Shown piece after piece: positions 1 to 64,000 of a stretch of DNA of 64,000 bases. The translations under genes were made by a program, and so were the position numbers. Under the pieces are notes generated by a model that saw only the letters and a list, made by a program, of their open reading frames with translations, ran no database searches and had not been told where the DNA came from. This stretch comes from Candidatus Saccharicenans sp. (GTDB taxonomy: Bacteria > Acidobacteriota > Aminicenantia > Aminicenantales > Saccharicenantaceae), in the NCBI GenBank assembly GCA_030017715.1, contig JASEIU010000001.1, forward strand, positions 65,520 through 129,519, read 5' to 3'. Within the stretch, counting starts at the first letter, position 1. Each line of letters begins with the position of its first letter.

Positions 1-1
1 C

Positions 2-2389
2 TGGGTGGGAACGGGTGAGGCCTACTGCGCCCGCAGTTCTCACAGCGGGGACGGCGTTTATAAATCTGTCAACGGCGGACTGACCTGGCAAAATATGGGC
101 CTCCGTGATTCTCACCATATAGCGAAAATAGCGGTTCATCCCCGGAATCCAGACATTGTCTATGTGGCGGCCATGGGACATCTTTTTACTCCCAATGCCG
201 AGCGTGGAGTGTTTAAGACTGAGGACGGCGGGAAATCCTGGAAAAAGGTTCTGTACATCAATGACCGGGTCGGGGTGATTGACCTGGTCATGGACCCGTC
301 CAATCCGGACATCCTTTATGCCGCCAGCTACGATAAAGTCAGGCTGCCCTGGCATTATGAGGCCGGCGGTGGCGGCAGCGGAATTTACAAGACGACCGAC
401 GGCGGCCTGACCTGGAAGAGGCTGGGCGGCGGCTTGCCTTCCGGTTATGTCGGCCGCATCGGTATCGACCTTTACCGGAAAAATCCCCAGATTCTGTACG
501 CGGTGGTTGAAAATTTCCGGCAACCAACAGCGGAGGAGAAAGCTGCCGCCGTCAGAGCCGGACGCGTCGCCCACCCGGTTGCCGTGGGCGAGGTTTATCG
601 AACAGACGACGGCGGTCAGACCTGGGTTAAGGTCAACACCGGGAAAGAACCGCTGGCCAACAAGGCTCCGTATTCCTTCAATCAGCTTTACATAGACCCG
701 AATGACGACCGGATTCTTTACATCACCGGTGTTACCCTGGCCAGCTCGGTTGACGGTGGCCGGACCTGGCGGGATGCCGACTGGCCGCCTCAAGCCTTAT
801 TTCAATCCGCCTTTGGAGATGTCAGAACCCTCTGGATTGACCCCCAGAATTCAAAGCGCCTTCTTTTCGGCAGCGACGGCGGAGTGTATGTTACTTATGA
901 CGGGGGCAAGACCTGCCATCATTTTTATAATCTGCCGCTGGGCGAAATCTATGCCCTCGGGGTGGATATGGAAGAGCCCTACAATATCTATGCCGGTCTC
1001 CAGGACCATGATTCCTGGAAGGGACCGTCCAATTCCTGGTCGGGAGCGGTTAACCTCAGCGACTGGGTGACTGTCGGCGGCGGCGATGGCATGTATAATG
1101 TGGTGGACCCGGCTGATAGTCGCTGGGTGTACAACTGCCGGGAGTTCGGGAATTTCAACCGTCTCGACCAGATTACCGGGACGCGGAAGAGAATCCAACC
1201 CGTCCGCAGCCCGGAAAAAGAACCCTATCGTTTTAACTGGACTCCGCCCATTCATCTTTCTCCCCACAACGGCTCCATTGTCTATATCGGAGCCCAGGTT
1301 CTCCTGCGTTCTCTCGACCGCGGCGATAACTGGGAAGAAATAAGCCCCGACCTGACCACCAATGATAAGAGCAAACAGGTTGGGGCCGGCAACATAACCT
1401 TCTGCACCATAACGACCATATCGGAATCTCCACGGAAGCCGGGAGTAATCTGGGCGGGGACCGACGACGGTAAAGTGCAGGTCACGGCCAACGGCGGGGC
1501 GACCTGGACCGATTGCACGCCAAACCTGGTCCGGGCCGGGGCCCCGGCCCATCTCTGGGTAAGCCGGGTATTTGCCTCTCCCCATGAAGCCGGCACAGCT
1601 TTTGTGGCTAAGAGTGGGTTCCGAAATGATGATTTCAAACCATATGTTTTTAAGACAACCGATTATGGCCGCACCTGGGTATCGATTTCCAGAGGACTTC
1701 CCGATTCTCCCGTCAACGTTATCATCCAGGACGCTAAAAATCCCGACCTGCTGCTGGCGGGAACCGACAATGGCCTGTTTATTTCCCTGACCGGCGGTGG
1801 GGACTGGGTGCCCTTCCGGAATAACCTGCCCGCGGTTAAGGTGACCGACCTGGTGATACATCCGCGCGAAGCCGACCTGGTGGTCGGGACTTACGGCCGG
1901 GGCATCTGGATTGCCAATATCTGGCCGCTTCGGGAGATAAGACCGGAGAATCTGAAGGAAACGGTCTTTCTGTTCGCCATCAGGCCGGTTGTGCAGAAAC
2001 AGTACCCGATTTTCGGCAACTATCATCTTACGGGAGACAGCCATCTTTTTACCCCCAATGAACCGGATGAAGTTGTAATTTATTTTCATCTCAGCGATGA
2101 AGCCGGACAAAAAGTGAAAGTCAGCCTTTATGACCGCGACGGAAATCTGCTGAAAGAGTTGAGCCTGGAGGGAAAAACGGGCCTGAACCGGCTGGCCTGG
2201 GATATGAGAAAGCCCGGCCCCGGGCGGGGCGGATCTCTGGTGGAGCCCGGTTATTATAAAGTGGTGCTCGAAGCGGGCGGGATCAGGCAGGAACAAAAAG
2301 CCCTGATCAGCAAAAGAATAAGCTGGCGGATCGGCCCGGAAGCGGTCGTTTTGCTTCCGGGCGAGGGGCGGGTAAATTTGGAGAGATGA
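2..2389 (+). CDS. BNR/Asp-box repeat (VPS10/sortilin-like) exported protein, 5' truncated
   Basis: The frame is already open at the window edge: the GTG at 5 reads as Val inside a W-V-G-T-G-E motif typical of the family, so the true start and signal peptide lie outside. About ten Asp-box motifs (S/T-x-D-G-G-x-T-W type, e.g. SVNGGLTW, TTDGGLTWKR, SVDGGRTWRD) are spread over the first 620 residues and indicate one or two beta-propellers like those of sialidase/sortilin-type glycosidases. The last ~130 residues (VKVSLYDRDGNLLKEL to GYYKVVLEAGG) resemble a FlgD-like Ig fold common at the C-terminus of such exported proteins. It precedes three glycosidase genes, so polysaccharide binding or cleavage is plausible. 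I see no residue that proves catalysis. It could equally be a non-catalytic binding protein. Confidence 0.8.
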   Translation, partial: WVGTGEAYCARSSHSGDGVYKSVNGGLTWQNMGLRDSHHIAKIAVHPRNPDIVYVAAMGHLFTPNAERGVFKTEDGGKSWKKVLYINDRVGVIDLVMDPSNPDILYAASYDKVRLPWHYEAGGGGSGIYKTTDGGLTWKRLGGGLPSGYVGRIGIDLYRKNPQILYAVVENFRQPTAEEKAAAVRAGRVAHPVAVGEVYRTDDGGQTWVKVNTGKEPLANKAPYSFNQLYIDPNDDRILYITGVTLASSVDGGRTWRDADWPPQALFQSAFGDVRTLWIDPQNSKRLLFGSDGGVYVTYDGGKTCHHFYNLPLGEIYALGVDMEEPYNIYAGLQDHDSWKGPSNSWSGAVNLSDWVTVGGGDGMYNVVDPADSRWVYNCREFGNFNRLDQITGTRKRIQPVRSPEKEPYRFNWTPPIHLSPHNGSIVYIGAQVLLRSLDRGDNWEEISPDLTTNDKSKQVGAGNITFCTITTISESPRKPGVIWAGTDDGKVQVTANGGATWTDCTPNLVRAGAPAHLWVSRVFASPHEAGTAFVAKSGFRNDDFKPYVFKTTDYGRTWVSISRGLPDSPVNVIIQDAKNPDLLLAGTDNGLFISLTGGGDWVPFRNNLPAVKVTDLVIHPREADLVVGTYGRGIWIANIWPLREIRPENLKETVFLFAIRPVVQKQYPIFGNYHLTGDSHLFTPNEPDEVVIYFHLSDEAGQKVKVSLYDRDGNLLKELSLEGKTGLNRLAWDMRKPGPGRGGSLVEPGYYKVVLEAGGIRQEQKALISKRISWRIGPEAVVLLPGEGRVNLER

Positions 2390-2510
2390 GGCCGATTGCA
2401 GGTTGAATCTGACCCGCCGGTCATCGGAGCCGGGAAAAACCTTTTGAGGTTTGAGATGAATCGGTTATGATTAAAAAGAAGATTGCGGAATAAATAGCTG
2501 GGAGGAAAAA

Positions 2511-4937
2511 ATGAAAGGAAAGTCTTTTGACCTGAAATTAGCGGCCCTCTGCAGCCTGCTGCTGGTGTCGTTTATGTTTTCGGCCTGCGGGGGCGAGAAA
2601 AAGGATTATCCCATAAAGACGGGCCAGCTGACCGAAGTGCGTTTCTCGGACGGCTTCTGGAGCTCCCGGATAGAGACCAACGGCCGGGTGACCATTCCCC
2701 ATTCTTTCCGGCAGAGCGAAGAGACCGGACGGATCAAAAACTTTGAAATTGCCGGCGGCCTGGCCGAAGGAGATTTTTGCTCTCGTTACCCCTTTGACGA
2801 CTCTGACCTTTACAAGCTGATAGAAGGAGCCTCCTACCAGTTGATGCTCAACCCGGACCCTGAGCTCGAAAAATACCTGGATGGTTTGGTGGCCAAAATA
2901 GCAGCTGCCCAGGAGAAGGACGGATATTTATACACTGCCCGGACCATCAAGAATAAAGGCGGGAAGATACCGCTGGAAGAGTGGGTGGCCGACAAAAGGT
3001 GGGAAAGAGAACAGGATGCGCATGAACTGTATAACGCCGGTCATCTCTACGAAGCGGCTGTGGCTCACTATCGGGCCACCGGCAAGAAGACTCTCCTCGA
3101 TATAGCTCTCAAAAATGCCGACCTGATTCTCAAGGAATTCGGCCCCGGGAAGGTCATGCTGCCGCCCGGACACCAGGAGATTGAAATCGGGCTGGTTAAG
3201 CTGTACCGGCTGACCGGCAACAGAAAGTATCTGAACCTGGCTCAATTCTTCCTGGACCAGCGCGGCAACAAGGAGGGTCATGAGCTCTATGGTTTCTATT
3301 CCCAGGACCATCTGCCGGTGAGAGAACAGAAAGAGGCCGTCGGGCATGCCGTTAGAGCCGCTTATATGTATTCCGGCCTGGCTGACGTGGCCGCCCTGAC
3401 CGGCGACCAATCCCTGGTTCAGGCTCTGGACAGCCTGTGGGAGGATGCGGTTTACAGAAAAATCTATCTGACCGGCGGCATTGGCTCGACCGGAGCCTGG
3501 GAGGGCTTCGGGCCGGCCTATCATCTGCCCAACGGCTCGGCCTATGCCGAAACCTGTGCCTCGATCGCCAACGCCTTCTGGAATTACCGGATGTTCCTGC
3601 TTCACGGCGACGCTAAATACCTTGACGTCTTCGAGCGGATTATTTACAACGGATTTCTCTCGGGCATAGCGCTAACCGGCGACAGGTTCTTCTATGCCAA
3701 CCCTCTGGCTTCCTTCGGTCAGCATGAGAGAAGCCCCTGGTTCGGCTGCGCCTGCTGTCCGCCCAATGTAGTCCGCTTCATTCCGCAGCTCGGACAGTAT
3801 GTTTACGCCTCCTCGGGAGACCGGCTCTATATCAACCTGTTTGCCCGGAGCCGGGGCCAGGTAAAAATGGATGATCTGAAGGTGGAGCTGGAACAGGAGA
3901 CCGAATATCCCTGGAAAGGCGAGATTAAAATAAAAGTTAACCCGGCCGAGGAAGATGATTTTACCATCATGCTGAGGATTCCCGGCTGGGCACTGGGTCA
4001 GCCAATTCCCGGCGACCTCTATTACTATGCCGTCAAGCCGGAGACAAAACCGACCGTCCGGGTCAACGGAGAAGAAGTGCCCCTGAACCTGGAAAAAGGT
4101 TTTCTGCCGCTGACCAGGAAATGGAAAGCCGGGGATACGATTGAAGTCAGCCTGCCCCTGGAACCGCGCCCGGTTCTGGCCCACGAAAAAGTTAAAGATG
4201 ATGCCGGGCTGGTGGCGGTGGAAAGAGGGCCCCTGGTCTATTGCGCCGAGTGGCCCGACAACGGCGGGCGGGTGAGCAACCTGTTGCTGCCAGAAGGCGC
4301 CAGCCTGTCTTCTGAATTCCGGCCGGACCTGCTGGGCGGACTGGTGGTCGTAAAAGCGGCGGGCAAGGCTTACCGGCAGGAGAAAGGAAAGGTTGTAGTT
4401 GAAGATAAGGAAATAAACTTGATCCCCTACTATGCCTGGGCGCATCGGGGCCGGGGGGAAATGGCCGTCTGGATAGCCAGAGAAAAAGCTAAGGTCAGGC
4501 CGACTCCGGAACCATCTCTGGCTTCCAGAGCAAAAGTTGAAGCTTCCGAAGGAGTCCGCGGGGCCAGATTCATCAACGACCAGTATGAGCCTTCCAGCTC
4601 AGATGACCATTCTGTAGGCTATCTCCACTGGTGGCCGAAGAAGGGGACGACCGAGTGGGCCGGCTATGAATTTCCGGCTCCGGTCCGCGTGTCAGAAGCT
4701 GCAGTCTACTGGTTTGACGATACCGGAACGGGAGAATGCCGGGTGCCGGAGGCCTGGAAGCTTTATTACAAGAAAGGAAACGACTGGTTACCCGTCAAAA
4801 ACCTGAATCCCTACGGAGTGGAGAAGGATAAGTATAATCTGGTGAAATTTTCCCCGGTTACAACCACCGGGCTGAGAGTGGAAATTAAATGTCAGGAAAA
4901 GTTTTCGGCCGGCATTCAGGAATGGCGGGTTAAATAA
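2511..4937 (+). CDS. GH127 beta-L-arabinofuranosidase lipoprotein with C-terminal F5/8-like domain
   Basis: 808 residues. The N-terminus is a lipoprotein signal (hydrophobic run ending F-S-A-C-G-G), so the enzyme should be membrane-anchored outside the cytoplasm. GH127 (DUF1680) enzymes release beta-L-arabinofuranose using a cysteine nucleophile in a zinc site. Here Glu331, Glu347, Cys349 and the pair Cys415-Cys416 keep the spacing of the four zinc ligands and nucleophile of the characterised Bifidobacterium enzyme; an extra Cys413 gives C-x-C-C. Residues ~670-808 form an added discoidin (F5/8)-like beta domain, possibly carbohydrate-binding, absent from the paralogue at 7897-9888. Start chosen from GGGAGG five bases before ATG. 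The family assignment is strong; the exact linkage is inferred. Confidence 0.9.
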   Translation: MKGKSFDLKLAALCSLLLVSFMFSACGGEKKDYPIKTGQLTEVRFSDGFWSSRIETNGRVTIPHSFRQSEETGRIKNFEIAGGLAEGDFCSRYPFDDSDLYKLIEGASYQLMLNPDPELEKYLDGLVAKIAAAQEKDGYLYTARTIKNKGGKIPLEEWVADKRWEREQDAHELYNAGHLYEAAVAHYRATGKKTLLDIALKNADLILKEFGPGKVMLPPGHQEIEIGLVKLYRLTGNRKYLNLAQFFLDQRGNKEGHELYGFYSQDHLPVREQKEAVGHAVRAAYMYSGLADVAALTGDQSLVQALDSLWEDAVYRKIYLTGGIGSTGAWEGFGPAYHLPNGSAYAETCASIANAFWNYRMFLLHGDAKYLDVFERIIYNGFLSGIALTGDRFFYANPLASFGQHERSPWFGCACCPPNVVRFIPQLGQYVYASSGDRLYINLFARSRGQVKMDDLKVELEQETEYPWKGEIKIKVNPAEEDDFTIMLRIPGWALGQPIPGDLYYYAVKPETKPTVRVNGEEVPLNLEKGFLPLTRKWKAGDTIEVSLPLEPRPVLAHEKVKDDAGLVAVERGPLVYCAEWPDNGGRVSNLLLPEGASLSSEFRPDLLGGLVVVKAAGKAYRQEKGKVVVEDKEINLIPYYAWAHRGRGEMAVWIAREKAKVRPTPEPSLASRAKVEASEGVRGARFINDQYEPSSSDDHSVGYLHWWPKKGTTEWAGYEFPAPVRVSEAAVYWFDDTGTGECRVPEAWKLYYKKGNDWLPVKNLNPYGVEKDKYNLVKFSPVTTTGLRVEIKCQEKFSAGIQEWRVK

Positions 4938-5372
4938 GCCAGTCCAGCGCAGCGCCGAAAGCCGGAAATTTCTGAGCTCCGGAATCAGGCGGAATGACGG
5001 GTTAAGATAAAGATGGTTTTAAGCAACAAATTAATTTAAGAATAATCCATAAGTTAACCGAAGGAATGGAATTCCGGCGAATCTTTTACTGAGAATACAG
5101 AACCCGGGACGGGAGTTTTTAGATTGCCATGGTTCGGAAAGGCTTATAGAACATAGCCGCCAGAATCTCAGGCCGGATTTTTTAGAGAAGGAGTTGCTCC
5201 AATCAAAGCCGGATGGGCAGATTTACAGGTGGGTGGCCGGGTCTGCGGGCAGAGCGGCCGGTATATCCGGAGAAAATGTGGTCGGATAGAAATCTTATAT
5301 GGAAGAAAAGTCTATAAAAATTTCGGGCGGTAATAAAAGCCGGGAATTTATGCCTTCAGGCGGGAGGAAAAA
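4938..5372. other. Intergenic region between GH127 and GH51 genes
   Basis: 435 bases. No open frame with coding character and no convincing -35/-10 pair. The first half is AT-rich around 5010-5060 and there is a GGAATTCC palindrome near 5067. A Shine-Dalgarno sequence (GGGAGG) precedes the GH51 start. I see no terminator. Confidence 0.4.
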
Positions 5373-7790
5373 ATGAAAGGCGAAAATATAGGATTCAAAG
5401 GCCGAATTAAAAAGATTTCCGGAATTCTGCCGGACAGCCGACCGGCCGTGGCCGGAGCCCTGGCTCTGGTTGCGATATTTATTTTCCTGGCGGGTTCGCT
5501 CTTTCTGTCAGCCGAGGATAAACAGGTTATCCAGAATCCCTCATTTGAAAAGCTGGCCGACGGCCGACCCGAAAACTGGCGGCCGATTACTTACGGCGGG
5601 AAGGCAGATCTTCAAACAAGCCCGCTGGCCCGAACCGGCAGCCACAGCGTTCAGATAGCCTCGGAGAAGGGCGCGGACGCTTCCTGGTCAACAGTGGTCA
5701 GGGTTAAGCCTTTTTCAAAATACAGGCTGACCGGGTGGGTCAAGACCGAGGATATTCAGTCGCTCGGGGGAAAAGGCGTTCTTTTTAATGTTCACGGAAT
5801 GGAAAAGTACCAGACCGGAGCTCTTGCCGGGACCAATGACTGGACCAGGCTGGAGATGATAATCGAGACTGAACTCAACGACGCTTTACAGATTAATTGT
5901 CTTTTTGGCGGCTGGGGCCGGGTCACCGGGAAAGCCTGGTTTGATGACCTCGGGCTTGAATACATTTCAGGGCAGAGGCTTCAGCCCCGGGCGACCGTTC
6001 AGGCCGATAAAAAGCTGACCCCGATTTCCGAATATATTTACGGCCAGTTCATAGAGCACCTCGGGCGATGCATCTACCAGGGAATCTGGGCCGAGATGCT
6101 CGAAGACCGGAAATTTTGCCTGCCGCTGGCCACGGCCGAATCGCCCTGGAAAGTGTTCGGGCAGCCCCATTCTGTTCATATGAATCCCCTCCTGGTTTAC
6201 GCCGGAGTGCCGGTGCCGGAGATAAGGCTTAAAGGAGACGGGACCGAAGCCGGAATCTATCAGGCGGAGCTGGCCCTGCGGAAAGGGAGAAAGTATAAGG
6301 GGCGGGTTGTCCTGGCCGGCGACCCGGGGGCGCTTCCGCTGGAAATACGGCTGGTCTGGGGCGAAGGACAGGACGGCAGGGAAGTCTTTAAGCTCGACAG
6401 GGTCGGGCCGGATTATGAGAAATATTATTTTGAGTTTACGGCCGGGACTGATACCGACAACGGGCGCCTGGAGATTGTCAGCCGCGGGAGCGAAGCCTTC
6501 CGGGTGGCGGCGGTTTCCCTGATGCCGGCCGATAATCTGGAAGGTTTCAGGCCGGAAGTGATTAAAACATTGCGAGAGCTGAATTCTCCGGTTTACCGCT
6601 GGCCGGGCGGCAATTTTGTGTCCGGTTATGATTGGCGGGACGGAATCGGAGACCCCGACCGCCGTCCACCGCGCCGGAACCCGGCCTGGCAGGGAATTGA
6701 GCATAACGACGTCGGAATACACGAATTCATGGCCTTCTGCCGGCTGGTGGGGGCGGAGCCCTATATCGCCGTCAACAGCGGCCAGGGCAATGAAACCATG
6801 GCTGCCGAAGAGGTGGAGTATGTCAACGGCTCGCCGGAGACGCCGCTGGGCAGACTCCGGGCGAAAAACGGCCATCCCGAGCCTTTCGGTTGCCGCTTCT
6901 GGTCGGTGGGTAATGAAATGTACGGCGACTGGCAGTTAGGCCATATGCCGCTTAAAGACTATGTTAAAAAGCATAACCGTTTTGTGGAAGCGATGAAGGC
7001 CCGCGACCCGAATATTCAAATTATTGCCGTCGGGGCGGTGGGCGACTGGAGCCGGGGGATGCTGGAAGCCTGCGCCGACCGGATGGACTTGATCAGCGAA
7101 CATTTCTATGTTCAGGAAAGGCCGGGCCTGCTGAGCCACGTCTACCAAGTGCCCCGGGCCATCAGGCGGATTGCGGAAGCTCACCGTCAGTACCGCAAAA
7201 CGATTCCGCAACTAAAAGGCAAGGACATCCGGATTGCCCTGGACGAGTGGAATTACTGGTACGGACCCCATATCTACGGCGAGCTCGGAACGCAGTATTT
7301 TCTGAAGGATGCCCTGGGGATAGCGGCCGGGCTGCACGAATATTACCGTCAGGCTGATATTATTTATATGGCCAACTACGCTCAGACGGTTAATGTCATC
7401 GGGGCCATAAAGACTTCAAAAACAGAGGCTGTTTTCGACACCACCGGGTTGGTCCTGAAGCTTTACCGCCAGGAATTCGGCACCAGGCCGGTTAGGATTT
7501 CCGGCCGGCCCGAACCGCTGGACGTGATGGCTGCCTGGAAGGAAGACGGAAAGACTCTGACCCTGGCCGTGGTCAACCCAACGGCCGAAAGGCAGGTTCT
7601 GTCCTTGAAGATAAGCGGTTTTAAGGTCAGCCGGGTCGAAAAGACTTTTAGAATCACCGGGGCTGACGAAAAAGCCTGTAATGTTCCCGGACGAAATCCG
7701 GGAGTGGAAATAATCGCGGTCAGCGAGAAATTCGACCCCGAACGCCTGCCGTTGCCTCCGCTGAGCGTTACCCTTTATGTGCTCAAATAA
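5373..7790 (+). CDS. GH51 alpha-L-arabinofuranosidase with N-terminal CBM4-like domain
   Basis: 805 residues: an N-terminal membrane/signal segment (about residues 26-48), a carbohydrate-binding jelly-roll (about 52-195, beginning QNPSFEKLADGRPENW) and a GH51 catalytic (beta/alpha)8 barrel plus C-terminal beta domain. Acid/base Glu515 lies in W-S-V-G-N-E-M and nucleophile Glu625 in A-L-D-E-W-N, both typical of GH51. GH51 enzymes remove alpha-linked L-arabinofuranose from arabinan, arabinoxylan or their oligomers. With GH127 genes on both sides, it probably works on the same arabinose-rich substrate outside the cytoplasm. ATG preceded by GGGAGGAAAAA. No regulator site recognised upstream. Confidence 0.93.
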   Translation: MKGENIGFKGRIKKISGILPDSRPAVAGALALVAIFIFLAGSLFLSAEDKQVIQNPSFEKLADGRPENWRPITYGGKADLQTSPLARTGSHSVQIASEKGADASWSTVVRVKPFSKYRLTGWVKTEDIQSLGGKGVLFNVHGMEKYQTGALAGTNDWTRLEMIIETELNDALQINCLFGGWGRVTGKAWFDDLGLEYISGQRLQPRATVQADKKLTPISEYIYGQFIEHLGRCIYQGIWAEMLEDRKFCLPLATAESPWKVFGQPHSVHMNPLLVYAGVPVPEIRLKGDGTEAGIYQAELALRKGRKYKGRVVLAGDPGALPLEIRLVWGEGQDGREVFKLDRVGPDYEKYYFEFTAGTDTDNGRLEIVSRGSEAFRVAAVSLMPADNLEGFRPEVIKTLRELNSPVYRWPGGNFVSGYDWRDGIGDPDRRPPRRNPAWQGIEHNDVGIHEFMAFCRLVGAEPYIAVNSGQGNETMAAEEVEYVNGSPETPLGRLRAKNGHPEPFGCRFWSVGNEMYGDWQLGHMPLKDYVKKHNRFVEAMKARDPNIQIIAVGAVGDWSRGMLEACADRMDLISEHFYVQERPGLLSHVYQVPRAIRRIAEAHRQYRKTIPQLKGKDIRIALDEWNYWYGPHIYGELGTQYFLKDALGIAAGLHEYYRQADIIYMANYAQTVNVIGAIKTSKTEAVFDTTGLVLKLYRQEFGTRPVRISGRPEPLDVMAAWKEDGKTLTLAVVNPTAERQVLSLKISGFKVSRVEKTFRITGADEKACNVPGRNPGVEIIAVSEKFDPERLPLPPLSVTLYVLK

Positions 7791-7792
7791 TA

Positions 7793-7813
7793 TTCCTACT
7801 AAAAAAGTAGGAA
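7793..7813. repeat. 8-bp inverted repeat between GH51 and the second GH127 gene
   Basis: TTCCTACT (7793-7800), five A, AGTAGGAA (7806-7813). It lies 3 bases after the GH51 stop. No T-run follows, so it is not a clear intrinsic terminator; it may be an mRNA stability hairpin or an operator. Confidence 0.4.
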
Positions 7814-7896
7814 ATAAACCGGGCCGGCCTGGCCCGGCGCGGGCCCGACGGACTTTCCGGGGGGCCGATATGATAAAATCAGCCTGGAGAGGAAAA

Positions 7897-9888
7897 ATGA
7901 GAAAATCGCTGCTAAGTTGTCTGATGGCTTCAATCCTGGTTTTTTCAGCCTGCGAGAAACCGCCCGCCCGTCCGGAGAGGGCCGGGAATGATTACCCCAT
8001 CCAGCCGGTCAATTTCTGGGAAGTTAAGGTGACTGACGAATTCTGGGCTCCGCGGATGGAAACCAACCGCCTGGTAACTGTGCCCTATCTCTTCCGGATG
8101 AATGAAGAAACCGGCCGGGTGGATAATTTCCGGATCGCGGCCGGCCTTAAGACCGGCAAGCATACCGGAAAAAGATATAACGATTCCGATGTCTACAAAG
8201 CCATAGAAGCCGCGGCTTACACCCTGAAAACAAATCCGGACCCGGTCCTGAAACAGCAGATTGATGACCTGGTGGCTCTTATCGGCCGGGCCCAGGAACC
8301 AGACGGCTATCTTTTCACCACCAGAACCATAGACCCGAAAAACCCGGCCCCCGGCTCGGGCCGGGAGAGATGGTCTAATCTCAGGGTCAGCCATGAGCTC
8401 TACAATCTCGGGCATCTATATGAAGCTGCGGTGGCCTACTATCAGGCCAGCGGCGAAAGAAATCTGCTGGACATTGCCATTAAAAGCGCCGACCTGCTGG
8501 TCCGCACCTTCGGACCCGGAAAACGGCCCGGTTTTCCCGGACATCAGGAGGTGGAGATCGGGCTGGTTAAACTCTTCCGGGTAACCGGCAATAAGTCTTA
8601 CCTTGAACTGGCCAGATTTTTCCTGGATGAAAGAGGAAATTATCACGGGGGTGAAGTCTATCCGACCACCTCTCCCTTCCATATCTATAATTCTGAAGAA
8701 TACCTGCAGAATCATAAACCCGTTCTGGAGCAAACCGAAGCCGTGGGTCATGCGGTCAGGGCCGCCTATATGTACAGCGGCATGCTGGACGTGGCCGTGC
8801 TGGGCGGTTACCCTGAATACGCCCGGGCCAGCCGGACGCTCTGGGAAAACGTGGTCAGAAAGAAAATATATCTGACCGGCGGAATCGGCTCTACCGGCGA
8901 GTACGAAGCCTTCGGGCCCGAATACGACCTGCCCAACGAGCAAGCCTATGCCGAAACCTGCGCCGCGGTGGGCAACGCCTTCTGGAATCAACGCCTGTTT
9001 CAGATGGAGGGCGACGGCCGTTACGTTGACGTCTTAGAAAGAATAATTTACAACGGGCTGCTGTCGGGTGTCGGCCTGACCGGCGACCGCTTCTTCTACC
9101 AGAATCCGCTGGCTTCCAGGGGCAAGTATGAAAGAAGCAGCTGGTTTGAAGTGGCCTGCTGCCCGGCCAACGCTGCCCGTTTTCTGGCCACTTTTCCCCA
9201 GTACATTTATGCCCGTTCCTTGGAGGAAGTCTACGTCAATCTCTATGTCAATTCCTCGGCCAGTTTTGAATTCCAGAACACCCGGCTGGAAATAATCCAG
9301 GAGACGAAGTATCCCTGGCTGGGCCAGGTCAAAATCGGGGTTAATCCTTCCCGGGTCAGGGAGTTTGCGCTCTGCTTGCGGATTCCCGGCTGGGCTCAGG
9401 GGCAGCCTGTTCCTTCCGACCTTTACCGCTACCTTGACGGGGAGGCGGGTCAGGTGGTGGTCAGGCTGAACCGCAAGACAATTCCGGTTGAGGTCGACCG
9501 GGGCTATCTGAGAATCAAGAGAAGATGGGTCAGGGGCGACGTGGTAGAAATTTTGTTCCCCATGCCCGTAAGGAGAGTGGTGGCTAATCCACAGGTGGCT
9601 GAGAACAGAGGTCGGGTGGCCATAGAGCGCGGCCCGGTAGTTTTCTGCGCCGAAGGACGGGATAACGGCGGGACAGCCCTGAACCTGGCCGTCCCGGATT
9701 CCACCCGTTTTCAGCAGTGGTATCGCAACGACCTGCTGGGCGGAGTAACCGTCATCACGGGCGGCGGGCTGGCGGTTGATGACAGGGGAAACGAAGTCCG
9801 GAAACAGAACCTTTTCCTGATTCCCTATTCTGTCTGGGCCAACCGCGGAGCCTGGGAAATGGCCGTCTGGCTGCTGAGAAAGGAATGA
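7897..9888 (+). CDS. GH127 beta-L-arabinofuranosidase lipoprotein
   Basis: 663 residues from ATG 7897, chosen because GGAGAGG precedes it and the product then begins with a lipoprotein signal (MRKSLL to F-S-A-C-E). The frame is open upstream to 7777, but those residues are Pro/Arg-rich and unlike any GH127. Glu337, Glu353, Cys355 and Cys421-Cys422 keep the zinc-cysteine active-site spacing. It is clearly paralogous to the 2511-4937 product (shared ETGR-NF, LTGGIGSTG and AETCA motifs) but lacks the C-terminal F5/8 domain and has Val instead of the first Cys of the C-x-C-C motif. It probably removes beta-L-arabinofuranose in concert with the neighbouring GH51 enzyme. Confidence 0.9.
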   Translation: MRKSLLSCLMASILVFSACEKPPARPERAGNDYPIQPVNFWEVKVTDEFWAPRMETNRLVTVPYLFRMNEETGRVDNFRIAAGLKTGKHTGKRYNDSDVYKAIEAAAYTLKTNPDPVLKQQIDDLVALIGRAQEPDGYLFTTRTIDPKNPAPGSGRERWSNLRVSHELYNLGHLYEAAVAYYQASGERNLLDIAIKSADLLVRTFGPGKRPGFPGHQEVEIGLVKLFRVTGNKSYLELARFFLDERGNYHGGEVYPTTSPFHIYNSEEYLQNHKPVLEQTEAVGHAVRAAYMYSGMLDVAVLGGYPEYARASRTLWENVVRKKIYLTGGIGSTGEYEAFGPEYDLPNEQAYAETCAAVGNAFWNQRLFQMEGDGRYVDVLERIIYNGLLSGVGLTGDRFFYQNPLASRGKYERSSWFEVACCPANAARFLATFPQYIYARSLEEVYVNLYVNSSASFEFQNTRLEIIQETKYPWLGQVKIGVNPSRVREFALCLRIPGWAQGQPVPSDLYRYLDGEAGQVVVRLNRKTIPVEVDRGYLRIKRRWVRGDVVEILFPMPVRRVVANPQVAENRGRVAIERGPVVFCAEGRDNGGTALNLAVPDSTRFQQWYRNDLLGGVTVITGGGLAVDDRGNEVRKQNLFLIPYSVWANRGAWEMAVWLLRKE

Positions 9889-9897
9889 GCCCGGGCC

Positions 9898-10563
9898 TTA
9901 TTTTTTAGGATAACCCACAGTCTGGGCCAGCATGATTTTTTGCTCCGGCCGGAGTTTCATGGCTGCGGACAGCTCTTCCCGGTTGATCAAAGCCCGAACC
10001 ACGGTAGCCAGCCCCTCGGAAGCGCAGAACAGATACACATTCTGGGAGATGAAAGCGGCGTGGGCGCCTGAATAAAACCTCTTATCTTCATCAGAACCGC
10101 GGGGAATGCGGGCGTAATCGCCGACGTAAATCAGGTTTACCGGCGCTACCTTTACAAAATCCTGAGTCCCGGTAAGAGCCCGGATGTCTTCCTTCAGAAC
10201 CTGAATCAGTGAATGGTCTTTGGCCTCATACAGAAACAGCCCGTCGGCCATGGCTACATAAAGGTCGATATTCTGCCAGTTGACGGCTGAAGGGGCCGTT
10301 CGCTTTCCGGCTTCCGGACGGTTAATCCCGTAAGCCGCCCAGAGCAGGTTGGAGAGAACCCCGGCCGGCAGCCTGTCCGGGCTGAATTCTCTCTGACTCT
10401 GCCTGAGCTTCAGGCATTCCATCAGCGGTTTCCCGCCCTCAAGCTGCGGCGGCGGCAACTTGATGACCGGGGTCTCCTGGCCGGAAATACTATCTGCCGA
10501 AATAAAAATCCAGCCGGCCATAAAAAACAGAGTTAGCAAGGTGATAGTCGCTCTTGATCTCAT
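9898..10563 (-). CDS. Exported nitroreductase-family (SagB/ThcOx-like) flavoprotein
   Basis: 221 residues from ATG 10563, which has AGGAGG at proper spacing; the longer frame to 10596 lacks one. A signal peptide (residues 1-24, hydrophobic, ending near S-G-Q) precedes a nitroreductase fold of the SagB-like type: K-L-R-Q-S-Q-R-E-F near residue 58 for FMN phosphate binding, N-L-L-W-A-A-Y-G-I-N-R, and the terminal G-Y-P segment. Such proteins are FMN oxidoreductases; those with a signal peptide in this group have unknown substrates. Convergent with the arabinosidase gene, ending 9 bases from it. Confidence 0.8.
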   Translation of the reverse strand: MRSRATITLLTLFFMAGWIFISADSISGQETPVIKLPPPQLEGGKPLMECLKLRQSQREFSPDRLPAGVLSNLLWAAYGINRPEAGKRTAPSAVNWQNIDLYVAMADGLFLYEAKDHSLIQVLKEDIRALTGTQDFVKVAPVNLIYVGDYARIPRGSDEDKRFYSGAHAAFISQNVYLFCASEGLATVVRALINREELSAAMKLRPEQKIMLAQTVGYPKK

Positions 10564-10596
10564 CCTTTCCTCCTGATTGGCAAATTCTATCATCAA

Positions 10597-10881
10597 CGGT
10601 GCCCCTCAGCCAAGAAGCAAAACAAACGGAAGGTGCGCCAGGCGGGCCGGGGGTCGGAGAAAAGACAGGGAGCCGTTTTGACAGGCGATTTCTTCAGGTC
10701 GGGGAAAGCCCCTGCGGCGAAACCGCGCTCGCCGTTTTCATCGAATTTCGAGCCTTTATTTTTTAGCAAAAATTTAAAAGCAGACAGTTAGAAAGTTCAA
10801 AAGTGGACTCTTGGAGAGGCCGTTAAAGGGAAGACTAATCTCTTAACTGTTTGGTTGGGCCGCCAGATTAGAGCCTTTATT
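10597..10881. other. Intergenic region upstream of PEPCK with tandem small hairpins and a 13-bp direct repeat copy
   Basis: No gene seen. Two adjacent small hairpins occur: GGGG-aaag-CCCC (10701-10712) and GCGG-cgaaa-CCGC (10714-10726). GAGCCTTTATTTT occurs at 10750-10762 and again at 10871-10883, where it overlaps the -35 box of the PEPCK promoter. Functions unknown. Confidence 0.4.
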
Positions 10882-10910
10882 TTGACAAAACTCGCCCCCT
10901 GTGTTATTAG
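10882..10910 (+). promoter_or_regulatory. Sigma-70-like promoter of the PEPCK gene
   Basis: TTGACA (10882-10887), 17-base spacer, TATTAG (10905-10910). The predicted start near 10917 leaves a ~29-base leader to ATG 10946 and rules out the GTG at 10901 as start. Confidence 0.7.
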
Positions 10911-10945
10911 AGAATTTCCGAAGAAATTCCTGTCAGGATAAGAAC

Positions 10946-12718
10946 ATGGCCTCGGCAGTCGAAAAATGGGTGGAAAAACAGGCTGAACTGCTTCAGCCGA
11001 AAACAATCTACTGGTGCGACGGTTCGGAGGGCGAAGCCCGCCGGATCATAGAAATGGGGCTGCGGGAAGAAAAAATCGAGCAACATGACATCTTCCTGGA
11101 GCTCAATCACCGCCTCTGGCCCAAGGCCTACCTCCATCGCAGCCATCCCACGGATGTGGCTCGAACCGAGCAACTGACTTTTGTCTGCCATTCGGACAGG
11201 GAAACCACCGGGCCCAACAACAACTGGATGCATCCGGAAGAGGCCAAAAAGAAACTGACCAGGCTATCTAAGGGAGCCATGCGGGGCAAGACCATGTATG
11301 TCCTCCCCTACATGATGGGCCATCCCGACTCTCCCTACGCCAAAGCCTGCATCCAGATTACCGATGTCTCCTACGTGGCCGTCAGCATGAGAATAATGAC
11401 CAGGCTGGGCAAACACATTCTCGACAAGATCGGCAACTCTGAGAATTTCGTCAAGGGCATTCACACCGTCGGCGATTTTGACCCCAACAAGCGATTCATC
11501 ATGCATTTTCCGGAAGAAAACCTGGTCTGGAGCGTCGGCTCGGGTTACGGCGGCAATGCCCTGCTGGGAAAAAAATGTTTTTCTCTGAGGATCGCTTCCT
11601 GGATGGGCCGCAAGTACGGCTGGCTGGCCGAGCATATGATGATCATCGGGGTGGAAGACATTCACGGCAACATTACTTATATCGCCGGGGCTTTTCCCTC
11701 GGCCTGCGGCAAGACTAACTTCGCCATGTTAGAGTCGGCTCTGCCCGAATACCGCATCTGGACGATAGGCGACGACATCGCCTGGCTGAATATCGGGCCC
11801 GATGGCCGGCTTTATGCCATCAACCCGGAATTTGGATTTTTCGGGGTGGCCCCCGGGACCTCGATGAAAACCAATCCCAATATGATGCGCACCCTGAGAA
11901 ACTCCAATTATTATCCGACGCTGTTTACCAACGTCGGGCTGGACCTCGATACCATGTCTCCCTGGTGGGAAGGCCTCGACGGGCCGGTTCCGGAAAATAT
12001 GCTGGACTGGCAGGGGCGACCCTGGAAGCCAGGCCAGGGAACTCCGGCCGCTCACCCCAATTCCAGGTTCACGGTCTCCGTTTACAATTGCCCCACCCTT
12101 TCCAGAGAATACGACAACCCCATGGGCGTGCCCATCTCGGCCATCCTGTTCGGCGGTCGCCGGACCAGGTTGATTCCTCTGATCACCGAAGCCTTTAACT
12201 GGGAGCACGGCGTCTTCCTGGGAGCCAGAATGGGCTCGGAAACCACGGCTGCGGCTGCCGGCAAGGTGGGGGTACTGCGCCGCGACCCGATGGCCATGCT
12301 GCCGTTTTGCGGCTACAACATGGGCGATTACTTCCGCCACTGGATCAACATGGGCCGGTTGATGAGCCGACCGCCTCGAATCTATGCCCTGAACGCTTTC
12401 CGCCGCAACGAAAAAGGGGAATTCCTGTGGCCGGGCTTCGGGGAGAATATCCGGATTCTGAAATGGATAATAGAGAGGGTTAACGGCCGGACCGGAGCCA
12501 GAGAGACGCCGCTCGGCCTGATTCCCGAAAAAAAAGACCTGGACCTGACCGGGTTGCAACTGCCGGAGGAGAACCTGGAGGAGCTGTTCCGGATAAGTCC
12601 CGAAGAATGGTCGGAAGAGCTGGCTGACATCAAGAACTTTCTGGATAAATTCGGACGGCACACGCCCTATGAAATCTGGCAGGAATATGACCGGCTGAAG
12701 AAGGGGCTTGGCTACTGA
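10946..12718 (+). CDS. pckG: Phosphoenolpyruvate carboxykinase (GTP)
   Basis: 590 residues, the normal length for the GTP-dependent family, which interconverts oxaloacetate and PEP. Visible motifs: the P-loop F-P-S-A-C-G-K-T-N with the hyper-reactive Cys254 and Lys256, the metal/nucleotide motif G-D-D-I-A-W, G-G-N-A-L-L-G-K-K-C and the G-F-F-G-V-A-P-G-T-S loop. The ATG at 10946 (M-A-S-A-V-E-K-W) is preferred over the in-frame GTG at 10901, which lies inside the -10 region. Cytoplasmic, central carbon metabolism (gluconeogenesis or anaplerosis). Two regulator genes follow on the same strand, but a separate leader with a palindrome lies between, so they need not be co-transcribed. Confidence 0.97.
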   Translation: MASAVEKWVEKQAELLQPKTIYWCDGSEGEARRIIEMGLREEKIEQHDIFLELNHRLWPKAYLHRSHPTDVARTEQLTFVCHSDRETTGPNNNWMHPEEAKKKLTRLSKGAMRGKTMYVLPYMMGHPDSPYAKACIQITDVSYVAVSMRIMTRLGKHILDKIGNSENFVKGIHTVGDFDPNKRFIMHFPEENLVWSVGSGYGGNALLGKKCFSLRIASWMGRKYGWLAEHMMIIGVEDIHGNITYIAGAFPSACGKTNFAMLESALPEYRIWTIGDDIAWLNIGPDGRLYAINPEFGFFGVAPGTSMKTNPNMMRTLRNSNYYPTLFTNVGLDLDTMSPWWEGLDGPVPENMLDWQGRPWKPGQGTPAAHPNSRFTVSVYNCPTLSREYDNPMGVPISAILFGGRRTRLIPLITEAFNWEHGVFLGARMGSETTAAAAGKVGVLRRDPMAMLPFCGYNMGDYFRHWINMGRLMSRPPRIYALNAFRRNEKGEFLWPGFGENIRILKWIIERVNGRTGARETPLGLIPEKKDLDLTGLQLPEENLEELFRISPEEWSEELADIKNFLDKFGRHTPYEIWQEYDRLKKGLGY

Positions 12719-12780
12719 CCTGCCGGGAATCTGTCAGGTAGAAAGGTCCACCAACCGCCCGGGCCGTGTCCGGATATTGT

Positions 12781-12806
12781 ATTTTTATCCGGAATTTGAT
12801 AAAAAT
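12781..12806. promoter_or_regulatory. Candidate operator: 9-bp inverted repeat upstream of the LacI-type regulator
   Basis: ATTTTTATC (12781-12789), 8-base spacer, GATAAAAAT (12798-12806), a perfect repeat about 35 bases before the regulator's start. The position suits autoregulation by the LacI-type protein. This is inference; I did not find a second copy near the arabinosidase genes. Confidence 0.4.
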
Positions 12807-12840
12807 TTTTCTTGATATTTTGAAGTGAAGAGGACCAGCA

Positions 12841-13878
12841 ATCGTAACCATTAAAGACATTGCCAGAAAGGCCCGGGTCTCGATCGGCACGGTGGACCGG
12901 GTCTTGCACAGCCGGGGTCGGGTCCATCCCGAAACCGAGAAAAGGGTCCGTCGGGTTCTAAAGGAACTCAACTACCGGACCAACGTCTTCGCCAAGCACC
13001 TGAAGATGGGCCGGACGTTCAATTTCAGCGTGCTGATGCCGAAGCCTCAGCAGGATAGTTATTACTGGTCGTTGCCTTACCGCGGGATTCGGAAAGCTCA
13101 GGAAGAGCTACTGTCTCACAAGGTGCGGGTAAATTTCTTCTTCTTTGACCGCTTTGATGAAAAATCGGTTCTCAATACCGGCCGGAGATTACTGAGAAAC
13201 AACTCCGACGGTCTGCTGACGGCGCCGGTTCTGCCCGAAGGTTTCAGCCGGTTTTTAAACGACCTGTCGCCCGAGCTGCCGGTGGTTTTCTTTGATTCTT
13301 ATCTGCCGGGGATAAAACCGCTGGCCTTTATCGGGCAGGATGCCTTCCGGAGCGGCTTGCTGGCCAGCCGGTTGATGAGACAGACGGTTCACCGCCCGAG
13401 CGGACTGGTGGCAGTGATTAAGATTCTGCCGGAAGATTATCATATCGCCGGCCGGATCGAAGGTTTTCTCCAGGGCAGCCGGGACTGGTCGGGCCTGAGG
13501 CCGCAGACCCTGGACCTGGTCGGAAGCTGGAGCGCGGCTGATACTGCCAGATATCTGGAGTCCTTCTACCGCCGGCATCGCGACCTGGCCGGGATTTTTG
13601 TGACCAACGCCATGACCCACAAGGTGGCCGAATGGTGGAAGAGCAATTCCGAAAAGGAAAAAATTATACTGATCGGCTATGACCCCATTCCGAGAAATAT
13701 CGCTTTGCTCAAGGCCGGGGCCATTGATTTTCTGATCAGCCAGCAGTCAGAACGACAGGGTTATGAGGGTATCTACGCCCTGTTCCGGAAAGTTGTTCTG
13801 GGAGAAGAGGTCAAGAGTAAAATCATGACCCAGATTGATATCATAACTGTCGACAACGTGGATTATTACCAGAGTTAA
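12841..13878 (+). CDS. LacI-family transcription regulator with apparent ATC start codon
   Basis: 345 residues if initiated at 12841. The N-terminus (V-T-I-K-D-I-A-R-K-A-R-V-S-I-G-T-V-D-R-V-L-H) is a complete LacI helix-turn-helix followed by the hinge, then a periplasmic-binding-protein-type sensor domain (about 62-340) that likely binds a sugar. The family start Met aligns with an ATC codon at 12841, six bases after GAAGAGGA; an in-frame TGA lies at 12826. The only canonical start is GTG 12892, which would delete the recognition helix. So the gene uses a rare ATC start, is a start-codon mutant, or carries a base-call error. The target is unknown; PEPCK and the arabinosidases are candidates by position only. 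Confidence 0.8.
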   Translation: MVTIKDIARKARVSIGTVDRVLHSRGRVHPETEKRVRRVLKELNYRTNVFAKHLKMGRTFNFSVLMPKPQQDSYYWSLPYRGIRKAQEELLSHKVRVNFFFFDRFDEKSVLNTGRRLLRNNSDGLLTAPVLPEGFSRFLNDLSPELPVVFFDSYLPGIKPLAFIGQDAFRSGLLASRLMRQTVHRPSGLVAVIKILPEDYHIAGRIEGFLQGSRDWSGLRPQTLDLVGSWSAADTARYLESFYRRHRDLAGIFVTNAMTHKVAEWWKSNSEKEKIILIGYDPIPRNIALLKAGAIDFLISQQSERQGYEGIYALFRKVVLGEEVKSKIMTQIDIITVDNVDYYQS

Positions 13879-13900
13879 CGGAAGGTCAGGAGGAGGCAAA

Positions 13901-14584
13901 ATGGACAGGGAAAAACCGGTCCTGAACGTCAAATCGTTGAAAGAACAGGTTTACGATTTTTTAAGAGAGCAAATGCGCCGGGGTGAAATTCTGCCCGGTT
14001 CGGTCATCGACCTGGAAGAGACTTCCCGGAAACTGGGAGTCAGCCGCACCCCGTTGCGGGATGCCCTGCTGCAGTTAGAGACAGAAGATTTTGTCACCAT
14101 TCTGCCCCGCCGCAAGGTGGTGGTTAATCTGCTGACGGCCAGGGATATCAAAAATTATTATGAAATAATAGGAGCCCTGGAAAGCATAGCCATTCTCAGG
14201 GCCGGGGACCGGTTACAGCCGGAGGATATTGACCATCTGGTGCAGCTTAACGGGGAAATGAAACAGGCGATAGAAGCTGACGATTTTGACCTTTATTACG
14301 AAAAGAACCTGGCCTTTCATAATATCTATCTCCAGGCCAGCGGCAATGACAAGCTGATGAGAATTGTCAATAACCTGAAGAAGCGACTTTACGATTTTCC
14401 CCGGCCGGCCGGCTTTGTCAAGGAATGGGAACAGGCTTCAACCGGCGAACATGCCCGACTGATCGAATATCTACGCCGCGGCCAGAAAGAAGAGGCAGCC
14501 CGCTACATCCGGGACGTGCACTGGTCTTACGAAGTGCAGGAAAAATACATAGTGCAGTACTACCGGCATATTTCCAATCCCTGA
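13901..14584 (+). CDS. GntR-family regulator with FCD domain
   Basis: 227 residues. Winged helix at residues ~8-75 (S-L-K-E-Q-V-Y-D-F-L-R-E-Q, then L-G-V-S-R-T-P-L-R-D-A-L) and an all-helical FCD ligand domain (~80-215) with the usual metal-site His residues (F-H-N-I-Y, G-E-H-A-R-L, D-V-H-W-S). FadR-subfamily proteins of this type sense organic or sugar acids. Starts 22 bases after the LacI gene with AGGAGGAGG before ATG, so the two regulators probably form one operon. The effector cannot be read from the sequence. Confidence 0.9.
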   Translation: MDREKPVLNVKSLKEQVYDFLREQMRRGEILPGSVIDLEETSRKLGVSRTPLRDALLQLETEDFVTILPRRKVVVNLLTARDIKNYYEIIGALESIAILRAGDRLQPEDIDHLVQLNGEMKQAIEADDFDLYYEKNLAFHNIYLQASGNDKLMRIVNNLKKRLYDFPRPAGFVKEWEQASTGEHARLIEYLRRGQKEEAARYIRDVHWSYEVQEKYIVQYYRHISNP

Positions 14585-14613
14585 GAAATAAGACGGGAAG
14601 CCGTCCGGCTGAT

Positions 14614-14919
14614 TTACGGCTTGAAAATAAAGTAAGCTGCCAGAAACATCAGGGAAAAACCCACCAGGTAATTTCAGCGGAAATCTTCCCTGAGATAAAG
14701 AACGGAAAAGAAAGAAAAGACGGTAAGGGTCATCAACCGGCCGTAACTCAGACGGTTGTCCGGAACCTGAAAGCAGTCTTCAAGACAGGCAATCAGCCAG
14801 CTGAGGACAATGGCTATCCACAGGGGCAGGCTCTTGAATTTAAGGTGTCCGTACCAGCCAAAGGTCATAAAAATTTTCGACACCAGCAGCAGGCCGACCG
14901 TTATCCAGGGCTTTTTCGT
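14614..14919 (-). pseudogene. Decayed DUF486 (COG3169) small membrane protein gene
   Basis: Read on the - strand, the frame encodes a DUF486-like protein: W-I-T-V-G-L-L-L-V-S-K-I-F-M-T-F-G-W-Y-G-H-L-K-F-K, then C-F-Q-V-P-D-N-R, F-S-V-L-Y-L-R-E and, after an in-frame TGA (14674-14676), N-Y-L-V-G-F-S-L-M-F-L-A-A-Y-F-I-F-K-P and TAA at 14614. The TGA replaces the Trp of the family R-W-N-Y-L motif. About 15-18 residues (the Q-L-K-T-I-Q-E-V-I block) are missing after N-R-L-S-Y-G. The expected initiator position reads ACG (14917-14919). Three lesions indicate a dead gene. The family assignment is from memory of DUF486 sequences. Confidence 0.7.
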
Positions 14920-14981
14920 ACCTGGCCGGAAAAATTAGTCAATAATGATAGCCCCTTTTTTCTTTTGTCAGGAGAAAGAAA

Positions 14982-15000
14982 AGGCCCTGAAATCGGGCCT
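14982..15000 (-). terminator. Possible weak intrinsic terminator after the DUF5916 gene
   Basis: On the - strand AGGCCC-gatttca-GGGCCT is followed by TTTTCTTTCT. Only six base pairs, and about 170 bases beyond the stop codon, so moderate support. Confidence 0.4.
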
Positions 15001-15170
15001 AAATCAAAGAGCCTGGTCGACAGAGAATTTTCTTAAGGCTCGTCAGCCGGCTCTGGCCTGAAGAAAAGATTTTTTAACCACCGGTTTCGGCCCGGAGGCG
15101 GGGGGCCGCCGACTGACGGACCAGGGCCTGCCGGCGGAAACGGAATCGGGCAACCCGGCTTGATGATGCC

Positions 15171-17888
15171 TCACAAATTAAATCGATAGGTGATTTTTAT
15201 CAGAAAGACATTATCTCCGGGGGCGGTAAACAGACGGCCCAGGTCCCGGCCCAGGGAGAAATCTCCCGGATTGGAATAATCGGCCCGGTTCTGGGTCCAC
15301 ACCAGATAGAGCAGTGAACCCAGCCGATATTCCCAGCGCAGAACCACCGTGCCCCGCAGGGACTTGTAATTGAAATCCGGATTATAGATGGAGATAACCG
15401 CAGCCGGCCCGCTGCCGTCGGGGTCGAGCAGGTAGTATCCGTCCTGGTAGTCTATGGTCGAAGGATGATCGCCGAACACCAGGTAATCGTAGGTCCTCGG
15501 GAATTTCAACTGCTTGAAACGGTCGTATTTCCCGACGGCCAGGTAAGGTTGCAGGTAAACCTGAAGGCTGAGCCTGGGAGTGAAAATCCAGTTCAGGCGC
15601 AGATCCGAGGCCACCAGTGTCTGGTCGATTCTGCCGAACAGGTAACGCCGGCCGAAGGTGTCGGTCATTAAAGGGTCGGCCACCGAAGTCAGCCACTGGG
15701 TTTCGTTCCGGTCCTTGCTGACCGAAGGTCCTAAGGACAGGTTAAAATTTGGCCCGGGCTTCCAGCGCAGCCCCAGGCTGAGATTCCATTGCTCCTGCTT
15801 ATTTTCGGTCCGGCCGTAATATCCCGATCCGTAAAACACAAATTTTTTCCTGGAGTCGGATTCCAGGCTCAACTGGCCCAGGTAGCCATGGGGAATCAAA
15901 GCCAGCGGCCCGCCCCGGGTCAGAGTGTTGCTGAAAATCTGCGGATAATAAATCAGGCTGACCTCCGACGTCCACCAGTTGCGGAAGACTCCCTGGAGGG
16001 TAAGGAGCCAGCTTTCAAATGTCTTATTCCAGCCGAAATCATGGTTCTGTTCCAGCCCGCCGATCAACAGGGCCTGGCGGAATATTTTGCCTGGTTTCGT
16101 CCACATATAACCGTAATAAGCCTGGAAGGTAATCCGGTCGGAGAGGCTTCTCTGGTAGCCGGCATCGTTGGGATCAAATCCCGGGCTGAGGACGCCGGTT
16201 GAAAGGTAAACAATCGAATGGCCCTGCTGCTTGGCCAGGCTGAGCTTGCCGCCCAGCCCGGAGAGGCTGACCGCCTCCGGGTCGAGGCTCACATGGCTGG
16301 CGTCCGGGCGTTGAAAGTAATGGATGGAAGAACGCTGAATGCGGTAGATGGCCTCCTGGCTGCCGTGCAGGAAAGTTCCGCCGGCCCAGCCGCCCAGAAC
16401 CCAGTTTCTTTTTTTGTCGAGAAAGGCCCAGCCGTCAAAAGCCAGGTTGAAAGCCTCCGCGGCCAGGAGCGACCTCAGGCTGTCTTCCCGGAGGTCTCTG
16501 ACGACCGAGGTCAGCAGAAAGCCGAAGCCCTGCTGCCCCCGGTTGAATTCTTTCTGGGCCCGGAATATGCCGTAGTAGGTGAAAGGAGCCACTTCATCCC
16601 GGTAGCGATTGTTCAGGTCGTCAACCGTGGCGTATTCTCTGGCTGTTACCGCGTTGATCACACCGACGTTCCAGCCCGAGCCCAGTTTGCCGGTTAGTTT
16701 GAAGGCGCCGATGATGGTCGAACGGTCGGGGAAACTGACAAAGCCGTCATGCTGCGGATAGCCCTGAGGCTCGCGGCCGATTCGCCGGCTATAAAAAAGC
16801 CTGGGGTTGGGCCAGTTCAGGTCAACGTTGATGTAGATGCCGCCCCGGCCGAAATTGCTGAAGATGGATGAGCCCTCGATGAAGAAAGGTCTCTTCTCTT
16901 CGTAATAGGTTTCATAAGCCGTCAGATTAATGACTGCCGGGTCCACTTCTACCTGACCGAAATCGGGATTGATGGTCAGGTCTAAATTGAGGTTGCTTTT
17001 CAGACCGGCTTTCAGGTCAAGCCCGACATTTCCCCGATACTGATGCCCGGTCTCAAAGGGATTGCCGGGTTCAGCCGGCCGGTAGCGGGCCTGGCCGACT
17101 GAGTAGGGGAAGGCTTCCAGTCGGCGGCCGGGTTTGATGTTTTCAATTCCTTCCAGCCGGGCAAAACGGGAAACAAAAGCATTGTCTTCCTTGGGCACCC
17201 AGGCAAACGACACTTTCTCGTTTTTGCGTTTGATTATTCGTTGAAAATTCACTCCCCAGAGCTGCTTCTCCCGGCGCGGGAAACGCAATTGATTGAGAGG
17301 AATCCGTATTTCCACCGTCCAGCCGTCTGCTGTTACCCGCGTTCTGGCTTCCCAGACCCCATCCCAGCTCTTGTCTTCGCTGATATCGTTGAAGAGGGCC
17401 TTATCGATTATCGAGCCGGACGGATTTACCCAGAAAGCATAACCGCTCCGCCGGTCATGATAGGGGTCGACGGAGAAGATAAACCAGTCGGAGTCGACCG
17501 AGTAGTCGCGTCGGCCAAGCTGTCCGATTATCCCCTTTGGATTTGAATCCAGGCAGCGGGCGGCCACATATAGATTGGCGCTGTCATAAAACACCCAGAC
17601 CAGCGTTTTCTCGCTGGAGGGGGCTCCGTCGACCGGGTCGGTCTGGATGAAATCCTCGGCGGCCGGCTGGCGGTAGATTTCTTCCCTGAGGTAACCGTCA
17701 AGCTCAAAATCTCCGGTCAGGCGGTAAGCCCGGACGGTTTTAGTCTCCTGGACTTTTTTGAGAGCTTCTTTGTCTATGAGCGTCTGGTCCTGGGCTCCGG
17801 ATAGTCCGGGTCGGCAAAAAATTACCAATAAGAGGAAAAAAGAAAAAAGAAGACGAGTGTCTATGAGGCCAGGTCTGAGCTGAAACAT
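15171..17888 (-). CDS. DUF5916 outer-membrane protein with N-terminal CBM9-like domain
   Basis: 905 residues from ATG 17888, chosen for GGGAGGAACCACTC before it. Signal peptide about residues 1-32. Residues ~50-240 form a CBM9-like beta-sandwich (D-G-Y-L-R-E-E-I-Y, V-W-V-F-Y-D-S-A-N-L-Y-V-A-A, W-D-G-V-W-E-A-R-T, G-W-T-V-E-I-R-I-P). The rest is the DUF5916 region (I-N-P-D-F-G-Q-V-E-V-D-P, Y-E-E-K-R-P-F-F-I-E-G), a predicted outer-membrane beta-barrel ending in I-T-Y-R-F-N-L, similar to an OMP C-terminal signal. Function unknown; it is often found with peptidase or glycan-uptake genes. Monocistronic, same strand as the M16 protease upstream. Confidence 0.85.
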   Translation of the reverse strand: MFQLRPGLIDTRLLFSFFLLLVIFCRPGLSGAQDQTLIDKEALKKVQETKTVRAYRLTGDFELDGYLREEIYRQPAAEDFIQTDPVDGAPSSEKTLVWVFYDSANLYVAARCLDSNPKGIIGQLGRRDYSVDSDWFIFSVDPYHDRRSGYAFWVNPSGSIIDKALFNDISEDKSWDGVWEARTRVTADGWTVEIRIPLNQLRFPRREKQLWGVNFQRIIKRKNEKVSFAWVPKEDNAFVSRFARLEGIENIKPGRRLEAFPYSVGQARYRPAEPGNPFETGHQYRGNVGLDLKAGLKSNLNLDLTINPDFGQVEVDPAVINLTAYETYYEEKRPFFIEGSSIFSNFGRGGIYINVDLNWPNPRLFYSRRIGREPQGYPQHDGFVSFPDRSTIIGAFKLTGKLGSGWNVGVINAVTAREYATVDDLNNRYRDEVAPFTYYGIFRAQKEFNRGQQGFGFLLTSVVRDLREDSLRSLLAAEAFNLAFDGWAFLDKKRNWVLGGWAGGTFLHGSQEAIYRIQRSSIHYFQRPDASHVSLDPEAVSLSGLGGKLSLAKQQGHSIVYLSTGVLSPGFDPNDAGYQRSLSDRITFQAYYGYMWTKPGKIFRQALLIGGLEQNHDFGWNKTFESWLLTLQGVFRNWWTSEVSLIYYPQIFSNTLTRGGPLALIPHGYLGQLSLESDSRKKFVFYGSGYYGRTENKQEQWNLSLGLRWKPGPNFNLSLGPSVSKDRNETQWLTSVADPLMTDTFGRRYLFGRIDQTLVASDLRLNWIFTPRLSLQVYLQPYLAVGKYDRFKQLKFPRTYDYLVFGDHPSTIDYQDGYYLLDPDGSGPAAVISIYNPDFNYKSLRGTVVLRWEYRLGSLLYLVWTQNRADYSNPGDFSLGRDLGRLFTAPGDNVFLIKITYRFNL

Positions 17889-18087
17889 GAGTGGTTCCTC
17901 CCTATAAAATCCTCCCTTCAATTTTTAAGTCGTAATTATAACCAGAAGTTTGAAAAAAATCTTTCGGAAAAAAATTTTTCGGCTGTTAAAAAACGGCCGC
18001 AGGCTGAGTCTCCAGCCGGCGGTTGCCGGGCGCGGTTTGACCCGGGTCCCCGGTCCCGGATCCGGTTTCCGGCCTGCCGGGAAAACC

Positions 18088-20865
18088 CTATTTAATCAAG
18101 TTCCCGTCGCCGTCCAGAAAGACGATTTCACCCAGCCCGAGTTCCCGCAGCGATTTTTCTAATTGGCTTCTATCGCCGACCACCACCCAGACTGCGCTTT
18201 CGGGCAGGAGAACCTTTCTGGCGGCCCGGTTTATATCTTCAATCTTCAGCTGACGGAGACGTCCGGCGTATTTCCGGAAATAGTCGTCAGGCAGTTTGAA
18301 GTTGGCCAGCTCCACCAGGGAATTTTCCACCGCGGCCATGGTTTCCCACTGGCCCGGAAGCTGGTTTATCCGGCTGCTCAGGGCATTCTGGTATTCTTCC
18401 CGCGTCACCGGCTTCTGGCCGAGCAGGCCTTCCATTTCTGCGGTCAGCTCCTGGATGGTTTCCCTGGTCTTGTCCAGCTGAACCGGGGCCACGACGATGA
18501 ACGGGCGCTGCGCCCTGGCCGGCAGGATGACCGAGAAGGCTCCGTAGCTCCAGTGCTTGTTCTCCCTGATGTTCATGTTAATTCTGGACACAAAATCTCC
18601 GCCGAAAATGAAGTTCATCAGGTCGATGGCCAGGTCATCGGGGTCGGCCGGAGAAGGAACCGGCAGGCCGGCCATGACCAGCGATTGCGGGGCCCCGGGC
18701 TTATCTATCAGGTAAACGGCCGGCCTGGAGCGGGGTTTGACTGCGGCCAGATTCTTCCGCGGTATCTCGCCCGGACGCCAGTCCTTGAAAATAGTCTCCA
18801 GCCTGGGTTTAACTTCAGCCATGGTTATGTCCCCGGTCAATATCAGGGTTGAATGGTTGGGCTTGAACCAGGTCTGGTGGAACTTCTTCAGGTCTTCCCT
18901 GGTTATTTTCTGCACCGTTTGTTCATAGCCGCTTCCGGTCAGAGGGTTGCTGTAAGCATGTCCCTCGCCAAAAATCAGTTTGGGCAGCACTCTGATGGCC
19001 AGAGTGGTCGGAGAAAATTTTTCCTGCTGGATCCTGGCCAGTTGAATCTTTTTCAGGCGCTGGAAGTCGGCCTCGGGAAAAGCCGGATTAAGAATGATAT
19101 CGGCGTAAACGTCAAGAGCCTTATCCAGGTTATCCTTGAGCACTCCCAGACTGACATAGGAAAAGTCGAGGGCCGAGCTGGCTCCGAGCTCCGCCCCCAG
19201 CCTGGCCAGCTCCTCGCTGACCTGGAGGGAACTTCTCCGGGCAGTGCCCTCGTCCAGCATCTGCATGGCAAAATAGGCGGTGCCGGGCAGGGCCAGCTGG
19301 TCGGCGGCGTATCCGGCATCAACCATCAAACCCACCCGGACATAGGGAATGGTGTGACGCTCGGCCAGGATGATTTTCAGCCCGTTGCTCAGAGTGGCTT
19401 TCTGAATTTCCGGAAACCGGGCCTCCGGGACCGCAGACGGTTCGGGCCTCTGGCTGCGGTTGACATCGGTCTGAGCGGCGCTCAACTGGGGATAGGGGTG
19501 AATTTCCAGCACGCACAGGCCGTCGGAGAGCCATCTCAGGGCGGTTTCCCTGATGGCCTGAGTGGTGGCTTCCCTGACGTGTCTTAAAATTTCCTGGTAA
19601 TAATCCGGCCGGCCGCCGAACACCTGGCTTCTGGCCAGCAGGTCGCACTTGCCGGAAAAACCGCCTATTTTTTCCACTCCCCGGATGAAATCGGTCAGGT
19701 ATCCGGTCCTGACTCTTTCCAGTTCTCCGGGTTCGGGTCCGTCTTTCAGGAAGCGAACCAGTTCTTCCTTGATGGCCTGTTCCAGCCTTGATATTTCCAC
19801 CCCGGGCTTGGCGTCGGCCGTGATGAAAAATATTCCGGCTATCTCTCTGAGGTCTACGTAAGCGGATACGCTGGAAGCGATCTGTTCGTCATAAACCAGC
19901 CTTTTGTAGAGTCTCGAATTTTTGCCTTCGCCCAGGATGCTGCTGGCCAGGTCCAGGTAATCGGCTTCAGCCGTTCCCCATTGAGGGATATTCCAGGCCA
20001 GGTAAATTCGGGCCTGAGAAACGCGGTCCTGAACCTGCTGGCGCTGTTCGCCGCTTCTTTTAGCCACCCAGGCGGTGTGACGGGCGACCGGCGGCGAGGG
20101 CGGAATGCTGCCGAAATACTTTTTAACCTTTTCCAGGACTTCAGTCGGATTGATGTCGCCGGCTATGACCACCACGGCGTTATTCGGTCCGTAATAACTG
20201 GCAAACCAGTCATGCACATCCTGCAGGCTGGCCCGGTCCAGGTCTTCGATGGAGCCGCCCACAGTCCAGGAATAAGGATGGCCGGCCGGGAAAAGGGCTT
20301 TAGCCAGGAGCTCCTCGGCCACAGCGTATGGTTCATTGGCGTACTGCCTTAATTCATTCTGGACCACGCCCCGCTGCTCGTCCAGCTTGGCCTGGTCGAT
20401 GGCGCCTTTCAGATGTCCCATCCGGTCTGACTCCAGCCACAGGACCAGGTCCAGCGCCGGGACGGGCACCGTTTCAAAGTAATTGGTCCGGTCTTCATTG
20501 GTGGTGCCGTTGATGTCGGTGGTCCCGACTTTCTGCAGGGCCTTAAAGAAATCGTCGTTATAATGCTCGCTGCCGTTGAACATCAGGTGTTCGAACAGAT
20601 GAGCAAAGCCGGTCTTGCCGGGCTTTTCATTCTTCGAACCCACGTGGTACCAGACGTTGAAAGCCACGATCGGAGCCTTGTGGTCTTCGTGCAGGATCAC
20701 AGTCAGTCCGTTGGACAGAACGTGTTTCTGGAAAGGGATATCGAATTGTTTGCTGTTCTGAGCCAGGACGGCGGTCGGCCAGGCTGCGGTTAACATGGCA
20801 AACATAAGAAAAAGCGCCAGCGCTTTTACGGTCTGGCAAGGCGTGGAATTGTTTCGGGTGCTCAT
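18088..20865 (-). CDS. M16 (insulinase/pitrilysin-like) zinc metallopeptidase, two-module, exported
   Basis: 925 residues with a signal peptide (cleavage near A-V-L-A-Q). Two M16 modules are fused. The N-terminal module carries the inverted zinc motif H89-L-F-E92-H93 with Glu171 (V-V-Q-N-E) as the third ligand. The C-terminal module (from about residue 480, A-T-L-S-N-G-L-K-I-I-L-A-E-R) lacks the motif, as normal for the substrate-clamping half. It degrades peptides in the periplasm. AAAGGAG precedes the ATG. It lies 80 bases downstream of the flavoprotein gene on the same strand, with an AT-rich TATTTATATAAAA stretch that may hold its own promoter. Confidence 0.93.
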   Translation of the reverse strand: MSTRNNSTPCQTVKALALFLMFAMLTAAWPTAVLAQNSKQFDIPFQKHVLSNGLTVILHEDHKAPIVAFNVWYHVGSKNEKPGKTGFAHLFEHLMFNGSEHYNDDFFKALQKVGTTDINGTTNEDRTNYFETVPVPALDLVLWLESDRMGHLKGAIDQAKLDEQRGVVQNELRQYANEPYAVAEELLAKALFPAGHPYSWTVGGSIEDLDRASLQDVHDWFASYYGPNNAVVVIAGDINPTEVLEKVKKYFGSIPPSPPVARHTAWVAKRSGEQRQQVQDRVSQARIYLAWNIPQWGTAEADYLDLASSILGEGKNSRLYKRLVYDEQIASSVSAYVDLREIAGIFFITADAKPGVEISRLEQAIKEELVRFLKDGPEPGELERVRTGYLTDFIRGVEKIGGFSGKCDLLARSQVFGGRPDYYQEILRHVREATTQAIRETALRWLSDGLCVLEIHPYPQLSAAQTDVNRSQRPEPSAVPEARFPEIQKATLSNGLKIILAERHTIPYVRVGLMVDAGYAADQLALPGTAYFAMQMLDEGTARRSSLQVSEELARLGAELGASSALDFSYVSLGVLKDNLDKALDVYADIILNPAFPEADFQRLKKIQLARIQQEKFSPTTLAIRVLPKLIFGEGHAYSNPLTGSGYEQTVQKITREDLKKFHQTWFKPNHSTLILTGDITMAEVKPRLETIFKDWRPGEIPRKNLAAVKPRSRPAVYLIDKPGAPQSLVMAGLPVPSPADPDDLAIDLMNFIFGGDFVSRINMNIRENKHWSYGAFSVILPARAQRPFIVVAPVQLDKTRETIQELTAEMEGLLGQKPVTREEYQNALSSRINQLPGQWETMAAVENSLVELANFKLPDDYFRKYAGRLRQLKIEDINRAARKVLLPESAVWVVVGDRSQLEKSLRELGLGEIVFLDGDGNLIK

Positions 20866-20945
20866 TAAATACTCCTTTAGAGCTGTTTTATATAAATACG
20901 AGAAGCTCTGGTTATGGTTCTCTGTGTCGGTCCCGGTCGCTCATT

Positions 20946-21509
20946 CTAAGAGGCCAGTTTCCGGCCCAGGGCTCTGGCTTCTTCCAGCCGGCCGGCCTGC
21001 TTTCTGACCTGGCCCTGACCTGCGGCCGAGGTATAGACTGCGCCTATTATTTCTGCTCCAAGATAATTAAAGATATCCTGATAGGCCCGGAGGGCGTTAA
21101 TCCCTCCGGAGGAAAAAACATCCCGGTCGGCGTAGGTGAGAATCAGGCCGATTTTTTTATTTCTGAAGCAGGTGTATTCGTCGCCGCCCAGAGCATACCA
21201 GCGGTCGACAAACAATTTGGTCTGGGCGTTAATGCTGAACCAGTAAACGGGATGGGCCAGAATCAGGCCCTCCGCTTCTATGAGCTTCGGATATAACTTC
21301 TGCATATCGTCTTTCTGGACGCATTTTCCCGGACCCTTCTCCCGGCAACGGTCGCAGGCCCGGCAGGGATTGATTCTAAGACGGGCCAGGTTGATGACCT
21401 CAACCGAAGCCCCGGCCTGGCGGGCGGCCCGGGCCGCTTCCAGAGCCAGAATGGCGGAGTTGCCGTCTTTTCGAGGGCTGGCGGTGAAGATCAGAATTTT
21501 CTTTTTCAT
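20946..21509 (-). CDS. Flavodoxin-like NAD(P)H:FMN oxidoreductase
   Basis: 187 residues. N-terminal flavodoxin fold with the FMN-phosphate loop T-A-S-P-R-K-D-G-N-S (8-17), then the iron-sulfur-flavoprotein-type cysteine segment P-C-R-A-C-D-R-C-R-E-K-G-P-G-K-C (around 47-62) and A-H-P-V-Y-W-F-S. Members carry FMN and sometimes a [4Fe-4S] cluster and act in electron transfer under low oxygen. The start overlaps the ribosome-binding region at the end of the upstream CBU_0592-like gene (four intervening bases), so the two are co-translated. Confidence 0.88.
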   Translation of the reverse strand: MKKKILIFTASPRKDGNSAILALEAARAARQAGASVEVINLARLRINPCRACDRCREKGPGKCVQKDDMQKLYPKLIEAEGLILAHPVYWFSINAQTKLFVDRWYALGGDEYTCFRNKKIGLILTYADRDVFSSGGINALRAYQDIFNYLGAEIIGAVYTSAAGQGQVRKQAGRLEEARALGRKLAS

Positions 21510-21513
21510 CCTC

Positions 21514-21771
21514 TCACCCCTTCTGATTTCCAGACTGGCTCCTGATTATGGTCATCAGGGCAATCACCACCCAGACCGAATTGACGCCGACCGATGGATA
21601 GGCGCCGAAATGGAAAGCGTTCATCAGCAGGCAGGCGCTGCCGGCCAGGTTAAGAAGCTGGTAGGTTAGGGAATCCCCGGCCAGCTTACGGTTTGAAACC
21701 AGGATGTAGGCCAGAAGCAGCATCAGTGCCCCCAGCCAGCCGGCCAGGTTGATGAGGAAAGTTTGGCTCAT
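21514..21771 (-). CDS. CBU_0592-family small integral membrane protein
   Basis: 85 residues with three predicted membrane helices (about 8-26, 38-54, 60-77). The pattern G-W-L-G-A-L-M-L-L-L-A-Y-I-L-V-S and L-N-L-A-G-S-A-C-L-L-M-N-A matches the CBU_0592-like family, whose function is unknown. First gene of a two-gene unit with the flavoprotein. TATAAT (- strand, at 21807-21812) is a possible -10 box without a good -35. Confidence 0.75.
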   Translation of the reverse strand: MSQTFLINLAGWLGALMLLLAYILVSNRKLAGDSLTYQLLNLAGSACLLMNAFHFGAYPSVGVNSVWVVIALMTIIRSQSGNQKG

Positions 21772-21887
21772 GGCAAAAGGCTCCAGCCTGAAAAGAATTA
21801 AAATGAATTATACAGTAAAGGGCGGCTGCAGGAAAGTTGAGAAAAAACGGGCTGGAAGGCGTCTGTTATAGCTGAAAGGAGGAAATC

Positions 21888-22214
21888 ATGGCAGACAGGA
21901 ATTTCAACCCGGGCCGGAAAGACAGACTGACGGTGGAAGAGTTCGTCCAACTGGCCATCAAATCTCTGAGGATGGGTGATTTCAAGGGCATCCACTCGGT
22001 CTACAGCGGATTTAACGAGGCCTTCAAGAAATATTTCGGGCAGGACCCGGTCCAGGCTACCAACCGCCTGGCGGAAGAAAGAAAGATCGAAATCCGACCG
22101 ATCAAAGGTGGGGTGTTGCTCTATCTGCCCGGAGAGGCGCCCTCTCAATCCAGGGGAGACGAGGCTCTCAAAAAGATGGGATTATCCCTGGCGGAAAAGA
22201 GCGGACAGGCCTGA
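21888..22214 (+). CDS. Small basic protein of unknown function
   Basis: 108 residues, not recognised. Good AGGAGG seven bases before ATG. No signal peptide or membrane segment. It reads as mixed alpha/beta: helix L-T-V-E-E-F-V-Q-L-A-I-K-S-L-R, helix around F-N-E-A-F-K-K-Y-F, helix A-T-N-R-L-A-E-E-R-K, then a hairpin-like I-E-I-R-P-I-K-G-G-V-L-L-Y-L-P-G. This helix-helix-hairpin order resembles a winged helix, but that is a guess. It ends 7 bases from the convergent rpoD gene and is divergent from the CBU_0592 gene. Confidence 0.7.
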   Translation: MADRNFNPGRKDRLTVEEFVQLAIKSLRMGDFKGIHSVYSGFNEAFKKYFGQDPVQATNRLAEERKIEIRPIKGGVLLYLPGEAPSQSRGDEALKKMGLSLAEKSGQA

Positions 22215-22221
22215 CCTCACT

Positions 22222-23904
22222 TCAGGAACGGGGCATCCCGCCCAGCTGGTCGGAACCGCTTTCAGAAAAAGATTTCAGTTTATCCCGCAGGGTGGATTCG
22301 GCCAGCTTGCGCAGAGCCTTGGTCTCTATCTGCCGGACTCTTTCTCTGGTGACCTTAAGCTTCTGGCCGATTTCTTCCAGAGTGTGTTCCTGACCGTCAC
22401 CTATTCCGAACCTCATCTTGATGACCGTGGCTTCCCTTTCGGTCAGCGAATTGAGGGCTCTGGTGATCTGTTCTTTGAGGTTGGCCCTGATGACGATGTC
22501 GGCCGGCGAAGGGTTGTAAACGTCCCTGACGAAATCTTTAAGGAAGCTCTCCTCGTCGTCGCCGATGGGAGAGTCCAGAGAAAGCAATTCCTGGCTGTCC
22601 TGGAGTATCTTGCTGACTTTCTGCACCGGCATACGAACGGCTTCGGCAATTTCCTGAACGGTCGGTTCCCGGCCGGTCTTCTGCACCAGCTCCTGGTGAA
22701 TCTTCTTGAGGCGGTTGATGGTTTCGACCATGTGCACCGGTATCCTGATGGTCCGGGCCTGGTCGGCGATGGCCCGGGTGATGGACTGCTTGATCCACCA
22801 GGTGGCGTAGGTGGAGAATTTGAAACCCCGGTGGTAGTCGAATTTCTGCACCGCCCTCATCAGACCCAGGTTTCCTTCCTGGATGAGGTCGGACAGGCTC
22901 AGACCCCGGTTGACGTAGTTCTTGGCAATTGAAACCACCAGCCTGAGGTTGGCCTCGATCAGCTTGTTTTCGGCATGTTTTTGAATTTTTTCGCCGCGGC
23001 TGACGTCGCGCAGCACCCGGCGCAGCTCACCGGCCTCCAGCCCCGATTCCTGGCGGTAGATTTTCTCCTCGGCCTGGAACCGGCTGAGTTTTTGTCTGAG
23101 CGCTTTGGCTGCCGATTTCTGCCTGGTTTTCTGGATGGCCAGCTGGATTTCTTCCTTTTTCTCTTCCAGCTCGTTCATAACCTGGAGGATATCGCGCAGG
23201 CGGCTTATGGAAGCGGCCATCTTTTCCGGAGACAGGTGCAGTTCTTCCAGGATGCGGTACATGCTGATGATCAGCCGGCTGTGGGCAAAAGCCTGCCTGG
23301 CAGTGGGTTTCAGCCCTGATAACTTTTCTGACAGACGGTAAAATTTATCAAGGGTCTGGCGCAGGCTCTTGACTTTCTTCCAGGCGGTATCGTCCTCGAA
23401 ATCTTCGGTCTCGTCGAAAAACCGGAGGAAGCGCTCGGGCTCAGTCTCAGCCAGGTCGCGCAGAGAAAGAATATCATTGATGGCCAGTTTGGTCTTGAGC
23501 AGTGCCCGAAGCTGGATCTTTTTTCCCCTTTCCATCTGACGGGCCAGGTCGATTTCATCCTGCTGGGAAAGCAGTGAAATCTTGCCCATCTCCCGGAAAT
23601 ATATTTTTATCGGGTCGTGGTCGGATTCAATTTGCTCGTTGGCCTTGCTGGCTTCAACCTTAGCGGTCCTGGGCAGTATATCTCTCAGTTCAAACTCGTC
23701 GAAATCATCAGAAATACTTTTCAGCTTGTTAGCCTGTTGCAGCTCAGGTTCCAGGGCCTTATTGAGAAAAAGAGGGTCCAGGTCCGGGCTGAAAATCTCG
23801 GGAGATAAGGTCTGCTCCGGCGTCACGAATTCAGACTTTTCCTGTTGTTTTCCGGCCTTTTTCTTCTTAGAAATAGTCTTGTCTTTTTTAAACTTTTTAA
23901 CCAT
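22222..23904 (-). CDS. rpoD: Primary sigma factor RpoD (sigma-70)
   Basis: 560 residues. Region 1.2 ([11 protein letters not shown]), a non-conserved insert (~150-310), region 2 ([38 protein letters not shown]), region 3 and region 4 ([24 protein letters not shown]) are all present. The first ~100 residues are Lys/Glu-rich and I cannot see a normal region 1.1. The housekeeping identity rests on regions 2 and 4. Its - strand promoter is a strong sigma-70 type, suggesting autoregulated housekeeping expression. It is divergent from the GWxTD gene. Confidence 0.96.
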
Positions 23905-23974
23905 GAGACCCCTGAGATTCTCGTCCCTTAGCCTGCGACTGAGGGAGAGAAGACTTTTCTTTCTTTAATTCCTT

Positions 23975-24007
23975 ATTATAAATAAGCCCGCCAGTTTCCT
24001 TTGTCAA
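23975..24007 (-). promoter_or_regulatory. Sigma-70-like promoter of rpoD
   Basis: On the - strand: TTGACA (24007-24002), then TATTTATAAT; TATTTA (23984-23979) lies at 17 bases and the overlapping TATAAT (23980-23975) at 21 bases. Leader of about 65 bases to rpoD. Confidence 0.6.
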
Positions 24008-24028
24008 GCAATTTTAATGCATCCATCC

Positions 24029-24057
24029 TTGAAGGACAGGGTTATATATTATAGAAT
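24029..24057 (+). promoter_or_regulatory. Sigma-70-like promoter of the GWxTD-TPR gene
   Basis: TTGAAG (24029-24034), 17 bases, TAGAAT (24052-24057). Predicted transcript start near 24064, 23 bases before ATG 24087, which has GGAG five bases upstream. Confidence 0.6.
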
Positions 24058-24086
24058 AAATATCCAATTAGTAAATCGGAGTCGTG

Positions 24087-26180
24087 ATGAAAATAAAATC
24101 GTTGGGGATAGTCACTCTTGTCCTGTTAAGTCTCAGCCTTGTAACCGTTCCGGCAACCGTTTCCGGGCAATCCAAACCCAAAACCCAGAAAGAGCTGCTG
24201 CGGGCGCTGCCGGACAAATACCGCAAATGGCTGGAAGAAGAGGTGGTTTATATTATCTCTCAGAAAGAAAGAGAAGTTTTTCTGCGATTGGAGAATGACC
24301 GCCAGCGCGATATCTTTATCGAAGCCTTCTGGAAGCAGCGCGACCCCAACCCCAACACTCCCGAAAACGAATTTAAGGTGGAGCACTACCGACGCCTCGA
24401 GTATGCCAACAAACACTTCGGCAAGGAATCTCCGGGTCCCGGCTGGCGTTCGGATATGGGCAAGATTTACATTATGCTCGGAGAGCCCCAATCTACAGAG
24501 AAATATGAAAACCTTTACGACCTGTATCCGACGATCATCTGGTTTTACCAGGGGATGGCCGAATACGGGCTGCCCAACGCCTTTTCGGTGGTCTTTTACA
24601 AACCCGACGGCATGGGAGAATACAGGCTTTACTCGCCCATCAAAGATGGCCCGATGAAGCTGATGCCCCACTACAGCGGCGACATGACCGCCTATGCTGA
24701 GGCCTTCAGCAAGCTGACCGATATCGAACCCAACGTGGCCAAGGTCTCTCTCAGTCTGATCGAGGGCGAGCCGCTGACCGACCTGGTGCCTTCCATCTCC
24801 TCCGATGTTCTGATTAACCAGAAGATTCCCGCCGCCCCGACCTACAAGGTCAGGAGCACCTACGCCGAAAAGCTCTTCCGCTACCAGGATATAATCGAGG
24901 TCGAGTACACGGCCAATTATATTGACAGCGACGCTCTGGTCAGTGTCTATCAATCGCCCTCCGGAATATACTATGTCCACTATCTGATAGAACCCAAGAA
25001 ACTGTCCCTCGAGAGAAACGACAACAATTATCAAACCACCATAGTCATCAACGGCATCGTGACCGACCTGGAAAGCAAGCCGGTCTACCAGTTCGACCGC
25101 CGGATACCGCTTAACCTCCGGGGCGAGCAGGTCTCGAGTATCCGGGACCGCCAGATGAGCTTCCAGGATGTCTTCCCGCTGGTCCCCGGGAAATACCGCC
25201 TGAGCATCCTGTTCAAAAATTTTATTTCCAAGGAATTTACCTCACTCGAGACCACCCTCAACATACCCGAGCGCCAGTTGCAGATCAGCCCGGTTCTGCT
25301 GTCCACCCGCCTGAGCCGGAACTCTCAGTATCGGGGCCTGAACAAGGCCTTCCTGCTCGACGACCTGCAGTTTTCGCCCACTCCGAGGAACGACTTTGTC
25401 CCGGGCGACAGGATGTATGCTTTTTTCCAGGTCTGGGGACTAACCCCGCAGCTCAGAAATTCGGGCAGCCTGGTCTATGAGGTGGTCCGCGAGAATGGGG
25501 AAGTCGTTAAGAACTTCAGCAAGAAGCTGTCCGAATATACCGACGGGAATGTTTTTTACGAGGAGTTTGTGCTGGAAGGTTGGGTCCCGGCCAATTACAC
25601 CCTGAAAGTCAATTTACAGGATGGTAATAGCAATGTCCTGGCCGGCGGAAAGGCCAACTTTTTCATCAGCCACCTGCCGGCCCTGCCCCGGTCCTGGGTC
25701 ATGACCCAGCCCGTTGACGGCGATAACTCGGCCGTGGTCCAGCATGCGCTCGGCCTCCAGTACTGGAACAGGAAAGACCTGCCCCAGGCCAGAAGATACC
25801 TTGAAGCAGCCCATAAAAAGGACCTGGCCGAACCGGTCTATGCCCTGGATTTTTGTCGGCTGCTATATTTCGAGGAAAAATACCAGGAATTGCTGAAGAT
25901 CGCCCTGCCTTTCATCAACCAGGGAAATAAGGATTTTCTGGAAATTGCCGGCCAGTCCCACCAGGCCCTGCGGCAGTATCAGCAGGCCATCGATTATTAC
26001 AAGCAGTACCTGTCTTATTTCGGAACCAACATTAATGTTCTCAATGCCATCGGAGAATGTTATTATCAACTGGGCGATATGGATGAGGCGCTCTATGCCT
26101 GGGAACGGTCGCTTCAGATCGAACCGAATCAGGCCGGGATAAAAGACCGGGTTAAGGCTGTCAAGGACAAGAAGAAATAA
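24087..26180 (+). CDS. Exported GWxTD-domain protein with C-terminal TPR
   Basis: 697 residues. Signal peptide (cleavage after V-S-G near 27), then the GWxTD domain: F-I-E-A-F-W-K-Q-R-D-P-N-P-N-T (78-91) and the signature G-W-R-S-D (119-123) followed by I-Y-I-M-L-G-E-P. The middle is beta-rich. Residues ~550-690 hold three or four TPR units (A-L-G-L-Q-Y-W-N-R-K-D-L, Q-A-I-D-Y-Y-K-Q-Y-L, A-I-G-E-C-Y-Y-Q-L-G-D). GWxTD proteins are common in Acidobacteriota-like lineages and have no defined function. It heads a three-gene + strand run with a carboxypeptidase-regulatory-TPR and a sulfatase-TPR gene. ATG 24087 preferred over the adjoining GTG 24084. Confidence 0.88.
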   Translation: MKIKSLGIVTLVLLSLSLVTVPATVSGQSKPKTQKELLRALPDKYRKWLEEEVVYIISQKEREVFLRLENDRQRDIFIEAFWKQRDPNPNTPENEFKVEHYRRLEYANKHFGKESPGPGWRSDMGKIYIMLGEPQSTEKYENLYDLYPTIIWFYQGMAEYGLPNAFSVVFYKPDGMGEYRLYSPIKDGPMKLMPHYSGDMTAYAEAFSKLTDIEPNVAKVSLSLIEGEPLTDLVPSISSDVLINQKIPAAPTYKVRSTYAEKLFRYQDIIEVEYTANYIDSDALVSVYQSPSGIYYVHYLIEPKKLSLERNDNNYQTTIVINGIVTDLESKPVYQFDRRIPLNLRGEQVSSIRDRQMSFQDVFPLVPGKYRLSILFKNFISKEFTSLETTLNIPERQLQISPVLLSTRLSRNSQYRGLNKAFLLDDLQFSPTPRNDFVPGDRMYAFFQVWGLTPQLRNSGSLVYEVVRENGEVVKNFSKKLSEYTDGNVFYEEFVLEGWVPANYTLKVNLQDGNSNVLAGGKANFFISHLPALPRSWVMTQPVDGDNSAVVQHALGLQYWNRKDLPQARRYLEAAHKKDLAEPVYALDFCRLLYFEEKYQELLKIALPFINQGNKDFLEIAGQSHQALRQYQQAIDYYKQYLSYFGTNINVLNAIGECYYQLGDMDEALYAWERSLQIEPNQAGIKDRVKAVKDKKK

Positions 26181-26224
26181 TCCATCGGCCCGGATTGGAT
26201 ATATAATATGGTATGGAGGTCTTG

Positions 26225-27196
26225 ATGAAAAAGAATCATTATCGTTTTCTGTCAATCTTAGCGGCCATATTTTTCCTGGCCCAGGCTCTGGCTCTGGCTC
26301 AGGCCGGGCGAGGTGTCGGACGGCTGGGAGGAGTGGTGCTCGACAATAATGACAAGCCGGTGGTCGGAGCCAGACTGGTTCTGACCTACATCCAGGATGC
26401 CGGGGGCCTTAAACTTGAAGCCACCACCAATAAAAGGGGCGAGTGGTCTTTTATCGGTCTGGGTTCCGGTCGCTGGAGCCTGATGGTCTCGGCCGAGGGC
26501 TTTTCTCCCGTCACCCAGGAGGTAACAGTCAGTCAGCTGGAAAAGAATCCGAGAATGGTCATCAAATTGCAGAAGTCCAGCGGAGGAGTGTCCATCATTC
26601 AGGACCAGGCTTCCCTGGAGCTCCTGGACCAGGGCAATGCCTTCTTCAATGATGGGAAGTACGATACCGCCTTAGCCATGTTTGAACAATTTTACGAGAA
26701 GAATCCTTCTGCCTACCAGATTTTGCTTAATATCGGTGATTGTTACCGTAAAAAGGGCGAGATGGATAAGGCCTTAGAATATTACAATCAGGTCATTGAA
26801 AAGGCCAGGGGAGACATGGCCATGGGGGTTAATATGACGGCCAAGGCTCTGGCCGCTATCGGTCTGGTCTATCTCGAGCAGGACAATCTGGAAGAGGCTA
26901 CCAAATATTTCAAGCAATCGGTGGACACTGCTCCTCAGGACGAGGTGGTGGCCTTTAATGTGGGCGAAGTTTTCTTTACCAACCAGAAGCTGGACGAGGC
27001 GGAAAAATATTTCAAGATGGCTTCCGACATCAAACCCGACTGGCCGGAACCCTATCTCAAACTCGGCTACGTGGCCCTAAATAAAAACGATGTGCCCACA
27101 GCCATAGAAAATTTCGAAAAGTTCCTGAAGCTGGAGCCTCAGGATTCTCCTCGGGTGGCTGTTGTCCAGCAGATTCTGCAGGCAATAAAGAAATAA
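26225..27196 (+). CDS. Exported carboxypeptidase-regulatory-like/TPR protein
   Basis: 323 residues from ATG 26225, placed by GGAGG 5 bases upstream (the ATG at 26213 lies within that site). Signal peptide 1-~26 (A-L-A-L-A-Q-A). Residues ~30-115 form a carboxypeptidase-regulatory-like beta-sandwich (G-V-V-L-D-N-N-D-K-P-V-V-G-A-R), the fold also found at the N-terminus of the Oar-like TonB receptors. Residues ~135-320 are TPRs (L-L-N-I-G-D-C-Y-R-K-K-G-E-M-D-K-A; A-L-A-A-I-G-L-V-Y-L; Y-L-K-L-G-Y-V-A-L). Probably a periplasmic scaffold. 44 bases after the GWxTD gene; a paralogue sits at 59116-60048 behind another GWxTD gene. Confidence 0.86.
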   Translation: MKKNHYRFLSILAAIFFLAQALALAQAGRGVGRLGGVVLDNNDKPVVGARLVLTYIQDAGGLKLEATTNKRGEWSFIGLGSGRWSLMVSAEGFSPVTQEVTVSQLEKNPRMVIKLQKSSGGVSIIQDQASLELLDQGNAFFNDGKYDTALAMFEQFYEKNPSAYQILLNIGDCYRKKGEMDKALEYYNQVIEKARGDMAMGVNMTAKALAAIGLVYLEQDNLEEATKYFKQSVDTAPQDEVVAFNVGEVFFTNQKLDEAEKYFKMASDIKPDWPEPYLKLGYVALNKNDVPTAIENFEKFLKLEPQDSPRVAVVQQILQAIKK

Positions 27197-27337
27197 GTAC
27201 CCGAAGCGTTGGTTGGCGGCGGTCAAACCGCCAGAATATCAGCCTGCGGTGAGTTCCCTTCGGCGGGACGGTGGTGTATATTATCTTCGACCGGATTAAA
27301 TTATCTTTGGCAAAAAATAATATACCGGGCTGGTCTT

Positions 27338-29587
27338 ATGGGAAAGAAAAAAAAGCAAAAAAAGTCAGTCAGACCTGGGATAACCGAAAGCGGGCCACCG
27401 ACCGGGGAAGAAGGCGCTTTTTCCGGCAAGCTGAAAAGTGACCAGAGCGGAGTTAGAAAGGCCTCCGGCGGAAAATTTAAGTTATTTGTTATCATCGGGT
27501 TGGCGCTGCTTCTGCTCCTGATTTTAATTTTCAGGGGAGGAAAGCAGTCTGGCTACCAGCCGGACCGAATTGCTTCGGCTAACATCCTGCTGCTCACGCT
27601 CGATACCACCAGAGCCGACCATCTCGGTTGTTATGGCTACCGGGACGCCCGGACCCCCAACCTTGACCGGCTGGCCAGGGAAGGGATTCGTTTTGCCAGC
27701 GCCTATTGTCCGGCCCCCCTGACCCTTCCATCTCATACGACTATTTTAACCGGGCTGGAACCTTTCCGTCATGGGGTTAGAAATAACGGATATTACCTGC
27801 CGGCTGAGGTCAAAACCGTTACTGAAACTCTGAAGGCCAGGGGATATAAAACCGCGGCTTTTGTTTCATCTTTTTCGGTTGATTCTCGCTTCGGCCTGGA
27901 CCGGGGCTTTGAGGTCTATGACGATACTTTTCAGGCCGATTTGCCCTTCAAGACGATGAACGCCGAGCGTCGGGCGGCTGATACCTTCTCCAGGTTCGCC
28001 CGCTGGCTGGATCAAAATTACCGGGGCCAGTTTTTCTGCTGGGTTCATTTTTTCGACCCGCACCTGCCTTATGACCCGCCGGAACCATTCAGCCTGGAAT
28101 TCGGCCACCGTCCCTACGACGGAGAAATCGCTTACATGGATGTTTACGTCGGCCGGATATTGAAGGCCCTGGAAGAAAAGGGAATCCTGGATAAGACAAT
28201 TATCATTGTGGCTGGCGACCATGGCGAAGGATTGGGGGGCCGGGCGGAACTTGGTCATGGAGTCTTCCTTTATGAAGAGACAGTCAGGGTGCCTTTAATT
28301 TTCTGGAATAAAAAGATATTTACCAGGCCGGCGGTAGTCGAATCCAGGGTGCGTTTGACAGATGTAGCTCCGACCATTCTTTCCTGGCTTCGGGCTGAGG
28401 AAGAAGCGACTGAGATGCAGGGCGAGAACCTGGAAGGTTATTTCCAGCGGAAGGAAAAAAAGGATAGGGATACGATCATAGAAACTTTTTATCCCCGGGA
28501 GAATTATGGCTGGTCGGAACTGGTCGGGATTATTTCCGGCCGCTGGAAATTTATTCAATCCCCGCGGCCCGAACTTTTTGACCTCAGAGCCGACCCGGAA
28601 GAAAGAATGAATCTTTTCTCCACCAAGCTGGAGTTGGCTGCAGAATTCAGGCAAAAACTCGAAAAAGTCCTTCTGGGCTCATCGTCTCCGGCTTCGGCCG
28701 CGGCTACCCGGCCTGAAGATGTGGAACGATTGCGTTCCCTGGGATACCTCAACCTGGCTCCGGCCAGAGGTCGGTCCGCCTACCCTGACCCCAAGGAAAA
28801 AATAGAACTTCTTAAAATGATCCAGGAAGCTCAGGCCTACGAATACCAGGAGAAATATGACCTGGCTGAACAGGCTTACCTGAAAATTCTGGAAGAAACT
28901 CCTGATTCGCCGGCCAGCTACGTCAACCTGGCCCTGGCCCTGGCCCGGCAGCAAAAAATGGATGAGGCCATAGCCATCCTTAACCGGGGGCTGGAGAGAT
29001 TGCCCGATTCAGAAATCCTGCTGGTCAGGCTCGGACACACCTACGCCGTCTCCGGGAAATTCTTGCTGGCCCTGAAAACGATGGAAAAGGTGCTGCAACT
29101 CAACCCTCGAAATGTGGATGCCCTGACCGTCAGCGCCGGCATCCTGGATGCGGCCGGAAGAAGGGAAGAAGCCTGGACCTTTTATCGAAAAGCGCTTGAG
29201 GTTGAGCCGGAAAGCAAGACCCTGAGAACCAGCCTGGCCGGAAGCCTGGCCTCAGCCGGCCAGTTATCCGAAGCCCTTGAGATTTACAGAAGACTCATTG
29301 AGGATTTTCCTGATGACCAGAGCCTGTATCAATTTGCGGGGCTGGCCTATTCTTACCTTGGCGATCACGACCAGGCGATCTTTTATCTAAAACAGGCTGT
29401 GGCCATCACCCCCACCCGCTCCGGTTATTTCAACCTGGCCGTGGCTTATGAGAAAGCCGGCCGGACCAGGGAAGCGGTTGAATATTTCCGACGCTACCTG
29501 GAAAATTCCAGCGGAGATAACGAAGCAACTATCCGCCTGGCCCGGCAGGAACTGGAGCGGCTGGAGAAAAAGCTGGGCGGAAAATAG
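27338..29587 (+). CDS. Membrane-anchored sulfatase-like (alkaline phosphatase superfamily) enzyme with C-terminal TPR
   Basis: 749 residues from ATG 27338; upstream in-frame residues look untranslated. A Lys-rich cytoplasmic tail (1-46), one membrane helix (~47-66), a sulfatase-like domain (~80-490) and five or six TPRs (~515-745). Metal-site motifs N-I-L-L-L-T-L-D-T-T-R-A-D-H and A-G-D-H-G-E-G are present. The nucleophile motif reads T129-L-P-S-H133 where formylglycine sulfatases have C/S-x-P-x-R, so Thr is the likely nucleophile and a phospho- or phosphonate-type transfer is as likely as sulfate hydrolysis. The Shine-Dalgarno sequence is weak. Third gene of the GWxTD run; paralogue at 50947-53244. 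Confidence 0.87.
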   Translation: MGKKKKQKKSVRPGITESGPPTGEEGAFSGKLKSDQSGVRKASGGKFKLFVIIGLALLLLLILIFRGGKQSGYQPDRIASANILLLTLDTTRADHLGCYGYRDARTPNLDRLAREGIRFASAYCPAPLTLPSHTTILTGLEPFRHGVRNNGYYLPAEVKTVTETLKARGYKTAAFVSSFSVDSRFGLDRGFEVYDDTFQADLPFKTMNAERRAADTFSRFARWLDQNYRGQFFCWVHFFDPHLPYDPPEPFSLEFGHRPYDGEIAYMDVYVGRILKALEEKGILDKTIIIVAGDHGEGLGGRAELGHGVFLYEETVRVPLIFWNKKIFTRPAVVESRVRLTDVAPTILSWLRAEEEATEMQGENLEGYFQRKEKKDRDTIIETFYPRENYGWSELVGIISGRWKFIQSPRPELFDLRADPEERMNLFSTKLELAAEFRQKLEKVLLGSSSPASAAATRPEDVERLRSLGYLNLAPARGRSAYPDPKEKIELLKMIQEAQAYEYQEKYDLAEQAYLKILEETPDSPASYVNLALALARQQKMDEAIAILNRGLERLPDSEILLVRLGHTYAVSGKFLLALKTMEKVLQLNPRNVDALTVSAGILDAAGRREEAWTFYRKALEVEPESKTLRTSLAGSLASAGQLSEALEIYRRLIEDFPDDQSLYQFAGLAYSYLGDHDQAIFYLKQAVAITPTRSGYFNLAVAYEKAGRTREAVEYFRRYLENSSGDNEATIRLARQELERLEKKLGGK

Positions 29588-30020
29588 AGCCCTCCCGGGG
29601 CCTGTGGCCGCCGATGGTCTGGCCTGGTTGTTCCGGCTGTGACCAGGCTTTGGGGTCAGTTTTACTTCAGAAGATAATGTCGTGTCTGTTAGTCGAGGCC
29701 CAGGGTTTCCTGTTGAGTTAACGATTCATTATTATTTTCCCGCCATGACGTTAAGCGCTTCTGGCGGAAATGGGTGGCCCGAGATATCGTCCTGCCTGAC
29801 AGGCCTGTTTTCCCTCATTCTTTTGATTACTCATTTGAAAATTTAAAGATTAAATTAAAATATTTGCCCGCAGATGCGCTCTGGTTAAATCCAGAGATAA
29901 AACCGGCGATAAAAGACTCCTGGGATTAGGGGGCAGCAAAGTCGTAATCAGCTTTGCCAGGAAAAGGCAGTTTTGCCAATAACAAAAATTGATCTTTAAT
30001 GGTTTGTCCTTTGACCGGAA
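29588..30020. other. Intergenic region between the sulfatase-TPR and TonB-receptor genes (convergent)
   Basis: About 430 bases before the receptor terminator. No coding frame, RNA gene or strong promoter seen. AT-rich around 29830-29870. No clear terminator for the + strand sulfatase gene. Confidence 0.4.
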
Positions 30021-30060
30021 AATAAAAAGCCCGTCCCCGCCTTCCGGCGGGGACGGGCTT
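30021..30060 (-). terminator. Intrinsic terminator of the first TonB-receptor gene
   Basis: A perfect 15-bp stem (30027-30041 with 30046-30060) with a four-base loop, followed on the - strand by TTTTTATT. Very strong; 21 bases after the stop codon. Confidence 0.93.
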
Positions 30061-30081
30061 GAGCGTCTGCTTTAACTCAGC

Positions 30082-33000
30082 TTAGAAGGTGAACTTGAAG
30101 CCCAGTCTTGCCGACCAGGTGCCGAATCTGGAGGACCACCAGCCGAAAGCGGGATGCGGGTCAACCACCGGATCCTGAGTGAACAGCGTCTGCCACTGAT
30201 CTTTGAAGGTTCCGTTCAGCATCAGATCTTCGTAGTAGACGTTGCCGAAAGCAGGGCCGGAATTGTAACGAGAACCGACTCTGTTCAGGTCGAAAATTTT
30301 TCCGGTGATGGATTTGGTGTTGGTGATGTTGTTAACCTGGAGGTTGATGCCCACCCCATATTTTCCGGCAAAGCGCAGGGTATATTCAACATAGACATCG
30401 GCCCAGACGTTCCAGGGCAGGCGGCCCAGGTCGCCGTAGCCGTTCGGCCACATATAAGCATTGCAGAGGTTGATTCTGGTGCTCAGCGGATAGCCGCTTC
30501 GGGCATAAGCAGTCACACCGACAGTCAGACCGAAGGGGAAAGCATAGGAGCCGTAGGCTTTGATGTAGTGGGTTCTGTCGTGAGGCAGGGGTCCGCCCAG
30601 CTCTGTGCCGTCAGCCTTGAAGGGCATGAACCAGTAGTCGAAATAACGCTCGACGTTAGGCGACACACGGCCGGCTTCGTCGGAGCTGGCCAGACCGCCG
30701 TAGTTACCCTGAACGCGGCTCAGGGTGTAGTTGATGCCGCCCTGCCAGTTGTGGCTGAATCTCTTTTCCAGGGCCAGGTTCAAGCCGTAATAATCTCTCT
30801 TGGCTTTGGGCATCGGCCAGAAAGCGTCTGATATAATTCCGCCCTGAGACACGGGTCTGGCCCAGCCATAACCCGGGTTGGCGAACATGTAAACTTCAGC
30901 AAAATTGCCGGGAGAAATTTCTTCGTAGGCGCCGATGTCTTCGATGGTTCTGATCAGGTGCTTGTAAACGGCGCGGGCGGAGAAAGACAGGTCTTCCAGG
31001 ATCTTCTTTTCGGCACCGAAGCTGATTTCCATCTGGGAAACAGGTTTCATGCTGGGGTCAACGGCGTCGAAGGAAGGATAACGGAAGTCGATGGTACCAA
31101 GATATTCATTACCGCCCGGAGCCTGGTCAGCCAGGTCTTCAAAGTTTCCGGTGTTGATGAAGTTAGCGGCGATCAGAGTCCAGTCGAGTTCGTTCAGAGC
31201 AAAGTAGCTATTTTTCCACTTGAAACCGCCGAAAGCACCTTCGGCCATGTAGAGCTTCATAACGTCGTAGTAAATGCCGAAGCTGCCGAACAGTTTCAGG
31301 CTGGAATCTCCGAAGACATCGTAAACCAGGCCCAGTCTCGGAGCCAATTTGTCCTTAAAGTCGAACTTGATCGGTGTTATGTCATAGGTTGGGTCGAAGG
31401 ATGGAATGTATTCGTACTCAGTCCTGAGTCCAAAATTGATGGTCAGGCGGTTTCCGATGGTCCAGGAATCCTGCAAGTAAAGTGCCCAGTTGTTGCTGTG
31501 AATGTTCCAGGCCCAGCCATATGGATAGGACTGATAACCGTGTCTGATTATGTAATATCCGTAGGTGCCGCGGCCAAATGAACTGGAACGGTTCCAGTAG
31601 AGGTTAATACGTGGAGCGCTCGGGGTGTAATTGTAATTTTCGTGCAGCCAGATGAACTGGACACCGGCTTTCCAGGCATGCTCACCGGCTAATTGCATAT
31701 AATAGGTGGCATCCAGGTTGGTGCTGACTTTTTCTCTCAGCTCTTTTTGGAGATTAAGCCAGGTGGCGGAGTTGGACCAGCCGGCATAATGGACCAGGTC
31801 GGGTCGGCCCATAGCATCATACAGGCTCTGGTAAATTGTATTGGCGTAGCTGAAATAGTAGGTCGGCCCGGCCGGGGGTTTAATACCCTGGTTGCCGATA
31901 TCCTGTCTGTGCCAGCCGGCTCTTAAAGAAACCAGCAGGTTGTTGGTTCCGGAATAGTCGGCGGTGAAAGCGGCAGAGAAGTTCGGATAGTCATAACCGT
32001 CCTGATAATAGGGGGTTGCCGCGTTGCCTGTTCCGTTGATGCTGGGGATGGAGCCTTTGTATCTGTAGAAGTTGTTAACATAGCTGGCAGAAATTCTCAG
32101 CCCAGTCATCGGGGCGGCCGTTAACTTGATGGAAGCGTTGTCATATCTGTACCACTGGATGAAATTGTAGTAGGGGCCGGTTCTCTGGTTGAAGTCGCGT
32201 AGAGCGTTGGTCTGGGAGTAGATGGGATTGTAAGAACCGAAGAACCACAGCCGGTCCTTGATAATGTAGCCGCCGAGGCTAAAAACGCCTTCCAGTCTGT
32301 AATACTTATCTCTGGCTTTCCCGCCGTCAAAGAACAGGTCGTCGTCGTTCACGTATTCGTAATGCTGGGTGGTCGGGTCGTAGGGGTCAAGCCGCAGGTA
32401 ATCTCTGGCTTTGCCCTGCATATAGAGCTTGTTGTTCTCGTAGAAACCGAGAATATCGCCACGGAAGGTGTTGCCGCCGGAACGGGTAACGACGTTGACC
32501 ACGCCGCCCATGGAGCCGCCGAACTCAGCATTATAACCGGAAGCGGTGACTTTCAGTTCGTCAACCAGTTCCAGGACGACGTTCTGGGCTCTGGTTCCGA
32601 CGTGGATTTCGGTTACGTTGGTACCGTCGACGTACCACATATTTTCGGCACCGGAAGCGCCGTCAACCGAAATGCCGCCGGCGATGCCTTCGCTGGAAAC
32701 GCCGGGCACCGTGGTGATCAACGATTCAAAGTTACGGCCACGGGGCAGGCTCAGGAAGGTTTCCTTGGTCAGAACAGCGCCCTTAACGGTGCTCTTAACG
32801 TCGATGAGCGGGCTCTGTCCGACGACTGTCACCTGTTCCTCGATAGCCGCCGGTTCCATGGTGACGTTCACCACGATGGTCTGCGACAGCTGCAGGATGA
32901 TGTCCTTTCTGACCAGGGTCTTGAAGCCCGGCAGAGAGAAAACCAGTTCATAAGTTCCGGAAGGAAGAGCCAGCAACCGGAAGGTACCGGTACCATCGGT

Positions 33001-33180
33001 CACGGTGGCAGCTTTTCCGACCAGTTTGGGGCTGGTAGCTTCGACCGTCACGCCCGGAAGGGGATTACCCTGGTCATCGGTGACCTTTCCGGTAATCTTA
33101 CCCTCGGGGTTGATCTGGGCGAAAGCCGTGCCACCAGCCAGCAAGACGAGCAAAGCGAAAACAAGAAGTTTGTTCCTCAT
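30082..33180 (-). CDS. Oar-like TonB-dependent outer-membrane receptor 1
   Basis: 1032 residues. Signal peptide (to T-A-F-A-Q, ~22), carboxypeptidase-regulatory-like domain (~28-115, G-K-V-T-D-D-Q-G-N-P-L-P-G-V-T-V), TonB plug (~120-235, V-T-V-V-G-Q-S-P-L-I-D; S-V-D-G-A-S-G; N-V-V-T-R-S-G-G-N) and a long beta-barrel ending in A-R-L-G-F-K-F-T-F, a good BAM C-terminal signal with terminal Phe. Imports or exports an unknown large substrate. ATG 33180 is chosen with AAAGGAG eleven bases upstream; GTG 33189 is too close. Regulation looks special: a sigma-54 promoter, a ~150-base leader and a hairpin around the start. Receptor 2 (53566-56331) shares this architecture. Confidence 0.93.
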   Translation of the reverse strand: MRNKLLVFALLVLLAGGTAFAQINPEGKITGKVTDDQGNPLPGVTVEATSPKLVGKAATVTDGTGTFRLLALPSGTYELVFSLPGFKTLVRKDIILQLSQTIVVNVTMEPAAIEEQVTVVGQSPLIDVKSTVKGAVLTKETFLSLPRGRNFESLITTVPGVSSEGIAGGISVDGASGAENMWYVDGTNVTEIHVGTRAQNVVLELVDELKVTASGYNAEFGGSMGGVVNVVTRSGGNTFRGDILGFYENNKLYMQGKARDYLRLDPYDPTTQHYEYVNDDDLFFDGGKARDKYYRLEGVFSLGGYIIKDRLWFFGSYNPIYSQTNALRDFNQRTGPYYNFIQWYRYDNASIKLTAAPMTGLRISASYVNNFYRYKGSIPSINGTGNAATPYYQDGYDYPNFSAAFTADYSGTNNLLVSLRAGWHRQDIGNQGIKPPAGPTYYFSYANTIYQSLYDAMGRPDLVHYAGWSNSATWLNLQKELREKVSTNLDATYYMQLAGEHAWKAGVQFIWLHENYNYTPSAPRINLYWNRSSSFGRGTYGYYIIRHGYQSYPYGWAWNIHSNNWALYLQDSWTIGNRLTINFGLRTEYEYIPSFDPTYDITPIKFDFKDKLAPRLGLVYDVFGDSSLKLFGSFGIYYDVMKLYMAEGAFGGFKWKNSYFALNELDWTLIAANFINTGNFEDLADQAPGGNEYLGTIDFRYPSFDAVDPSMKPVSQMEISFGAEKKILEDLSFSARAVYKHLIRTIEDIGAYEEISPGNFAEVYMFANPGYGWARPVSQGGIISDAFWPMPKAKRDYYGLNLALEKRFSHNWQGGINYTLSRVQGNYGGLASSDEAGRVSPNVERYFDYWFMPFKADGTELGGPLPHDRTHYIKAYGSYAFPFGLTVGVTAYARSGYPLSTRINLCNAYMWPNGYGDLGRLPWNVWADVYVEYTLRFAGKYGVGINLQVNNITNTKSITGKIFDLNRVGSRYNSGPAFGNVYYEDLMLNGTFKDQWQTLFTQDPVVDPHPAFGWWSSRFGTWSARLGFKFTF

Positions 33181-33204
33181 TCGAATCACTTCTCCTTTCG
33201 AATG
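33178..33204 (-). promoter_or_regulatory. Start-codon hairpin presenting the Shine-Dalgarno in its loop
   Basis: On the mRNA: CAUUCGAA, an 11-base loop AGGAGAAGUGA, then UUCGAAUG whose last three bases are the start codon of TonB receptor 1. Eight perfect base pairs. The SD core lies in the loop and the AUG is paired, so translation could be gated by this structure. Confidence 0.6.
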
Positions 33205-33293
33205 ATTTTAAATCCCTTCACCCTGGGATGGTTTCTGGCCATCCCGGCCCATAAATTTAAAGAAATAAATTCCGGGACTCTTCTGTCTATCAC
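33186..33293 (-). other. Possible leader open frame and start-distal consensus Shine-Dalgarno in the TonB receptor 1 leader
   Basis: AGGAGGTGAT, a perfect complement of the anti-SD, lies at 33289-33298 (- strand), 110 bases before the receptor start and with no ATG behind it. The GTG inside it opens a 35-codon frame ending in TGA five bases before the receptor ATG, so its last codons overlap the receptor's own AAAGGAG. Also in the leader: a GGGATGG/CCATCCC hairpin (33225-33245). Translation is unproven because the GTG lies inside the SD itself. Confidence 0.35.
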
Positions 33294-33338
33294 CTCCTCA
33301 AATATAAAATTAATATAAAAAGTCATCCCCTTATTATA

Positions 33339-33354
33339 AGCAATTATCGTGCCA
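33339..33354 (-). promoter_or_regulatory. Sigma-54 (-24/-12) promoter of TonB receptor 1
   Basis: On the - strand TGGCAC-gataa-TTGCT, a full match to the consensus TGGCAY-N5-TTGCW. Predicted transcript start near 33328, leader about 148 bases. Fourteen of the 15 bases from GGCAC to TTGC and its flank agree with the element at 61526-61541. Confidence 0.8.
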
Positions 33355-33413
33355 AACCGGGTGCAATATAAATAATTGAAAACAATAAAAATAAAATTTC
33401 TGCCAAAAACAAG

Positions 33414-33443
33414 AATTCATAAAATTGAATTATCATCCAAAAA
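33414..33443 (-). promoter_or_regulatory. Candidate enhancer-binding-protein site upstream of the sigma-54 promoter
   Basis: AATTCA-taaaat-TGAATT (33414-33431), a perfect 6-bp inverted repeat, followed by ATCCAAAAA (33435-33443). About 70 bp upstream of the -24 element. Similar palindrome plus ATCCAAAAA occur upstream of receptor 2. Inference from position and similarity. Confidence 0.45.
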
Positions 33444-33485
33444 GTTGAATTGATTAGTCTTCTCGCCCCCGTCAAAGCCCTGGGA

Positions 33486-33560
33486 TGGTGGGCGATAGAG
33501 GATTTGAACCTCTGACTTCTACCGTGTGAAGGTAGCACTCTGCCACTGAGTTAATCGCCC
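33486..33560 (-). tRNA. tRNA-Val (anticodon CAC)
   Basis: Complete cloverleaf: acceptor GGGCGAT/ATCGCCC, D-stem ACTC/GAGT, anticodon arm CTACC-TTCACAC-GGTAG with anticodon CAC (reads GUG), T-arm AGAGG-TTCAAAT-CCTCT, discriminator A and an encoded CCA (33486-33488). No intron or long variable arm. Confidence 0.96.
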
Positions 33561-33574
33561 ACCCAGCCGCTTTA

Positions 33575-33602
33575 ATTTTATTCAAATCAACACCGCTGTC
33601 AA
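33575..33602 (-). promoter_or_regulatory. Promoter of tRNA-Val
   Basis: On the - strand TTGACA (33602-33597), 16 bases, TAAAAT (33580-33575). Transcription would start about 8 bases before the mature tRNA. Confidence 0.75.
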
Positions 33603-33892
33603 CCGGAAATCTGCTGTGCCGCGATCTTCAGTCTGGTCAGAAATAGAACATAACTTGGGCCGGAGCCCGGAGCCGGTCTTTTTTCCGCAGTTTGCTTCTT
33701 GGCGGCCCGGCCTGAATACATTTAAGAGTTTTCGGTCAAACTTGATTGACCCCGGAGTTTAAGTCAGGTTTTTCGGCTGTTGCCGGTGCTGCAGGCGGCT
33801 GCGGATTCGATTGCGCGGCGCGGATTACGCTAATGACTGGACTCAAATGATCAGTCTCCCGACCTGGGTCGGCCTGGCCGGAAAATATTTAT
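33603..33892. other. Intergenic region between tRNA-Val and the zinc-ribbon gene
   Basis: About 290 bases of divergent spacer. I see no gene, hairpin terminator or repeat in it beyond the flanking promoters. Confidence 0.4.
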
Positions 33893-33921
33893 TTGACAGG
33901 AAAATTTTTTAGTTTTATAAA
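33893..33921 (+). promoter_or_regulatory. Sigma-70-like promoter of the zinc-ribbon gene
   Basis: TTGACA (33893-33898), 17 bases, TATAAA (33916-33921). Predicted start near 33928 leaves only ~11 bases before ATG 33939 and no Shine-Dalgarno sequence. Confidence 0.75.
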
Positions 33922-33938
33922 TAAGACAGCGAAATAAT

Positions 33939-35441
33939 ATGGGTATCAAGCGCTGTCCTTATTGCCGGGCGTTGATTTCAGACCGGGATCAGTACTGCAA
34001 GAACTGCGGCACCCAGCTTCTTTTCCCCGAGGATGAAGAAATAGAGGAAGAAATCCCGGGCGACAGAATCATCGAGGACGACCGGCAGAGAGACGATTCT
34101 CATCAGCCAGCCGAAGAGCAGCTCGAAGAAGAGCTGGAAGAGGAACCTGAATCGGGGGAGGGGCTGGAAACAGAGTCGGAACCGGAAGAAGAGACAGAGC
34201 TTCTGTTGGCGAAAGATAAAGAAGAGACTGCTTTGCTGGAAGAAGAAGAGGTTGAAAGAATCACCGGCCCCGGTCGCGGGCGGTCGAAACCAAAGAATCT
34301 CCTGCCAGCCGAAAAAGAAAAATCGCTTTTTGGCGGGGACGAAGAGACTGAAACCGGCCTGAAAGAAAACCTTACTTCCCTCCGAACTGAAGACTACCTG
34401 GTGGAGAAAATCAAGAAAGAAATTCTGTCGGAGAGCGAGCCGGAAGAGCCGGCTGAGCCCGGACCGGGATTGGTTACCAGGATCGTGGAAGAGATCCAGC
34501 AGAAAGAGGCGCAGGCAGAAGCGGCTGAAACCTTGCCCGAAAGCCGGCCCGGGCTGGTCACCCGCCTGGTGGAGGAACTGGAGCTGAAAGAAAAAAGGGC
34601 CGCTGCTGAATCGTATGAGGTCGAAACCGGGGAAGAAGAATCATCTGTCTGGCCCACTTTCGAAACAGCTGAGCTGGATAAAATCGGAGGCACGACCGAA
34701 CTCGGCAAAAGAGAAGTGGAAGATTTCTTAAGGGTGCTGGAAGAAAAAGAAAAGGAATACCTGAAAGAAAGGTTAAAAACTTCCGGTCCGGATACCAGAG
34801 AAACGGGTGAAGTTCCCTCCTGGGTAAAAGAAGTTAAAACAGCTTCCACCGAATTGCTGTCCGGTGGCGGGGATACCGGAGAAGTCAAAGTGCCTGAGAA
34901 AGCGGAGGCGGAAACGGACGACCTCTGGCTGGAGGAAGAAGAGACCCCGACGGAGCCCACCATAGGTTTTCCGGAAAAATTGACCCGGAGCGGACTCAAA
35001 GCAGTTGAAGCCGAAGAAGAAACCGGAGAAGTTGATATGGAGCTTGAAGAAAAGATAGAAGAGGAAGAAGAAATGGAGAGCGAGGGCGGGCAGATTTTTG
35101 GTGAAAAAGCAGAGCCAGCTGCGACTGACCGGGACATCTCCGGCCGCGATCTGAGTAGCGGGGTCGGCCAGGTGCTGCCGCCGTTAAGCTTTAAGAATTT
35201 TGTCAAGGCTAAGATTTTTGATCTTCTTTTCCTGGTGATGTTCTGGCTGGTTTCGGTCTGGATAGCGGCCCGGTCGATGGAGACCACCATCTTTAAGCTC
35301 TTCGGTCTGGCCGGCAGCGGGCTGCTGCTTTACCTCTTGATTCTGACCTTTTTCTATTTTTTCCTTTTTTATTTTTTCATCGGGGAAACCCTGGGCGATC
35401 GTCTATTCCGGGAGAGTGATGAAGAAGAGGAAGGCCTCTAA
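33939..35441 (+). CDS. Zinc-ribbon protein with long acidic linker and C-terminal RDD-like membrane segment
   Basis: 500 residues, family not recognised. N-terminal zinc ribbon C-P-Y-C (6-9) and C-K-N-C-G (20-24). Residues ~30-405 are extremely Glu-rich and low-complexity, predicted disordered, with a duplicated motif P-G-L-V-T-R-I/L-V-E-E-I/L (~178 and ~208) and a possible amphipathic helix at 255-280. The C-terminus (~415-490) has two hydrophobic helices starting F-K-N-F-V-K-A-K-I-F-D-L-L and ending F-F-I-G-E-T-L-G-D-R-L-F, resembling a short RDD domain. Likely an inner-membrane protein with a cytoplasmic acidic tail. Nearly leaderless promoter. Function unknown. Confidence 0.75.
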   Translation: MGIKRCPYCRALISDRDQYCKNCGTQLLFPEDEEIEEEIPGDRIIEDDRQRDDSHQPAEEQLEEELEEEPESGEGLETESEPEEETELLLAKDKEETALLEEEEVERITGPGRGRSKPKNLLPAEKEKSLFGGDEETETGLKENLTSLRTEDYLVEKIKKEILSESEPEEPAEPGPGLVTRIVEEIQQKEAQAEAAETLPESRPGLVTRLVEELELKEKRAAAESYEVETGEEESSVWPTFETAELDKIGGTTELGKREVEDFLRVLEEKEKEYLKERLKTSGPDTRETGEVPSWVKEVKTASTELLSGGGDTGEVKVPEKAEAETDDLWLEEEETPTEPTIGFPEKLTRSGLKAVEAEEETGEVDMELEEKIEEEEEMESEGGQIFGEKAEPAATDRDISGRDLSSGVGQVLPPLSFKNFVKAKIFDLLFLVMFWLVSVWIAARSMETTIFKLFGLAGSGLLLYLLILTFFYFFLFYFFIGETLGDRLFRESDEEEEGL

Positions 35442-35553
35442 GCCGGAACCAGTAACCCCACGGGACGTTTAGCCGGCCAGAGGTTTATCTGCTTTTGAAT
35501 CAGTATCGGGACGGAAGGGTGGGGTTGTAAATAATTGAAAACGGAGGGGAAAA

Positions 35554-35583
35554 ATGAAGTCTAATTTTTATCCTGACAGCTGA
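35554..35583 (+). other. Nine-codon open frame behind a strong Shine-Dalgarno
   Basis: GGAGGGGAAAA then ATG and eight sense codons to TGA, in the spacer between the zinc-ribbon and DUF1848 genes. It could be a leader peptide or the remnant of a lost gene. No conservation evidence is available here. Confidence 0.2.
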
Positions 35584-35672
35584 GGTGCCGATGGCGTTCT
35601 GGGCCTGGCTGTTACTATGACTCAAGAGACTGGCCAATAATTATAATGTCAAGAACCAGGATTGGTGTAGCC

Positions 35673-36530
35673 ATGAAAAAAGTCATCAGCGCTTCCAGGC
35701 GAACCGACCTGGTGGCTTTTTACCCGGACTGGCTCTCGGCCTGCCTCAAGCTGGGCCGGGCCAGTTTTTTCCATTACGGAAAAAGGTCTGAGGTCAGAGT
35801 TGACCTCAAGCCAGAGAGGGTGCACACCCTGGTCCTCTGGTCCAAGAACTTTCAGCCGCTGCTGGATAATCGGCACGGGCTCCGGGAGGCGATTGCCGAC
35901 TATGCCCAGGTCTATTTTCACTTCACCATAACCGGTCTGGGCGGCACGTTTATCGAAAGGCTGGCTCCGGCTCCGGCCGCGGCCCTTGGACAGTTGCCGA
36001 CCTTGCTGGAAATAGCCGGTCGGCCGGAAAGGATTTCCGTCCGGTTCGACCCCATTGTCTTCTGGCGCGAAGGCGGAGAACTCAGGACCAACCTGGAGTT
36101 CTTGTCCCCGCTGGCCCGGGAAATAAGCCGCCTGAGCATAACCACCGTCCGGTTCAGCTTTGCCCAGTGGTACAGGAAAGCGGTGGCCAGAGCCAGGAAA
36201 ACAGGGTTTGATTTTTATGAACCTGGCCGGGAAGAAAAGGAGATGGCAGTTAAAAGACTGGCCGAGATGGCCTCGGAACATGGCCTTCAACTCTGGTGCT
36301 GTAGCCAGGCGGAAATAGCCCGGCTTCCGGGGGTAAAAGCTTCGGCCTGCATTGACGGGGCGCTTCTGGCCAGGTTGCATCCAGAAGGGGAACCGGCTTC
36401 GGTCGTAAAAGACCCGACTCAGAGGAAGGATTGTTTATGCACCGAAGCGGTTGATATCGGCAGCTATGCCCAGAGCTGTCCGGCCGCCTGCCTTTACTGC
36501 TATGCCAATCCCCGTCTGAAGACCGATTAG
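35673..36530 (+). CDS. DUF1848 protein (predicted Fe-S, radical-SAM-like fold)
   Basis: 285 residues from ATG 35673, which gives the family-typical start V-I-S-A-S-R-R-T-D. The ATG at 35646 overlaps a TATAAT (35642-35647) that looks like the -10 box. Conserved features: S-A-S-R-R-T-D, V-L-W-S-K-N, F-H-F-T-I-T-G, R-F-D-P-I-V-F-W, and the cysteine-rich end C-L-C-T-E-A-V-D-I-G-S-Y-A-Q-S-C-P-A-A-C-L-Y-C-Y-A-N. The cysteines suggest an iron-sulfur cluster and the order resembles splB/radical-SAM relatives. Function unknown. Convergent with the metallophosphoesterase gene. Confidence 0.87.
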   Translation: MKKVISASRRTDLVAFYPDWLSACLKLGRASFFHYGKRSEVRVDLKPERVHTLVLWSKNFQPLLDNRHGLREAIADYAQVYFHFTITGLGGTFIERLAPAPAAALGQLPTLLEIAGRPERISVRFDPIVFWREGGELRTNLEFLSPLAREISRLSITTVRFSFAQWYRKAVARARKTGFDFYEPGREEKEMAVKRLAEMASEHGLQLWCCSQAEIARLPGVKASACIDGALLARLHPEGEPASVVKDPTQRKDCLCTEAVDIGSYAQSCPAACLYCYANPRLKTD

Positions 36531-36658
36531 CCGGTCAATGGCGGGCGGACGACAACGATCACTCCGGAACTGCAGGCAGTGAACCGATCGGTACCGGCCG
36601 GGCGATAATCATAAGCGGGATGATTTTATTAACGGCCGGGAATTTATCCGGAAATGAA

Positions 36659-36688
36659 TTAATATATGAAAATTCATTCATATATTAA
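36659..36688. repeat. 12-bp AT-rich perfect inverted repeat
   Basis: TTAATATATGAA (36659-36670), six bases, TTCATATATTAA (36677-36688), in the convergent spacer between the DUF1848 and metallophosphoesterase genes. No GC stem or T-run of the usual terminator kind. It could be a weak bidirectional terminator or a protein-binding site. Confidence 0.5.
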
Positions 36689-36787
36689 CGCCTTTAATGG
36701 CGATTGCGGTTGATTTCCGTCGGTCAGATAAAATCGCTTTTAATGAAGTCCCGACCCGACTGGCCCTTTATCTCCGTCCGGCAGGAA

Positions 36788-37528
36788 TCAGATTCCCAGG
36801 CCCAGTCTTTCGGCCAGAGCCGAGGGCAGATTGGCGGCCAGGATCTTTTTCTGGCTTTCCTTCAGGTCATATTCGACCCGGTAGAATTTTATCCGCCGCT
36901 GTTCGGCATCATATATGGCGTAGGCCGCTTTCGGATTGCGGTCGCGGGGCTGGCCGACCGAGCCCGGGTTGACCAGGTAACGGGCTCCTTTTTCCAGCTT
37001 GATTTCAAACGGGTTCTCCTGGATGAAGATCCCTTCCACCGTCTGGTCTTTTTCTATGTAGACGAAAGGAAAATGAGTGTGGCCGAAAAGACAGAGCTGG
37101 GTATCGAAATAGCCGAAGGCTTCGACCGCGTCGAATTCTCCGAAGATGTAATAATCTTCGTCGAAGGGCGAACCGTGGCAGATGGTGAGGTTCTTGTGAA
37201 CGACCAGCGGGCCTTTAGCCAGGCCGGTCAGCAGGTGGATATATTTCTTGGTCAGGGTTTTTCTGGTCCACTGGATGGCCGCCGCGGCTATGGGGTTGAA
37301 GGTCTGGATGGAATCCAGGCCGCAAACCGCTTTGTCGTGGTTTCCCCGGATCATGACCGGGTGCTTCAGCGACAGAACCGTCTGGATAACTTCGTTGGGC
37401 GAGGCTCCGTAGCCGACCAGGTCGCCGAGGAAAATATAATGGTCAATCTTTTTCTTGCTGGCGTGTGCCAGCACCGCTTCCAGAGCTTCTAAATTGCCGT
37501 GAATGTCTGAAAAAATCAGGTAGCGCAT
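36788..37528 (-). CDS. Metallophosphoesterase (YfcE/MJ0936-like)
   Basis: 246 residues. Calcineurin-like dimetal motifs in order: S-D-I-H-G-N (7-12), G-D-L-V-G-Y (35-40), G-N-H-D (63-66), C-H-G-S-P and G-H-T-H (149-152), then V-N-P-G-S-V-G-Q-P-R-D. Hydrolyses phosphoesters in the cytoplasm; the physiological substrate is not readable. Its ATG shares a base with the stop of lipA (TGATG), so it is translationally coupled to lipA. Confidence 0.92.
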   Translation of the reverse strand: MRYLIFSDIHGNLEALEAVLAHASKKKIDHYIFLGDLVGYGASPNEVIQTVLSLKHPVMIRGNHDKAVCGLDSIQTFNPIAAAAIQWTRKTLTKKYIHLLTGLAKGPLVVHKNLTICHGSPFDEDYYIFGEFDAVEAFGYFDTQLCLFGHTHFPFVYIEKDQTVEGIFIQENPFEIKLEKGARYLVNPGSVGQPRDRNPKAAYAIYDAEQRRIKFYRVEYDLKESQKKILAANLPSALAERLGLGI

Positions 37529-38394
37529 CAGCCTTGACTCCTGCCGGATTGATAAAGACTTTCAGCCAGGTAAGAACTCCGAACCAGGGGCCCGGCCACC
37601 ACCCGGCGGAATCCGATTTCCAGCGCCAAATGCCTCCAGCCGGCAAATTCCTCCGGGCTATAATAACGGTCCACCGGCACCTGGTCGGGTCCCGGCTGGA
37701 GATACTGGCCGAGAGTCAGCAATTCACAGCCCGCTTCTCTTAGATCATGAAGGGCCCGCTTCAAATCATCGGCTGTTTCGCCCAGCCCGACCATCAGGCC
37801 GGATTTGGTTGTGGCCCCGAATTCCGAGGCTCTTTTCAGCAGCCGCAGAGACCGGAAATAATTATCACGCTGACGGTTGAGGCGTGGATAGAGCTCCAGG
37901 GTCGTTTCCAGGTTGTGGTTCAAAATGTCCGGTCCGGCGTCCAGCACCCGGAGCAACGCCGATTCGTCTCCGCGGAAATCCGGGATGAGAACCTCCACCC
38001 CGGTTTCCGGGCAGTTTTCTTTGATCAGCCTGATAGTTCGCACAAAATGTGTCGCCCCTCCATCCGGCAGGTCGTCTCTGGTAACCGAAGTTATGACCGC
38101 ATAACGCAGGCCCATTTCCCTTATGGCTTCCAGGACGGCTTCGGGCTCTCGCTCATCAGGAGGCATCGGCCGGCCCTTGGTCACCGCGCAGAAGCCGCAG
38201 TTCCTGGTGCAGACGTTTCCCAGGATGAGGAAGGTGGCCGTCCGCTGGCCCCAGCACTCGCCGATATTCGGGCAGCGGGCGCTCTGGCAAATGGTGTTCA
38301 GGCCGCGGCGCCTGAGAAGCTCGGAAACCTGGAAATAAGTTCCGCCGGAAGGCAGTCTGACCTTCAGCCAGTCTGGCTTTTTTAGATGGTTCAA
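37528..38394 (-). CDS. lipA: Lipoyl synthase
   Basis: 288 residues. Radical-SAM enzyme inserting sulfur into octanoyl-lipoyl domains. Auxiliary-cluster motif C-Q-S-A-R-C-P-N-I-G-E-C, radical-SAM motif C-T-R-N-C-G-F-C, the G-L-G-E-T motif and the C-terminal R-S-S-Y whose Ser ligates the auxiliary cluster are all present. The start is apparently TTG (38394), with only AAGAG eight bases upstream. Second gene of rpsU-lipA-metallophosphoesterase. No lipB is visible nearby. Confidence 0.96.
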   Translation of the reverse strand: MNHLKKPDWLKVRLPSGGTYFQVSELLRRRGLNTICQSARCPNIGECWGQRTATFLILGNVCTRNCGFCAVTKGRPMPPDEREPEAVLEAIREMGLRYAVITSVTRDDLPDGGATHFVRTIRLIKENCPETGVEVLIPDFRGDESALLRVLDAGPDILNHNLETTLELYPRLNRQRDNYFRSLRLLKRASEFGATTKSGLMVGLGETADDLKRALHDLREAGCELLTLGQYLQPGPDQVPVDRYYSPEEFAGWRHLALEIGFRRVVAGPLVRSSYLAESLYQSGRSQG

Positions 38395-38451
38395 CCCCGT
38401 TACTCTTTTCCGAAATTCGGACTGATTAAGGAAGACTTCCCTGAAAGGAGC

Positions 38452-38658
38452 TTAATATTCGAAGTCGCGTTCTCTTCTCAGTCTGCGGCGCATTCTTTTC
38501 CGGGCCTGAGCCTCTTTCAGCCGTCGCTTCTCTCCGGGCTTGAGATAAACGGAATGCTTCTTGATCTCCTTGATGATCGCTTCCTGCTGAACTTTTCTTT
38601 TGAACCGCCTGAGTGCCGATTCCAGACTTTCTCCGTCTTCAACAACCACAAAAGCCAC
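38452..38658 (-). CDS. rpsU: 30S ribosomal protein bS21
   Basis: 68 residues, normal for bS21: V-V-V-E-D-G-E-S-L-E-S-A-L-R-R-F-K-R-K-V, then a very basic C-terminal helix (K-R-R-L-K-E-A-Q-A-R-K-R-M-R-R-R-L-R-R). GTG start with AGGAGGTGA seven bases upstream. Strong promoter; lipA follows after 57 bases. Confidence 0.96.
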   Translation of the reverse strand: MAFVVVEDGESLESALRRFKRKVQQEAIIKEIKKHSVYLKPGEKRRLKEAQARKRMRRRLRRERDFEY

Positions 38659-38695
38659 TAAATTTCACCTCCTAACTTCTGGAAAGTCATTCATT

Positions 38696-38724
38696 TTTAT
38701 ACTTGATTGGCTCGATTTTGTCAA
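38696..38724 (-). promoter_or_regulatory. Sigma-70-like promoter of the rpsU operon
   Basis: On the - strand TTGACA (38724-38719), 17 bases, TATAAA (38701-38696). About 30 bases of leader to the rpsU GTG. Confidence 0.8.
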
Positions 38725-38836
38725 GAAAGCGTCATTTTTGCGGAGCCCTGTCCTGGATATCAGAAAAAGGCTCTGTCGCAACTCGCCCTGCTTGCCGCCG
38801 CTATCTATAAAGAAGGAAACATGGCTGAGTTTTTAT

Positions 38837-39559
38837 TCACCGAAGACGGCCTCCGGCCTGCCTGATCAAAGCCCTGGCCCCTATGGTCATCGGGTCGATA
38901 AGGGGGACGGACAGCCGGTCTGGCTTTAGGGCCAGGGGAATTTCAGTGCAGCCGGCGATTATGGCCCGGGCTCCGTCTTCTATCAGCTCGTTGGCTGCCT
39001 CACTCAGCAGCCGGGCCGCCCGGCCGCCGCTAAAACCGGCCTTGATGCCGCTTTTTCCGTAGATTGCTTCCATGATTTTCCGCTGGCAGTCCGGCGAGGG
39101 CTCAAGGATTTTAATCTTATGGCGCCGGAAAGTTTTCTGAAACAGGCCGCCGGCCACGGTGCCCTCGGTGGCCAGAAGGCCAACGGCCTTTATACCCGGC
39201 AGATTTGACTCAGTCCAGCGGGCGGTTTCAGCCACCAGGTCCAGCAATTTCAGACGAGTCCTTTTTTTAAGTTCTGGCAAAAAATAATGAGCCGTCAGGC
39301 AGGGAACGGCCGCCAGTTCGGCGCCCGCTCTCTCCAGGATTTTTAGGCCCTCCAGCATTCGGGGCCGGGGGTCTTCTCCGCCGTAAAGTATGGCTCCCGT
39401 CCTGTCGGGAATCTGCGGCCAGTTGCAGACGATTATTCTCAGATGCTCCTGGTCGCGGGCGGCGGCGGTATTCTTGATGACCAGCTCGAAAAATCGGGCC
39501 GTGGCCTCGGGCCCCATTCCTCCGAGTATGCCGGCAATGCGGACAGCCTTCTTACTCAT
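38837..39559 (-). CDS. Aspartate/glutamate racemase family protein
   Basis: 240 residues. Starts I-A-G-I-L-G-G-M-G-P-E-A-T, typical of Asp/Glu/hydantoin racemases. Both catalytic cysteines are kept: V-P-C-L-T-A-H-Y (family usual P-C-N-T-A-H, here Asn is Leu) and A-G-C-T-E-I-P-L. Likely interconverts L/D-Asp or a related amino acid; the Asn-to-Leu change may alter substrate. Its start overlaps the end of the P1 peptidase gene by 8 bases, so they form an operon. Confidence 0.88.
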   Translation of the reverse strand: MSKKAVRIAGILGGMGPEATARFFELVIKNTAAARDQEHLRIIVCNWPQIPDRTGAILYGGEDPRPRMLEGLKILERAGAELAAVPCLTAHYFLPELKKRTRLKLLDLVAETARWTESNLPGIKAVGLLATEGTVAGGLFQKTFRRHKIKILEPSPDCQRKIMEAIYGKSGIKAGFSGGRAARLLSEAANELIEDGARAIIAGCTEIPLALKPDRLSVPLIDPMTIGARALIRQAGGRLR

Positions 39560-40697
39560 ATTTTATTTTCTCCAGCCAGGATTTCAGTTTGTCCAGCGGC
39601 AGGGCCTCGGCCCGGTGCCCGTCTTTTCCGGTCATGGTCCGGGCCCTGAAGAGAGAATTCAGGATGGCCTCTTCCGAAGCTTCGGCGGCCGCCTGGAACA
39701 GGGCCGACATGGCTTCGTTTCTAACCACTTCTATCTTCTGGGTCAGAGCGCGCTCTCCGTGGGCCAACCGGACCTGGGGAGCGGTGGAGAAGGCGATGGC
39801 ATAGTCGCCGCTGCCGTTGGAATAATAGCCGCCCGTCCTGGGAATGCCGAGCAGGGCTCTTTTAGCCAGCCTTTTCAGGTTCCGGCTATCGAGGGGAGCG
39901 TCGGTGGCCACCACAATAAGGCAGGAACCGTCTGCCGGAGAAGCGGTCGGCCGGCGGGCGGCGCCGGTTTCCTTCTTCAGCAATTCTTCAATCTGAAGAC
40001 CCTTGACCTGGAGAACTCCGCCGAAGTTGGTCTGGACCAGAATGCCTACTGTCCAGCCCCCTCGGGCCGGTGGCAATTTTCTGGAGGCAGTTCCGATGCC
40101 GCCCTTAAAGCTGAAGCAGGTGGTCCCGGTTCCGGCTCCGACCGCTCCTTCTTCCACCGGGCCTTCGGCAGCCGTCCTGATGGCTTCCAGGACATGCTCT
40201 TTGCTGACAGCCCTGGCCCGAATGTCGTTCAGCCAGCCGTCGTTGGTTTCGCCAACCACCGGGTTGACCGATTCTACCCGCTCGTTTCCCGGCAGGGATA
40301 GAATGTAATCAACAAGGGCTCCGGCGGCCTCCGGCACGCTCAGGGTGTTGGTCAGGATAATTGGCGTTTCCAGGTAGCCCAGCTCTTCCACCTGGGTATA
40401 ACCGGTGAGCTTGCCATAGCCGTTGGCGACATAAATGCCGGCCGGAACTTTTTCCTGGAACACATTTCCCGGGTGGGGAATTATGGCCGTGACGCCGGTG
40501 CGGATGCTGTCTCCCTGAATGAGCGTTTTGTGTCCCACCCGGACTCCGGGGACGTCGGTGATGGCGTTCAGCGGGCCCGGTTCCAGCACTCCGATTTTCA
40601 GCCCGAATTGGCGGACCCGGGGAGGAGGTTGCTCCGGATAAAGGCTGGAAAAAAGCAGTATCTGAGATAGAAGGAAAGAGAGGGCAAGCATTTTCAT
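39552..40697 (-). CDS. P1/DmpA-family (S58) aminopeptidase, exported
   Basis: 381 residues with an N-terminal hydrophobic signal (1-~20). DmpA-type N-terminal-nucleophile hydrolase: I-T-D-V-P-G-V-R-V-G-H, G-A-V-G-A-G-T-G-T-T-C-F-S-F-K-G-G-I-G-T, and the self-cleavage/nucleophile motif D-G-S-C-L-I-V-V-A-T-D-A-P-L in which Gly-Ser cleavage frees the catalytic Ser. Known members release N-terminal residues, including D-Ala or beta-amino acids. Next to an amino-acid racemase, this suggests D-amino-acid peptide use. AGGAGC before ATG; possible -10 TATAAA on the - strand at 40744-40739. Confidence 0.9.
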   Translation of the reverse strand: MKMLALSFLLSQILLFSSLYPEQPPPRVRQFGLKIGVLEPGPLNAITDVPGVRVGHKTLIQGDSIRTGVTAIIPHPGNVFQEKVPAGIYVANGYGKLTGYTQVEELGYLETPIILTNTLSVPEAAGALVDYILSLPGNERVESVNPVVGETNDGWLNDIRARAVSKEHVLEAIRTAAEGPVEEGAVGAGTGTTCFSFKGGIGTASRKLPPARGGWTVGILVQTNFGGVLQVKGLQIEELLKKETGAARRPTASPADGSCLIVVATDAPLDSRNLKRLAKRALLGIPRTGGYYSNGSGDYAIAFSTAPQVRLAHGERALTQKIEVVRNEAMSALFQAAAEASEEAILNSLFRARTMTGKDGHRAEALPLDKLKSWLEKIKYE

Positions 40698-40744
40698 GGC
40701 CGGCTCCTGTTATCGTCGCTCGCTTATTTTCTTCTTTATTTTAT

Positions 40745-41089
40745 AGATTTTTGAGCCGCATTTTAAGCAGTTTCCCGCCGCCCGGAAACCCAGGCGCCGG
40801 TCGGGTTTTTCTCGTCTGCGATTTATGATGTTTTCTTGAGCAGCCGGCGGCTTCAGGCCGGCAATCTCGCCCGGGTTGAGTCGAAAGCCCGGATGATATC
40901 CTGAGGCCGTCGGTCTCAATCTGGAACGGGTTTATTCCGGTTCCGACGTTCAGGTCAGGGATATCCTTGAGACCCGGGTCAGGTCATTTATTCGGTCCGG
41001 TTGAATTTTGTCAGATCGGGGGCCGGCAGTTAATCTCCCGGGGCGGGGAATAAATTGCACGCGGATTTCAGGACAGCCAGATTGCCGGC
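40745..41089. other. Intergenic region between the P1 peptidase and laccase-domain genes (divergent)
   Basis: No gene, RNA or strong repeat recognised. Short GC-rich patches (e.g. around 40850 and 41030) alternate with AT-rich ones; nothing assignable apart from the flanking promoters. Confidence 0.4.
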
Positions 41090-41118
41090 TTGATTAATGC
41101 CTTCAAGTTGATTATAAA
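41090..41118 (+). promoter_or_regulatory. Sigma-70-like promoter of the laccase-domain gene
   Basis: TTGATT (41090-41095), 17 bases, TATAAA (41113-41118). Only eight bases separate the -10 from ATG 41127, so the transcript would be leaderless. Confidence 0.6.
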
Positions 41119-41126
41119 AATCTGAA

Positions 41127-41825
41127 ATGCGTGCCGCGAAAAAATTTCTGACGGTTGAGGGATTGAATCGCCTGCCCCGGCTGGTTCACGGTTTCGGGCT
41201 GGCCGGGTTCGGTCTGGAGGATTTGAGCCGGGAACCGGAACTGTCTTCTTTCCGGCCGGTGGTGATGAAACAACTCCACTCGGCCCGGGTATTCTTTCTT
41301 GATAAGTTTCCCGAACAGCAACTGGCCGGAGACGGTCTGGTAACGGCCTCAGCCAGGTTATTGCTGGTGATAAAGACGGCCGATTGCCTGCCCGTCTTCC
41401 TGGTTGACCCGGAAAACCGGGCGGTGGCTGCGGTTCACTGCGGCTGGCGGAGCACCCATCAGAAAATTCTGGTCTCGGCTTTCTACCTGATGCGCGAGAA
41501 CTTCGGCAGCCGGCCCGGGAGCCTGCTGGCGGCGCTCGGACCCTGCATTGAGCAGAAATGCTATGAAGTCGGGCCCGAAGTCCTGGAGAGTTTCTCTGCT
41601 GCCGGTTTCGATACCGGACGGATTTTTATCCCTTCCGATAGCCGGGATAAATTCTGCCTCGACCTGAGGGCAGCCAACCGGCTCCTCCTGGCTGACGACA
41701 TCGGCCTGCGGCCCGAGAATATTCTTGAGATGGAAGCCTGCACCTTCTGTTCTGGCGACCTGTATTCCTACCGCCGGGACCGACAGACTGGAAGGCGGCT
41801 AATAAACTTCATAGGGCTGGAATAA
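41127..41825 (+). CDS. pgeF: Laccase-domain (YfiH/PgeF, DUF152) protein
   Basis: 232 residues, the family length. Zinc/copper-site motifs: K-Q-L-H-S-A, K-T-A-D-C-L-P-V, H-C-G-W-R and G-P-C-I-E-Q-K-C-Y-E-V-G, ending T-F-C-S-G-D-L-Y-S-Y-R-R-D. Family members have purine-nucleoside phosphorylase/deaminase activity, or correct L-Ser misincorporation in peptidoglycan in E. coli; I cannot choose between these. No Shine-Dalgarno sequence before ATG; the promoter position suggests a leaderless mRNA. Confidence 0.88.
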   Translation: MRAAKKFLTVEGLNRLPRLVHGFGLAGFGLEDLSREPELSSFRPVVMKQLHSARVFFLDKFPEQQLAGDGLVTASARLLLVIKTADCLPVFLVDPENRAVAAVHCGWRSTHQKILVSAFYLMRENFGSRPGSLLAALGPCIEQKCYEVGPEVLESFSAAGFDTGRIFIPSDSRDKFCLDLRAANRLLLADDIGLRPENILEMEACTFCSGDLYSYRRDRQTGRRLINFIGLE

Positions 41826-42187
41826 CCGCACCCGCTCCGTTCCAGAGTCTCCCCCGGGAAACAGACCGCATGCTCGGCCTGCCGGGGCGCACCGCGACAG
41901 GCCCCTTTCATGACAGGAACCCTTAAAGAAAAAAAGAAGCCATGACGCCCGGAAGCTTACGCGCCGCACCAGTCCTTTCCTTCCAACCGATCGGGGCCAA
42001 TAATGGAATGGAGAAAAAAGGATTTATGGAGGGTGGCCGGGCGTGTCTCCGCACCGCCCGCAGCAGAAGGGGTTGCCCACGGGGGGATGGGTGGAGCGAG
42101 GACGGGAGGAGGCGCGCCGTGACAGGCCTCTCTAAATACGCCCGACCGGCGCCTTTAAGAGAAAGGGCTGCCTTCATCAGCCAGGGC
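41826..42187. other. GC-rich structured intergenic segment upstream of purC
   Basis: About 360 bases without a credible gene. GACAGG occurs three times (near 41896, 41911, 42120). CGGGCG (42038-42043) can pair with CGCCCG (42055-42060), and AGGCGC near 42109 with GCGCCT near 42150. Markedly more GC-rich than the surrounding spacers. It could be an unrecognised RNA or a gene remnant; no known riboswitch motif is visible. Confidence 0.3.
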
Positions 42188-42191
42188 TTGA

Positions 42192-42220
42192 TTGATTTAT
42201 AGCCATTTTTTAGTTAAGAT
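42192..42220 (+). promoter_or_regulatory. Putative promoter of purC
   Basis: TTGATT (42192-42197), 17 bases, TAAGAT (42215-42220). Leader ~40 bases with AGGAG before ATG 42268. Confidence 0.45.
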
Positions 42221-42267
42221 AAAAAAAATCGTTTTTTGCTTTTACAAAGTTTAGCCAGGAGAATCGA

Positions 42268-43176
42268 ATGGAACAGAAAACCAGACCGGTGGGCGAGGTG
42301 GATATACCCGGTATTCCTGTTTTTAAGAAAGGCAAGGTCAGGAATGTTTTTGACCTGGGGGACAAACTGCTGATTGTGGCCACTGACCGGATATCGGCCT
42401 TTGACTTTGTTCTTCCCTCCCTGATCCCGCACAAGGGAAAGGTTCTGACTCAGATCTCCAGGTTCTGGTTTGATTATACTTACCTGATCTGTCCCAATCA
42501 CATGATTTCCACTGAACTGACCGATTTTCCGAAAGAACTTCATAAGCAGGCCGACCTGCTGGAGAAAAGGTCGATGCTGGTCAAGAAAACCAGGGTCATT
42601 CCGGTCGAATGCGTCGTCAGGGGCTACCTTTCAGGCACCGGCTGGAAGGAGTACCAGGAAACAGGAAGGGTCTGCGGGATAAAGCTGCCCAAGGGACTTC
42701 AGGAATCTTCCCGGCTGGAAGAACCGATCTTCACTCCCTCCACCAAGGCCGAAGTCGGCCACGATGAGAATATTACCTTTAAAGAAATGGAAAAAATTGC
42801 CGGAGAGGAACTGGCCGAAAAAATCAGGAAAATCAGCCTCGAGCTTTATCAGAAGGCCAGCCTCTATGCCGTATCAAGGGGAATTATTCTGGCCGATACC
42901 AAGTTCGAATTCGGGCTTGATGAAAACGACGAACTGATTCTGATCGACGAGCTGTTCACTCCGGATTCTTCCCGGTTCTGGCCGCTGGCTGAGTATGCTC
43001 CGGGCAAGGGGCAACCCAGCCTGGATAAACAGTTTGTCCGGGATTACCTGATCAGCACCGGCTGGGACAGGAAGACTCCGCCGCCTCCGCCGCTGCCGGA
43101 AGAAATTATCGAGCAGACCTCCAGGCGGTATCTGGAAATTTATCGGCTTCTGACCGGGAAATCTGATTTGCCCTGA
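42268..43176 (+). CDS. purC: SAICAR synthetase (phosphoribosylaminoimidazole-succinocarboxamide synthase)
   Basis: 302 residues, the longer form of PurC. ATP-dependent ligation of aspartate to CAIR in purine synthesis. Motifs: K-G-K-V-R-N-V-F-D (glycine-rich nucleotide site), A-T-D-R-I-S-A-F-D, E-C-V-V-R-G-Y-L-S-G-T-G-W, and L-I-L-I-D-E-L-F-T-P-D-S-S-R-F-W. AGGAG upstream of ATG. Followed after 48 bases by the PHP gene; probably the start of a run through cvpA and the Fis-like gene. Confidence 0.97.
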   Translation: MEQKTRPVGEVDIPGIPVFKKGKVRNVFDLGDKLLIVATDRISAFDFVLPSLIPHKGKVLTQISRFWFDYTYLICPNHMISTELTDFPKELHKQADLLEKRSMLVKKTRVIPVECVVRGYLSGTGWKEYQETGRVCGIKLPKGLQESSRLEEPIFTPSTKAEVGHDENITFKEMEKIAGEELAEKIRKISLELYQKASLYAVSRGIILADTKFEFGLDENDELILIDELFTPDSSRFWPLAEYAPGKGQPSLDKQFVRDYLISTGWDRKTPPPPPLPEEIIEQTSRRYLEIYRLLTGKSDLP

Positions 43177-43224
43177 ATCGCCGACAAAAATATATAGATT
43201 ATTTAAGAAGATTTGATCGGGACC

Positions 43225-44109
43225 ATGATAGACGGATTGGTTGACCTTCATATTCATTCTTCCTTCAGTTGCGACGGCGATTATTCGCCCGAAAGGCTGA
43301 TCAGGATGGCCGTAGAGGAAGGATTCCGGGCCATTGCCATAGCCGACCACGACACCGTGGCCGCTTATCCCGGGGCCATTAGAGCCGGGGAGAAAAGGGG
43401 TCTGGAAGTCATTCCCAGCATCGAGGTGACTACGGTTTTCGACGCCCGCGAGTTTCATCTGATGCTGCCCTTTGTCGACTGGGAGAGCGAGGCTATCAGA
43501 TACATTATTTCCAGGCTGGAAAGTTCCAGAGAAGAAGAAGCCCGGACCAGAGTGGCCAGGCTAAGGGAGAACGGTCTGGAAATCGACTGGGAAGAAATCC
43601 GGGAAAAATCGGGCCAGACTCCGCCGCTCGGGGTCAAAATTGCCCAGATTATCCTGGACAAGCCTGAAAGCCGGCAGAAGCCAGAGCTAAGGAAATATTA
43701 TGATGACGACCGGCAACCGAAAGCGCCGTATCTTTTTTATCAGGACTTTTTTACCGAAGGCGCCCCGGCCTATGTCCCGAAAAATCACATCCCTCTCCAG
43801 GAGGTCCTCAGTCTGGCTCCCCTCACCGGCGGGGTGCCGGTGCTGTCCCACCCCGGAGCTTATTTTCAGAGGACAACCAGGGCTGATTTGTTGGTCCTGA
43901 AGGAGCTTGGACTTCAGGGGCTGGAAGTCTATACCTCCTACCACAACCAGGATGAAACCGAATATTACCGGGAACTGGCCCGGGAGCTGGACCTGGTGGC
44001 CACCGCCGGTTCGGATTTTCACGGCCGCATCAAGCCCGCAGTAAAATTCGGCTTGATAAAAAACGGCGATTATTCTATGGTTGAAAAGTTAAGAGAAAGA
44101 AGGGTCTGA
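43225..44109 (+). CDS. PHP-domain phosphoesterase
   Basis: 294 residues from ATG 43225 (TTG 43213 in frame is an alternative). PHP metal motifs: D-L-H-I-H-S-S-F-S-C-D-G, A-I-A-D-H-D-T-V, I-E-V-T-T, L-S-H-P-G-A and the final G-S-D-F-H-G. Likely a trinuclear-metal phosphatase of the RNase AM/nucleotide type; the substrate is not determined. The stop and the next ATG share a base (TGATG), so it is coupled to cvpA. Confidence 0.9.
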   Translation: MIDGLVDLHIHSSFSCDGDYSPERLIRMAVEEGFRAIAIADHDTVAAYPGAIRAGEKRGLEVIPSIEVTTVFDAREFHLMLPFVDWESEAIRYIISRLESSREEEARTRVARLRENGLEIDWEEIREKSGQTPPLGVKIAQIILDKPESRQKPELRKYYDDDRQPKAPYLFYQDFFTEGAPAYVPKNHIPLQEVLSLAPLTGGVPVLSHPGAYFQRTTRADLLVLKELGLQGLEVYTSYHNQDETEYYRELARELDLVATAGSDFHGRIKPAVKFGLIKNGDYSMVEKLRERRV

Positions 44110-44651
44110 TGTCTATTCACCTGAACTGGCTTGATACTCTGCTGCTGGTAATCCTTCTGGTTACTTTTATCATCGGACTGGTCAAGGGTTTTATCAGGCA
44201 GATAATCGGCCTCCTGGCTGTGGTGGCCGGGTTGGTCCTGGCTTCACGTTATTATGGCTGGCTGTCCTGGAAGCTGTTCAACCGGATTGAGTCGGACTTC
44301 TGGAGAAGCGGACTGAGCTTTCTGATAATCTTTTTTGCCCTGGTTCTGGCCGGCTGGCTGGCAGGCTTTCTGCTCAGCAAATTGATGAAGGGCACTCTCA
44401 GTCTGGCCAATCATCTGCTGGGCGGGGCCCTGGGACTGCTGAAGGGTGTGCTGATCGGGGCGGTTATAGTTTTTGCCATGCTCAGCTTCGATTTTCAGCG
44501 TCAGGCCATCATCGGCTCCAGGCTGGCTCCAGCTATGGTCAAGATATCCCGGGCTCTGGTTCTTTTGATTCCGCAGAATTTAAAAGATCGTTTCAGCGAT
44601 ACAGTTAAGAGGTATGAGGGTAAAGGAGGAGGGCATGAGCAAAAAATATGA
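44109..44651 (+). CDS. cvpA: CvpA-family inner-membrane protein
   Basis: 180 residues with four membrane helices (about 8-26, 29-47, 63-85, 100-122) and the N-terminal L-D-x-L-L-L-V-I-L-L and G-F-I-R-Q pattern of CvpA. Linked in other bacteria to purine-regulated expression, colicin V production and envelope stress, consistent with purC upstream. One-base overlap with the PHP gene and 17-base overlap with the Fis-like gene. Confidence 0.85.
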   Translation: MSIHLNWLDTLLLVILLVTFIIGLVKGFIRQIIGLLAVVAGLVLASRYYGWLSWKLFNRIESDFWRSGLSFLIIFFALVLAGWLAGFLLSKLMKGTLSLANHLLGGALGLLKGVLIGAVIVFAMLSFDFQRQAIIGSRLAPAMVKISRALVLLIPQNLKDRFSDTVKRYEGKGGGHEQKI

Positions 44652-44871
44652 AGAACTGACCATCCACCAGAAGCTGGAGTCGTTGATTCGCGATATGGTC
44701 GAAAAGGAAATTCACCTCAAAGAAGCCCTGACTGAGTTTGAGAAGATTTACCTGGAAACTGCCGCCTCCAAGTACCGGGCCAATAAATCCAGAATGGCCC
44801 AGGCCCTGGGCATACACCGGAATACACTCCACAATCGTTTCAAAGCTCTGAAAATCAGGAAGAAAAAATAG
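44635..44871 (+). CDS. Small Fis-type helix-turn-helix protein
   Basis: 78 residues from ATG 44635, which is preceded by AAAGGAGGAGG; it starts inside the end of cvpA. Residues ~28-75 match the Fis/HTH_8 domain found at the C-terminus of NtrC-type activators: L-E-T-A-A-S-K-Y-R-A-N-K-S-R-M-A-Q-A-L-G-I-H-R-N-T-L-H-N-R-F-K. Length and layout resemble a stand-alone Fis-like DNA-binding protein. Lies upstream of groES behind a separate promoter. Targets unknown. Confidence 0.82.
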   Translation: MSKKYEELTIHQKLESLIRDMVEKEIHLKEALTEFEKIYLETAASKYRANKSRMAQALGIHRNTLHNRFKALKIRKKK

Positions 44872-44912
44872 CAGTCAGGGCCTCAGTCTGCTAAAATTTT
44901 AATCAGAAAATC

Positions 44913-44941
44913 TTGACAACTTTAATGTCATATTTTATAAT
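44913..44941 (+). promoter_or_regulatory. Consensus sigma-70 promoter of groES-groEL
   Basis: TTGACA (44913-44918), 17 bases, TATAAT (44936-44941): a perfect match at both boxes. The -10 shares its last base with the CIRCE element. Confidence 0.93.
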
Positions 44942-44967
44942 TAGCACTCTAAAAATCAGACTGCTAA
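44941..44967 (+). promoter_or_regulatory. CIRCE operator (HrcA site)
   Basis: TTAGCACTC-N9-GACTGCTAA. The left arm is perfect; the right arm has one mismatch (C for G at its third base). It covers the expected transcription start, so HrcA binding would block initiation of groES-groEL. No hrcA gene lies in the window. Confidence 0.9.
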
Positions 44968-44992
44968 ATTAATTTAAGTGAGGAGGTCTTTC

Positions 44993-45283
44993 ATGAAGAT
45001 TCAACCACTTTATGACCGTGTTCTCTTAAAGAGGATTGAGGAACAGGAAGTAAAGAGGGGGAACATCATCATCCCCGACACCGCCAAGGAAAAACCCCAG
45101 GAAGCTGAGGTGATTGAGGTCGGCAAGGGGAGGGTGAACGAAGAAGGAAAAGTTGTTCCCCTGACGGTTAAGAAGGGCGATCGCGTGCTCATCGGCAAGT
45201 ACAGCGGCACCGAAGTCACCATCGACGGTGTGGAGCATGTCATCGTCCGCGAAGAAGAAATTCTTGCTGTTATAACCAAGTAA
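44993..45283 (+). CDS. groS: Co-chaperonin GroES
   Basis: 96 residues from ATG 44993, with GAGGAGGT before it (the GTG at 44978 is part of that region). [12 protein letters not shown], mobile loop around [23 protein letters not shown] and the terminal E-E-I-L-A-V-I mark the family. First gene of the groES-groEL operon, 18 bases from groEL. Confidence 0.97.
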
Positions 45284-45301
45284 CGGATAAGGAGGTAGAC
45301 C

Positions 45302-46918
45302 ATGGCTAAACAAATTATCGTTGGAGATGAAGCCAGACAGGCTTTATTGAGAGGCGTCAACATTCTGAGCAACGTGGTCAAGGCCACCCTGGGACCGCGC
45401 GGCAAAAACGTTATCCTTGATAAGAAGTTCGGTTCCCCCACCAGCACCAAGGACGGCGTGACCGTGGCCAAGGAAATCGAACTGAAAGACCCCTGGGAGA
45501 ACATGGGGGCGCAGCTGGTCAAGGAGGTAGCTTCCAAGACCTCTGACGTGGCCGGCGACGGAACCACCACGGCCACCGTTCTGGCCCAGATAATCTACGC
45601 CGAGGGCATCAAGCATGTGACTGCCGGCCGGAATCCCAACCTGATCAAGAAGGGAATCGACCGGACAGTTGAAGAAGTGGTTAAAGAACTCAAAAGCATG
45701 AGCCGGGAAGTCACCGGCGAGATGATCGCCCAGGTCGGTGCCATTTCCGCCAACAACGACGAATCCATCGGCAAAATTATCGCTGAGGCCATGGAGAAAG
45801 TCGGCAAGGACGGCGTTATCACCGTGGAAGAGGCCAAAGGTCTGGAAACCACCCTGGAATTCGTCGAGGGTATGCAGTTCGACCGCGGCTATCTCTCCCC
45901 CTACTTCATCACCGACCCGGAGAGAATGGAGTGCGTGCTGGAGAATCCGCTGATTCTGCTCCATGAGAAAAAGATTTCCAACCTGAGAGAGTTCCTGCCG
46001 CTGCTGGAAAGCGTGGCCAAAATGGGCCGGGCTCTGCTGGTAGTGGCGGAAGAAGTCGAAGGCGAAGCTCTGGCCACCCTGGTGGTCAATAAGCTCAAAG
46101 GCACCCTGATGTGCTGCGCCGTCAAGGCTCCTGGTTTCGGCGACAGGCGGAAAGCCATGCTGGAAGACATTGCCATCCTGACCGGAGGCAAGGTCATCAC
46201 CGAGGATATCGGAGTTAAGCTGGAAAATGTTACCATGGACTGGCTGGGTGAAGCGGCCAAGGTGGTGGTTGACAAAGACAATACTACCATCGTTGAAGGC
46301 AAGGGCAAACACAGCGAAATCCAGGCCAGGATCAAGCAGATCCGGACCCAGATCGAAGAAACCACTTCCGACTACGACCGTGAAAAACTGCAGGAAAGAC
46401 TGGCCAAGATGGTCGGCGGAGTGGCCCTGATCAAGGTCGGAGCGGCTACCGAGACCGAACTCAAGGAAAAGAAAGCCCGGGTTGAAGACGCCATGCACGC
46501 CACCAAGGCGGCCGTGGAAGAGGGTATCGTTCCCGGAGGCGGAGTGGCCCTGCTGCGCTGCCAGAAAGCCCTGGAAAAGCTGAGCCTGGACGGCGATATG
46601 CAGATCGGCCTGCAGATCATCCGCCGGGCCATCGAGGAACCGCTGCGCCAGATTGCCGAAAACGCCGGGTACGAGGGCTCCATCGTGGTGGAGAAGGTCC
46701 GGGAAATGAAGCCGGATTTCGGGTTCAACGCCCTGACCGAAAAGTATGAGGACATGATCAAGGCCGGAATCGTTGACCCGACCAAGGTTGTTCGCACCGC
46801 CCTGCAGAATGCGGCCAGCATTGCCGGATTGCTTCTGACCACCGAAGGTTGCGTTACCGAAATTCCCGAGGAAGAGAAGAAACCCTCCTATCCCACCCCG
46901 CCCAGCGACATGTATTGA
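45302..46918 (+). CDS. groL: Chaperonin GroEL
   Basis: 538 residues. ATP-site motifs [17 protein letters not shown] and [11 protein letters not shown], plus G-G-G-V-A-L-L. Folds proteins with GroES in the cytoplasm. The C-terminus ends [15 protein letters not shown] and lacks the usual Gly-Gly-Met repeats except for the terminal M-Y. AAGGAGGT before ATG. Transcription ends at a strong hairpin just downstream. Confidence 0.98.
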
Positions 46919-46945
46919 TAGCTGATAACTGCAGCAGTTAACGAT

Positions 46946-46987
46946 AAGGCCGCTTTCAGGTTGACTGAAAGCGGCCTTTCTTTTTTT
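46946..46987 (+). terminator. Intrinsic terminator of groES-groEL
   Basis: A 14-bp stem (46946-46959 with 46965-46978), five-base loop, followed by TTCTTTTTTT. Its T-run abuts the -35 box of the next gene. Confidence 0.93.
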
Positions 46988-47015
46988 GAGCCCGGCGGCC
47001 GGCCTGTGGTATATT
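46986..47015 (+). promoter_or_regulatory. Putative promoter of the LptF-LptG fusion gene
   Basis: TTGAGC (46986-46991), 18 bases, TATATT (47010-47015). Leader about 30 bases without an evident Shine-Dalgarno sequence. Confidence 0.5.
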
Positions 47016-47051
47016 AAGCGCGTTGACAACTGGCAATCAAAAAAAATTCTG

Positions 47052-49349
47052 ATGAAAATTCTCGACCGGTATCTGCTGCGAGAGATTATCCCGGCTTTTC
47101 TGGTTTCCCTGGGTTTTATCATCCTGGTCTTGCTGATGAACGAACTGTTCTACCTGGCAGAAATTTTTCTGACCCGGGAAGTGCCCCTGAAAGTTGTTCT
47201 CAGGGTTCTGCTTTTTCTTCTGCCCTCCATCCTGTCCCTGGCCCTGCCCCTGGCTTTTATGTCCGGGGTGCTGGGCGGGCTCGGCCGCCTGGCCGGGGAC
47301 CGCGAAGCCGAAGCTCTGCGCTTGCTGGGCATAAGTCCCGGCCGGGTGCTGGGGCCTGTTCTGGTTCTGGGCGGCGCGCTGTTTATAATCTGCCTGACCT
47401 TCACCTTCTGGCTCACTCCGGCGGCCAATTACCGCTGGCTTCAGACCATGGTCAATTCCGTGCTGAATGAGGTCAGGCTGGACCTCGAACCCGGCCGGTT
47501 CTTGGAGTCTCTCCCGGGCAAAGTCCTGTACCTGGAAAGAATGAAAGCTGGCGGACAGTGGCAGGAGGTTTTTCTGTATCAAAAGGACGATTCGGGCGGA
47601 GTGGAAATAATCGCGGCCGGAGAAGCCAGGCTCGAGCTCTGGCCCGAACGGCAGGAAGCCTCGATTCTGCTGGAGAAGGGCCGGAGTTACAGGCTTCGTC
47701 CCGAAGACCCTGACAGCCTGAGTCTGGCCGAATTTGAAAGAAGCCGTCAGAACCTGGACCTTAAAGGTCTGAAGCAGAATTTTTCGCTGGTAAAAAAGAG
47801 CCGTGAAAAAGACATCAAGGAACTATGGAATGACAGAAAGCTTTTCAGGGGTCAAGACACCTATGAAAGTCGCCTGACGGCCCTGGAACTTCATAAAAGG
47901 TTTAGCCTTTCGGCTACCTGCCTGCTGTTTGTTTTTTTGGGAGTGGGACTTGGCTGGAGGCAATGGCCGGGCGGTCGGCTGGGTGGTTACGGTCTGAGCC
48001 TGCTGCTAATTCTGGCTTACTATTTCCTGCTGATAACCGGAGAACAGAAGGCCCTGCAGGGGAGCCTGGCCCCCTGGCTGGCCATGTGGCTGCCCAACCT
48101 GATTATCCTGGCCGCCGGCCTGCATTTCTTCTTCCGGACGTTCATGGGTGACCGGGGGATAAGGGTTCTCCGACCGGCCGGCCTGAAGAGAGCTTTATCA
48201 AGCTTACATAAGCGACCGGGTGTTTTAAGAAATAAGGCCCTGGCCACTGTCAGAACCGGCGGGGCCTTGACCGCTCTTACCGATAGCTATGTTTTTTCCA
48301 GATTCTTTCGGTTATTGTTTTGGATTTTTTTAGCCCTGCTGGTGGTTATGGCGGCCGTGACTTTTCTTTGGCGGCTGGAGCTTGTTCAGGACCACGACAG
48401 GACCTGGAAAGACCTCCTGGCTTTTATCTGGTTCAAGACCCCGGAATTTGCCCTTTTCAGTCTTCTGCTGGCGGTCCCGGCTGCAACCGCCCTCAGCCTG
48501 GGGCTTTTTTACCGGCGTAAGGAGATACTGGCTTTCATTTCCTCGGGCTTGAGCTACTCGCGGGTGATTCGCTCGCTGCTGATTTTTGGCCTGCTTCTTA
48601 CTCCGCTGCTGTTTGTCTGGCAGGACCGAATTCTCAGCCGCAGCAATTATAGGGCGGAAGAGCTCTGGGCCCGGTTGTCAGACCGTCCGGCCCGAACCTT
48701 CAGCTTTGCCAATCGCTACTGGCTCAAATCCCGGATTGACGGTCATTTCTATCACTATGAGTTGATCCGGCCTGAAATCAGGTCCCTTTACCGCCTGCTG
48801 ATTCTGGAACAGGCGGCGGACCGGCCGGGTTTCGACAGGATACTCTACGCCGGAGAAGCCCTGGTTCAGGACGAACGGCTGATTTTGAAGGATGGCTGGG
48901 AGCGGACTTTTTCAGACCAGGAGTCGAGACTGAACAGATTTGGCCTGATGAGCCTGGAATTGCCCGGTGCCGCCCATCATCTCTTCAGGGAATGGAAAGA
49001 GCCGGCTGCCATGAAGGCCGCGGAGCTCAAATCTTACGCCCGGGAGCTGGAAGAATCGGGCCTTCCGGCCGGCCGCTTTTGCCTGGAGGCTCAATTCCGC
49101 CTGGCCTTTTCATTTTCAGGGCTGGCGCTTATTCTGCTGGCCTGCGCTTTGACCGGACTCCTGGCGGTAAGGGGATTTCTCTGGCCGCTGGCCGGCAGCT
49201 TGACAGCCGTGTTCGTTTACTGGCAGAGCCTGGCCGTTTTGAGAAGTCTTGGCCTGGCCGGACTACTGACGGCTTTTCTGGCCGCCTGGAGCGGGCCGAT
49301 AATTTTTCTACTGCTAGGGATTTATCTTTTATCCAGAGCAAGAACCTGA
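47052..49349 (+). CDS. Fused LptF-LptG lipopolysaccharide export permease
   Basis: 765 residues, twice the ~360 of a single YjgP/YjgQ protein. Two full modules in tandem: module 1 (1-~370) begins I-L-D-R-Y-L-L-R-E-I-I-P-A-F, has helices, a periplasmic beta-jellyroll (~135-260) and three terminal helices; module 2 (~410-765) begins D-S-Y-V-F-S-R-F-F-R-L-L-F and repeats the plan. In the Lpt system LptF and LptG are separate inner-membrane proteins working with the LptB ATPase to move LPS. Here one polypeptide appears to supply both halves. ATG 47052 chosen by the conserved M-K-I-L-D-R-Y-L. No lptB, lptA or lptC nearby. Confidence 0.88.
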   Translation: MKILDRYLLREIIPAFLVSLGFIILVLLMNELFYLAEIFLTREVPLKVVLRVLLFLLPSILSLALPLAFMSGVLGGLGRLAGDREAEALRLLGISPGRVLGPVLVLGGALFIICLTFTFWLTPAANYRWLQTMVNSVLNEVRLDLEPGRFLESLPGKVLYLERMKAGGQWQEVFLYQKDDSGGVEIIAAGEARLELWPERQEASILLEKGRSYRLRPEDPDSLSLAEFERSRQNLDLKGLKQNFSLVKKSREKDIKELWNDRKLFRGQDTYESRLTALELHKRFSLSATCLLFVFLGVGLGWRQWPGGRLGGYGLSLLLILAYYFLLITGEQKALQGSLAPWLAMWLPNLIILAAGLHFFFRTFMGDRGIRVLRPAGLKRALSSLHKRPGVLRNKALATVRTGGALTALTDSYVFSRFFRLLFWIFLALLVVMAAVTFLWRLELVQDHDRTWKDLLAFIWFKTPEFALFSLLLAVPAATALSLGLFYRRKEILAFISSGLSYSRVIRSLLIFGLLLTPLLFVWQDRILSRSNYRAEELWARLSDRPARTFSFANRYWLKSRIDGHFYHYELIRPEIRSLYRLLILEQAADRPGFDRILYAGEALVQDERLILKDGWERTFSDQESRLNRFGLMSLELPGAAHHLFREWKEPAAMKAAELKSYARELEESGLPAGRFCLEAQFRLAFSFSGLALILLACALTGLLAVRGFLWPLAGSLTAVFVYWQSLAVLRSLGLAGLLTAFLAAWSGPIIFLLLGIYLLSRART

Positions 49350-49360
49350 GACCGGCACTA

Positions 49361-49846
49361 TTACATCTTGTACTTGCCCAGGTCTTCGGGTTTCAGGCTC
49401 TCCAGCCACTGTCTGAGTTTTTCGGAGTTTTCCAGATTCTCTTCGCTCTTCAAGCTGTGGGCTTTCCTGATGACTTCTTCGTCAACATATATCGGGGCAT
49501 TCAGTCTGAGGGCCAGAGCAATAGCATCAGAGGGCCTGGAATCTATCAGATATGGGGTGTCCTGGTGGCGGCAGTAGATTATGGCATAGAAGGTGTTGTC
49601 GCGAACGTCATTGACCACTATCCGGTCAACCGAAATCTGGAGCTGTTCCAGGAAATTCTTCATCAGGTCATGGGTCATCGGACGCGGGGTGGGCACGCCT
49701 TCCAGGCTCAGGGCGATGGCGTTGGCTTCAAAAACGCCGATCCAGATGGGCAGAATCCGGTCAGACAGGGGGTCTTCCAGAACGACGATGGGCATCTTGG
49801 AAATCGGGTCGACCACCAGACCTTTGATTTTCATCAGAATTTCCAT
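49361..49846 (-). CDS. DUF151 bifunctional nuclease family protein
   Basis: 161 residues. Full DUF151 domain: V-D-P-I-S-K-M-P-I-V-V-L-E-D, L-P-I-W-I-G-V-F-E-A-N-A-I-A, R-P-M-T-H-D-L-M, and D-S-R-P-S-D-A-I-A-L-A-L-R. Characterised homologues cleave DNA and RNA; in bacteria the role is unclear. GGGAGG before ATG. Convergent with the LptF-LptG gene, 11 bases apart. Confidence 0.9.
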   Translation of the reverse strand: MEILMKIKGLVVDPISKMPIVVLEDPLSDRILPIWIGVFEANAIALSLEGVPTPRPMTHDLMKNFLEQLQISVDRIVVNDVRDNTFYAIIYCRHQDTPYLIDSRPSDAIALALRLNAPIYVDEEVIRKAHSLKSEENLENSEKLRQWLESLKPEDLGKYKM

Positions 49847-49872
49847 TCGGCGCTCCCTCCCGGTACAAATTT

Positions 49873-49901
49873 AATATAGATTCCGGGGTAAGAGTTGTCA
49901 A
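49873..49901 (-). promoter_or_regulatory. Sigma-70-like promoter of the DUF151 gene
   Basis: On the - strand TTGACA (49901-49896), 17 bases, TATATT (49878-49873). About 20 bases of leader. Confidence 0.75.
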
Positions 49902-49957
49902 GGAAAAGCTGGCCTACCTGGTCTGTTTCCGGCCCTTAAGGGCTTTTATATGACCTG

Positions 49958-49966
49958 TGTTATAAT
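49958..49966 (+). promoter_or_regulatory. Extended -10 promoter of the short GWxTD gene
   Basis: TGTTATAAT, an extended -10 consensus, with a second TATAAT overlapping at 49966-49971. ATG 49980 follows after 13 (or 8) bases, so the leader is minimal or absent. Confidence 0.6.
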
Positions 49967-49979
49967 ATAATCAAAGACA

Positions 49980-50909
49980 ATGAACGCAACCAAAACAAAA
50001 GGCTTCCGGATTTCTTTTTTCTTGATTGTCATCCCGGTGCTCTTTTTCCGCTGCGGCACCGCCCGGCTGGAAAAAGCGCTCGGACCCAAAGACCGGGAAT
50101 TTCTATCAATCGCCCGGTACACCATTACTTCAGAAGAAAGGAAGATTTTTCTGAAGTTGCCCCCCAGCGAGCGAAAAAGTTTCATAGAAGAATTCTGGAA
50201 GCGCCGGGATCCTCTTCCGGAAACGGTGGCCAACGAATTCAAGGAAGAGTATCTGCTTCGCATCGAGCAGGCCAACAAGCTTTTTGGTGAAGGCGGAAAC
50301 CAGGGCTGGCTGAGCGACCGGGGGAGAGTCTGGATTACCCTCGGGCCGCCAGACCACCGTGAGACCTATCCCCGGGGACAGAGTTTTTATGGCTTTCCGG
50401 TTGAAATCTGGCACTACGGCTTCTATCAGATTTATTTCATCGACCGGTTCTGGAATGGAAACTATCAACTGGACCCGGCCAGCGCCCAGCAGATTGCCGA
50501 AATAACCCGGGTCCAGGTTAGCTGGAATCAACCCGGCGGCCGGTTGTTTCAGAGCAGCCGGGCAATGGATTTTGAGGTTAGAATGGACCGGACGGCCGGG
50601 GACCGGGCGCTGATTGTGGTCAGTCTGCCTTATAGCCAGATCTGGTTTAAAGCCCGGGAGGCCAGGTTGGAGACGGTTATCGAGGTCAAGATTGAAATAG
50701 AAGATGCCGCCGGCAAAAAAGTCCGGGAGGACGACCGGACGGTTGAAATTTCGGTGACTCCGGAAGAGTTAAAGGATAAGTTTGACCGGACCTACGACCT
50801 CGAATTCCAGGCCGAGGTCAGCGGCCAGAGTCCTTTTACCATTAAAGTCACGGTGGAGAACAAGACCGAGAACAAGAAATCGGAAAAAAAACTTAAATTT
50901 GATTTCTGA
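49980..50909 (+). CDS. Short exported GWxTD-domain protein (no TPR)
   Basis: 309 residues. N-terminal hydrophobic segment 11-24 followed by Cys25 (L-F-F-R-C-G), which is not a canonical lipobox, so anchor or signal peptide are both possible. GWxTD domain: F-I-E-E-F-W-K-R-R-D-P (68-78), signature G-W-L-S-D (109-113), then V-W-I-T-L-G-P-P. The remaining ~190 residues are beta-rich with a Lys-rich end. It lacks the TPR tail of its two long paralogues. No Shine-Dalgarno sequence. Convergent with the second sulfatase-TPR gene. Confidence 0.85.
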   Translation: MNATKTKGFRISFFLIVIPVLFFRCGTARLEKALGPKDREFLSIARYTITSEERKIFLKLPPSERKSFIEEFWKRRDPLPETVANEFKEEYLLRIEQANKLFGEGGNQGWLSDRGRVWITLGPPDHRETYPRGQSFYGFPVEIWHYGFYQIYFIDRFWNGNYQLDPASAQQIAEITRVQVSWNQPGGRLFQSSRAMDFEVRMDRTAGDRALIVVSLPYSQIWFKAREARLETVIEVKIEIEDAAGKKVREDDRTVEISVTPEELKDKFDRTYDLEFQAEVSGQSPFTIKVTVENKTENKKSEKKLKFDF

Positions 50910-50946
50910 AAGCAGCGTTTTCGGGGGCAACGAAACCTTTTCTCAT

Positions 50947-53244
50947 TCAGCGCGAAGAATTGACCAGTTGCCGTCCCTTGTTTGCGTATTGCTCCGAAGC
51001 GGCGTAGTCGCCCAGCCGGTTGTAGAGGTCGGCCAGAAGGAAATAACCAAGCGGCAGATTTTCTCTGTCCGGTTTAAGCTCCAGCCCCTTTTTTACCAGA
51101 CCTATGGCTTCTTGATAACGCTCTCCCCGCCGCAAGTAAATCCGGGCCAGGTAAAAGTAGGTCAGCGGAAAATCCGGATTGGCCTGAAGAGCTCGCTGCA
51201 GGGTTTCCAGCTCCTCCTGCTCTCGGTGCTGCAGACGATAGAGACGGGCCAGGTTGAACAGGGCCTTATAATGGCTGGGGGAGTCGGCGATCTCCTGCCG
51301 GTAGAGTTCCATGGCTTCCGGAATCCGGTTCTGCCTTTCCCTGAGCTGGGCTAAGTTGTAGCGGAGATTCAACAGAGTCGGGTTCAATTCCTGGGCGGCC
51401 CTCAGATGCTCTTCGGCACCGGCCAGGTCGTCCCGGTTAAGGCAGATGGCGGCGATGGCGTTATGGGCAGAAGCTGATCTTGGATTTTTTTTGAGGCATT
51501 CCCCAAAATAGGGGAGGGCTTTTTCATAATTTCCTCTGAGGGCATAAAGCGTTCCCAGCACATGGTAAAATTGAGGATCGTCGAATCCCCTTTTCACCTG
51601 TTCCAGGATGAATTGCTCGGCCAGATCCAGCTTGTTAAGGGCGGCATAGCAGTTGGCCACGTTAATCACGGCGAAGGAATCGTCGGGTTTGAGTTCCAGG
51701 GAGCGGGTAAAGGCTTCGACTGCCTCCTGAAATTTTCTGGCTTTGAAATAGAGGTTGCCCAGAGCAAAGAACCCGTCGCTGATGGTCGGGTCATCTTCCA
51801 GAATTTTTCTCAGGGCGCTTATGGCTTCTTCAAAATGGCCGGCCATACCGGTTTCCCGGGCCCGGGAGATTTCATTGAAAATATTGATCTTATCCTTAGG
51901 GTCAGCCAGTTTTTTACCGGACAGCCTGGCCGGGTCCACAAACGAGCCGAGGTAGCCCAGGGCAGCCAGCTTCTCCCGGGTTTCTTCGTCCACCGAAGCA
52001 AAATCGGCTTCGATAGCTTTTTCCCCGGCCTTTTTTTCAAATTCTTCTGCCAGCCGGGTCAATTGTTCGTAGACTTTCTTTTCAATATAGACCAGGTTCT
52101 TCTGTTCGTCCGGGTCGGATTTCAGGTCGTAGAGCTCGGGCACCGGGGCCAGGATTAATTTATAGCGGTTGTTCTGAAGACTGCGCAGTTCGGACCAGCC
52201 ATAGTGATAACGCGGGTAAAAAGTCTCGGAGTAGGCCATCCGGTCTTCGGCCTTCTTTCTTCCGTCAAAATAAGGGAGAAGACTCCGGCCCTGGACCTCG
52301 GGCGGTATGTTCAGTCCGATCATTTCCAGGACAGTCGGCATCATATCGGCCAGGGTGACCACGCCGGAATAGGTTTTTCCTTTGAATTTTTCGAAGGGGG
52401 TGACAAAAATCAGCGGAACATGAATTGCTTCCTGGTAAACAAAGAAACCGTGCGTGGTTTCGCCATGCTCTCCCAGGCTTTCGCCATGGTCGGAAGCCAG
52501 AACCAGAAAAAGGTTATCAAGCAGTTTTTCTTTTTCCAGGTAGTTCCAGAAGCGGGCCAGCTGGCTGTCGGTGTAGGCGATTTCTCCGAGGTATGGCCGG
52601 TCGGGATATTGCGACTTGAAGGGCTCCGGAGGCTCATAGGGAGTGTGGGGGTCGTAGAGATGGATCCAGGCAAAGAATTTCTGGGATTTGTTCTTTTCCA
52701 GCCAGGTCAGGGCCTCGTCTATGGTCTCTTCGGCCCGGCGCTGAACCTCGCCCAGCGAGATTTTTTCGAACCGGCCCAGGTCGAAGCGGTCGAAATAATA
52801 ATCAAAACCCTGGTTCAAACCCCATTTTGAATCGAGGACATAGGCCGAAACAAAAGCTGCCGTCCGGTAGCCGGCTGCTTTGAAAGATTCAGCCATGGTC
52901 TCCAGCCGGGGCGAAACCACGAATCCGCCGTTGTCGCGCACTCCGTGATGGATCGGCAGCGTGCCGGTCAGGATGGTAGTGTGCGAAGGCAGGGTCAGGG
53001 GAGTCTGGGCGATGCAGTTTTCAAACCGCACTCCGGAAGCGGCCATCTTATTCATGGCCGGCGTCAGGTCAGGAATAAAACCGTAACAGCCGAGCCGGTC
53101 AGCCCGCAGGGTATCAACGGTTATCAGGATAACATTAAAATCCTGGTGTTCGCGGAGTTGCCGGACTGAGTCATCCGACCTGAATATGAAGAGGGCGACG
53201 GCGGCCAGGGCTATGGCCAGAAAAATTATCAAAACTTTTTTCAT
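50947..53244 (-). CDS. Membrane-anchored sulfatase-like enzyme with C-terminal TPR (paralogue 2)
   Basis: 765 residues. N-terminal signal-anchor (4-21), sulfatase-like domain (~35-430) and about eight TPRs (~455-760). Metal motifs V-I-L-I-T-V-D-T-L-R-A-D-R and A-S-D-H-G-E-S-L-G-E-H. The nucleophile motif is T84-L-P-S-H88, again Thr for the formylglycine Cys/Ser and His for Arg, as in the 27338-29587 protein. Most likely a phosphatase/phosphotransferase or a non-classical sulfatase acting in the periplasm on a partner held by the TPRs. The promoter (TGATATAAT) ends seven bases before ATG, so a leaderless transcript is expected. Confidence 0.87.
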   Translation of the reverse strand: MKKVLIIFLAIALAAVALFIFRSDDSVRQLREHQDFNVILITVDTLRADRLGCYGFIPDLTPAMNKMAASGVRFENCIAQTPLTLPSHTTILTGTLPIHHGVRDNGGFVVSPRLETMAESFKAAGYRTAAFVSAYVLDSKWGLNQGFDYYFDRFDLGRFEKISLGEVQRRAEETIDEALTWLEKNKSQKFFAWIHLYDPHTPYEPPEPFKSQYPDRPYLGEIAYTDSQLARFWNYLEKEKLLDNLFLVLASDHGESLGEHGETTHGFFVYQEAIHVPLIFVTPFEKFKGKTYSGVVTLADMMPTVLEMIGLNIPPEVQGRSLLPYFDGRKKAEDRMAYSETFYPRYHYGWSELRSLQNNRYKLILAPVPELYDLKSDPDEQKNLVYIEKKVYEQLTRLAEEFEKKAGEKAIEADFASVDEETREKLAALGYLGSFVDPARLSGKKLADPKDKINIFNEISRARETGMAGHFEEAISALRKILEDDPTISDGFFALGNLYFKARKFQEAVEAFTRSLELKPDDSFAVINVANCYAALNKLDLAEQFILEQVKRGFDDPQFYHVLGTLYALRGNYEKALPYFGECLKKNPRSASAHNAIAAICLNRDDLAGAEEHLRAAQELNPTLLNLRYNLAQLRERQNRIPEAMELYRQEIADSPSHYKALFNLARLYRLQHREQEELETLQRALQANPDFPLTYFYLARIYLRRGERYQEAIGLVKKGLELKPDRENLPLGYFLLADLYNRLGDYAASEQYANKGRQLVNSSR

Positions 53245-53251
53245 CGCTTTT

Positions 53252-53260
53252 ATTATATCA
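53252..53260 (-). promoter_or_regulatory. Extended -10 promoter of the second sulfatase-TPR gene
   Basis: TGATATAAT on the - strand, seven bases before the ATG. No good -35, as usual for extended -10 promoters. It implies transcription starting at or next to the A of ATG. Confidence 0.6.
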
Positions 53261-53511
53261 CATGGAAAATTAGCCGGCAGAATGAATCAGGCGACTTTCC
53301 GGGTGATTTAAGAAATCCGACCCCGTCTCCGAACATTTTCTCTGGATTATAAATGGGGGCAAACTGGAAAAAGTCAATTTAAGAACGGGGACAATGACCG
53401 GCCTCCGGTATCTAACCGGGGTTCTTATCAGGAGACATTATATTTAGAGGAAACTGCGCGCTTTGACAACAATTCTCCAGTCCTTAACAACCTGGAGTCA
53501 GAAATAGCCTG
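53261..53511. other. Intergenic region between the second sulfatase and TonB receptor 2 genes
   Basis: About 250 bases. A forward TTGACA at 53463-53468 has no matching -10 or gene. Nothing else recognised until the receptor terminator. Confidence 0.35.
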
Positions 53512-53544
53512 AAAAAAAAAGGGCGGCAGATTTCTCTGCCGCCC
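53512..53544 (-). terminator. Intrinsic terminator of TonB receptor 2
   Basis: 10-bp GC stem (GGGCGGCAGA with TCTGCCGCCC), four-base loop, then nine T on the - strand. 21 bases beyond the stop codon, like the terminator of receptor 1. Confidence 0.93.
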
Positions 53545-53565
53545 CGGCTTTTCAGCTCAGAATAA

Positions 53566-56331
53566 TCAGAAGATCAGACGGATTCCAACTCTGGCCTGTC
53601 TGGCGTTAACGATTCCGTAAAGCTCATGGCCCTGGGTGGATGGATAGATAGTAGGATTCCAGTCGTACATCCAGCGGGTGCCCCAGGAAGTAATGGTGTC
53701 AGAATTCAGCAGGTTGAAGACGTCAACCATCAGCCCGAGCCGGTACTTGCTGGCGAAGGTAAATATCTTTTCCAGCCTGATATCAATCTGGTGGTCCATC
53801 GGATAATGGTTAGAACCTCTGGGTTCGATGAAGAAGGTGATGCGGCCCTGGTTGAAGCGGGCAGTCCTGTAGCGGGTGGTCCAGGCGTTTCCGGTGACCC
53901 CGTGATAATAGACGTTGACACTCAGTTCTATTGTGGGAATAACATAGGTGCCCTGGATCTTGATCATGTGGGTCGGGTCGTAAGTAGAATTTCCGTCGCT
54001 GTTTATCCAGAAGTTCGGGTCGTAGACACTGCCGCCGTAGCCGATGTCGTCGGCAAAGCCGTTATCAGTCGTGCCCCAGGCTTTGGACAGGGTGTAAGAA
54101 GCCAGTAACTGCCACCGGTTGGAGAATCTCTTGTTGAACTGGAACTGAATTCCGTGGTAACGGCGGTAAGGTTTCTGCATGATCCAGGGATAATCGCCGT
54201 AGACTCTGTCCAGGTTGGTGATATAGTACTGCGGGGTTTCCAGGGTTTCCAGGGTTCGTTCGTAGACGGTATAATCACCGAAATTGGGAACGGTCACAGT
54301 ACGCTCAATATAATCGGCGTTCAGGTCAATCGGGCCGATCAGGTTCTTCCATTGACGGTTGATGTAGCTGATGCTGAAGGAAGAATCCTTAAACAGCTCG
54401 CGCTCCAGGCTGACTGTCCACTGAATCATATAGGGATGCTTGATGTCCGGGTCCATAAGATACTGGTCGTGCGGAATGGAGAACCAGAGCAGCCATTCAT
54501 CATAGATGCCATCCTCGTCGTCGTCATACCAGTCATAATAATATCCGTTGTAGCTACTGTAAGCGGAGGGAGGGTTCATGCGGTCGTGATAGGCGGTCAG
54601 CATGGCTTCCGAGAAGTGTCCGTAATGGGCTTTCAGAACGGTGGTCTTGTCGCCGAACAGGTCATAGGTGAAGCCGAGACGGGGGGAAATTCTGCTGTTG
54701 GTGTAGACATTCCCGGAAATACCCTTCACCTGACCCCAGTACAGGCTGAACCTGACGCCGGCGTTGATGTTGAGCCGTTTGGTCACCTGCCAGGAATCCT
54801 GGGCGAAGGCTTCCAGTCGGGTATAACGGGTATTGATATCGTAGCCGTCATACTGATAAGCGAGGTATGGATAGCCATAATAGTCATAATACTGGACATG
54901 GTCGCCCAGCTCTCCGCCCTCTCCGGTAAAACCGTAGCGGCTGCGGGCCATAGACCTCTCAAATTCAGCTCCGAACTTGAAGTCGTGCGAGCCGTAAAAA
55001 TCGTCAACGTAATGGCTTAAGTTGGCATTGGCCTGGAAGCGCTGCCGGTCGGCATAGTAGAAGTAACCAGAGCTGAACCGCTGGAAATTGTCGGCAAAGT
55101 CAAAGTGCATATACGGTGCCATGCCAACTTCAGGGTCGAGGTAATAATAACCCCAGAAATAGGCAGCCTTGACATCCAGGAAAGTCTTGGAGCTGAAAAT
55201 CTTGGTCAGGCTGAAATTGCCGACCACTTCGGGAGATTTCTGGGTGACAGTAGCTTCGGGCGAGACTGTGGCTCCGGCGCCGCGGTTGATGCCGTTGTAG
55301 GTATCTATCTGAACGGAACCGGTCAAGCTCAGGCTGGGAGTCAACTGAGAAGTAAGTTTGAGAAAGCTTCTGGGCTGTTTGTAGTCGACAGCCTCGGGGA
55401 ACCCGGTCGGATAGCGCCAGGTGCGGTAATACTGAAGTCCGACATAGAACCACAATTTATCGCGAATAATCGGTCCTCCCAGATGGGCGTTGACATCCAT
55501 CAGTTTCAGCAGGGGGGTGGTCAGTGAAGGAAAATCGTCAATGTAGGCGGCATTATTTTCGGTGCCCCATAAACCTTTCGGCTTGTCTGTCCTTTTTCCC
55601 TGGAAATCAAATTCCATATGGCCAGAAAAGTTGTTGCCGCCGGACTTGGTTACCAGGTTGAAGATAACTCCGGTAAAATTGCCGTATTCGGCCGGCAATC
55701 CGACGCCCATGATCTTGGCTTCTTCCACGATATTGTGGTCGGAAAAAACCCAGGCTGATCCGGCTTCCGGGTCGGCCACATTAACACCGTCCATAGTGTA
55801 GGCGATACCGGTGTTCTGGGAAGCTCCGAAGGCCACGTTGTTGGTGACACCGGGGGCCATGTTGACGATGTCGGCGGTAAACTGGCTGTAGGGTATGTTG
55901 CGAAGGATTTCATTGCTGAGCGAAACCGAAGCGGTTTCGGTGGATTTTACGTCAACTGTCGGAGATTTGGCCACTACCGTAACTTCTTCTTCCAGAGTGG
56001 ATTGCTTCATCGTCAGGTCAACGGTTAAAGTAGAAGTGGTGCTCAGGCGGACATCGCGGTTCACCACATCGCCGAATCCCTGCAGCTCAGCCTTTATGGT
56101 GTAGGTTCCTGGCGGCAGGGCCGGAAACCGGTAGGTCCCTCTGGCATCAGTCATGGTGGACCTTGTGCCCATAATGGCCGGTCCGCTGATGGTCACGGTC
56201 ACACCGGGAAGAGGCAAGCCCGATTCATCGGTTACCGTTCCGATGATAGCGCCGGTTTCGCGTGACTGCGAGAAGGCCAGAGGAGCCATAACCAACAGAA
56301 TAGTTAAGAGAACGAAGATCTTTTTACTCAA
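53566..56331 (-). CDS. Oar-like TonB-dependent outer-membrane receptor 2
   Basis: 921 residues from TTG 56331, chosen because AAAGGAGG lies seven bases upstream and the product then starts with a clean signal peptide (S-K-K-I-F-V-L-L-T-I-L-L-V-M, cleavage near A-F-S-Q). Carboxypeptidase-regulatory-like domain (~30-115, G-T-V-T-D-E-S-G-L-P-L-P-G-V-T-V), plug (~125-225, V-T-V-V-A-K-S-P-T-V-D; F-N-L-V-T-K-S-G-G-N-N-F) and beta-barrel ending Q-A-R-V-G-I-R-L-I-F, a BAM signal with terminal Phe. Shares domain plan, sigma-54 promoter type, leader layout and terminator position with receptor 1. Substrate unknown. Confidence 0.92.
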   Translation of the reverse strand: MSKKIFVLLTILLVMAPLAFSQSRETGAIIGTVTDESGLPLPGVTVTISGPAIMGTRSTMTDARGTYRFPALPPGTYTIKAELQGFGDVVNRDVRLSTTSTLTVDLTMKQSTLEEEVTVVAKSPTVDVKSTETASVSLSNEILRNIPYSQFTADIVNMAPGVTNNVAFGASQNTGIAYTMDGVNVADPEAGSAWVFSDHNIVEEAKIMGVGLPAEYGNFTGVIFNLVTKSGGNNFSGHMEFDFQGKRTDKPKGLWGTENNAAYIDDFPSLTTPLLKLMDVNAHLGGPIIRDKLWFYVGLQYYRTWRYPTGFPEAVDYKQPRSFLKLTSQLTPSLSLTGSVQIDTYNGINRGAGATVSPEATVTQKSPEVVGNFSLTKIFSSKTFLDVKAAYFWGYYYLDPEVGMAPYMHFDFADNFQRFSSGYFYYADRQRFQANANLSHYVDDFYGSHDFKFGAEFERSMARSRYGFTGEGGELGDHVQYYDYYGYPYLAYQYDGYDINTRYTRLEAFAQDSWQVTKRLNINAGVRFSLYWGQVKGISGNVYTNSRISPRLGFTYDLFGDKTTVLKAHYGHFSEAMLTAYHDRMNPPSAYSSYNGYYYDWYDDDEDGIYDEWLLWFSIPHDQYLMDPDIKHPYMIQWTVSLERELFKDSSFSISYINRQWKNLIGPIDLNADYIERTVTVPNFGDYTVYERTLETLETPQYYITNLDRVYGDYPWIMQKPYRRYHGIQFQFNKRFSNRWQLLASYTLSKAWGTTDNGFADDIGYGGSVYDPNFWINSDGNSTYDPTHMIKIQGTYVIPTIELSVNVYYHGVTGNAWTTRYRTARFNQGRITFFIEPRGSNHYPMDHQIDIRLEKIFTFASKYRLGLMVDVFNLLNSDTITSWGTRWMYDWNPTIYPSTQGHELYGIVNARQARVGIRLIF

Positions 56332-56406
56332 TCTTGAGCCTCCTTTCGAAATTATCCAATTGCCTTTACCAAACAAAACTCCGAAAAATGCCCTTAACCT
56401 TTTTTC

Positions 56407-56416
56407 TCACCTCCTT
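56407..56416 (-). promoter_or_regulatory. Start-distal Shine-Dalgarno in the TonB receptor 2 leader
   Basis: AAGGAGGTGA on the - strand, 76 bases upstream of the TTG start and without an ATG behind it; the embedded GTG opens only a 14-codon frame. A counterpart sits in the receptor 1 leader (33289-33298). Confidence 0.4.
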
Positions 56417-56477
56417 TTTGCGTAAAATTCAATTTACCCTTGCAACCTAAAATTATAATAACTTTATCTTTTTGTAA

Positions 56478-56493
56478 AGCAATTTTTATGCCA
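56478..56493 (-). promoter_or_regulatory. Sigma-54 (-24/-12) promoter of TonB receptor 2
   Basis: On the - strand TGGCAT-aaaaa-TTGCT, a full match to TGGCAY-N5-TTGCW. Predicted start near 56467, leader about 136 bases. Confidence 0.78.
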
Positions 56494-56564
56494 GACCGGC
56501 GATTAAATTAAATGATTGATAAACAATAAGTTGAAGCGTAATTAATTTTAGTTTAGAACGGATT

Positions 56565-56595
56565 ATTCAATTTATTGAACGAAAATTATCCAAAA
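56565..56595 (-). promoter_or_regulatory. Candidate enhancer-binding-protein site upstream of receptor 2
   Basis: TTCAA-TTTA-TTGAA (56565-56578), then ATCCAAAAA (56587-56595). About 80 bp upstream of the -24 element. In receptor 1 the same two blocks occur in the same order. Inference. Confidence 0.45.
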
Positions 56596-56842
56596 AACCG
56601 AATAATTGTTATTTTTGCCTTTGAGAATAATTCAGAAAAAAGTGGCGCCAAATTATTAATAGCATTGCTTTCTGGTGCCCTGTTTTCCGGGAATTCGTCA
56701 GCCGGACGGTAGAGTGAGGTCAACCAGGTCGTCCTCGAGGCAACCAAATTTACTTTCAGCAGTTATGGATAGTGATAGAGACAGGTTGTTAGCACTCGGC
56801 CCAGCAAAAAATAGACTTAAAGAATTATCTCAAAAAATCTGA
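56596..56842. other. Rest of the divergent region between TonB receptor 2 and the third GWxTD gene
   Basis: About 250 bases without a gene. AT-rich to about 56640, then more GC-rich. A lone TTAGCACTC (56789-56797) has no CIRCE partner arm. No other structure recognised. Confidence 0.35.
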
Positions 56843-56848
56843 TAGAAT
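56843..56848 (+). promoter_or_regulatory. Possible -10 box of the third GWxTD gene
   Basis: TAGAAT, the same hexamer as in the promoter of the first GWxTD-TPR gene (24052-24057). No convincing -35 at 17 bases. Leader would be ~90 bases to ATG 56943. Confidence 0.3.
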
Positions 56849-56942
56849 ATTGTCTTAATGTTTGCTATATGAACGGCGGTGGCCCCCTCGTTCAAGACAG
56901 GTGAAATTGAAACCAGGACGGGATAAAAGGGAATTTTCAGAC

Positions 56943-59033
56943 ATGTTTTTCGGTTTCTCGAAATTTGTTAAGAGCCTGAAACCTCTACGGCCGGTTATCG
57001 GAATTTTCTTGTGCTGTGTTCTGGCCGGCTATCCGGCCCTCGGCCAGAAACCAAAAGACCCGGTTAGAGAGTTGACTCCGGACCAGAAAGACTGGCTGGA
57101 AATTGTTACTCCGATCATAACCGGAGTGGAGAAAGAGGTCTTTCTTAAGTTGAAAACGGAACAGGAACGCGACCGGTTCATCAGCCTGTTCTGGAAAGTC
57201 AGAGACCCCAATCCGGACACCAACGAAAACGAGTTCTACCGGGAATATATGGAAAGAGTCAATTTTGCCGACCGCTATTTCACCATTGGTTCGGTCAAAA
57301 GAGGTTGTCTGACTGAACGCGGTTTTTATTATCTTCTGCTGGGGAAACCCCGTGAGCGTCAGGTTTTTGCTACCCAGTCCGACATCTGGCCGCTGGAATT
57401 ATGGTTTTACCAGGGCGACCCTAAATATGGGCTGCCCGGATATTTTTATCTCATTTTCTACCAGCCCGAGGGCTCCGGAGACTACCGTCTTTATTACCCG
57501 GGACTTGAGGGGCCGGAAAAACTGGTCATCCCTTCTATGAGCTTTTCCCAGCTAACCAGAACCAGAGCCCTGGAAATAATTAAGGCTGTTAACGCAGAAC
57601 TGGGCAAGGCAGCCCTCAGCTATCTGCCTGAAGAAAGCCAGGAGGGTTTCAGTTCTTTAACTTCGCAGAACATTGTCGCCACCATAAAATCGCTGCCTGA
57701 CAGGAAGTTCTCTTCCGCCTACGCCAAAAATTACCTGAGTTATAAAGACCTGGTCGAGGTTGACTATTCTCACAATTTTATTACCTCCAGCGCCAGGGCC
57801 AGGGTATTTCCAGACGGCCCGCATTATTTTGTTCACTGGTCTGTTGAGCCTGATAAAATCAATTTTGCCGAGACTGACGGAATTTATTCAGCCAGTTACG
57901 AACTCACCGTCAGGCTGGAAGACCTGAAGGGGCAGCCGGTTTTAACCCGGACGGAAGAAGTGCCGCTCAGGCTTAACCGCCAGCAATTTGAAACCCGGGC
58001 CAGGCAGCGGCTGGCTTTTCAGGACCTGTTTCCGGTGCTGCCCGGAGATTACAAATTGCTGATTCTCCTGAAGAACAAGACTGCCCGGGATTTTACCTCC
58101 TGGGAAACAAACCTGAAAGTTCCGGGGACTGATGGCGGCCGTTACCTGAGCCCTCTTATTTTATACCATGCGGCCGGCCCTCTTCAGGCCGGGTCGGCCA
58201 AAGCCTTTTCCTTCAAAGGTCAGGAATATCTGGTCGGGGCCCGGAATGAGTTTTCGCCGACCGAGAAGCTGCAGATTTTCCTCTGGCTCCTGTCTGACCG
58301 GGAACTGCCGGGAGGGGCTCAAATTCAGTTCTGTTTGAAGAGTCTGGATTCTGAGGCCAGCCCCGATTGCCGGAAGGCGCTCCTGGCAGAATGGCTGCAG
58401 CCAGACCAGAGCCTGCGAATTGGGCCTGTGGACCTGAGCCAGGTAAAACCCGGTTACTACCGGGTTGAAGTGTCTCTTATTGACGGCAACCGAACCCTGG
58501 ATACAGTCAGGGAAAACCTGGTGGTTCTGGCCCAGCCGGCTCTGACTGCTCCCTGGGTATTGGCCCGGGTATACCGGGCGATGCCCTCGCCGGATTTTCA
58601 GAGAATGCTGGCCGGCCAGCATTTTTTGAAGGGCGAATACCAGGAAACCAGAAAAATTCTGGAAGAACTGCTGACCGGCCGCGACGACCCGGAAAGCCGG
58701 TTGCTGCTGGCCAGGACCCTGTTTGCCCTGGGCGATTACCGGGGTTCTCTGTCGGCCGCGGCGGCAGTATACCAAGCTACCGGGAACAGGGAAGCGGCCA
58801 AAGTCCTGGCCATCAATTATGCCAGGTTGAAGGATTGGTCAGAAGCGAAGGTCCACCTGGATACTCTCCTGGCCGAGGCAACAGAAGTCAGCGTCCTGAA
58901 CCTGGCGGCCGAGGTTTATCAGAACCTGGGCCAGCGGGAGCAGGCCATAAAATACCTGGAGAGATCTCTGGTCCTGCAGCCTGACCAGCCCGGGGTTAAA
59001 TCCTGGCTGGATGAATTAAAAAAGAAAAGATAA
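56943..59033 (+). CDS. Exported GWxTD-like protein with C-terminal TPR (paralogue 2)
   Basis: 696 residues from ATG 56943; in-frame upstream residues from TTG 56862 are Arg/Lys-rich and do not resemble a signal peptide. Signal segment ~15-34 (cleavage near A-L-G-Q). Domain layout follows the 24087-26180 protein: F-I-S-L-F-W-K-V-R-D-P-N-P-D-T (79-93), then where the signature is expected G-C-L-T-E (121-125), with Trp and Asp both replaced, and L-L-L-G-K-P. C-terminal TPRs (~545-690). The degenerate signature may mean changed function. Weak Shine-Dalgarno. 82 bases upstream of a carboxypeptidase-regulatory-TPR gene. Confidence 0.85.
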   Translation: MFFGFSKFVKSLKPLRPVIGIFLCCVLAGYPALGQKPKDPVRELTPDQKDWLEIVTPIITGVEKEVFLKLKTEQERDRFISLFWKVRDPNPDTNENEFYREYMERVNFADRYFTIGSVKRGCLTERGFYYLLLGKPRERQVFATQSDIWPLELWFYQGDPKYGLPGYFYLIFYQPEGSGDYRLYYPGLEGPEKLVIPSMSFSQLTRTRALEIIKAVNAELGKAALSYLPEESQEGFSSLTSQNIVATIKSLPDRKFSSAYAKNYLSYKDLVEVDYSHNFITSSARARVFPDGPHYFVHWSVEPDKINFAETDGIYSASYELTVRLEDLKGQPVLTRTEEVPLRLNRQQFETRARQRLAFQDLFPVLPGDYKLLILLKNKTARDFTSWETNLKVPGTDGGRYLSPLILYHAAGPLQAGSAKAFSFKGQEYLVGARNEFSPTEKLQIFLWLLSDRELPGGAQIQFCLKSLDSEASPDCRKALLAEWLQPDQSLRIGPVDLSQVKPGYYRVEVSLIDGNRTLDTVRENLVVLAQPALTAPWVLARVYRAMPSPDFQRMLAGQHFLKGEYQETRKILEELLTGRDDPESRLLLARTLFALGDYRGSLSAAAAVYQATGNREAAKVLAINYARLKDWSEAKVHLDTLLAEATEVSVLNLAAEVYQNLGQREQAIKYLERSLVLQPDQPGVKSWLDELKKKR

Positions 59034-59115
59034 AAGGCTATAATGGACTCGGATGGCGGCAGAGATGATAATTCAAGCCGGAGGCAATCGATAAGTGATT
59101 ACTAAGGAGCGGTCG

Positions 59116-60048
59116 ATGAACTTAAGAAAAATAAAGACTCGGGTTTTGATTGTTTCAGTTTTATTTCTGCTTTTATCCATCAGCAGTCTGGCCCAGGTGC
59201 GGGGCAAGGTCAGGGGCACGGTGGTTGATTCTCAGGGAAATCCTCTGGAAAAAGCGACTGTAACCATCATCTCCACCAGGCAGGCCAGCCAGAGGTACGA
59301 GACTAAAACTGGCAAAGACGGAAAGTTTGCCCAGGTCGGCATCTATCCCGGCTATTACCAGGTTTCCATCAAGAAAGATGGCTATCTTCCGAAGTCCCTG
59401 GAGGTCCACGTGGAGATTGACGGCGATACCAATCTTGAAATCATTAAACTGGAAACGGCCGATGAGCGGGCGATGAAGAGCCTGTCAGGCGCGGATAAAG
59501 CCTTCCTTAAAGCCAATGAATATTACAACAAACAGGATTATGAAAAGGCTGCGGCCGCCTACCAGGAGGCCATCGGTCTAAGCTCCAATAACTGGGCCTA
59601 TTATTTCAACCTCGGCCTGACTTATAAGAAATTAAACAGGCTGTCTGAAGCCAGGGAGGCCTTCAATAAAGCGGTGGAACTCAATCCTGAGAGCTTCAGC
59701 GCCAACAAAGAGCTGGGCGAACTCCTGGCCAGAGAGGAACAGTATGAGGCGGCTGCCGGCTATTACCGGAAAGCGGCCAAGCTCAGCCCCAATGACCCCG
59801 ACGCTCATTATAATCTTGGAGCCTGCCTGGTCAATCTTGGCCAGGGAGAGGAAGCCCTGGCCCATTTTCAAAAAACAATCGAGCTGAAGCCGGATTATGC
59901 CGAAGCCTATTTTCAACTGGGGTCGATTTACATCGGCCAGAATAAGAAGGCGGAAGCCATTGCCAGCCTGGAGAAATTCCTGGAGCTGGCCCCCCAGCAC
60001 GAAAAAACCGCTCTGGCCCGGCAATTGCTGGAATACTTAAAGAAATAG
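59116..60048 (+). CDS. Exported carboxypeptidase-regulatory-like/TPR protein (paralogue 2)
   Basis: 310 residues from ATG 59116, preceded by AAGGAG (the GTG at 59095 has none). Signal peptide to S-S-L-A-Q (~27). Carboxypeptidase-regulatory-like beta-sandwich ~32-115 (G-T-V-V-D-S-Q-G-N-P-L-E-K-A-T), then four or five TPRs (A-D-K-A-F-L-K-A-N-E-Y-Y-N-K-Q-D-Y; Y-F-N-L-G-L-T-Y-K-K-L; H-Y-N-L-G-A-C-L-V-N-L-G; Y-F-Q-L-G-S-I-Y). Same architecture and same position behind a GWxTD-TPR gene as 26225-27196. Likely a periplasmic scaffold of the same machine. Confidence 0.87.
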   Translation: MNLRKIKTRVLIVSVLFLLLSISSLAQVRGKVRGTVVDSQGNPLEKATVTIISTRQASQRYETKTGKDGKFAQVGIYPGYYQVSIKKDGYLPKSLEVHVEIDGDTNLEIIKLETADERAMKSLSGADKAFLKANEYYNKQDYEKAAAAYQEAIGLSSNNWAYYFNLGLTYKKLNRLSEAREAFNKAVELNPESFSANKELGELLAREEQYEAAAGYYRKAAKLSPNDPDAHYNLGACLVNLGQGEEALAHFQKTIELKPDYAEAYFQLGSIYIGQNKKAEAIASLEKFLELAPQHEKTALARQLLEYLKK

Positions 60049-60253
60049 TTGGCCGTTCCGGGCGCGGAAACGCCGGCAGATTGTCGGGGACAGGGATATT
60101 GTTTCCTGGTCCAAAATTTTCGACCGGCCAAAAGCCTCAGATTCCGGTCTGATAACAACAAGCTGATCAGGAGGGCCGGCCCTGGTTGGGGCCACCAGGC
60201 GCCTCTTTTAGCGTCCGGTCAATATTCCCGGCTGTTTCCGGGGCTCCGGCGGT
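60049..60253. other. Intergenic region after the second carboxypeptidase-regulatory-TPR gene
   Basis: No gene or clear terminator for the upstream gene; moderately GC-rich, nothing else seen before the tRNA-like fragment. Confidence 0.35.
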
Positions 60254-60322
60254 TGATTCGCCCGAGTGGCTGAAGACGATGTCTCAGGACATGATACCAG
60301 GGGCAACAGGCCGGCGGTTCCG
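60254..60322 (+). pseudogene. tRNA-Ser-like fragment, not a functional tRNA
   Basis: GCCCGAGTGGCTGAAG (60260-60275) equals a typical bacterial tRNA-Ser D-arm, and CCGGCGGTTCCGATG further on recalls a T-arm. The anticodon arm does not fold with a seven-base loop (ATGTC/GACAT encloses only four bases) and the acceptor ends do not pair. Probably a relic of a tRNA-Ser or an old integration scar. Confidence 0.35.
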
Positions 60323-60379
60323 ATGAGGCCTGATCAGGTCTCACTCCCCCAGCGGATGGTTGGTTTTAGCGGCGCGGCG

Positions 60380-60414
60380 AAAAAAAAGGGACAGCCGGCC
60401 GGGCCGGCTGTCCC
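60380..60414 (-). terminator. Intrinsic terminator of the secreted-protein gene
   Basis: GGGACAGCCGG pairs with CCGGCTGTCCC (five-base loop) and is followed on the - strand by eight T. 27 bases past the stop codon. Confidence 0.92.
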
Positions 60415-60441
60415 CTGATAATCAAACGTGTTTTCTATTGA

Positions 60442-61488
60442 CTACTCAACTACCAGCTCAAAGGGGATCCTCTTTTCCAGAGTGGTTCCGCCAATTTTAT
60501 CCTTGATGCTTATAACCAGCTCATAACCGCCGGCTTCCAGCGAACGGTTTTCGATTTTCTCTCCCTTGTCGTCGGTTACCTTAACCTGTTTGGAGGCCGG
60601 GATGGGGATGGGTTGTTCAATGAAGGGGGATTCATAGGTCATCGGGGTGAAGGCCACAATCTTGGTCTCGCCCTTGCGGATGTCGAAATTTATTTCCAGG
60701 GAAGCTTTCTGAGACTCATCAAATTTGGTTCCGTAAACCATGAACATCAGGGTGGGCTGGTCGTTCGGCTTGAATCTCATCTCGGTATAGGGATAGGCCT
60801 TCAGGATCATCCAGCCGAAATAATCCTTATGGAAGTTGGGATAATTTTCGGCCGCGTCTAACTGCTCGTAATTCTTCAGCAGCAGCAGACTGGTCGTTTC
60901 CATCTGACCGTTTTTATAGCTGTCCTCGTAGCGGGGGATTTCGAATTCATAGTAGGTTGTTCCGATCTTTTTGGTTTTCCTGTTGCCCAGGGCCGCGGCC
61001 AGTATATATTTTCCGGACGGAAGCGGATAGCCGAGGTAATAGTAGCTCTCTCCCTCGGGATTGTATTCTTCGGCCGGGACCGAAAACTGGCTGTAAGCTT
61101 TATTTTCGGTTACCAGCTTGGGGGCTGATCCGTCATTTTGATAAATCTGAAAGAAGATATCAGATTCGGTCTGGAAGCTGTTGCCGCTGCTTACAGACTG
61201 GGCATATTCCAGGTCGGCATTCTTGATCTTGGTGACGAAAATAGCGATGTAGGTGCCTCTGGCTGGAAGAATGTAATGTCCGTCAAAACTGAACGGCAGG
61301 TCCGGCTTAACCTGTCTGGCGGCCAGTCCCTGCTCCAGCAGCGCTTTAACATCGGTGGGCAAGGTGGTTTTGGCTTTTTGTTCTTTCTTCTGATCTTTTT
61401 TCTGAGGCTCGGCCTGAGCCAGATTAAAGGCTAAAGTCAAGGTCAGAATCAGAATCAGCGAAAGGGCGAAAAATTTCTTGCGATTCAT
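60442..61488 (-). CDS. Secreted protein of unknown function under a sigma-54 promoter
   Basis: 348 residues, family not recognised. Signal peptide 1-~27 (L-A-Q-A-E), then a Lys/Gln-rich linker (28-42) and beta-rich sequence to the end. Motifs that may help matching: L-P-A-R-G-T-Y-I-A-I-F-V-T-K, Y-Y-Y-L-G-Y-P-L-P-S-G-K-Y-I-L-A-A-A-L-G, and F-T-P-M-T-Y-E-S-P-F-I-E-Q-P-I-P-I-P. The rhythm suggests two or three Ig-like sandwiches. AGGAGG before ATG. It has its own sigma-54 promoter and strong terminator, so it is an independent unit next to the surface module and may be a partner of the TonB receptors. Confidence 0.8.
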   Translation of the reverse strand: MNRKKFFALSLILILTLTLAFNLAQAEPQKKDQKKEQKAKTTLPTDVKALLEQGLAARQVKPDLPFSFDGHYILPARGTYIAIFVTKIKNADLEYAQSVSSGNSFQTESDIFFQIYQNDGSAPKLVTENKAYSQFSVPAEEYNPEGESYYYLGYPLPSGKYILAAALGNRKTKKIGTTYYEFEIPRYEDSYKNGQMETTSLLLLKNYEQLDAAENYPNFHKDYFGWMILKAYPYTEMRFKPNDQPTLMFMVYGTKFDESQKASLEINFDIRKGETKIVAFTPMTYESPFIEQPIPIPASKQVKVTDDKGEKIENRSLEAGGYELVISIKDKIGGTTLEKRIPFELVVE

Positions 61489-61525
61489 CTTTCCTCCTGT
61501 TTATTCTTTTCACCGGCTTCTTAAC

Positions 61526-61541
61526 TGCAATAATCGTGCCA
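61526..61541 (-). promoter_or_regulatory. Sigma-54 (-24/-12) promoter of the secreted-protein gene
   Basis: On the - strand TGGCAC-gatta-TTGCA, a full consensus match differing from the receptor 1 element only at one spacer base and the final W. Predicted start near 61515, leader ~27 bases. Confidence 0.8.
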
Positions 61542-61592
61542 GCTAAGAAGGGGGGTTTTTTCTTATTTTTCGTCTGACTGTATCTCGTCTGT

Positions 61593-61609
61593 TGTAAATT
61601 TATTTTACA
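61593..61609 (-). promoter_or_regulatory. Candidate enhancer site upstream of the third sigma-54 promoter
   Basis: TGTAAA-tttat-TTTACA, a perfect inverted repeat ~60 bp upstream of the -24 element. The core AATTTATT is shared with the receptor 2 site; the flanks differ. Confidence 0.35.
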
Positions 61610-61646
61610 GGAATAAAAATATAATAACCTTTCTATCACCAATATT

Positions 61647-62681
61647 CTACCTTAAATTCCTGTGGTTTTTCAACTGGTATTTTGAAACTGCTCTTAGATG
61701 CTCCTGGTAAGAGCGGTTGAAAACATGACTGCCGTCGTTGCGAGAAACAAAATAAAGGTAATCGACCGGAGCCGGGTGCAGGGCGGCTTGAAGCGAAGCC
61801 CGGCCAGGATTGCAGATCGGCCCCGGAGGCAACCCTCGATACAGGTAGGTATTGTAAGGGGAAGCCAGGCTCTTGTCTTTCAATCTCAGATTTCCGTCGA
61901 AGCGCCCCTGTAGTTTCAAAGCATAGATGATGGTCGGGTCGCAATCCAGTTTCATTCCCAGCCGCAGCCGGTTGTGAAAGACAGCCGAAACCAGAGGCTT
62001 CTCTTCTTCCTTTGAGGTCTCCTTCTCAATCAGGGAGGCTAAGGTGACGATTTCCCGGACGGTCAGGTTTAGCCGGCCGGCCCGGGCCAGGTCCTCGGGG
62101 CCGAAATTTTTCCTGAACTGCTCAATCATAGCCTTGACCAGCTCGATGGCTTCCACTCCGCGGGCGAAGCGATAGGTTTCGGGAAAAAGATAACCCTCCA
62201 GGTTGTCTGCCTTCGGGTCGAGGTCCGAGACCAGTTCAACCCGCCGGCAGGTATCGAGAAAAGACCCCTGATAGGGAAAGGCTTTTTCTTCCAGCAGGGC
62301 GGAAATCTCGGTGAAGGTCAAGCCTTCGGGAATGGTGATGGGGTGGAGCATGATCTGGCCCGAGATCATCTGCAGCATGATTCTTTTCGGGGTTAGCGGC
62401 GGTTCAAACCGATATTCTCCGGCTCTCAGAAAACGGGGCGAGAAGTAAAGAGAGTAAGACAGACGGAAAGCTCCGTCACTCTTTATGACTTGCTCTTTTT
62501 TCAGGCCCCTGGCGATTCCCCTCAGGCTCTGGCCTTTTTCAATAAATACATTTTTGCCGGACGCAGCGGGGTCTTTGAGTGGAGAATTCATAACCAGGGC
62601 CAGATAGCAGGCCAGTCCGAGATTGGCAATGGCCAGGATAAATATCAGAGCTTCAATTGCCTTCCGGGGTATGGTCAGCAT
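61647..62681 (-). CDS. mltG: Endolytic peptidoglycan transglycosylase MltG
   Basis: 344 residues. One N-terminal membrane helix (~9-31), a LysM-like segment (V-F-I-E-K-G-Q-S-L-R-G-I-A), then the YceG domain: P-E-G-L-T-F, E-G-Y-L-F-P-E-T-Y-R-F, catalytic Glu in L-A-S-L-I-E-K-E-T, C-D-P-T-I-I-Y-A, and Y-N-T-Y-L-Y-R-G-L-P-P-G-P-I-C-N-P-G. Cleaves nascent glycan strands at the periplasmic face. Overlaps ruvX by 29 bases; same operon as ddl and ruvX. Confidence 0.95.
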   Translation of the reverse strand: MLTIPRKAIEALIFILAIANLGLACYLALVMNSPLKDPAASGKNVFIEKGQSLRGIARGLKKEQVIKSDGAFRLSYSLYFSPRFLRAGEYRFEPPLTPKRIMLQMISGQIMLHPITIPEGLTFTEISALLEEKAFPYQGSFLDTCRRVELVSDLDPKADNLEGYLFPETYRFARGVEAIELVKAMIEQFRKNFGPEDLARAGRLNLTVREIVTLASLIEKETSKEEEKPLVSAVFHNRLRLGMKLDCDPTIIYALKLQGRFDGNLRLKDKSLASPYNTYLYRGLPPGPICNPGRASLQAALHPAPVDYLYFVSRNDGSHVFNRSYQEHLRAVSKYQLKNHRNLR

Positions 62682-63099
62682 GATGACGTTTCTTTTCCAG
62701 GTATGCTTCGAGGATGATGACCGCGGCCAGCTGGTCCTCCCTCCGTTTCTTTTCCCTGTAGTTTCCTTTGAAGCCTTCCAGTTTCCTCTGGGCCTGTTGA
62801 GTGGTCAGCCTCTCATCCCATAAAATTACCTTTCGCCCGGTGGCTGTCTCCAGCCGGACTGCGAATTCCCGGGTGATTTCAGTCCGGCGTCCGGGGCTGC
62901 CGTCCATTCGCAGCGGCCAGCTCAGGACTATTTCCTCAACATCTTTCTCTTCAACCAGTTTCTGGAAAAAGGCCAGATCGGCCGCCTGGTCGTCTTTTAA
63001 GGTGTATGTGCCGAAGGGCTGGGCGGTAATCTGAAGGGGATCGCTGAGGGCCAGCCCCAGATGTCGGTCGCCGTAGTCGATGGCTAAGATTCTGCCCAT
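62653..63099 (-). CDS. ruvX: RuvX/YqgF Holliday-junction resolvase-like protein
   Basis: 148 residues. RNase H-like fold: A-I-D-Y-G-D-R-H-L-G-L-A-L-S-D (first catalytic Asp), V-L-S-W-P-L-R-M-D-G-S-P-G, L-W-D-E-R-L-T-T and the distal D-Q-L-A-A-V-I-I-L-E-A-Y-L. Roles proposed are junction resolution and pre-16S rRNA 5' processing. Three bases after ddl and overlapping mltG, a tight operon. Confidence 0.95.
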   Translation of the reverse strand: MGRILAIDYGDRHLGLALSDPLQITAQPFGTYTLKDDQAADLAFFQKLVEEKDVEEIVLSWPLRMDGSPGRRTEITREFAVRLETATGRKVILWDERLTTQQAQRKLEGFKGNYREKKRREDQLAAVIILEAYLEKKRHHADHTPEGN

Positions 63100-63102
63100 A
63101 TT

Positions 63103-64000
63103 TCAGGATCTTTCCAGACAGCGTTTCTTCAGGCGGTGACGGCGGAGGGCCAGTTGAATCAATCGGTCCAGGAGCCGGGAGAAACTGAGCCCGCTGGCTT
63201 CCCACAACCTGGGATACATGCTGATTTCGGTAAAACCGGGGATGGTGTTTATTTCGTTGATGTAAATTTTATTCGTTTTCTGCTCCAGGAAAAAATCAAC
63301 TCTGGCCATCCCGCAACCATCGATCGCCCGGAAAGAAGCCACAGCCAGTTCCCGGAAACGCCCGACCAGGCCGGCCGGAAGTTCGGCCGGAATGTGGAAT
63401 TCGGTCTTGCCTTCCAGGTACTTATCGGAGTAGTCGTAAAACTCCCGGTGGGGAATGACCTCGCCGGGGAGAGAAGCCCGGGGCCGCTCGTTGCCCAGAA
63501 CGCTGCATTCGATTTCGCGCCCTTTGATAGCCTTTTCCACCAGTATTTTATGGTCGTAACGGAAAGCCAGCCTGACCGCCGGGGCCAGGTCTCTTATGGT
63601 TTTTACTTTGGAAATACCAACCGAAGAACCAAGATTGGCCGGTTTGACAAATACCGGCAGGCATAATTCCTGGAATATTTTTCTTTCTATTTGCTTCCGG
63701 TTTGCTCGCCAGTCTTCTTCATAAAGCACCAGGTAAGGCACCACCGGCAGGCCCAGCCGGCTCAGCAGATGCTTGAAAATTGCCTTATCCATTCCGATGG
63801 CTGAAGCCAGAACCGGAGCCCCGACATAGGGGACATCAGCCATTTCCAGCAGTCCCTGGATAGTGCCGTCTTCGCCGTAGGGGCCATGGAGAACCGGGAA
63901 ATACACGTCCGCTTTTATCGGCGGTTTGACCCGGCGGCCGTCCCAGGGCAAAAAGGAAAAGCCTCCGCCAGCTCCAGACCGGCCGGCCGGGATCTCGGGA
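63103..64000 (-). CDS. ddl: D-alanine--D-alanine ligase, N-terminus beyond the window
   Basis: The frame is open to the window edge; about 299 residues visible, missing roughly the first 60. ATP-grasp motifs: F-P-V-L-H-G-P-Y-G-E-D-G-T-I-Q-G, F-V-K-P-A-N-L-G-S-S-V-G-I, I-E-C-S-V-L-G-N, G-C-G-M-A-R-V-D-F-F-L and I-N-E-I-N-T-I-P-G-F-T. Makes the D-Ala-D-Ala dipeptide of peptidoglycan. Heads the visible ddl-ruvX-mltG wall-synthesis operon. The residue selecting D-Ala over D-lactate lies in the Y-D-Y-S-D-K-Y loop, which has the usual Tyr. Confidence 0.95.
   Translation of the reverse strand, partial: PEIPAGRSGAGGGFSFLPWDGRRVKPPIKADVYFPVLHGPYGEDGTIQGLLEMADVPYVGAPVLASAIGMDKAIFKHLLSRLGLPVVPYLVLYEEDWRANRKQIERKIFQELCLPVFVKPANLGSSVGISKVKTIRDLAPAVRLAFRYDHKILVEKAIKGREIECSVLGNERPRASLPGEVIPHREFYDYSDKYLEGKTEFHIPAELPAGLVGRFRELAVASFRAIDGCGMARVDFFLEQKTNKIYINEINTIPGFTEISMYPRLWEASGLSFSRLLDRLIQLALRRHRLKKRCLERS

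Follow-up and report, generated by a model that had tools for sequence, protein, structure and literature searches.

The window, by which we mean the whole stretch of 64,000 nucleotides analysed here, contains two genes for Oar-type receptors and a third for a protein of 348 amino acids, each preceded by an exact match to the sigma-54 consensus TGGCAYN5TTGCW; these genes, and all features given window coordinates below, lie on the minus strand. Oar-type TonB-dependent receptor 1 (30082..33180, from ATG 33180, with GTG 33189 as an alternative start) is matched over cut-off by all four of the Pfam models PF13620, PF25183, PF00593 and PF07715. Receptor 2 (53566..56331, from TTG 56331 in a reading frame open to 56376) has CarboxypepD_reg (PF13620) and OMP_b-brl_4 (PF25183), with PF00593 below cut-off and no Pfam match to a plug domain. 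The earlier note, made from the sequence alone, had described both as Oar-like TonB receptors, which the presence of CarboxypepD_reg and OMP_b-brl_4 in each bears out. It had called the third product (60442..61488) secreted and beta-rich, a description that holds as far as the signal-peptide-like N-terminus and no further, the protein matching no family in Pfam or NCBIfam at E 0.001.

Sigma-54 promoters in the window and the genome

The promoters of Oar gene 1 (TGGCACGATAATTGCT, 33339..33354), Oar gene 2 (TGGCATAAAAATTGCT, 56478..56493) and the third gene (TGGCACGATTATTGCA, 61526..61541) stand exactly where they had been reported, and are the sole exact consensus matches in the window; 100 dinucleotide shuffles of the window gave a mean of 0.10 exact sites, with none of the 100 reaching three. 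Their distances to the start codon had been put slightly off, at 27–148 bases, the gaps being 37 nt for the third gene (61526 to ATG 61488), 146 nt for Oar gene 2 (56478 to TTG 56331) and 149–158 nt for Oar gene 1 (33339 to GTG 33189 or ATG 33180). For Oar gene 1, 18 out of 24 related loci also have the exact site upstream, and of the six without it two are truncated. As scans allowing one mismatch gave little or no excess over controls (22 sites in the window against 15.3 expected, a count reached by two shuffles, and 61 in the genome against 45 for the reversed control), only exact sites are interpreted, of which the whole genome (2.89 Mb) has 15, against one for the reversed pattern.

The machinery that such promoters need, namely rpoN and NtrC-type activators, is present in the genome, as the earlier note had proposed to check. 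The AID, CBD and DBD domains of RpoN (core-binding and DNA-binding among them) are all matched, and there are ten strong matches to sigma-54 activators (EBPs). The RpoN box consensus is ARRTVxKYRE; the box of this RpoN, ARRTVAKYRG, departs from it in the final residue. The enrichment of sites at TonB-receptor genes that the same note had proposed to test for is also found, four of the 11 long Oar-type genes having an exact site (P 1e-7 to 5e-7 by the hypergeometric test, with the gene count taken as 2,800 to 2,000), where long Oar-type genes are the 11 of 21 CarboxypepD_reg matches with the domain near the N-terminus and a frame of at least 932 aa, a count from which L107, L109, L112 and L113 are excluded. 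Other targets include a pilin-like gene adjoining one EBP, glutamate dehydrogenase adjoining another and the gene for a TonB protein, so that sigma-54 promoters in this genome serve several pathways and not surface receptors alone.

The Oar upstream palindrome and a candidate activator

Upstream of both window Oar promoters, and of the two further sigma-54 Oar promoters that the genome has elsewhere, lies a palindrome, TYCAA-N4-TTGRA, that we refer to as the UAS. Oar gene 1 has two copies, TTCAACTTTTTGGA (33436..33449, matching at 10/10) and, 20 nt from it, TTCAATTTTATGAA (33416..33429, 9/10), and Oar gene 2 has TTCAATAAATTGAA (56566..56579, 10/10) with a weaker second copy 23 nt upstream, TTCGGTTTTTTGGA (56589..56602, 8/10). 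Within this genome the UAS scores 10/10 at all four Oar sigma-54 promoters and reaches 9/10 neither at any of the 11 remaining sigma-54 sites (Fisher P 7e-4) nor before the seven long Oar genes that have no sigma-54 site; at 8/10 it is also matched at two non-Oar sigma-54 sites (L008 and L011). Genome-wide, TYCAA-N4-TTGRA occurs at 12 places, as does its reversed control, and it is the position of the UAS in this genome, not its abundance, that is significant.

Across the class Aminicenantia, a palindrome at 9/10 or better accompanies 65 of 68 Oar sigma-54 promoters, against 3.5 in shuffled and 5 in reversed controls, although this count is not an independent test, since the UAS was first spotted by eye in the list of the same 68 upstream regions and scored afterwards. 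The commonest spacings in these promoters are 19 (17 cases) and 20 (22 cases), the palindromes being typically 19–20 nt apart and mostly 75–115 nt upstream of the -24 box. Better tests are the contrast within the genome, the kinase operons described below and a class-wide search for the UAS and sigma-54 site as a composite, in which the leader was not used and which overlaps many of the same genomes as the 65/68 count. The exact composite is found in 60 of 141 class genomes (reversed control 0) and is absent from the other 81. Of 88 composite promoters, 87 distinct ones were examined (G116:C61, at a contig end, was left out): 79 precede an Oar-type (CarboxypepD_reg) gene, four run off the contig and four stand before something else (L311, L322, L346 and L350, the last being the kinase gene of the operon described below). 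A separate composite search gave five matches outside the class. An analysis of k-mers enriched in the upstream regions was dominated by a tRNA lying upstream of Oar 1 in 14 of the 68 sequences, and an IHF-like element, TTATTGAT, is exact in just 9 of the 68 promoters and is not claimed as shared. That the sigma-54 sites match by chance or as fossils is an idea to which we give almost no credence, and for which the small genome-wide excess of one-mismatch sites and the intragenic position of one of the 15 exact sites (L008) might speak, against 15 exact sites to one reversed and a composite in 60 of 141 genomes with an empty control.

The third promoter behaves differently. No UAS-like 14-mer at 8/10 or better lies within 350 nt of site 61526, which therefore falls outside the Oar regulon. 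The earlier note had placed all three genes in one cell-surface regulon answering to a common signal; exact sites at all three, two of them serving receptors and the third a product that looks exported, would suit a single activator, but that now appears highly improbable, given the missing UAS and the ten strong EBP matches, two of them beside sigma-54 targets of their own. The single regulon lacks support for these reasons and because the genome's sigma-54 sites serve several pathways, while a common signal survives for the two Oar genes, the UAS at 9/10 or better being confined to the four Oar promoters, and not for the third gene. The label ‘cell-surface regulon’ is thus too broad where sigma-54 is concerned, and for the actual unit, a regulon of Oar receptors, it is too vague.

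The palindrome also leads to a candidate regulator. Outside the window, at C10:354642-358863, is an operon for a membrane histidine kinase (PDZ, a 7TM-like region, GAF, PAS, HisKA and HATPase) and an activator, P0002, whose receiver, AAA+ domain with GAFTGA and HTH_8 place it among NtrC-family response-regulator EBPs. The same palindrome, at 9/10 or better, precedes this operon in 29 of the 30 best-matching genomes, our own included (1.34 in shuffled controls), and the activator helix KPTT[LF]NEM is present in 26 of the 27 alignment rows that reach that region. As the palindrome is common to the Oar promoters and to this operon, it nominates P0002 as the putative Oar activator, and its position before the operon suggests autoregulation. 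It is usually single there and close to the start codon, G100 being the one genome in which a sigma-54 site was noticed next to it, and some other protein could use it as a repressor site. These last features fit an arrangement in which a different EBP binds the UAS and the kinase/activator operon is another of its targets, or has its palindrome bound by an unrelated repressor. We consider this unlikely: the palindrome is kept in 29 of 30 operons alongside a nearly invariant recognition helix, the kinase gene of G100 (L350) has both a UAS and a sigma-54 site, and in our genome the other nine strong EBP matches have no exact palindrome (of 12) in their vicinity.

The structured leader of the receptor messages

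Between promoter and start codon, many of these transcripts share a conserved leader, in which the SD-like AGGAGGTGA is followed by a covarying hairpin with AGGGnnAAGGG and then by the true ribosome site. In Oar gene 1, AGGAGGTGA (33290..33298) has no start codon 4–12 nt behind it and is followed by the hairpin GGGATGG...CCATCCC (33225..33245), by the conserved AGGGTGAAGGG on its 3' side (33214..33224) and by a second inverted repeat, CATTCGAA..TTCGAATG (33178..33204), which holds the true SD in its loop and the ATG in its 3' arm. Oar gene 2 likewise has AGGAGGTGA with no start codon behind it (56407..56415), its true SD being 56336-56344, and its leader-model match spans 56359-56416 (G000:C10:121878-121935, E 0.0013). 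Across 16 aligned orthologous leaders GGAGGTGA is invariant. The hairpin, in an alignment built without structure, shows 37 double-change cells against 12.6 in shuffles; the weaker measure, pairs with any double change, gives 6 against 4.7 and was matched by 59 of 500 shuffles. All eight pairs of the second inverted repeat of the Oar-1 group are invariant in the 16 leaders, so covariation cannot be tested there within this set.

A leader model matches at E 0.01 in 78 of the 141 genomes. The 90 matches examined are all those at E ≤3.5e-5, save two Oar genes of our own genome (C12:381006, which has a sigma-54 site, and C14:168760, which has none), together with one at 8.7e-5; of the weaker matches, those in our own genome were considered. 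Of these, 84 precede an Oar-type gene, three lie at contig ends (L153, L194 and L215), two precede an unrelated protein (L201 and L238) and one a secreted protein with a sigma-54 site (L233); a further match in our genome, C10:749012 (E 8.7e-4), was rejected as false, having neither AGGAGG nor an Oar gene. Outside the training set, as judged on the first 60 nt, 51 of 56 matches precede an Oar-type gene, a sigma-54 site at 10/11 or better is present in 47 of 55 (reversed control 0), and the UAS accompanies 46 of these 47 against one of the eight without the site.

The leader is nevertheless not tied to sigma-54, as a site at 10/11 is missing from 12 of the 90 matches, ten of which precede Oar-type genes. 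A start codon follows the upstream SD in eight of these 12, seven of the eight at Oar-type genes, and a leader peptide begun there is plausible. For the sigma-54 leaders, a peptide started by AGGAGGTGA is rejected: a start codon lies 4–12 nt behind it in just 3 of 77 (absent from 74), against 39% in spacer windows. Two distant relatives (L134 and L136) combine a sigma-54 site with a minimal open reading frame behind the upstream SD, and several Oar leaders carry a two-residue open reading frame. No separate upstream SD was found in 19 of the 79 UAS-sigma-54-Oar promoters; in families f11 and f12, the leaders of 15 UAS-sigma-54-Oar promoters are short and plain, and there, by eye, the SD is the real ribosome site.

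What the leader does can be read in three ways. The boldest, to which we give clearly less than even odds, is that it represents a new class of cis-acting RNA in which a start-less, full-strength SD is combined with a covarying hairpin. Such a leader, derived from an ancestral ribosome site that f11 and f12 still use, would park 30S subunits on receptor messages and so couple the synthesis of outer-membrane receptors to ribosome supply, in addition to their control by a dedicated sigma-54 two-component switch. Less probable, though possible, is an attenuator or riboswitch that responds to a ligand or protein, in place of a landing pad for ribosomes, a notion consistent with the conserved G-rich strand that follows a covarying hairpin and, in the Oar-1 group, with the second inverted repeat that encloses the true ribosome site. 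Rfam, however, gave no family over a leader, either at gathering score (the window and five leader loci) or at E ≤5 (six loci), the part conserved in sequence is short for a pocket that binds a ligand, and in the leaders inspected by eye no T-run directly follows the hairpin. More doubtful still is a functionless leader whose AGGAGGTGA is the fossil of an ancestral ribosome site, abandoned once another start had arisen further downstream; the 15 promoters of f11 and f12 do still use the SD as a real ribosome site, yet a fossil should decay, whereas GGAGGTGA is invariant in 16 orthologous leaders, start codons are depleted behind the SD and the hairpin covaries.

A predicted circuit and its relation to known systems

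Taken together, it is likely that both Oar genes of the window are part of a two-component sigma-54 regulon dedicated to Oar receptors, with a new structured leader. Comparison among genomes shows the promoter, the UAS, the operon palindrome and the conservation and covariation of the leader; we infer the phosphorelay, the binding to DNA, the autoregulation and whatever the leader does. In the proposed mechanism, the membrane histidine kinase would phosphorylate the NtrC-type activator of its own operon, which would bind the one or two palindromes of the UAS and remodel sigma-54 polymerase to transcribe the receptor gene. In the Aminicenantales, the transcript would often open with the conserved leader of start-less AGGAGGTGA, hairpin and true ribosome site, whose upstream SD may load a 30S subunit close to the 5' end, and may protect or prime the message.

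The open-licence literature searched yielded no sigma-54 two-component system that is devoted to TonB receptors throughout a class. The related genome records found are all metagenome-assembled, and little is therefore directly testable in these bacteria, but the predicted circuit is complete, from sensor, activator and enhancer to promoter and targets, and could be tested piecewise in a surrogate host. The start-less SD leader, conserved and covarying at paralogues, also offers a natural test case for non-initiating ribosome-binding sequences.

NtrC-family regulons typically employ an activator with a receiver, an AAA+ domain with GAFTGA and a Fis-type HTH, its kinase gene beside it and its UAS ~100 nt upstream of a -24/-12 promoter. 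AtoSC, NtrC, ZraSR and PrsKR share this architecture with the Oar system, which differs in that its targets are Oar-type receptors and its proteins score below the NCBIfam equivalog cut-offs (AtoC 489/714, NtrC 439/558.6 and PrsR 399/502.6, PrsK 134/300 and AtoS 286/646), placing it with neither the AtoSC nor the PrsKR equivalogs.

Control of such receptors by an EBP has a precedent in FleQ of Pseudomonas, an EBP-family regulator whose listed direct targets include TonB-dependent receptors (PMC6120874); in the portion of that source drawn on here, these appear among iron genes in a ChIP-seq list of diverse targets, and neither a dedicated receptor regulon nor a shared leader is described. The general theme of sigma-54 governing components of the bacterial exterior is that of Francke et al. 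2011 (PMC3162934), which, as excerpted, names EPS, flagella, LPS, lipoproteins and peptidoglycan precursors as themes, the strings ‘TonB’ and ‘Acidobacter’ being absent from its text. In uropathogenic E. coli, KguSR/RpoN follows the same logic, with an EBP driving c5038 from a sigma-54 promoter with EBP inverted repeats (PMC5318444), but there, in the sections used, the target is an alpha-ketoglutarate importer of one species, whereas the Oar regulon concerns a receptor family across a class. Oar itself is known from Myxococcus xanthus as a TonB-dependent transporter of the CarboxypepD_reg kind involved in secretion of the PopC protease (PMC6434023), and the part of that account dealing with Oar and PopC holds no comparable regulatory data. 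The closest likeness to the leader is the STAB-SD of cry3A in Bacillus thuringiensis, an SD-like element at -129, close to the 5' end of the transcript, at which translation is not initiated (PMC4113751). The SD-like sequence here may be similar in this respect, a start codon being absent 4–12 nt behind it in 74 of 77 leaders; unlike the STAB-SD, as presented in the sections consulted, the SD described here precedes a covarying hairpin and recurs behind sigma-54 promoters, at paralogous genes across an order.

Sigma-54 promoters in the window and the genome

The three 16-mers on which an earlier note had based its proposal of sigma-54 control, at 33339, 56478 and 61526 on the - strand, are present as described and are the sole exact matches to TGGCAYN5TTGCW in the window, where 100 dinucleotide-shuffled versions averaged 0.10 matches, none of them reaching three. 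The gaps from site to start, given earlier as 27-148, are in fact slightly different, at 37, 146 and 149-158 nt. Oar 1 and Oar 2, the genes behind the first two sites, are confirmed by Pfam as the Oar-type TonB-dependent receptors they had been taken for, and the product of the third gene (60442-61488) is without a match to any family in Pfam or NCBIfam. Candidatus Saccharicenans records contain the full-length relatives of Oar 1, at 92% identity in the best segment, which puts the organism close to this genus. Sulfatase-TPR genes adjoin both window Oar genes, at 27209-29587 (+) and 50947-53244 (-).

The sigma factor and activators that such control would call for are encoded in the same genome (2.89 Mb, 92.6% complete), in which the window spans G000:C10:65520-129519, with an rpoN containing all three domains and ten strong sigma-54 activator matches plus one weak AAA+ match. 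Exact sites number 15 genome-wide against one for the reversed pattern; with one mismatch the counts are 61 and 45, and for this reason exact sites alone were interpreted. Thirteen precede plausible starts, one (L008) is intragenic and one (L006) precedes only a doubtful 75-aa ORF. The enrichment anticipated at receptor genes is found, a site preceding 4 of the 11 long Oar-type genes (hypergeometric P between 1e-7 and 5e-7, taking the genome to have 2,800 to 2,000 genes). Familiar sigma-54 arrangements also occur, namely a pilin-like gene adjoining an activator (L009/L018) and glutamate dehydrogenase adjoining another (L007/L020). Further exact sites precede a TonB_C-domain protein (L015, G000:C16:12249), without the palindrome described below and with an ORF farther on that matches PTS_EIIC below cut-off, and two tandem small Cys-containing proteins with a DUF5128 beta-propeller gene (L004, G000:C10:329081); these small proteins, of 74 and 87 aa, are secreted-looking and have no Pfam match. 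Two closely alike activator ORFs, L025 and L026 (G000:C15:1195 and C15:8999), of which the domain scan covered L025, have AAA+ at the start with no receiver before it, and one adjoins an ORF that by eye resembles an ABC transporter.

A predicted enhancer shared by Oar promoters

All four Oar sigma-54 promoters of the genome carry, between -86 and -107 relative to the -24 box, a 10/10 match to the palindrome TYCAA-N4-TTGRA, a candidate upstream activating sequence (UAS). At a score of at least 9/10 it is found at none of the 11 remaining sigma-54 sites, among them the third of the window, and at none of the seven long Oar genes lacking a sigma-54 site; at 8/10, two non-Oar sites match as well, the intragenic L008 and L011. 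From this distribution Oar 1 and Oar 2 share a predicted enhancer that the third gene does not, so the single regulon first suggested for all three genes is supported for the two receptors and not for the third. The exact pattern occurs at 12 places in the genome, no more than in the reversed control; it is chance-like in how often it occurs and not in where. A tRNA gene (33489-33560) stands immediately before Oar 1, close to the UAS, and by k-mers the upstream regions of 14 of 68 class promoters contain the same tRNA sequence. Other receptor genes have other upstream features: L099 (G000:C10:61875), an Oar-type gene without a sigma-54 site, is preceded by repeated GTTAACGTTAAC palindromes resembling by eye a LacI-family operator, and L044 (G000:C11:90296) has a cobalamin riboswitch (RF00174, 104.8 bits, locus 129-302) upstream of a TonB-receptor-like gene.

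The arrangement extends across the class Aminicenantia. Among 24 loci related to Oar 1, 18 have an exact sigma-54 site upstream, four lack it and two are truncated. A UAS of 9/10 accompanies 65 of 68 class Oar sigma-54 promoters, a set that includes those where it was first noticed, against 3.5 in shuffled and 5 in reversed controls, frequently in duplicate at a spacing of 19-20 nt. When the composite of UAS and sigma-54 site is searched for independently of the leader described below, 60 of 141 class genomes have it (reversed, 0); of 88 instances listed, 87 distinct ones were examined, and a CarboxypepD_reg gene follows 79, four lie at contig edges, two of these visibly beginning an Oar-like protein, and four are other.

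A leader with a start-less Shine-Dalgarno sequence

Many Oar transcripts would begin with a conserved leader comprising a Shine-Dalgarno (SD)-like AGGAGGTGA, a hairpin and the true ribosome site. Of 142 class genomes, 42 have the composite of sigma-54 site and AGGAGGTGA; a sample of 396 phylum genomes has it in 23, five of them outside the class, and reversed controls gave 0 in both. Counted from where the sigma-54 site starts, AGGAGGTGA comes at 54-84 nt, a range set by the search design, and in further leaders at distances of up to about 200 nt; in the leaders read, the receptor start follows 78-186 nt later.

A leader model matched in 78 of 141 class genomes, with an Oar-type gene downstream in 84 of 90 matches examined; in the 89 with enough upstream sequence, the sigma-54 site is exact in 68 and scores at least 10/11 in 77 (reversed, 0). 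Because the model was partly trained on leaders picked by their sigma-54 site, matches were recounted without the 34 sharing 60 nt with a training sequence. An Oar-type gene follows 51 of the remaining 56, and 47 of 55 show a sigma-54 site (reversed, 0); 46 of these 47 carry the UAS, as does one of the eight lacking the site. In two genomes (L201, L238) the model matched, with no sigma-54 site, before an unrelated protein (MTxTKELKKVEPKDQRIVFNAEFGKLYQVVRGG...).

GGAGG is present in 77 of 78 leader matches with a sigma-54 site of at least 10/11, yet a start codon stands 4-12 nt behind it in 3 of 77, against 39% of nearby spacer windows; in leaders without sigma-54 the upstream SD has one in 8 of 12. 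Five Oar leaders (L188, L189, L034, L134, L136) have a two-residue minimal ORF (e.g. ATG ACA TAA) after the upstream SD, located in L134 and L136 behind a sigma-54 site. The hairpin stem covaries in a structure-free alignment of 36 leaders (37 double-changed cells against 12.6 shuffled), and pairing holds in 87.5% of its cells, where the best slid version reaches 57%; pairs showing any double change are unremarkable in number (6 against 4.7), and the stronger covariation value of a fitted alignment comes from an alignment biased towards structure. No Rfam family matched over the leaders scanned. Among the 79 UAS-sigma-54-Oar promoters, the upstream SD is without a start codon in 55, with one in five and absent from 19, of which 15 belong to families f11 and f12, whose short plain leader has, by eye, an SD that is the actual ribosome site; the start-less site may thus descend from an ordinary one.

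A candidate regulator and its relation to known systems

One of the 12 palindromes sits just upstream of an operon encoding a 949-aa kinase (PDZ, GAF, PAS, HisKA and HATPase domains, with a 7TM-like region below the Pfam cut-off) and an NtrC-type activator of 459 aa that has GAFTGA and a Fis-type HTH; the other nine strong activator matches have none of the 12 nearby. Among the 30 best-matching kinase loci from 141 genomes with a match, own genome included, 29 have a palindrome of at least 9/10 upstream, against 1.34 from shuffles. Of the 27 rows that extend to the activator helix KPTT[LF]NEM, 26 keep it, and in one genome (G100) the kinase gene is itself preceded by a UAS and sigma-54 site (L350). 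Together, the palindrome, the kept helix and the G100 promoter nominate this pair as a candidate Oar regulator. Comparative evidence and established NtrC-family logic suggest a circuit in which the kinase would act on the activator, the activator on the UAS, and sigma-54 on the Oar genes; in this circuit the signal, phosphorylation, UAS binding and start sites are inferred.

In an open-licence library, searches that paired TonB receptors with either sigma-54 or RpoN, and on Aminicenantes or Saccharicenans, brought up no paper that deals with this regulon, judged by title and the start of the abstract. Sigma-54 control of the bacterial exterior is a published theme (PMC3162934), and a regulon study of 2025 that spans phyla names TonB itself in Flavobacteriia, its text having zero occurrences of Acidobacter or Aminicenant (PMC12316311). 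TonB-dependent receptors are among the listed direct targets of the Pseudomonas activator FleQ (PMC6120874), and in Myxococcus the protease PopC is described as needing Oar for its secretion (PMC6434023). For the leader, we favour a role in which 30S subunits would load near the 5' end, a proposal based on its likeness to STAB-SD (PMC4113751).
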